DNA of 31,793 nucleotides, from the NCBI GenBank assembly GCA_000447185.1, contig KE647200.1, positions 1-31,793 on the forward strand, in the 5' to 3' direction. Source of the stretch: Vairimorpha apis BRL 01 (Eukaryota; Microsporidia; Nosematidae). Within the stretch, counting starts at the first letter, position 1, and the number at the start of each line of letters is the position of its first letter. This document shows, piece by piece, positions 1 through 31,793 of this stretch. A program made the position numbers and the translations under genes. Below the pieces are notes generated by a model, which was not told the DNA's origin, ran no database searches, and saw nothing but the letters and a program-made list of their open reading frames with translations.

Positions 1-147
1 CAACTAAATATTTCTAATAATACAAAAAAAAATAAAATTGTATTATTCAATCCATATTTTAAAAAAACTATTAATAGCATTTCAATTAAGTTAAAAGAAG
101 ATAGAGTATGTCGAACTAAAGAAGAAGATCAAAAAACTAATCTTTGA
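1..147 (+). CDS. C-terminal tail of a reading frame entering from the left edge (unidentified)
   Basis: Frame 1 is open from the first base for 48 codons and ends at TGA 145-147. In DNA this AT-rich an uninterrupted run of that length is unusual by chance (I estimate about 1 %), and the last 25 codons are rich in Lys, Glu, Asp and Arg, as in a real protein tail (for example the stretch KLKEDRVCRTKEEDQK). No family is recognised and no domain is visible. It could be a host gene or the end of another degraded element; the left edge hides the answer. Confidence 0.3.
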   Translation, partial: QLNISNNTKKNKIVLFNPYFKKTINSISIKLKEDRVCRTKEEDQKTNL

Positions 148-361
148 CAAAATCTAATACTAGCATAAACAAATAACATAATTAAATTAACATTTAAATA
201 AACAATTTTATATATACAATCTTTTAAACAATTAATGTAATGATTTAAATTATTATAGTAAATGGTTATCTCGAGATTAAAATCGCTAGGTATTAATGTG
301 TTTTTATGATGTAATTTTGTATTCAATAAAAATATATATCATTTAAATTATATAATTATGT

Positions 362-795
362 TGTTTATGTGGGTGGCCGTAACAAAAATGTTGATCTAAT
401 ATTGAGCAAATATATGGTTTTTCAGATAATGTTTTATTATCTTTAGATACTTGTCGTCCAATGTTTAAGTTACTTGGAATCTTTATTATTCCTTACTTTA
501 CCTAATTTAAAATTTTTTACTTATTAAAATTATTTCTAGAAAAAACTACAAAACAATAAAAACTAAATTGTGATAGAATATCACAGTGGAACATACCCAT
601 TTTTAAGTATATTTCTAAAATGGTCTTGTTATTAAGTTTAATTTTTGTTAAAAAATTTATTCATTTCATTTTTTTCAATCCCCTCTTTTCATAAAATTTC
701 ATTTATATTAACATTTTCTAAAATCAATTAATCAAAATTAAAATTGTAATGAAAGGTCTTAAAAATAATGCATTCAAAATCTCGAATTTAGTGCA
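362..795 (-). mobile_element. Solo LTR E, split by LTR A0
   Basis: On the minus strand the sequence near the LTR end encodes CSILDQHFCYGHPHKQ, which matches the LTR-encoded motif of LTR F (SSILEQHFRTATSNEDMP). Upstream of it the nucleotide stretch TTTTCTAGAAATAATTT is shared almost exactly with LTR F. The plus-strand left end is TG at 362-363. The minus-strand head is probably the imperfect palindrome at about 770-795 (TGCA...TGCA). LTR A0 at 569-764 interrupts the element; without it, LTR E would be about 235 bp. The flanks TATGT (357-361) and TATAA (796-800) match at only 3 of 5 positions, so the outer limits are approximate and the element is old. Confidence 0.55.
569..764 (-). mobile_element. 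Solo LTR A0 (family A), inserted in LTR E
   Basis: The reverse complement aligns along its length with A1 and A3. It shares the tail ending in TGTGAT / ATCACA, the segment encoding NKTILEIYLKMGMFHC (compare NKSLIELYLKNGYVPHGHH in A1), a GAGGGG block (plus-strand CCCCTC at 680-685), a TATAAATG box (minus strand, 707-700), and the head TAAGACCTTTCAT, which matches TTATGACCTTTCAT. The terminal CA of the head is mutated. The 5-bp flanks TAAAT (564-568) and ATAAT (765-769) match at 3 of 5 positions, consistent with an older insertion than A1. Confidence 0.75.
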
Positions 796-2047
796 TATAA
801 ATTAATTTTAATTTTATATTTTCAATTTAGGTTCTTATAAATTTTTTTGATTTTAAATAAAAATCTAATTTATTTGTAAAAGTAATTTGTTTAAATATAA
901 ATCATTAATGTGTTAAAATTAATAAAACTATTTTTATTGAAAAATAATATGTTATACTATTTTCTTGCTATTGAAATTGCACAATAATTTAAATTTTTAC
1001 TATCTATGTAAGTATCAAATTGAAAATGTTAAATGATACATTTTAAATATTACTTTTATTTATAAATTAGATTTATATAATTTAAACAGATTTTTATATT
1101 TATATTCATATTGTATAAAAATATATATTGGATTTTGTTTAATTATCTCTTTATTAAAAAAACTTTTAGTTTTATTCTTTTTCATATTTAAAAGATCAAA
1201 TTTTTAAATGCTAAAAATATACTTTTATTGTATAAATAAAAATTCAAAACTTTTTTAATTATAAATGTTTCATTTTGTGTAATTAGTACATATTAGTGAG
1301 AACAATTATATTTTTTATTTGTTTTATATAAAAAATCAATTTTATAATGACTTAACAATTTTAAATTAAATATTAATATTTAATCATATTTATAAAATAT
1401 CTTAAAAATTATAATAATAATTTATTCAGTGACAATTTTATTTCAATTGAAGTGCTTTGATATGTAACACAATAAATTTATTACTTTTTAAGCAATGAAA
1501 AATTATTAAAACTTTTGATAAATATACGTGCTTTAAAAAGAATTATAATAAATAAGAGTTATAATTTATTAAATAAAGTTGATGACAAAAAATTATACAA
1601 TTTTTTTGTCCATTTTAGAGTAAAATAAATTAAAAATATTTAATTATAATATATAATAGATTTTTATTCAAATGAAAATTTATTATATTGTCAAATAAAT
1701 AAAATTTTATGTTCAAATTAATTTTTTGAATAACAATTAGAAAAATATATTCAAAAGTTACAGGATAAACACTTTATCAATAGTGCTCTTCAAAATATAT
1801 ACGATATTATATATAATCTAAACAAAATTTTAATAATAATAAAAAAATAAAAGTCAATATTTGTGATATTAAATATTTTGCTTATAATAATTGTCAGTAG
1901 ATGAACCTATTCTTATAATACGGATTCCTAAATCTACTAACTGAATAAGTTATTATTCTGTTTTATTAATTATTCTAGACTTCCATATTTTAATCTATTT
2001 GATATTTGAAAGGTCAGATTGTATCTAATTTATAATTGTTTTAGAAT
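796..2047. other. AT-rich spacer, nothing recognised
   Basis: About 1.25 kb of low-complexity A/T sequence. I found no reading frame with protein-like composition, no LTR head or tail, and no LINE similarity. Confidence 0.6.
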
Positions 2048-3030
2048 ATGTTATTTATGTTCATTTTACATTTTAACAAAATTCAAAATCGGTCAAATCA
2101 CGGTAAGTTGTATAAAGCTAAGACCAATGAACTAATAAGCATTAAGGATTCCTCTACATGGCTAACAAAGGGAAACAATCAGGCCAGATCCGAAGCAATA
2201 TATTGCTTCCTACAGGATAGAAATATCTTCTGTGGTCAAGTAGGACAATGTCCTCACTGTGGATCTCAAAGAAAGACAGTTGATCATTTAGCTACCAAGT
2301 GTGACCGAATGTTAGGTTTTGACTACATGAGAAGGCACAATGAGGTAGTTAGATGTATACATCTTCTTCTTTGTAAAAAGTATGGATTTAAAAAGACGAA
2401 TAAAATAAGAAGCCACTCAGTTCAAGAGGTTATGTCTAATGACAATGCCGAGAAACGAGTGGATACAAGGGTATCAACTGATATCAAAGTCTGCCATAAT
2501 AAGCCTGACATACTTGTAATAGACAAAAAGAATAAAGAAATCTTAATTGTCGAGATTGGAATAACCAATCAAGACCGTTTGACTATTGTCGAAAACGAAA
2601 ATTAAGAAAGTATGATCTTTTGGCTAATGAACTTGGACAAATATATAAATCTCGGACAAAGATTGTTCCATATGTAATAACATGGGATGGGGTGGTAACC
2701 AAGTACCACAGAAAGTATATCAAAGAGCTAGAAATCCAACCAAATCTTGAAGCGTACATGCAATCCATTGTACTTAAGAAGACTTTAGAGTCCATTTCTA
2801 TGGATAGAAGACGAGGATATGAGTGGATTGAACCTAGAGAGGACGAGGTGGAAAAAGCAGTGGAGAATTTAGTAAAAACTATACCTTTAAAAAATATATA
2901 TATCGAGGAGGCGAAACTCAAAATAAACGAATCAAAAAAGCCCCGAGATAATCAAAGTGAAGAATATGAAGATGAAATTGTTTTAAATAATCCACAAATT
3001 GAGAATACTAATAATAATGAACAACTATAA
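2048..3030 (+). pseudogene. 3' end of an RLE-type (R4/Dong-like) LINE: zinc knuckle plus restriction-like endonuclease, frameshifted
   Basis: Two overlapping frames make one C-terminal LINE domain. Frame 1 (2,048-2,605, 185 residues) has a knuckle C68-x2-C71-x8-H80-x4-C85, then RHN at 96-98, KPD at 152-154 and LIVEIG at 166-171, the layout of the restriction-like endonuclease in R2/R4/Dong LINEs. Frame 2 (about 2,602-3,030) continues it as KLRKYDLLANELGQ; one indel near 2,600 separates the two. The remaining tail (through residues such as EKAVENLVKTIPLKN and EEAKLKI) is conserved in the minus-strand copies at 13.1-13.6 kb and 27.2 kb. Nothing upstream of about 2,060 matches the longer copy's reverse transcriptase, so this is a 5'-truncated insertion, usual for target-primed reverse transcription. 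The first few residues are probably flanking sequence. Confidence 0.9.
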
Positions 3031-3894
3031 AATAATAACCCAATAAACCTTTTAACTAATATTTTTAATAGTAAAAAATTTATTATAATTTTGTTATTTA
3101 TATATGTTTTAAAAAAAATATAAACATAATATATCAACAGAATTTAAATTTTATAAACTTTAAATTAATATTATTAAATTCCTGCGTATTATTTAAATTA
3201 GATATTTAAACGTTAAATTTTGGAGATTTTAATACATATGTAATATGTTTTTAAAGAATTATTAACATGTTTTTATATGAAAAATAAATAATTTTCTTTA
3301 TTATAACAATATTTATAAGTATTTTTAATTTATTTTAATAATTTGAATATAATTTTTAATAATTAGCTTTATTTTATATATGTTGTTAATTATATGTTTT
3401 TTATTTTACAATGTACTAATCATTTATATATAATGTTATCATAGTAAATGTTTAAAAAAATAAGACAATTAAACAGCTTCGAAAATAATAAAACTAAACT
3501 TTTTAATCTTAATATTAAATTGTCTATAAACTTATTTTTTTGATTTTTATGATAATAAATAGAAATTTGCAAGATACACCTCAATTTTTTACAATATAAT
3601 TTTTTTATTTTAAAAATCTTACATTCCAAACTTATTTTTTTTAAAAAAAATAGGCCATTTAAATATCGTATTTTTAAATTATTACAAATTCTTTAAAACG
3701 TAAAACTATAAAAAATACATACATTATATTCAAATTACTCAATTTTGAAATATCTTATGCCTATAATAAATTATTTCAATTTTTAATTTTTTTGTCTTTT
3801 TATTAAAAATTAATTTATATAAACAAAATCTTATTTTTTAATTGACATATTTAATTAAATGTTTTAGACACAAAATAAAAATAAGGGATATATT
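3031..3894. other. AT-rich spacer, nothing recognised
   Basis: Follows the LINE stop codon. The first part may be LINE 3' untranslated sequence, but I could not match it to the 3' flanks of the other copies. No protein-like frame is seen. Confidence 0.5.
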
Positions 3895-4139
3895 TGACAT
3901 GTTTTAACGAAAGCGACCATATTTATTATAACTTTAAATAATTTTTAATTTTTGTTCTTTTTCTTTTATTCCGTTAGTCTTTTCCTCTTATTGATACATG
4001 TTGGCCTTCTTCTAAGAACATTCTCTTTTTTATTTTTTTTGGTTTTAGAACTTTTTAAAGTAAAAAATAAATTAACGATTAAATTATCTGATAAATTAGT
4101 CAAAAAAATAAATTTATTTGACATGTGGATTATACCACA
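3895..4139 (-). mobile_element. Solo LTR H with perfect target-site duplication
   Basis: On the minus strand it begins with the palindromic head TGTGGTATAATCCACA and ends in TGTCA. The 5-bp flanks are identical: ATATT at 3,890-3,894 and at 4,140-4,144. Near its 3' end a decayed frame reads KII*SYNKYGRFR*NMS, which fits the LTR motif family with the Glu codon turned into a stop (GAA to TAA is the simplest change). The same frame upstream reads EEKTNGIKEKEQKLKII, again protein-like. No clear TATA box remains. A plus-strand open frame across this interval (3,952-4,182) has the composition of a T-run and is not a gene. Confidence 0.85.
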
Positions 4140-4250
4140 ATATTTTTGTGGTAAAGTTTTACCACATTATCATTTTATTTGATATTCATAATTATCATAA
4201 ATCAGCTATCATTTTATTGGTGCATTATGTTTCATATTTGAAACATAAAC

Positions 4251-4258
4251 TATAAAAG
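4251..4258 (+). promoter_or_regulatory. TATA box of LTR C
   Basis: TATAAAAG lies 33 bp before the ATG at 4,292, in the place where every better-preserved LTR here has a TATA-like element. Confidence 0.55.
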
Positions 4259-4291
4259 AAAAATACATTTAATAAATATAGCAAGCAGGCC

Positions 4292-4408
4292 ATGAGATCG
4301 TATATTAAAAATAATAAAAGCTCTTTAAATACTAAACCATGTGTTCGGGGTAAGTTCATAATAGAGAACTATTTACGTTCCGGACTTATGCCCCCAAGTT
4401 TCACCACA
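4292..4408 (+). CDS. LTR-encoded N-terminus of a gag-like protein (LTR C)
   Basis: A 39-codon frame without a stop, from ATG 4,292 to the last base of the LTR (codons ACC ACA). It ends with KFIIENYLRSGLMPPSFTT, the motif seen in the other LTRs (compare SILEEFFSSGRLPAVNTT in LTR B2). In a complete element the frame would continue into the internal region; here it stops soon after the LTR because the insertion is solo. Gag identity is inferred from position only; the motif matches no family I can name. Confidence 0.55.
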
Positions 4409-4687
4409 ATTTTTAAATATAGTTTGATGTAGATTTTTCTTTGACATCAAAGTATAAAATTTAGTTTTAAAATATAATTAAATTGTGTTTTCTCTTTAAA
4501 GTATGAACTTAAAACGGTATTTAAATTAGATGTTAATTTTGTAAAACATTTGATAAATCTCTATAAAAACTATAGTAAATAATTTAATTAATTAGTAAAA
4601 GAAAAGACATTTTAAATTTATATTAAAATAAGAATTACTTTAAATAATAATCTTAATATATAAAATAATATTTTTATCCTTAATATT

Positions 4688-4978
4688 ATGAACAATAAAA
4701 AAACATATTCTTTATTAGTAAACGACGAAAATTGTATAAATAGTGAACAAAAACAAGAAAATATTTTTAATAAAAAAGAAGAAATCCTACATAACAAATT
4801 TAATGACATTAAAAGATCCGTAAGTGATTATTGTAAATATTTTGAAATCAAGTATGTTAATTATATTCTTTGCCTTTTAGGAGTTTTGTTTTGTTTAGTA
4901 GCTACATTATTAATACTCCATGTATATTATAACTATCCGAAAGAATTTCTAAAAATAGAATTTAAAACGTTAGTTTAG
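4688..4978 (+). CDS. Small single-pass membrane protein, unidentified
   Basis: A 96-residue frame starts at ATG 4,688 and ends at TAG 4,976-4,978. Residues 1-55 are hydrophilic and rich in Lys, Glu, Asn and Asp, including an Asn/Lys/Glu-rich stretch (NSEQKQENIFNKKEE at 18-32). Residues 57-79 form one clear transmembrane helix (NYILCLLGVLFCLVATLLIL), followed by about 16 residues ending KIEFKTLV. The architecture is that of a tail-anchored or type II protein with a cytosolic head. The length is only moderately above chance in such DNA, but the coherent composition favours a real gene. It is not related to the transposons around it. The nearest neighbours are LTR C (280 bp upstream) and a 2.3-kb empty spacer downstream. 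No promoter signal is obvious, and I do not recognise a family. Confidence 0.5.
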   Translation: MNNKKTYSLLVNDENCINSEQKQENIFNKKEEILHNKFNDIKRSVSDYCKYFEIKYVNYILCLLGVLFCLVATLLILHVYYNYPKEFLKIEFKTLV

Positions 4979-7308
4979 TTATGAAATAAAAGTATCTGTT
5001 TTTATAACTTTTTACTAACTTTTTTTTATTTTAGTGTTTTATTTATGTATAAAGAAATATTTTATAAATCTAAATAATGTAAGTATTTTTAGATAAAATA
5101 AAATTAATGTTTTATTAGATTAAGTTTTTATAATACTGTTCTTTATATTTCTAGTATTTCTATTTAAATAAAAATAAATTTAACTAAAATTAAAGATTAT
5201 AATTGTATACACAAATATCAAAATTCAAAACATCTATTTATTTTAAAATATTAATTATAATTTCCTATTAAATTACATGAATGCTATATTAACTAAAAAA
5301 TATATCTATATAAAACAAACACGCTTTATATTTAGAAAGTAATTTTTTTTATTAATATTACTATGGTGTAATTAAAATATTATTTTCGATATCTATATTG
5401 ATATTGGAAATGTAAAAATGCTATAAGTTTTACATATTAAAAATTTAAATTTTAAAATTCTGTGTTTTTAACTTGTGGTTACATTGTCACACATTATTTA
5501 TAACAAAAATATAAAAAGAAGTTTTGGATAAGAAATCTAAAATTATAAACATTAAGTTAATATAATTCTAAGATGTTAAATTATATTGTATATACCATTA
5601 TATTATAAAATAATATGATATATATAGTTAAATGTAAAAAAATTAATTAATATACTATATATAACGATTTTTTTATAAGTAAAATTTTTATTTTGTATTC
5701 ATAATCATTTTTTATTAATACAGATTTAAAAATATTTGAATTTATATTTCTGTTAAAATAAAAAAACTTTTTTAAAGCTAAACAAATCATTTAAAACAAC
5801 ATATGGTTATTAAATATTAAAAGTCATTTAAAATTAAGAGCAAAATATAATCATATTAAGTAACTACAGTAAAAACATTAAAAAAAATTTGCTTTATTTT
5901 TATATAATAGTTAAGCTATCTTTTGTTTAGTTTTAATTTTTTTTAATTATATACCAAACTTGCTATTTTAATTTTAAAATTTTTAAAGCATCTAGAAATT
6001 TATATTAAATATATAACGGATATTTAACAATGATATATAATTTTTATTTTTATTTTCACTAAATAAGTTTTTTAAATCTTTATATATCATAAAAATAAAA
6101 ATTCATGTTAATGTTATAATAATAATATTTGAATTTAAATACAACAAGTATATTTTATAATTACATTTAGAAAGTTTAAACAATTTTCAAATATCTTTTA
6201 AAACTACGTTCTTAAGTGTATAAACAAAAACAGTTTGTTCGATATAAAATTTAACTTATAAATATCTCATATTTATATTCTATATTTTTATCATTTATAA
6301 AATATAGCATTTCAATAAAATTTTTCGCAAATTTTATTTTATCATAATATGTATTTTGCAAATGAATATTATAATTTTTTTAAGAATAAAAAATTATAAT
6401 AAAATTAGATAAGCTCTTTAAACTTAGGTACATCAGTTGGATCAAAAATCAGAAAATATTGTTTATACTTTTATATAATCTAAATAGTTAGTTAAATATT
6501 ATAAATAATATAGTTGTATCTATGAATTAATATAAATCAAATAATAGCTTAAATAAATCATTATTTAGTTCAAATTTTTTTAAAATGTTAAAATAATTAT
6601 ATTTAATTCAATACTTAAAAAATGATTTTTATTATGGTTTTTTTTTAAATATGAAAGAAAATATAATAGTTTTAATGTATTAAAATGATCCTTTAAAATA
6701 AAAAACGTTAACTTTATAAATGATCTCTATAAATACTTTTCTATTTTCTTTGAAAAATTTTAAACTAAAATTTAAAAAAAATATATATGCTTGAAAATTA
6801 AAATTTTTAATAAAAGTTTATGAAATTATCTTCAAATTTTAATAATCTTAAGAATTTTATGATCTGCTTTAAAAAAACAAATAGATATTTATAATCTTTA
6901 TTAAAATTGAAACATAAATTATAAATTTTAATTAATAAATATTTAATAATTTAGTTTAAGAAAAATTTTGAGAATTTTCTTTTAATATTAAATATTCATA
7001 TATTGCCATTATTATATACTAAATTATAATCGACTTAAAAAATAGATAATATTTTATATAAAATTTATTTTTAATTTTTAATATTTTAGTCTTAAACATC
7101 TAAACCTTAACACAAATATCATAAAACATAGAAAATGAGTTTACATAGTATTCTAATTTTTAATATTAAAGTTCCTTTCACTTTCTTTTTGTAAAAAAAA
7201 TTATGAATATGATTAATTATAAAATTATAAGTAGTTTTCAATACGTGTAACTTTATTATCAAATAAAAAATAAAAACAATTCAAAACATGATATAACATT
7301 AGGTAAAT
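4979..7308. other. AT-rich spacer, nothing certain
   Basis: About 2.3 kb with no coding-like frame. A possible LTR-like head at about 5,474 (TGTGGTTACATTGTCACACA, with TATAAAAAG near 5,511) has no motif frame and no matching end, so it is not called. Confidence 0.5.
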
Positions 7309-7539
7309 TGTTATGACCTTTCATAACAGTTATGAATATTGATTAAAAATTCTAGAAAATTTAAAGTATAAATAAAAATTAGAAAAAAGAGGGGTACGAC
7401 GACGACGACGACGAATGAATAACATGAACAACAGAATTAACAAAAACATCAATAGACAATTTAACATAAAAAAAAACTTTTAATAAAAGCCTTATCGAGC
7501 TTTATCTAAAAAATGGGTATGTCCCACATGGACATCACA
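7309..7539 (+). mobile_element. Solo LTR A1 (family A) with perfect target-site duplication
   Basis: It starts TGTTATGA-N4-TCATAACA (a near-perfect palindrome) and ends GACATCACA. Both flanks are TAAAT (7,304-7,308 and 7,540-7,544). TATAAATA lies at 7,367-7,374, then AGAGGGGT, then six tandem ACG triplets (7,396-7,413), then ATG at 7,415. The frame from that ATG reads MNNMNNRINKNINRQFN and meets a stop after 22 codons. One base away in frame, the sequence continues as NKSLIELYLKNGYVPHGHH to the LTR end, so a one-base loss in an A-run is the simplest explanation. Family A also includes A0, A2 and A3. Confidence 0.97.
7367..7374 (+). promoter_or_regulatory. TATA box of LTR A1
   Basis: TATAAATA, conserved in position in A2 (minus strand, 14,544-14,551) and A3 (20,525-20,532). 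Confidence 0.6.
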
Positions 7540-8644
7540 TAAATATATGTGTTTAAACTTATTTATTTAAAAGCTTATAACCAAATATTAATAACTTTTA
7601 TATTTATTAATTAACATTGAAATGTACTTTATATATATTAATAACTGATGAAAGATTTTACAAAGTATGGTGTTATTATATTGTTACTAATAAATATAAT
7701 TATGATATGACCTTTGTTAAAAATTAATTATTTGTATTTTTTGATTGTTACGTTGTTAGCTAACACTATTATGTTCAGTCTTTATAAAACGACATAGTTT
7801 TTAAGAATTTTTTTTAAAAAAAATTATATTATTACTATATATATACAATTGTATAATTATAAATATCATCCAGCAAAGTAAAGATATATATATTTCACTA
7901 ATGGTAGATGTCAATAATACAGATATTAGGTTGTATTTACTGATCAAAACAATACATATATATTTATTTTTATAAAAGTCTTCAAGTTTATTAAATTATT
8001 GATATCGAATTGTTTTAAATTAAATTAAAAATTTTTAAAAACAATACACAATAAGAATCTTTTTAATCAGCAAACCTAATTTTTAAAAAATAATTAAAAC
8101 TTTTATGTTTTGTTTTATATCATATTAAATGAGCATGGATAAAATAAGTAACAATTTAGAAGATAGAGTTATTTATATAATTATCAAAAAATATGTAAAA
8201 TTTAGTAATATTTGTTTTAATAAAAATAGAATTTATTTTATATAGTTTTTTTTAGATATTAAATAAAACTAAAATTAATAATTGTTCGATTTTTATATTT
8301 TTATGAATAATTATATTAAAAAGATTGTTTAAATAAAAGGAAACTTCCTACAAAATAATACACTTTTGTCTATTTAAATAGCATTAAATTAAAAACTTTT
8401 TATAGAGATAATTGTTTGATACATAAAATTAAAGTCGTAATATATAATATGTTGTTATATCTAAAAAAAATATTTTAAATGCATATAAAAAAATTTATTT
8501 TTTAAACACATAAAAATGTAAGATAATTTGAGGATTTCATATTACAATAAAAAGTTTAGTAATTATAAAAAAAGAAAAATTTTAGATTTTATTTATGGTT
8601 TATTGTTACAATATGATCATTTTTATATCTTTACTTTATAAAAC
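7540..8644. other. AT-rich spacer, nothing recognised
   Basis: About 1.1 kb between LTRs A1 and B1. They lie in opposite orientation and belong to different families, so they are not the two ends of one element, and the interval shows no gag or pol similarity. Confidence 0.6.
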
Positions 8645-8842
8645 TGTAGTATTAACCGCAGGTAGGCGTCCTGAAGAGAAAAACTCTCCCAGCATGCTAT
8701 CTCCTGAACATATAGATTTTTGTTTAAAATTAAATAGTTTATAATTATTGTTGTTGTATGGTTTTTTTGTATGTCGTTGCACGCTGAGATAGATTGCTGC
8801 TAATGACATGCTTCTGTGTTTATTATAGTCGCTCGTAGTCAT
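8645..8842 (-). CDS. LTR-encoded N-terminus of a gag-like protein (LTR B1)
   Basis: From ATG 8,842 the frame is open for exactly 66 codons to the LTR boundary (ACT ACA). It has a basic, Asn-rich start (MTTSDYNKHR), a polar Asn stretch, and ends SMLGEFFSSGRLPAVNTT. The B2 copy has the same start, the same poly-Asn region with a length change, the same ending and the same phase at the LTR edge. Beyond the LTR it runs into flanking DNA for three residues before stopping. The plus-strand frame opposite it is also partly open in B2 but lacks a conserved start, so minus is the coding strand. Confidence 0.6.
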
Positions 8843-8884
8843 GTATGTAAATATATATATATGTATGGGTTAACTAAAAATAAA

Positions 8885-8892
8885 TATTTATA
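8885..8892 (-). promoter_or_regulatory. TATA box of LTR B1
   Basis: TATAAATA on the minus strand, 43 bp before ATG 8,842; B2 has the same box at 15,813-15,806. Confidence 0.5.
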
Positions 8893-8957
8893 CTTTTTGA
8901 CTGCAATTTTATTTTTGTAGGGAATTTTTAATTAAATCATGTGGTAATTATACCACA

Positions 8958-10242
8958 AAAACCTATTAATAAGTAAATAATACTATTCATTTATTATATT
9001 ATAATTAATTTCATGTAACATTAATAAAAAATATATCAGTTACAACTATAAATTACATTTTAAAAATTGCAAATTACAAAATTTATATGTCAATATATAC
9101 CTTAAATAAAATAGTTTGATTAGGTGTAAAAATTTTCAATATTTATATTAATTAATATAAAAATAAATTTTATCACTTAAATAATAAAAATAATTATAAG
9201 AAACACAAATTTGAATAAACACATTTTTTTTGTGATTTAGAAATTTAAAATATTGTAGATTATTTTGGTTTAAAAATAAATCAAGTATATAATGTTAAAA
9301 TAATATATGATATATATATTTTTACTTTAAAAATTTAGATTTTTTTATAAAATATTAATACGTATACGAAAGAATTAATTTTACAATCTACATATTTATA
9401 AATCATTAAAAAGTTTAACAAAAAATTGAATGTTGAAAAACAAAAATAATAAACATTGTAATTATTTAATTTTATTAAATTTATAAATTTTAAAAAATTA
9501 TGTTATATATCTAAATTTTATGTTATTTTTACCAAAACTTAATAATATTTAAAGAATTTTTTACAAAAATATTTTTATAGGAAAATTGCTTTTTAATATT
9601 ATTTATTTGTTTATATGTTATTTTTATGTATGATATAAGTGTAAACAATTTCTACCCATTTATTTTAAGATTTCAATTTAATAGGCTATGATTTTAATGC
9701 TTGTTTAGATTTATATATTTTTAATATATAATCTCAGGTTATCACATAAGAAATAATTTTGTTTTGTCTTTATTTATAAGTACTTTATGAATAAAATTCT
9801 TTTTTTATTAATTTCACTATATTAGTAAAATATTTAAGTATTGTTAACTTATATTTTTTAATTAAAACATATTTCATTTCACAAACCAGTATTTAAATTA
9901 TTATGTTGTTTTTATATTATGAAAATTTTGTTTTTTTCATATTTTACAGAAAATCATATTACGTAAATATAATTAAATTAATTTTATAAAAATTAAATAA
10001 AAAATATTTTGAATACATTATAAAACTTTGGAGAAAATTTAATTTTTTTTAGAATTCAGTAAAATAAAACATATTTTTAAGTATTTTATTTAAAATAACG
10101 TAAGTATATTTTTAAAAAATTATGATGTTAAATAAATAAATGTTAATAATTAAACAAAAAATTAAATTTTAATTATAAAATAATTTTCTATGATAATTAG
10201 AGCACAGTAATCTTTACAAAATAATAATTTAAAATTGTAAAC
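8958..10242. other. AT-rich spacer, nothing recognised
   Basis: About 1.3 kb of low-complexity sequence without coding-like frames or LTR motifs. Confidence 0.6.
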
Positions 10243-10342
10243 TGTCGTAACCCCTACGTCTACGTCCTGTGGCCAAATAATACTCTACATAGTTTTTAAT
10301 AAAAATTCTTTTATTATTTTCGAAAAATCTCCTATTCATCAT
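10243..10342 (-). CDS. LTR-encoded N-terminus of a gag-like protein (LTR D)
   Basis: ATGATG at 10,342 opens a 33-codon frame that reaches the LTR boundary with one base left over. It reads MMNRRFFENNKR and ends IKNYVEYYLATGRRRRGYD, fitting the shared LTR motif (hydrophobic pair, Glu, aromatic pair, Gly, basic tail). The leftover base gives a different phase from LTRs B, C and F but the same phase as the motif frame of A1. Confidence 0.5.
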
Positions 10343-10382
10343 AAAATGTCGCTACATGATATCCCCCCTGTCATAAATTTTG

Positions 10383-10390
10383 TTTATATA
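10383..10390 (-). promoter_or_regulatory. TATA box of LTR D
   Basis: TATATAAA on the minus strand, 41 bp before the ATG and followed by a G-run, as in LTR A1 (AGAGGGG). Confidence 0.5.
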
Positions 10391-10464
10391 ATTTTTGGAG
10401 GGAAAATAAATTAAACATTTTGAAATAAATAAATGTTAAGAAATGTGGTACACGGGATACCGCA

Positions 10465-13088
10465 TAAACATAAACAAAATAATAGATTGATTAAAAATTA
10501 AATTTAAATTTGTATAAACAATAATTTTTAAAATAAAAAGACCTGATATTATTAAATTAACTTTGATATTAAAATTATAGATTTAAAATGTATTTAAAAT
10601 TTATTTGCAAAAAATATAAATTTGTTAAAATTAGTTATTTACTATTGTTTTTATGTTTTATATTAATTTATTTAATACATTTATTCTATTTTTTCTATTT
10701 AAAATTTTTCAAATAGATACTAAAAAAAGATCAAAAAGTGTTTTATTTCTTTTTACCAGAAAGCAATAAAATTGCAAAATATGCAAATTTTAATTATAAT
10801 GAATATATATTATAATGTCATTTACACATTTTATTTTAAACAAAAACATATGCATTTTTATCTTAAATGTTTTTATAAAACTTTTTTAAAAAATATAATA
10901 TTATATGTGAATTTAAACCTATCTTAATCGATCAAAGTCTTTAACAATCATTTAAAATTAATTTAAATTAGATACTATTCTATAATATATCAAAGCTATT
11001 TTAATGTTTTAAACATACTTGCAAGTAAAATTTATATTAAAGTAATAAAAATTTGTCTATAATATTATATATTTTTTTCTTTTTAAATTACAAATTATAA
11101 TCAATTTTTTTTATTCTTGATAATTTCTTATATTTTTTATATAATAGTTCATTACTTTACCCAGAAACTTTTTTTATTGTTTTTAATACTTTATTTAAAA
11201 CTTAAAAATAAATTATTTTTTTCTAATGATTATCATTTTTTTTAATTAGTCTAATTAATCATAAACATGTTATTACTTTGTAACACTTAGTACTATTTTT
11301 TGTAAATTATTTTATTTAATAACATTTTTCTTAAAATATATGTAAAAGTTAAGAAATATAATAATTTTTTTCACAATTTTATTTTTTTGCAGAATTATCG
11401 ATTATTTTTATAGTATTTTATTTCTAAACGTAAATAAATAACTTTAAAAGAGAAGACTTAAAACTAAAACTTCATATTAGCAATAAAACCATATTTTATT
11501 AAAAAAGTATCAACCAATTAATATCAGAGTTTATATCTAGTCTCTGGAAAAAGTTTTTTAATATTAAAAATTTTATTTTTAATTTATTAAATTTATTATT
11601 GCAAAACTTTTTACATATATTACATACTTTTTAAATAAATTTTATTATTTGTTCTTTATATTTTAGACTAAATAAATATTCAAATAGATACTTATAAAAT
11701 GCTTTATGTTTTTTTTATTACATATATTATTATCAAATAAGTTTAAAACTTTATATATTATGGCGGATTGTTTACGTATTTAATTATAATATTTTAATCA
11801 TTACAATATAACTTAATTTTTGATATATTATAAAAAATTAAAATATTTATTAACTATTTATATTACTGTAAAATTCACACGGATGATAATTTTAATTGTA
11901 TTACTATTTTTAAAAAAATATATAAACAAATGTTAAACATTATATTTTTCAAGTTATAACCTCTATTAGTATACGTATATGTTATATAAATGATTTATAA
12001 ATTACAAATTTATTGTACAGTTAATATTCATTTTTACATATTTTTTTACAAAAGCTTAAAAATGACACATATTTTTCATTGTTTATATTGTTATGCATTA
12101 TGTAATATTTAAATTATTAGACATTTTTTTTAATCGACTTTTGTTATAATCTCAAAAAACTATGTAATAATAAATTTTATTAATTGTTTCAATTTTGTTC
12201 CTCTGCTTTTTAATCGTTGATATTCTTTATTCGGTTGTAATTAATTCTACAAAATAAATGATTTTTTTATGTAATTTTATTACCAATTTTATTTTCTAAT
12301 AATTATAAAATTTGATTATAAAGCAAACTGATTATGAAAACTATATACGTTTATACCACTTTGATTCTTTTGTTTTTTTATATATTAAAAAATATTAAAG
12401 ATGTAGATAAAATGTAAATATAAAAACATGTTTTGAAAAATTAGTTTTATATTTACAAAAATAATAATTTTTTATGATTAATTATATAATAAGTATTTAA
12501 AGTAATTAAAAAACTTTCCTAAAGTTTTTTTATTAGATAGTAAATAGTTTTAACATTGTAATTTAATATATATATGTGTGTTGTTTTATAAATATTAATA
12601 TAGTAAATTTATATAATTAATAACAAATTAAATGTAATAATTATATTTTTTGATTAAACCTTGAAAAAAATATTATTTTTAATTTGCTTTCAATAAAAAA
12701 TTTAAATCTATATAATTAAAAAAGCAAATTTTATAAATACTACACCATAGAAATTTTTAGTAAAGTAAGTACTAAACATGATGTTTGAATTAAACTACCA
12801 TAAACAACTAAGCAAAGTATTTAATTATTTTATAAATTATTACTTGCAATATGTTAAAATCAAGTTTTGGAAATTAATATCTAAATATATAATAAAAAAT
12901 ACTTTAAAAATCATTAACTATATTTTTTTAATGAGTATCAAAAAAATTTAATTATACTACATAAGTTTATACATTAAAAACATTTTTAATATGTAAATAC
13001 AATTTCTATAAAAATAAAAAGGAATGTTAAGTTATTGTTATTTATCGTATGGACTTAATATTTTAAACTATCTTTGAAGTTTTTTTTT
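10465..13088. other. AT-rich spacer, nothing recognised
   Basis: About 2.6 kb, among the most AT-rich parts of the window. Stops are frequent in all frames; no LTR ends, LINE similarity or gene signals were found. Confidence 0.6.
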
Positions 13089-13679
13089 GATTATTTGATT
13101 TTGAGTTTTGTCTCTTCAATAATGATACTTTTATAAGGTATTTTATTAAATAATATCTCCACAGCTTTTTTACCTATTTCATTAAAGGTTCATTACACTC
13201 ACATTTTCATAGTCGTTTAATAGAAATAAACACTAAAGTTTTTTTGAGCACAATAAATTGTATCAAAGCTTCAGATTATATTAAAGTTTTAAATTTTTGG
13301 CATATTTTTATAGTACTTGGTATCATTTCATCTTATATAAATACATATAAAATAATTTTTGTCCATAATTTATAAATTTGTCCAAGTTCTTTAGCTAAAA
13401 GATCATAGTTTCTTAATTTTCGTTTTTGGCAGTATTAAAAATATCTTGATTGGTGATTCCAATTTCTAAGATTAAGATTTCTTTACTTTTCTTCTATATA
13501 ACAAGGAAATGTGACTTATTATGACAGACTTAAATATCAGTTGATTTCCATGTATCCACTCGTATCTCGGCAATGTATGACATTAAACATGACATCTTGA
13601 ACTGAGTAAGTTATTACTTTTTACAAGTTTTAGATCAATATTTTTTTATAAAGAAACAGATATATATCTAAACTATCTA
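13089..13679 (-). pseudogene. LINE 3' end (endonuclease and C-terminal tail), interrupted at 13,680
   Basis: Reading the minus strand, the remains follow the C-terminal half of the LINE at 2,048-3,030: SVQDVM, then GQIYKLWTKIILYV (compare GQIYKSRTKIVPYV), ALIQFIVLKKTLVFIS (compare AYMQSIVLKKTLESIS), VKKAVEILFNKIPYKS and IIIEETKLKI. There are several stops and frameshifts. DNA similarity extends up to about 13,675, in the region equivalent to RHNEVVRCIHLLLCKK, then stops abruptly where the LTR element at 13,680 begins. It is probably the same LINE insertion as the fragment at 17,037-18,690, with the middle lost. Confidence 0.88.
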
Positions 13680-13723
13680 TGATAAATAACTACCGCATTT
13701 GTTTAATTTAAATAATAAACAGG

Positions 13724-13731
13724 TATAAATA
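13724..13731 (+). promoter_or_regulatory. TATA box of element I's own 5' LTR
   Basis: TATAAATA. With LTR F removed, it would lie about 45 bp before the ATG at 14,094, the spacing seen in the other LTRs. This supports F being an insertion into this LTR. Confidence 0.45.
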
Positions 13732-13750
13732 CAGAATGAACCCTTAAGGT

Positions 13751-14067
13751 TGTGGTATCTTACCACATTTTTTTATTTTTTAGAAAAAATATAATTTTTC
13801 TAGAAATAATTTACTATAGATAAAAATTCCAAAAAGAAGGACACACGTACGCGCGGATGAGAGACGAAACGGAACGAAATAAAACGACACGACACGAAAC
13901 GCATGAGAGACAGGAAGTTAGAGTTAAACAGACCTATTAATAGTTATAATAACAAAAGGGAGTTACACCCATTACCAAAAGTAAATAAAACATTTAAATC
14001 TAAAATTGTTGTTAGCTCTATATTAGAGCAACACTTTCGTACGGCTACCTCAAACGAGGATATGCCA
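13751..14067 (+). mobile_element. Solo LTR F, inserted in the 5' LTR of element I
   Basis: It starts with the palindrome TGTGGTATCTTACCACA and ends GGATATGCCA. The flanks are AAGGT (13,746-13,750) and AAGGG (14,068-14,072), matching 4 of 5. It shares TTTTTCTAGAAATAATTT and the following AT-rich block with LTR E, and resembles A3 in the same region. A weak TATA-like TATAGATA is at 13,815-13,822. The leader before the ATG at 13,903 is an unusual run of ACGA-type repeats containing CG-rich words (ACGTACGCGCGG). Confidence 0.8.
13903..14067 (+). CDS. LTR-encoded N-terminus of a gag-like protein (LTR F)
   Basis: ATG 13,903 opens exactly 55 codons up to the proposed LTR boundary (the frame itself runs on to TAA 14,089-14,091 in flanking DNA). 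Basic and polar, it ends SSILEQHFRTATSNEDMP, the closest relative of CSILDQHFCYGHPHKQ in LTR E. The phase at the boundary is zero, as in LTRs B and C, which independently supports placing the LTR end at 14,067. No domain is recognised. Confidence 0.5.
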
Positions 14068-14093
14068 AAGGGATATTCAGATTATTATTAAAT

Positions 14094-14419
14094 ATGCATA
14101 CAGACAGAACAGTGACGGACTATAAAATACCATTAAATAAAAGTATATTAGAAAAATACTTTAAGAAAGGGAGTATTTCCAGGGATTACCTTAGGTTAAA
14201 TTCAACGATGAAATTTGAAAAAATTAGAAATAATCATTATGCAGAGAATGATTACATTGAACGACAAAAACAAATTCCAGGTATAGGTATTTCCTTAAAA
14301 GAAAAAAAATATAATAATAGATATTATCTCAGATGTCACACAAAGCATTTAAATCAATTTAAAAATCCAATGACTGACAAATGAACGGATGAGCAAATGG
14401 CGCTTATCTATTATGGTAT
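14094..14419 (+). pseudogene. Gag-like N-terminal region of element I
   Basis: From ATG 14,094 the frame is open to TGA 14,382-14,384 (96 residues) and then, past that stop, to the LTR A2 insertion. Residues 15-34 carry the LTR-type motif NKSILEKYFKKGSISRDYLR. Residues 35-96 are basic and polar (KFEKIRNNHYAEND, QKQIPGIGISLKEKK, RYYLRCHTKHLNQFK). The stop sits where Trp (TGG) would give WTDEQMALIYYG, which superficially resembles the start of a Myb/SANT helix; that is a weak guess. The frame resumes after A2 at 14,612, and LTR plus duplication is 192 bp, so phase is kept. Assignment to gag rests on position. Confidence 0.6.
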
Positions 14420-14606
14420 TGTAATGTCTATGTGGGATACAATCTTTATTTTTAACCCTGATTAAGCTTTTGTTAATAGTTTCGTTTTCTCAGTAATTGT
14501 TGTTATTCATCTTCTCGATCGTCGTACCCTTCTTCTAATCATTTATTTATACTTTAAAATTTCTAGAATTTTCAAATAATAACAATAAACGTTATAAGGT
14601 CAAACA
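14420..14606 (-). mobile_element. Solo LTR A2 (family A), inserted in element I
   Basis: Reverse-complement similarity to A1 and A3 runs through the whole unit: head TGTTTGACCTTATAAC, TATAAATA (minus strand, 14,551-14,544), AGAAGGGTACGACGATCGAG, ATG at 14,510 with MNNNNY, then NKSLIRVKNKDCIPHRHY and the end GACATTACA. It is 187 bp, shorter than A1 through internal deletions. The flanks GGTAT (14,415-14,419) and AATAT (14,607-14,611) match 3 of 5; both differences are G-to-A changes. Removing the LTR and one flank restores an uninterrupted frame across the site. Confidence 0.9.
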
Positions 14607-14611
14607 AATAT

Positions 14612-15550
14612 AATTATGCATTTAAGAAAAGAGGAATTGCCTGAAGATTCTTGTGGTAAATTGAGAACAAATTTATTAAACATATTGTATCCTATCGAAC
14701 ATAAGATAAAAATTATAAGCGAGCTAGATACACCAGACAAATTAAGTATACATTTATTAACGAATATAAAGAAGCGATTTAGAAAAGAGTATTAGAATAT
14801 ACACATGTTTGTAAATTAAAAAGGGATAAAGCTTAAAAAAATTTAAGAAGTCTTTATTGAAGATATAAAAGACTTTAAGTACCTTATATAAACAAAATTA
14901 ATTTAATAAACAATAAAATTGATTATATTTATAATTATCTATTCAAATTAGAGTGTAAATTAATTTCAAAGGGATCAAAACAAAAAAATTTACAACATTC
15001 CATAATATTGCATCTCTTAAAAATCGGGACAAAAAAGAAATAATGTAGTGCTTAAAAATCGATAATTGTTACAAGTTAAGAAACTATCATATTTTAAAAG
15101 ATAAAACAAAAAAAGTCAATTTAATAAAGCATATAACAATAATTTTACAATTCAAGAAGCTTGTCAGGAAATTAAAGATGTAGATTTGTAAAGCAAAATA
15201 TGAGATGAAATAATCAAATTATTAATCGATAATGAATATAAGATGAACTATATCAATATCGATGAACTAAAGAATTTGAGTTTTTGAACTGAGGAATGTA
15301 AACTCACTAGAACAGTATGTGGGAAAGGCGATATTACAAAATGTAAACATCTAGTAAACAAAAAATTAATACTGAAAGAATTACATTATAAAATTCTTTT
15401 TTACGTGTTACAAGAAAATTCTATTAAATATCCTTTGGAAATATTTTTTATAATAAAAACAATGTACTATTAGATTATGGAAATAGATGTTTGAGGATAA
15501 AAATGAAATAATTTGTTTAAAGATAAAGAGATTGAAATGGATGAGGTATT
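14612..15550 (+). pseudogene. Continuation of element I coding region, heavily broken
   Basis: The frame entering from before LTR A2 continues from 14,612 with MHLRKEELPEDSCGKL and KIISELDTPDKLSIHL to TAG 14,793-14,795. Several frameshifts follow. A second open stretch, 15,207-15,473, is interrupted only by one TGA at 15,285-15,287 and reads EIIKLLIDNEYKMNYINIDE before it and LTRTVCGKGDITKCKHLV after it. The end of the segment, KDKEIEMDEV, runs into LTR B2. The product is unrecognised; by position it would be the rest of gag or the start of pol. Lys/Glu-rich coding composition on the plus strand is clear despite the decay. Confidence 0.5.
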
Positions 15551-15757
15551 TGTGGTATTAACCGCAGGTAGGCGTCCTGAAGAGAAGAACTCTTCTAGGA
15601 TACTACCACTAGAACATATAGATTGTTGTTTATCATTAAATAGTTTATTATTGTTGTTGTTGTTGTTGCATGGTTTATTGTTCGTCTTTGCACGCTGATA
15701 TCTGTTGCTGCTCAGTGACGTATCTCTGTGTTTGTTATAGTCGTTCTTAGTCATCAT
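15551..15757 (-). CDS. LTR-encoded N-terminus of a gag-like protein (LTR B2)
   Basis: ATGATG at 15,757 opens exactly 69 codons to the LTR boundary. The frame starts MMTKNDYNKHRDTS, contains a run of seven Asn codons (AAC/AAT, longer than in B1), and ends SILEEFFSSGRLPAVNTT. Start, ending and phase all agree with B1 despite many substitutions, so the frame was probably under selection when the family was active. No known domain. Confidence 0.6.
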
Positions 15758-15805
15758 TATATGTTATTAATGGATATATATATATATAGGTTAAACAAAA
15801 ATAAA

Positions 15806-15813
15806 TATTTATA
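15806..15813 (-). promoter_or_regulatory. TATA box of LTR B2
   Basis: TATAAATA on the minus strand, at the same place as in B1. Confidence 0.5.
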
Positions 15814-15869
15814 TTTATTTTTGGCGGGAAGATTAAATTAAATCATGTGGATATTATACCACAGTATTA

Positions 15870-17030
15870 AATGATATATCGATGAAAAACACGAGTGATT
15901 AGGAGAATGATCAGAAACATACAGAAGAGGTAAATATAATAGATAAAAAAGAGGATAAAAGAAACATTAAAAGTTGACTGTGGTAACATATATAATAAAG
16001 CTATAAAATATAATGTAATTGAAAACAGAATTACAAATCACACAAACGTCAAAAAAGGTGATACTTTAAGAATTAAAAATGAAAATTATTAGATGAACCA
16101 TAAATCATTTATCAAACTTTGGTATATAAACATCATAATAAGCTTAAAAATAAGCATTATAAAAGTCAAACCGCACTAAAAAAACGAAAACATTAACAAC
16201 AATAGAATAGGGATGATTTATTACATTAAAACAAAGAAAATAAATAATAAAAAATAAAATAAAATTACTTGTTAAAAGTTTTAAGACAAAAACAAAAGAC
16301 AATCTTAAATTTTGACAAAATTGCAAAAAGTGTTTATCAACTACCGCCTGTGAAAAAAATTTTATAGTTAAATTATTAGAGAAGCATTTAAAAAATAGTG
16401 TAAAGTGGTAGAAATACCTGACAGTATTTTCGGCTTAAAGAAATTTTTTAGTAAATAAACAAGACTATTTCATTCGTTTTGAGTATTGATAAAGAGTAAA
16501 AAATCCAAGATATTGTATTGCAAATCAAAAAGCTATTAATATAAATTATAATGGGACTTTAAGCATCTACCTTGTCAATAATCAGAAAATATAATATATA
16601 CGATGTATTTAAGACAAAAGTCATTTTAAAACCAACTTAAATAAAATTAATTAAATTATGTTAAGGTAAGCGATTATTGGAGAAAAAAATTTACGGAACA
16701 AAAAAGCTTGAACAAAATATATTAGACATAAAAGAGTAGAAAAGATAAGTCTAAAAGAATTCTGGGTAGTTTTGCAGAGAAACAGTGCATAAACACAAAT
16801 AAAGCATGTGAAATAATCCACATTTGCAATAATTAAAATTTCTAATAAATTTTATGTATTCAAACAAGATTAACTCCTAAGATACAAAGAGATAGATACA
16901 ACGATAGATGGAAATTAAAAAGAATGCGACAATTAAAAAAATAAAATAATAATTATAATTTAACAGGTCTTAAGGAACCTAAGTGAAAAAATATCTTAGA
17001 ACGATATATAGGTACAGGACTATCCTTTTT
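15870..17030 (+). pseudogene. Pol relic of element I: possible protease and reverse-transcriptase fingers
   Basis: Coding-like plus-strand sequence in shifting frames. At 15,961-15,987 a frame reads ETLKVDCGN, followed by IYNKAIKYNVIENRITNHTN and VKKGDTLRIKNENY: a D-x-G signature and spacing that would fit an aspartic retropepsin with the middle Thr/Ser replaced by Cys. Further on, broken frames give VYQLPPVKK, VKLLEKHLKNSVKW, FLVNKQDYFIRFEY and NPRYCIANQKAININYNGTL, which resemble the fingers region of Ty3-type reverse transcriptase (basic helix, then F-x-x-NK-x-x-x-x-R). The last part (about 16,620-17,030, with RDRYNDRWKLKRMRQLKK) is unassigned. All assignments are by eye on decayed sequence. 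Confidence 0.4.
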
Positions 17031-17036
17031 AAACAA

Positions 17037-18690
17037 GTAATTTTTTCATAGCCTTTTCTTTAACTTATAAAGTTACAACTGTGCTCATCAATTTTTCAGC
17101 TAGTATCCTGTTCTCTATAATATTTACTGCACAATCTTAATTGTTCGATTTGTTTTGATTATTAAAGATTAAATAAAACGTATAGACTATAATTGTTAAT
17201 TTGTGTTGACACATTTTTAAATTTAGATATGTCAAGTCTTTATAAAACCTAGGTTTTAGGTTTATTCTCTTAAAAAAAATCTACTCCATAACTTTTTAAA
17301 AGAAACAATAGATAATTATAGATTTCTTATAAAGAAGTTATAATGCAAATGCATTCAGTAACTTTTCAATATCTTAAGATTTTTTAAAATAGCTACGAAT
17401 TCTGCATATTTAGGAAAAGTTATTGTTCATCTATATTATGATACACTATATAAAATAAGCATCAAAAGTTTTTTTTGTAACAATATTCTCTATTCTGTTA
17501 AATATATACGATTAAAATTTTAATATATTTATCTTATTTACATTATGAAAAAATTTTGAGCTCCTTCAAATTTCCTATAGAAATTACATCTATAGAGCTC
17601 AAAGCTTTAGTTTTTGACTCTACATTCTCTAATTCGTAAGAACCTCATATTAATCAAATATACAGCAACTCTTGTGCTAAGATAGCTATAGGTTTAGAAG
17701 TATCATGAAGTAAACATGCAACATGTTAACCTCTCTCATATACTTCTTAGAATCACGTTTTTCATCAGTTGAGAGTTTACCAGTGGATCAAACCTTCTTT
17801 AAAAGAGTTATCTTAATTTCAAGTAAATAATCTTGAATTTTAATCCTTTCTGTTAATTTACACGATTTCACGTCTTTTATGGTATTCTTTTGATTATAAT
17901 TCACTCAGTTTAGTGTTCACACTATTTCGGATACTTAATGAGGTTGATGATTATTGAGATAGTCTTTTAAAGATTTTATACTTAGTAAATCTATACCAAA
18001 TCAACTTTAAACAATAATTTTTTTCTAGTTATGGGAATAAACCTTTTTTTAAAATTAAAAAATTAAATTTCTTCTGAATAAATTTTAGAAAATTTTAGGT
18101 ATTTAATCAAATTTAACACTAAAATGGATATATAGATAAAAGAAATCTATAAATGAAGTAACAAAACATACCATGGTAATATGAATAAGAATATTATTTA
18201 TGATGAAACCGGTTATCAAGAGCCAAGATTTAAAAGTATTTTATAATATATTTCAGGGATAATACGAAATTGAAAAAATATGTCAAGTTATTTTCATTTT
18301 TTCACACCGTATTTTTTAAAATTGCAATCGAATCGTAAAAACTCTTTGTGTTGTTTAAAGATTTAATAATTAAAAAATCTTCACTCATTTTTCACTGTTT
18401 AATTTTTCTCCTTTTATTATTGTTCAATTCATAATCTTGGGCCGAGCATTATTTACCACAGTTACTAGTAAAAGTTTGTTTTATCTACTTATAAACATTT
18501 GGACTACAATTTCATCTAATAAACTCTTACAAAAACGTCTGTAGCTTGTTTTCTCTTATTCATGATATTCTGTCAAATATATTGTATACTTCTAAGTAAA
18601 CTTTTTGAGTCCATTCTTCTTCACATGTCTCGATACATGTAATAATCAAATCTAGAGTTGTAGAAAGTTATATATAATATCACAACATCT
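17037..18690 (-). pseudogene. N-terminal and early reverse-transcriptase part of a LINE, old
   Basis: On the minus strand this follows the first half of the LINE at 27,190-30,562. Nucleotides 17,560-17,745 align with 29,570-29,765 (shared CTATAGAG, AAATATACAGCAA and AAACATGCAA words). The lower end reads IIENRILAEKLMSTVVTL then VKEKAMKKLL, matching SENHINTVRQVKVVKEQAMI of the other copy just before the catalytic motif A. The upper end reads TCEEEWTQKVYLEVYNIF, comparable with ENSKRECSQRLKL. It stops at about 17,037, where element I sequence begins. Stops and indels are everywhere. Together with 13,089-13,679 it probably represents one LINE that lost about 1 kb. Confidence 0.75.
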
Positions 18691-20466
18691 TTCAGTCATT
18701 CATTCATTGTTTTGTTTATTTTAATTTAATTTGTTATTTTATATTAACGTATATTTAATGATAAATTAAAATACAAACATAAATAGAAATATCACCCATA
18801 GGGGATTAGCAAACATAAGAGAGCCTTAGATACGACTAATAATATAAATAAACCATTTAACATAGTGAAGATTAATAAAAATACAGCAAATTTCCAGTAG
18901 TACAGGACACAGAGGTGTAAAAAGAAAAATTATTGTCTTGTTTATTATCATCCTTTTTAGGTATTACAAATAATATTTTCTATTGTTGCCTCAACAGTTT
19001 TTAAAAGTTTACATTTTTAAACCTGTTTGCTCTAATTTTAACTCATTTACAATTTCGGTTAATGTATATATATGATGATTTAAATTTTAACCGAATAAAT
19101 TTTTTAAAAAACATTTTTTAAAATAATTATCTCTTACTTTAAATATGTAAAATAAATATAAACCACGCATGATATATTGTAAAGTATATTAAAATTTTAA
19201 TGTAACAGTATTGTAAAATTAACAAAATCAATTTAATATACACTGATATTGTATATACTAGGTCTATAAAAAGTAAAAAAACAATAATTTTAAACGTCAA
19301 TATATATTCTGTGATAAAAAAGATCACTGCATGTTTATTAAGTTTATTTTTTATAAACAAATTTTTATATTATATGATAAATTAAAAAAAAACATAAATA
19401 GTATTTGTTGTGGAAATAAAGATGGCATAAGAAGATACGAATAAAAAAAATATAACAATCGTTTAGTACAATTTAGAAAATAAATTTCTAGATTTACAGG
19501 GCACATTATTTTTTTTATTTAAATATAATGTTTTTTTATATATAGAAATAAAAATATCATCCATGAAATAATAAAAAGTTTGTCAGTAATGTGTTTTTAA
19601 TTAGATGATTATATTTAGATTTAACAAATATGAATAAATTCAAAAAAATTATTAATCATTAAACTATTGAGCAAAATAAGCAATTCAAATATCAAAATAT
19701 AAATCAAAACAATAACAATTTTTTTATTTAAATTGTATTTGATTAGTCAAAAATCGAAGTGTATTTTAATTAATAATTTTTCAAAAAATTTAACTATTTT
19801 TCAATTATATGACTTAAAAAAATATAAAAATATATCAATATAAATTTAGAACAAAAAAACAGTTAAAATTACATATAATTGTAGTATAATTTTATTTATA
19901 ATCAATTTTCTATTAAGAAAAGTTATCAAATCACGATTTGTAATTTTATTTCAAGCTTTTAAATAACACAATATAAAATAATCAGGATACATTTAAAGGT
20001 AACAATTCCATAATAGATACAATTTTTTTTAATATTTTTAAAATTAATAAAGTAATAATTATATCATATAATTTATAAATTTAAACTATATTAAAATAAA
20101 ATTTTTATTGTGTCTGTATAAAACAGGTATTCTGATATTAAAAAATGAAAAAGATTTTTTATTTCTAAAATAAGCAAACATTATATTTGATGAGTAAAAA
20201 TAAACATATTATTAATTGTATTTCGATATCAAAATAAGTTTATATCGTTATAAATATCTAAAAAAACAAATTAATAGTTCAAAATCTGAATTTATTACAA
20301 TAATTATCTTTATATGATAATGTCGTATCTTTTATGTAGGGAATCGAACATAAAATACTTTTATAATATACTTTAAGTTTTATATTATCATTTATTGTAT
20401 TTTTCTTTTTAGAAGGGCTAGCTATAGTACATTCCGAGCACTTCTAGTTGTTATTGTAAAGGTTAT
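18691..20466. other. AT-rich spacer with one unassigned stretch
   Basis: Mostly low-complexity. Positions about 18,780-18,960 are less AT-rich and contain words such as CACCCATAGGGGATTAG and TACAGGACACAGAGG; no frame stays open long enough to identify. I see no RNA fold that I trust. Confidence 0.4.
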
Positions 20467-20716
20467 TGTTATGACCTTTTATAACATTTATGAATATTGA
20501 TTATAATTTCCAGAAATAATTTAATATAAATAAAAAATTATAATAGAAAGGAACAATCTCACAAATGAAAACACGAACGAACGACGATCGAAAAGATGAA
20601 TAACAACAATTACCGATTAAACAAAAAAATTAATAACAATTTTTTTAAACAAAATATTTAACAAAACATCATCAAGGTATATTTAAAAAAATGGTTATGT
20701 TCCACATGACACTACA
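20467..20716 (+). mobile_element. Solo LTR A3 (family A)
   Basis: The head is TGTTATGACCTTTTATAACA and the end GACACTACA. The flanks GTTAT (20,462-20,466) and TTTAT (20,717-20,721) match 4 of 5. TATAAATA is at 20,525-20,532. The leader holds ACACGAACGAACGACGATCG, then ATG at 20,596 with MNNNNYRLNKKINN. A second frame further on reads NKTSSRYI*KNGYVPHDTT to the LTR end, so the coding stretch is broken by a shift and stops. Diverged from A1 but colinear with it. Confidence 0.92.
20525..20532 (+). promoter_or_regulatory. TATA box of LTR A3
   Basis: TATAAATA, at the same position in the LTR as in A1. Confidence 0.55.
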
Positions 20717-20721
20717 TTTAT

Positions 20722-22100
20722 GATTTGACATCTATATTTTTTTGATATCTTCTTTTTATACTTAAATCTTTCTAGAATTCTCGAATTTAATTTAAAAAAT
20801 AAATTAAGATAAGAAAATGTGTTAAGAATACATAATTTTTTTAAAAAAAAATGATTATAAGTCATATCGAAATATTTTAAGTAAAATCAAAATCAATATG
20901 CCTGTTTTGTTTCATCATATTTTTTTATTTAATATATGAATAAATGATTTATATGATATTTATATTTTTGATTGTTAATTTAAATTCTTAAAATATTTTT
21001 TATTTCTAATAATTTTAAAATTATCAAATTAAAATTTAAAATAAATTGTGTTATTTTTATTTTTTAATCATAACAAAAAAATAATCACTGTACATAAGCA
21101 ATTTAAAAAATATTCTTTTTAAATTATTAAAAATAAGTAAATTGTTTTTATTTTAATATTTTTACGTTTATTTTATCCAAAATATTTTATAAATTTAATA
21201 TATGTTTTATAAATTTATCTATTAGAAAATATATAGAAGGCTTCAATTAGTATAGCTATTTTGTTTTATTATTTACAAATTACTTTAAAAATTGATCATA
21301 TAGCAAGATTGATAACGATTTAAGAAAAAGCAATTAAATTATATTTTTTATTTGTATTTAATCGATTAATACAGAATAATTTATTTGTTGGATAATATTT
21401 AAAACATATGTTATAAATAAGTGTTAAATTTTAGTTCTGCTGTTTTTTTTAATCAGTGCTGACCTACATATGGTTTTAAAAACGAAATGAAATAATTATT
21501 TTATTACAAAAATGAAATAAAATATTTTATAATTTTTTTTGATGCCAAATCAATAATTACAAATTCATAAAAGATATTTATTTTATATAAATTTAACTGT
21601 ATATAATTTGTTATCACATATTTGAAGAAACTTAATATAAATTTAAAATATTGTTTACTCAATTATTTGGTAACTAATGATATTATCTTTATCGTTCAAA
21701 TTTATATTTTTATTTTAAAATATTATATAATAAAAAAAATTAAGTATCATGTAATTCTAATTTTAAGATATAATTTTCCTTGCTTAATTTTTTATTTAAA
21801 TTTATTAACATACATATTTATGCAAATATAATAGAAATTTATTTTTGCATAACAATATTTTCTGAATTTATATTATGCAATATTTTTATAACAATTCTGA
21901 TTTGTATATTTAAATTGTCAATTTTGAAATATATAAAATTTGTGTATAAATTAAACGTATTATTGTAGTAATATATTTATTAGGTTATTTTATATAGTTT
22001 ATATTTAGTTTTACCTGATGCTCAGATGCATTACTATAAATAAAATATTATTATATCTCACCTTCATTCTGTATATTACAAATAAAATTAATAATTATTA
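20722..22100. other. AT-rich spacer, nothing recognised
   Basis: About 1.4 kb. Two short open frames at 21,622-21,968 encode only Ile/Leu/Tyr/Phe/Lys-rich chains of the kind expected from random AT-rich DNA and are not called. Confidence 0.55.
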
Positions 22101-24683
22101 GCAAAAATCTAATTTATATGGTAATAATTTTCATTAATAAAATAACTAAATTTGATATCAATTATTCTTGTATATTTTATATATTTTACGCTCCAGCAAC
22201 AAACTTGTCATATCGTTTCTTTGTCAAATTAAATAAAATATTTTCACTCGTTCTTAATACTAATGACTAAATGTAAGTTTTAAAGGATGGTTATATTTAT
22301 AGTTTTAAATATATTTTAAAGTAATTTATCACCATCCATATCATTAAACAATATAGTATTGTAGTTTTTCATAAATATTAATCTAAGTTATTATCAACGA
22401 GTTCTAATTTGTTATTATTTTTACAATATTGAAAAGATTTTGGTTATTAATACATTTATACATACAATTTTCTTTTTTTATATAAAATTAAATATTATGT
22501 TTTTATTATAGTTTAATTTGATATTATTCAATAGTTTTGTATTCATTCGTATTTTGCTTTTTAATAAGAACTCAAATCTTAAGTAAATAAAAATTAAGTA
22601 TTAATATTTCTAAAGATATATTTATTAAATGGTAAGAAACTTATGTATTTGACTACTTCTTTATGTCTTCTAATATACGATCACACGTTAAGGTTAAATT
22701 ATCATATATCCTTCCATATAGTTTATAATGTGAACTTTATTACTATTTAAAATATACTTATATTTAGAGCTAATTTATTGCTTATGCCCCATTTTAGTTG
22801 TTTTTTTTCATCAAATATCTTTAAGAGTATTTCATCCTCTCTCTATATATGCAACTTTCCTTGATTGTTTTTTTCAATAAAAACATTTTGTGGTAATTAT
22901 CACTAACATATTATGAATGACTTTATCTTTGGAGTCATACTTCTTCCTTATTTGCTCTAATATTTATTATATTTAAGATTATTAATCTCTTCCCCTTTTT
23001 ATAATCAAAGTATATCTCTTATTTTATTTTTTGTATAGAAGTTTAAAAACTTGTTTTTTTCTATGCTCAAAACAGTAAGGTTCCTTTATATTTCAGGGTT
23101 TATCAAACACTAAATCTTATGAATTTCTTTGTTTACTTATATAGTGTTTTTTTTATTTCGATAATTTAAAAATCATATTTTTTATTTTTTTATACTCTAA
23201 TTAAAAAAAAGTTATTCGAAATTAAAGCCTTATTTTTAACTCGTTTTGATCATATAACTTAAATTCTTTTAAAAATTTAAATATTATTTTTAACTTCCAT
23301 TTAAAGATTATTTTTGATAGTAATATAAAAAACACAAGTGTAGTTAAATAATTATCCTTTAGATAATTTAATAGAAACTATCCTATCAATTAAATATAAT
23401 TAGTTATTGACATTTATAAATTGATCTCTAAGACAACTGTTTAAAAAAAATATTTAGTTTTATAATCATAACCTTTAGATTATTAATAAACTCAAAATTA
23501 ATTGTGTTAGAATACTGATTTTATATACTTGAACCAACTTTTAGATACTTTAAGTTTGTTTATATCAATAAATATTTAATATAGTATAAAAAATTAAAAA
23601 GATTTGATTCTAAAGATTTATTTATTAATAATTTTTTCTAGGATCGTTTTTGAACAAATATTACTTTAAATAAGTTTTAATAAAATATTAAAATTTTTAC
23701 TATTTATCAAAAAAAATTTAATCTCTTTATATGATGGAAAAGAGCAAGTAAATTAATATAATTCTTAATCAATCTTACATTTATTACATAGTTAAATTAA
23801 ACAAATGCTATTTAATTAATGATTATGTTTATTATGTGATGTTATAAACCGAATTTCTGTTAATATTTTACTACATTCTACAATTAATTATGAAATTTTA
23901 GTGATATATATGTAGAAAATAACTACTTTTAGTAGAGCCGACGAGAATTTGATATAATTTTTGATGTTGCAAAAAAGTTAATTTCAATTATTATTTAATT
24001 GATTGCTTGTGTTATTATTGATTCCTACGATTTGTTTTCTATCTTTTCTAATTTATATAAATACTAAATATTTTTCATAAATTATTATTATTATTTAAAA
24101 ATGTTATAAAAATCATAACATTTTTAGCGGGTTGACTTGTACTAAAAAATTAGAAGTTATTATCACAAAGTGACGCAAATTTTAAGTATAAAACTTTAAA
24201 ATTTTATCAACTCCTTTCAATTTTTTTATATTAAAACATACTTCATTTATGCTTTACAAACTAAGAAATGTAAGAAACATATTTCTTGATAAATAAGTTG
24301 TTTGAACCATCATAAACAGCTGTATTAATTTTTAAAATATATAATACTATCTAAGAATTTGAGTGTTATGTGAAAATAATTGGTTTTTATATTTAAAAAT
24401 GTAATCTAAAGGATACGTACATGATGATTACATTTATCAGTATAATATAATTTGCTCTACATATCAGATCAAAACAAATTTATCATTTCTTTTTCTATTA
24501 TCTATTTTACTTTTTAAGCTTATTTAAGTTAAATATATAATTTATTTTTATTAAATTAGAGTTTTGATTGTGTTGTCTATATTATTTGTGATTTTTGAAT
24601 AATAATTAACTTTTCAGTATTGAAACATTTTTAAAAAAAAGTTATAGCTTTAGATATATTATGATGTAAATAAACTTTAAAGT

Positions 24684-24807
24684 TCAACTCACGCATAATT
24701 TTTTTACATTAGTTTTTTTTAATTTTTTGCTTTTAAGAAGATCTATATTGACATTTGATTTATCAAGATACTCTTCTTTAATGCTGACGAGCTTCATCTT
24801 TTTAATT
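24684..24807 (-). pseudogene. Short coding-like frame, unidentified
   Basis: The minus-strand frame reads KMKLVSIKEEYLDKSNVNID and ends LKKTNVKKLCVS before TGA (plus-strand 24,684-24,686). It is Lys-rich and protein-like, inside the interval proposed as an old LINE. It may be part of that LINE's N-terminal region or an independent remnant; no match was made to the better copy. Confidence 0.25.
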
Positions 24808-25003
24808 TATTCTGTAAACATATTTTCGTTGCCTTTAATATCTACGATATACTAGATATTTCAGAAGAAAATTGTTCTTAAACAAATTTGCCATTAAACT
24901 GATAATAATTTTAGCATATAAACACTATCCTAAGGATATAATGTTATTTATATTTTTACTTCCTTATCTTTTTTTTTAAAAATATAAAATCGTTTATATA
25001 TTT

Positions 25004-25065
25004 ATATGTTATATAAATAAGCTACTCTACTCTAATATGTTATATAAATAAGCTACTCTACTCTA
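25004..25065 (+). repeat. 31-bp perfect tandem duplication
   Basis: Two adjacent identical 31-bp units, 25,004-25,034 and 25,035-25,065, starting ATATGTTATATAAATAAGC and ending in TACTCTACTCTA. No mismatch between units, so the duplication is recent compared with the decayed surroundings. Confidence 0.95.
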
Positions 25066-25635
25066 CAATTTCATTGAAGGTTTGTTTTCATTTTTGTGAC
25101 GTCCTAATTAAATTCTTGATCTATGCTATGTTTTACTTTATTGGTTAAAAATTTTATATACTTTCTTTTCAAATTCTTTATATATGAGTATTAATAATCT
25201 AAATAATATATATATACATATTTTGGCATTCTGAAAAATCAGATATAACATGTAATCGAGTTTGATGTGACCACTTTTACACTTTATTGACACATTATTA
25301 AGGTACTCTCGACATATAGAGATGAATAAAGTTGATAAGTGATCTCCTCTGCATTTTGTTCTTTTTAGTGCTGATTTTGGTTTTACACTTGCTTTAATAG
25401 TTTAATTGAGTTTATTTTCAATTTCTATTTTTTTCTTTTGTACATAATTTTTTATATAAATTAAATTTTAATAATGTTTATATTCATATTTTTTTTAAAA
25501 AAGTAGAATTAATTTTAAAGTTATGAATAATTTTTCACTATTTTTTAATTTTTTGTAATATTAAATTTTTTTTTTAATATTTTAAACTTTTAATCTATCA
25601 TATTTTTACATAAAGTTTTATTTTTATTATTTCTT

Positions 25636-25646
25636 TACCCCTCTCT
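25636..25646 (+). promoter_or_regulatory. CCC-type signal directly before a start codon
   Basis: TTACCCCTCTCT ends directly at the ATG at 25,647 in a region otherwise almost without C runs. Microsporidian genes often carry CCC-like or GGG-like signals close to the start codon; this fits that pattern, which is inference from family knowledge. Confidence 0.4.
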
Positions 25647-25966
25647 ATGAGTTTAACTGATGCAGAAATTGTATTAAAACAAAAAGTTTCAAACTATATT
25701 GACAAAAATACAGATATATCAAATAATTTTATCCGTGAAGAGATTTTTAAAAATGATTTTTCTTACAGATTTCCAAATGATATTGTGGCAATTGAATGCA
25801 AAAATGCGGATGTGTCTTATAATTATAAAGTAGGTGAAAAAATAAAAAAGGAAATATAATTGCAATAATCAATTGCAATGAATTGACTTATGATAGAACA
25901 TCAAAAATTATTGAAATAGACCATGATTATAATTTTGATTACAATTTTTTAATACAATTGCTGTAA
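25647..25966 (+). pseudogene. Small host-like gene with one frameshift, unidentified
   Basis: ATG 25,647 opens 70 codons to TAA 25,857-25,859. Just before that stop, the A-run at 25,844-25,848 marks the likely loss of one base: in the next frame the sequence continues KKGNIIAIINCNELTYDRTS and IIEIDHDYNFDYNFLIQLL to TAA 25,964-25,966. The rebuilt length would be about 106 residues. The composition is protein-like (MSLTDAEIVLKQKVSNYIDK, then FPNDIVAIECKNADVSYNYK). There is a faint resemblance of FPNDIVAIECKNADVSYNY...KKGNIIAI to the FPT...N...H...GDLVKID region of type 2 methionine aminopeptidase/Ebp1 proteins, but the metal ligands are not seen and I would not assign it. The frameshift could be a sequencing error in the homopolymer, in which case the gene is intact. 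Nothing else within 200 bp upstream. Confidence 0.5.
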
Positions 25967-27189
25967 TAGAATTTGAATGTTTAATGCATATAATAGATAG
26001 TCGTTATTTATTCTATTTTTTTAAATCTTATGATATCTGATAATCTTTTGAAATTTTACTCTATTATTTTGATTTAATTTTAAAATAAATTATTTATACA
26101 ATTTAATATTTTTATTATTGATATCAAACCCCGGATTTATTGTTTATCAATATAACAGATCATTCAATTCCCTTAATTAAAATTTCTATTTGTTTTTACA
26201 CATACTGCTATATTACATCTTTTTTTATGTTATTGTTTCTTTTTATGGTCTATATATGTATTTTTATACATTAAGTATTGTAAATATTCAAAAACAAACA
26301 CTTTTTAGATTAGTTGTTTAAATAATATTTAATTTATAAAGGATTCGATAATTTGTTTTTTGAAATAATATTTTATGCTTAAAGATTTGAAAATATTTGC
26401 TTTTAATAAAATATTATGTAATTATTTGTTAACTTATGTTTTTGCATTAAGATAGTTTTATCATAATAAAATTTTCTTAATATAGTATTTATTGAAGTGT
26501 TTGCATATAATGTAACAAAAATATTAATGTTATTATTGTAAGCTTTAAAGTTGCATTAAAATTTTTTTGAAATGTTTTTAAATATATTTTTAAAGTTAAT
26601 ATAAAAATTAAAATATTTTTACAACCAAGTTTTTCTTATTAAAAACACAAAACATTGTATTATAATGATTATAGTTAAAAAATATTTATTCATATCCTTA
26701 AAGTTTAAAATTGTAAATAAATGTCATGTGTATACATATTAAAAACAATTTTATGAACAATATGGTCTTTATTTTTATGTAAAATATAAAAAATTTTATT
26801 TATTTTTTAAATTTACTTTCAACAAACATATTGCATAAAATAAAATTTTATATGTGATTATGAATAGATATTCTAAATTCAAACCATCATTAAAATTATT
26901 GTTTTCAACTATTTTGATTTCAAATATATATATGACATGAACTAGATAAAAATAAACAATTATTATGGCAGTTTTTTATTTTATTAATATTTTCAATTAA
27001 ATACGTTTATTATACTTAATTTTCACTTCTACATAAAATTATATTTTTGAAAAATATAATAAAATTCATTGGGTTATAATATTCACCTAATCATTAATGT
27101 TTAATTGACATAATTCTATTATTAATTAAGATTGATTAACTACTAATAAATTTTTCTTCATTTGTTGTATTATTTTAATACATTTTGAT
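25967..27189. other. AT-rich spacer, nothing recognised
   Basis: About 1.2 kb. It includes the 3' flank of the LINE that ends at about 27,190. No gene, LTR head or LTR tail found. Confidence 0.55.
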
Positions 27190-30100
27190 TCTAATGTTTT
27201 TAAGTTTAGCCTCCTCAATAATATCATTACAAGTAATATTTGCATAAAAAGTTTTCCTACTGCCTCTTCAATCTCATCCTCTTTACTTTCACTCAAATTG
27301 TGTCCTCGTTTTCACTCTAGAGAGATAGAATCTAAAGTTTTCTTTAGAATTAATGATTGTATATATGCCTAGAGGTTTGGTTAGATTTCTTGCTCTTTAA
27401 TATGTCTTTTGTGGTATTTAGTCACCAAACCGGTTTATGTCATCACATATGGTACTATCCTTGTTTTGCACTTATGTATTATATCAAGTTCATTTTGCAA
27501 GTAGGTCATATTTCCTAAGTTTTTCATTTTCGAACAATGAAAGTCGATCCTGATTGGTTATTTTAACCTCTACTATAAGAATTTCCTTCTTTTTTGTCTA
27601 TTACCATGACATCAGGCTTATTATGGCTGACTTTAATGTCAGTAACCAATCGAATATCAACTCGGATCTCCGCCTGATCATTCACCATAATCTCTTGTAC
27701 TGAGTGGCTTCTGATCTTATTAATTTGTTTTAAATTCATATTTTCTACATAGTAAAAGATGTATACACCTAACCAATTCTTTATGTCGTCTCATACAGTC
27801 AAAACCTAAAATACGATCACATCTAGTAGTTAGATGGTCCACTGTCTTTCTATGTATCTGCAATGCGTGTAAAGCCCTTCTTGTCCACAAAAAATATTTC
27901 TATCCTGTAGAAAGCAATAAATTGCTTCAGATCTAGTCTGATTGTTTCCTTTTATAAGCCATGTAGAGAAGTCTCTAATACTTACTAGATCATGTGTTCT
28001 TGCTTTAAACAACTTTTTATGATTAGTTCGTTTGTCAAATTCGTTGTAAAGTCTATTTTTTGCGCATCTTCTCTGTTTTAGGATTATGTCTCCATTTAAC
28101 CTATATCTTTCTCTGAGATATTCTTATATCAAAGCCACGTAAAAAGAGTTCTCTTCTCCTATTTAAGTGTAGTCGCCCAGCCTAAAAATTATTTCTTGTT
28201 TTGTCTCATGAACTAAACACTGTTAAGATCATATTATCATTATAATGTTCAATATTAAAAGACTTCTTCCCATTTATACACTTGGTAGATATACTCTCTG
28301 CTTAAATGCTAGTTGCAAATGAATTTGGTGATTGATTAAAACTTTTCGTATGTTGTGATCGAGACATTTATAATTATCAGATTAAGCTTTTTACCAAATA
28401 AATATGGTAATTAATCATCGTATCCTATGCTCATTGATGGATCGGATCATATTCTTGTCATTAAATCTTGATATTCAAAATTTTCAACTCTACTTAGTAT
28501 CTCGTTTTATACTTTATTAAAAGCTCTCTCTTAACTATACTAGATGCATACTTTGTAATATCTAATATTTCCATCCATTGTGCCCTTCTAGCACAACTAC
28601 GTCATTTTAATAACTTGTACATTTTGTTGCTGATTTTTCACGGTTAATCTTAAGTCCTACTGTTATGAAGAATTTTTTGGTTTTTTCGCTCATTAACTTT
28701 AGGTTTTCTTCGGATTTTATAAGGATTTTAAATTGTCTATAAAGAGTAGAAAATTGTAATGTAATCATTATCCTGGATTTTCACTCTTTATTCAGGGTAC
28801 ACTGAGTTCAGTTTTATGCCCAAGGGATATATGCAAGGTACAAATAATATTAGTAAAAGCGAGTATCCTTGCAGTATTCGTCTTTTAATTTGCTTTTCAA
28901 AAATGTTTCCAAATCTGCTTTTAACTCAATATGCCATATTTTGATCAAAGCTTCAAGAAATTAACCTACCCATATAAAAAAATTTAGTTTACTTATACAT
29001 TCTATGAATAAGAATGTTCTATTGAATCGTATATTTTCTTAATGTCAATTCTTATTATCGTTAACATGTTACTATGCTCTTTATTGACTGCTTAATTAAT
29101 CATAGCTTGTTCCTTAACTACTTTGACTTGTCTAACAGTATTTATATGGTTTTCAGACATTTTTTTCGTTTATTAGTTGGATAACCTAGATGATCATTTT
29201 TAGCGATTTATAAAGACTAGACATACAAGTGATTGGTCTAAAATTACTACCACGTGTCGGCGTACCTTTCGATATAAGGTACGAAAGCCCTTTATAAAAT
29301 CATTTTTCTGGTTGTCTCCAATTTAACAACCCGACTTTAGTATTTCGTTAATAAATAGATGTAATACTTACATTTTTTGACAAAAAAATTGAAGATTTCA
29401 TCACAGTTGACTGCTTTCCAATTAGGAAAGTATTAAATAATCTTAACAAATTCGGGATATGCTCGAAAAGTAATTTACTCGTCAGTATCAGGAAGAAATT
29501 CATAAAGATATTGCTCATATTTATTTTCAATTTTACTCCTATTTGTTTACATAATCTACCAAAACGCATAAATATTCTTTTGGGCTTCACCGAGTTTTCT
29601 ATAGAAAATACTTTTATAGAGCTTAAGGTCTTGGTTCTGTTTCCTATATTTTCGCATCGGTTAGAAGCTCCAAGCTTCTTCGAATATACAGCAATTTTCT
29701 CTTTGAGGTTAGCTATTGATTCTGATATATCATGTTTTAAACATGCAAGCATATTTAATTCTCGCATTCACTTTTTCGCTTCTGATTTTCCTTAACAAAA
29801 AGACTTTCAAATGCTTATACGTTAATAAGAAGATTTACTTAATCTTCGAATGAAAAATTTTTTTCAAAATACTTTCCTTCTACACTGAAAGTTTAACTAC
29901 ATTCCTGGTATTTTTTTGATAATTAATTTGCACTACTTGCAGTATCCTTGAAATTTCAGATATGGTTTGAATTGGTGTTTTTGACATGATTTTCGACTGC
30001 TATTAAAATTGCATGCATTTTTCAAGTATACTTTTGTAAAAAAAAGTTTTTTTGTCCTTTCCATATCTTCAATGTCATATTTTTTTTCAGAATGAAAGAT

Positions 30101-30562
30101 TCTTCTAAAAAATTTAAATCACTTTTATATAAAGAATATTATTAAAAGACTACTCTCTTCTCTTAATTTACTTTTGATTTTAATTAGTTTTTTAATGGTT
30201 CATTTTGTGCTCACGAACTTAGTAAATTTTTCCACTATCGCTGACAAGAAGTTTTTTTGCTCAAGTCATAAAATTTTAAATCACCATTTCAGATTTTAAT
30301 TTTGCATAAAAGATACCATGAGCTTTTTAATAACCTTCTCTATACATTCAATAAATCATTAAAACTGTTAGCTTTAATCGTTGAGAACATTCTCTTTTGC
30401 TATTCTCGATACTTGCTAAAAATAAATCTAGAATATCAAAGGATAAAAGAATAGCAGTGCTATAATGTTCTTTGGTACTCTCAACGTCTATGTTTGCCAT
30501 GTCTCGTGTGTTCGCTACAATATCTGTTAGTAGGTTATGTTTTGTTTTTTCTTTACCTTCAT
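27190..30562 (-). pseudogene. Near full-length but dead RLE-type (R4/Dong-like) LINE
   Basis: Minus strand, read downward. A start at about 30,562 (or ATG 30,500, MANIDVESTKEHYSTAILL) leads into an N-terminal region. An open 139-codon piece follows at 29,767-29,348 (MRELNMLACLKHDISESIAN). Reverse transcriptase: KGTPTRGSNFRPITCMSSLY at about 29,284-29,222, SENHINTVRQVKVVKEQAMI below 29,160, motif A DIKKIYDS at 29,046-29,024, motif C FIDN at 28,743-28,732, where active enzymes have D-D. Then NREKSATK and INEH remnants. Last comes the C-terminal domain: STWLIKGNNQTRSEAIYCFL at about 27,960, a knuckle that has lost a Cys (GLYTHC), an endonuclease region and a tail ending EEAKLK near 27,200. Many stops and frameshifts make it inactive. 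At about 3.3 kb it is the best guide to the other copies here. Confidence 0.92.
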
Positions 30563-30934
30563 TTTATTTGTAGTTAATAACTATTTATGTATTTATAATA
30601 GCAAACTTTGAAATTATAATTTAAAGTAATAAAATTTTATACATTCATATTAAAGTATTATATATGGGTTTTTTACCTTAAATGTTTTTTAATCTCTATT
30701 AATAAAATAATTACTTAAAAATTAAAATTTTCAACTTCATCATATTTTATCTAATTATAAATAATATTTAAATGTTTTTAGTGTATTAATTATAACATTA
30801 TTTATAAAAAATTATAGTCATTATTGATATAGTTTAATCTTAAAATTAATAACTTTTATTTTCAAAATATGTATTATACACAAAAATTAAAATATTTTAA
30901 TAAGTTATACTGATAAATTTAATTCTTTGATTTC
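30563..30934. other. AT-rich spacer between two LINEs
   Basis: About 370 bp of low-complexity sequence between the start of one LINE and the 3' end of the next in the same orientation; nothing else seen. Confidence 0.5.
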
Positions 30935-31793
30935 ATCTCTTCCACATCAGCCAGGGTGGTCATAAAAGTCTCATAATTCTTAATATTATGGGTTTAATCA
31001 AAGTCATATATTTTGCTTCCATTATATTTATTTCTTTATGTTTTTACAATGCTTTTCTAGGAAACACAAACCATACTAGCTTTCTTATGTTTCTTCTCTC
31101 ACTCATCTTTACCAACATTTTTCTGGTAAGAGCCTTGTTTTTGGTCTAATAAAATAAACTCTAAGGTTTTCTTTGAAACTACCGATCAAATGAATGCTTA
31201 TAAGAGAGTTTCATTTCTAAGTCTTTTATGTATTTATTGTTTCTGTTCGTAAATACATCATACCACGTCATTACAATTAGAACCATCATATTTAAAATAC
31301 ATGGTTTGCCATATCTCATTTATAAGAATTAAGTACTTCCTGCATATTCATTATCGACTATTGAAAGTAGATCTTTGTTGGTTATTCAAATTTTAAATAT
31401 GAGTATAATTTTTTTGTCAATAAATAGAATTTTATGTCCATTTTGCTATCTTTTCATGCGTGTATATTTTTTTATCTTTCAGTTGCTCAGATAAATCATT
31501 ATTATGACTTTCTAAATAGGAGTGACCTCTGATTTTTTTGTCTTTTTAAGTTTGTACTTTTTAAATAGTAATAGGTTTATATATATAACTACCTCTTTTT
31601 TACATAATCGAAACTCAACTTAGATCATAATTATTAGTTAAATGATCTACAGTATAGACATTGTTCCTCTTGTTCACAGAAAAAAAATTTATTTAGTAGG
31701 AAGCAATACATTGTTTTGAATCTAGCCAGATTATTCCTTTTCATCAGAAATATTAAATAGTCCCTCATGCTTAATAGTTTGTGGTCTTGTATC
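30935..31793 (-). pseudogene. LINE C-terminal part running off the right edge
   Basis: The minus strand repeats the LINE C-terminal half in decayed form. From the right edge, YKTTNY is comparable with YKAKTNE, followed by a stretch like the one encoding NNQARSEAIYCFLQDRNIF, a CTGTGAACAAGAGGAACAATG segment equivalent to the GQEGQC region, TVDHLTNN comparable with TVDHLATK, and the endonuclease and tail down to about 30,940. The knuckle Cys residues are lost. Upstream parts lie outside the window. It is the second LINE in tandem orientation with the one ending at 30,562. Confidence 0.8.

What the first reader, a model, noticed from the sequence alone, without database searches (positions are those of the whole stretch)
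362..20716. LTRs of different families all encode the same N-terminal motif up to their 3' edge
Seen directly: LTRs that differ strongly as DNA carry near their 3' end a frame with one peptide motif. Examples: NKSLIELYLKNGYVPHGHH (A1), NKTILEIYLKMGMFH (A0), KFIIENYLRSGLMPPSFTT (C), SILEEFFSSGRLPAVNTT (B2), SMLGEFFSSGRLPAVNTT (B1), IKNYVEYYLATGRRRRGYD (D), SSILEQHFRTATSNEDMP (F), CSILDQHFCYGHPHKQ (E), and a decayed form in H. In C, B1, B2 and F the frame runs from an ATG to the LTR boundary in exactly 39, 66, 69 and 55 codons. Element I's internal frame starts with NKSILEKYFKKG. Inference: the gag-like protein starts inside the LTR, as in yeast Ty1, and this short motif has been kept while the rest diverged. 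I know of no description of this motif.
Basis: partly seen in the sequence, partly recalled or inferred. Interest (0 to 1): 0.87.

Follow-up and report, generated by a model that had tools for sequence, protein, structure and literature searches.

The report
Transposon capsid gene starts inside repeat
In a honey-bee parasite's genome, several families of retrovirus-like jumping genes begin their capsid protein inside the end repeat with one shared short motif, and where a copying primer would normally bind they carry a short palindrome whose role is unknown.

Summary
The window lies in the microsporidian Nosema (Vairimorpha) apis. LTR edges fixed by target-site duplications show frames with one motif, roughly K-S-[IL]-[LI]-E-x-[YF]-[FL]-x-x-G, near the LTR 3' edge. 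In 12 of 22 genome matches and in one F-family locus the frame crosses the LTR edge into Gag. Window LTR C is 98.9% identical to the LTR of an element whose frame runs 831 codons from the LTR ATG. Across 8 Gag-joined families codon positions 1/2/3 agree 57/66/35%, so the protein is conserved; among copies within four families selection is not detectable. Following the junctions gave something not in the finding: at the place of the primer-binding site lies a perfect 12-14 nt palindrome in 11 of 14 junctions, with different, compensating arms in different families and no consistent tRNA complement. TATA to ATG is 27-45 nt, so these mRNAs probably have almost no leader and Gag must start in the LTR. 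Gag starting in the LTR is known from Ty1; a palindromic junction from fungal GalEa Copia elements. This is a new variant.

The parts
4147..4408 (+). Solo LTR, family C (262 bp)
   Evidence: TSD ATTTT x2, TG..CA; 98.9% identical to the LTR of element L051
4292..4408 (+). LTR-encoded Gag N-terminus of C, ATG to LTR edge, 39 codons; motif 4352-4408
   Evidence: in L051 the same frame runs on, 831 codons in all
7309..7539 (+). Solo LTR, family A copy A1; motif 7482-7538
   Evidence: TSD TAAAT x2; 84% identical to the LTR of element L046
8645..8957 (-). Solo LTR B1; frame 8842-8645 (66 codons), motif 8698-8645
   Evidence: TSD GTTTT x2
10243..10464 (-). Solo LTR D; motif 10300-10244
   Evidence: TSD GTTTA x2
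15551..15863 (-). Solo LTR B2 nested in element I; frame 15757-15551 (69 codons), motif 15604-15551
   Evidence: TSD AATAC x2; 31 other matches of its peptide in the genome, B1 and M-family LTRs included
13680..14193 (+). 5' LTR of element I, split by the F solo LTR
   Evidence: similarity to the L021 LTR at 13698-13747, TATA and ACCCTT; 3' edge placed by homology with L021/L031
13751..14067 (+). Solo LTR F nested in the LTR of I; motif 14014-14067 with a 1-nt loss inside it
   Evidence: TSD AAGGT/AAGGG; comparison with L115
14094..14384 (+). Element I frame: ATG in its LTR, motif 14136-14171, crosses the LTR edge (~14193) into gag
   Evidence: matches P0003 at 14139-14426
14195..14206 (+). 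Junction palindrome of element I, one pair broken
14343..16736 (+). Decayed gag-pol remains of element I with nested LTR insertions
   Evidence: tblastn of L021 pieces and P0002/P0003
374..585 (-). Solo LTR E nested in LTR A0; motif 408-374
   Evidence: TSD TCCAC/CCCAC
586..762 (-). 5' part of LTR A0 (family A), motif 630-586, continued beyond the E insertion
   Evidence: A_L046 LTR matches 679-762 and 586-609
20467..20716 (+). Solo LTR, family A copy A2, motif decayed
   Evidence: flanks GTTAT/TTTAT; 71% to the A LTR

Best explanation
These are LTRs of several families of Ty3/gypsy-type retrotransposons of Nosema apis whose Gag (or Gag-Pol) protein is translated from an ATG inside the 5' LTR. 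Shown from sequence: in Gag-joined elements the ATG lies 27-45 nt after a TATA box and about 33-55 codons before the LTR edge (66-69 in solo B LTRs); the LTR-encoded segment ends in one conserved motif; the frame goes on through the LTR/internal junction into Gag. At the junction, where a tRNA primer-binding site is expected, sits a 12-14 nt palindrome that differs between families but stays self-complementary. Inferred: microsporidian mRNAs have almost no 5' leader, so the start codon must precede the primer site and hence lie in the LTR, which makes part of the LTR protein-coding; the motif is a short helix or peptide upstream of the capsid domain (matrix position) used in particle assembly or targeting; the palindrome pairs two genomic RNAs and may take part in priming reverse transcription.
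Against: Within-family N/S is not significantly below expectation in any of four families. Most elements are decayed: open frames over the junction longer than 160 codons were seen only in L052, L051, L115 (273) and L031 (202); L030 has a stop inside the match; L044 and L050 have no in-frame ATG upstream. No RNA or protein data exist here; transcription starts are inferred. The structure model is poor (mean pLDDT 39.6), the motif lies in a part with pLDDT about 30, and Foldseek alone gave nothing at E <= 0.001. In 3 of 14 junctions the palindrome is broken at the same pair, A opposite C; for families I and R (L117) only such broken copies were seen. Element I has a 12-nt match to tRNA-Lys at its junction, which could mean a tRNA primer in that family. 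The role of the palindrome is untested.
Confidence: 0.85

Rival explanations
1. The palindrome is the genomic-RNA dimerisation signal only; priming uses a tRNA or another RNA at a site not recognised here.
For: Ty1 palindromes are proposed to mediate dimers (PMC4974528, passages); computed 14-mer homodimers -12.0 to -16.0 kcal/mol in 9 junctions.
Against: Its centre is 5 or 7 nt from the LTR edge in the seven families with a perfect copy, where minus-strand priming is expected; tRNA complements there (6-8 nt in 13 of 14 junctions) are within the range of control windows.
Confidence: 0.35
2. The primer is an internal tRNA fragment (as reported for FunCo1 with tRNA-Lys) and the palindromic look is a by-product.
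For: Element I: 12-nt complement to tRNA-Lys, above the control maximum of 10; G family: 8 nt to tRNA-Gln, a length that 59 of 316 control windows also reach. FunCo1 precedent (PMC5445492, section 10).
Against: No common tRNA; a tRNA complement would not force compensating changes in both arms. Three of 43 tRNA matches were not fetched and the tRNA set may be incomplete.
Confidence: 0.15
3. The LTR frame makes a separate short peptide, not the Gag N-terminus.
For: Many LTR copies keep an open frame: 24 of 32 matches of the B2 peptide have no stop inside the aligned stretch.
Against: The frame joins Gag in eight families without a stop at the junction, and the deposited protein starts at the LTR ATG.
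Confidence: 0.04
4. The peptide likeness reflects common ancestry of LTR DNA, a DNA constraint or the way copies were found, not protein selection.
For: Within-family N/S near 1.
Against: In 8 Gag-joined families position 2 agrees in 66% and position 3 in 35%; other frames share 21-24% of residues against 45%; the ten codons just upstream show no such pattern (35/33/44%); the motif recurs in P0004.
Confidence: 0.06
5. The junction palindrome is a by-product of coding Leu-Asn-Ser / Met-Asn-Ser-Leu at this place.
For: Five of seven perfect-palindrome families share the GAATTC core and an Asn-Ser pair there.
Against: K (Ile-Ser-Leu, GATATC) and N (Leu-Ser-Leu, AAGCTT) encode other residues yet are perfect palindromes; arm pairs 1, 3, 5 and 6 change on both sides.
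Confidence: 0.08

Closest known systems
Ty1 of Saccharomyces cerevisiae
   Same: Primer-binding site inside the GAG frame (PMC4974528, passage); Gag ATG inside the LTR (recalled).
   Different: Ty1 is Pseudoviridae (recalled) with a tRNAiMet primer and two overlapping ORFs; here the gene order is Ty3/gypsy, no consistent tRNA site was found, and the junction is palindromic.
Microsporidian Ty3/gypsy groups (Parisot et al. 2014, PMC4202319; passages and section 13 seen)
   Same: Ty3/gypsy type with one polyprotein instead of gag and pol ORFs; 25 TE families counted in N. apis.
   Different: In the parts I saw, the LTR start, the N-terminal motif and the palindrome are not mentioned; its figures and supplements were not seen.
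Fungal GalEa Copia elements with Conserved Hairpin Site (PMC5445492, passages and section 10 read)
   Same: No recognisable tRNA site; a short palindrome right after the 5' LTR that uses its last A; LTRs averaging 235 bp, 5-bp TSD, single ORF.
   Different: Copia not gypsy; 10-nt palindrome with a complementary second sequence 12-41 bp on; here 12-14 nt, no second copy above control, and it lies inside the coding frame.
Tf1 of Schizosaccharomyces pombe
   Same: LTR element with self-priming instead of a tRNA (as cited in PMC5445492).
   Different: Tf1 pairs the mRNA 5' end with the site; of 10 elements here only 2, of one subfamily, have a 10-nt complement in the LTR, at the TATA box.
Choanoflagellate (Salpingoeca rosetta) LTR elements (PMC6875170, passages)
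   Same: The methods mention codons that overlap LTR sequences, so coding sequence in LTRs is known outside yeast.
   Different: No N-terminal motif or palindrome in the passages seen.

Membership tests
Ty3/gypsy (Metaviridae) | Pol order PR-RT-RNase H-IN | tested here: met
   L021: aspartyl protease (below cut-off), then RVT_1 and RNase H, then rve
Ty3/gypsy (Metaviridae) | LTRs TG..CA with short target duplication | tested here: met
   5-bp TSDs
Ty3/gypsy (Metaviridae) | Place in an RT phylogeny | not tested
   no tree built
Ty1-like Gag start in the LTR | Gag ATG inside the LTR, frame through the primer-site place into Gag | tested here: met
Ty1/copia (Pseudoviridae) | IN before RT | tested here: not met
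   IN follows RT/RNase H in L021
tRNA-primed LTR elements | Primer-binding site complementary to a host tRNA | tested here: inconclusive
   40 of 43 tRNA matches used; exact complements 6-8 nt in 13 of 14 junctions, 5-10 in 316 control windows; one 12-nt match in element I
GalEa conserved hairpin site | Palindrome at the 5' LTR/internal junction | tested here: met
   11 of 14 junctions perfect over 12-14 nt
GalEa conserved hairpin site | Second complementary sequence 12-41 bp downstream | tested here: not met
   9 junctions, best complement 4-5 nt in the next 55 nt, control 2-9
Tf1-type self-priming | mRNA 5' end complementary to the primer site | tested here: inconclusive
   10 elements: longest complement in the LTR 4-7 nt in 8, 10 nt in 2 of one subfamily at the TATA box; no control run and no transcription start mapped

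The most novel reading that the evidence does not exclude
Nosema Ty3/gypsy elements have replaced the tRNA primer-binding site by a self-complementary site: two genomic RNAs pair through the palindrome, one of them cut there primes on the other, and because microsporidian mRNAs are nearly leaderless this priming/dimer site, with almost the whole R-U5 stretch, is written into the Gag reading frame.
Probability: 0.25. Interest if true: 0.85.

Novelty: new variant of a known kind. Interest (0 to 1): 0.62.

Why it matters
If right, a genome-wide host trait, near-leaderless mRNAs, explains the architecture of the resident retrotransposon families: the LTR becomes coding, and each such LTR carries a promoter and an ATG for a Gag fragment. 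It also adds an unrelated group to the fungal GalEa elements in which a palindrome stands where the primer-binding site should be, making the open question of how such elements prime reverse transcription testable by comparison. For annotation it means that microsporidian LTR boundaries and Gag starts should be called together.

Tried and rejected
Within-family dN/dS as proof of selection: B 14 copies, 45 changes, 16 synonymous against 12.7 expected (p 0.17); M 7 copies, 13 changes, 4 v 3.5; G 8 copies, 23 changes, 7 v 5.4; K 5 copies, 10 changes, 3 v 2.9: no significant result. The A family was listed but not tested.
Full report
What is there. The window is contig C123 of a 5.96 Mb genome. 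A Gag-like protein of the same genome is deposited as NAPIS_ORF00927 of Vairimorpha (Nosema) apis BRL 01, on a contig of the same length as C72. All nine peptides of the finding are present. Five LTRs have perfect 5-bp target duplications and three more match in four of five bases, so LTR edges are known independently of the reading frames. Corrections to the finding are in the observation check.

Does the frame join Gag? A protein search of the own genome with the L021 N-terminus gave 22 matches. In 12 of them the frame with the motif crosses the LTR edge into a Gag sequence (L029=L021, L030, L031, L032=L052, L034=window I, L042, L044, L046, L047=L024, L048=L051, L049, L050); in L044 and L050 no in-frame ATG precedes it. 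The other 10 (L033, L035-L041, L043, L045) are LTR-only matches, decayed, or were not resolved. An F-family locus, L115, adds one more. Best cases: L052, a 2.46 kb element with LTRs 99.2% identical and the duplication ATAAC, has one 553-codon frame from the LTR ATG. L051 has 831 codons from the LTR ATG, through a Gag-like region, aspartyl protease and integrase, with no reverse transcriptase found, up to a run of N; the 1012 codons listed include those N. Its LTR is 98.9% identical to window LTR C; its 3' LTR was not found in the stretch fetched. Window element I shows the crossing in the window itself (14094-14384). Most other elements are decayed.

Motif. Across 15 representatives of families and subfamilies the 12-codon core agrees at positions 1/2/3 in 57/64/35% and in 43% of residues. 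These were partly chosen by the motif, so I repeated it with the 8 families whose frame joins Gag: 57/66/35% and 45% of residues, against 9% for shuffled codons, 21% and 24% in the other two frames, and 35/33/44% and 9% in the ten codons upstream. Those 8 were still mostly found by homology to the L021 N-terminus. This is protein-level conservation between families. Among copies within families it is not visible. P0004, a protein labelled as from a Lactobacillaceae metagenome bin but encoding retroelement Gag-protease, has the same layout: CIIEDFLSSGRLP followed by a Gag. That it comes from another microsporidian is my inference. In its model, residues 167-262 align with retroelement capsid domains; the motif (a helix at 43-53, low confidence) lies about 60 residues before the first helix of the modelled bundle (111) and about 100 before its confident part (pLDDT 70 or more from about 161). 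So the LTR encodes a segment upstream of the capsid domain.

Leader. TATA to ATG is 27-45 nt in 9 of 9 elements (six families, counting G2 apart) with enough flank, and CCC stands within 80 nt before the ATG in 7 of 9. In Encephalitozoon cuniculi 5' leaders are under 7 nt with CCC just before the start (PMC2803860, passages) and N. apis genes often carry ACCCTT (PMC3726280, passages). I infer that the transcript begins just before the LTR ATG, so the start codon has to precede the primer site.

Junction palindrome. Looking at the DNA where the frame leaves the LTR, I found a perfect 12-14 nt palindrome in 11 of 14 junctions examined, centred 5 nt (C, M, K) or 7 nt (G, A, F, N) after the LTR edge: TTTGAATTCAAA (G), AATTGAATTCAATT (A), ATTTGAATTCAAAT (F), CAATGAATTCATTG (C), AATGAATTCATT (M), AATGATATCATT (K), TTTAAGCTTAAA (N). 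Edges come from LTR pairs (G, K), from duplications of window solo LTRs of the family (A, C, F) or from where solo copies stop matching (M, N). Of nine families with a junction, seven have a perfect copy and two (I and R=L117) only a copy broken at one pair; one G copy (L021) is broken too, and all three have A in place of G at the same pair. Arm pairs 1, 3, 5 and 6 change on both sides among the seven. At 3554 other centres in the same sequences 6 of 7 pairs occur 5 times, 7 of 7 never. Several junctions are of related families, so they are not independent, but the compensating changes are informative. Complements to 40 of the 43 tRNA matches are at control level except a 12-nt match in element I. 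No consistent Tf1-type or GalEa-type partner was found. Fungal GalEa elements have a palindrome at this place and no tRNA site (PMC5445492, section 10 read); I found no report for gypsy or microsporidian elements in the searches, most of whose papers I saw only as listings.

Mechanism. Shown from sequence: Gag start in the LTR, motif, frame through the junction, palindrome. Inferred: near-leaderless mRNA as the cause, matrix-like role for the motif, palindrome as dimer and possibly priming site.

Noticed in passing
534, 7350, 13798, 14561, 20770: TTCTAGAA, resembling a heat-shock element (nTTCnnGAAn, recalled), 16 nt before the TATA box in the G and A LTRs tested and TCTAGAA also in M and F; five copies in the window, four of them in LTRs, against about 1.3 expected from base composition. 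Not found in the K and C LTRs tested.
   Followed up: partly
2048-3030, 13329-13576, 27591-28052: Decayed C-terminal part of what looks like a non-LTR retrotransposon with a zinc-finger-like and an endonuclease-like stretch (by eye), with diverged inverted copies.
   Followed up: no
LTR 5' ends, e.g. 4147-4166, 7309-7328: The window LTRs start with a 17-21 nt inverted repeat (TGTGGTA..TACCACA and variants), perfect in some and imperfect in others; role unknown.
   Followed up: no
L052: A young 2.46 kb element (LTRs 99.2% identical) with one Gag-like frame and no recognisable polymerase, so presumably mobilised by others.
   Followed up: partly
14461-14606, 24044-24120: Further partial copies of the A-family LTR, one inserted antisense in element I.
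   Followed up: no
P0004: A protein from a metagenome bin labelled Lactobacillaceae that is a retrotransposon Gag-protease, probably eukaryotic contamination.
   Followed up: partly
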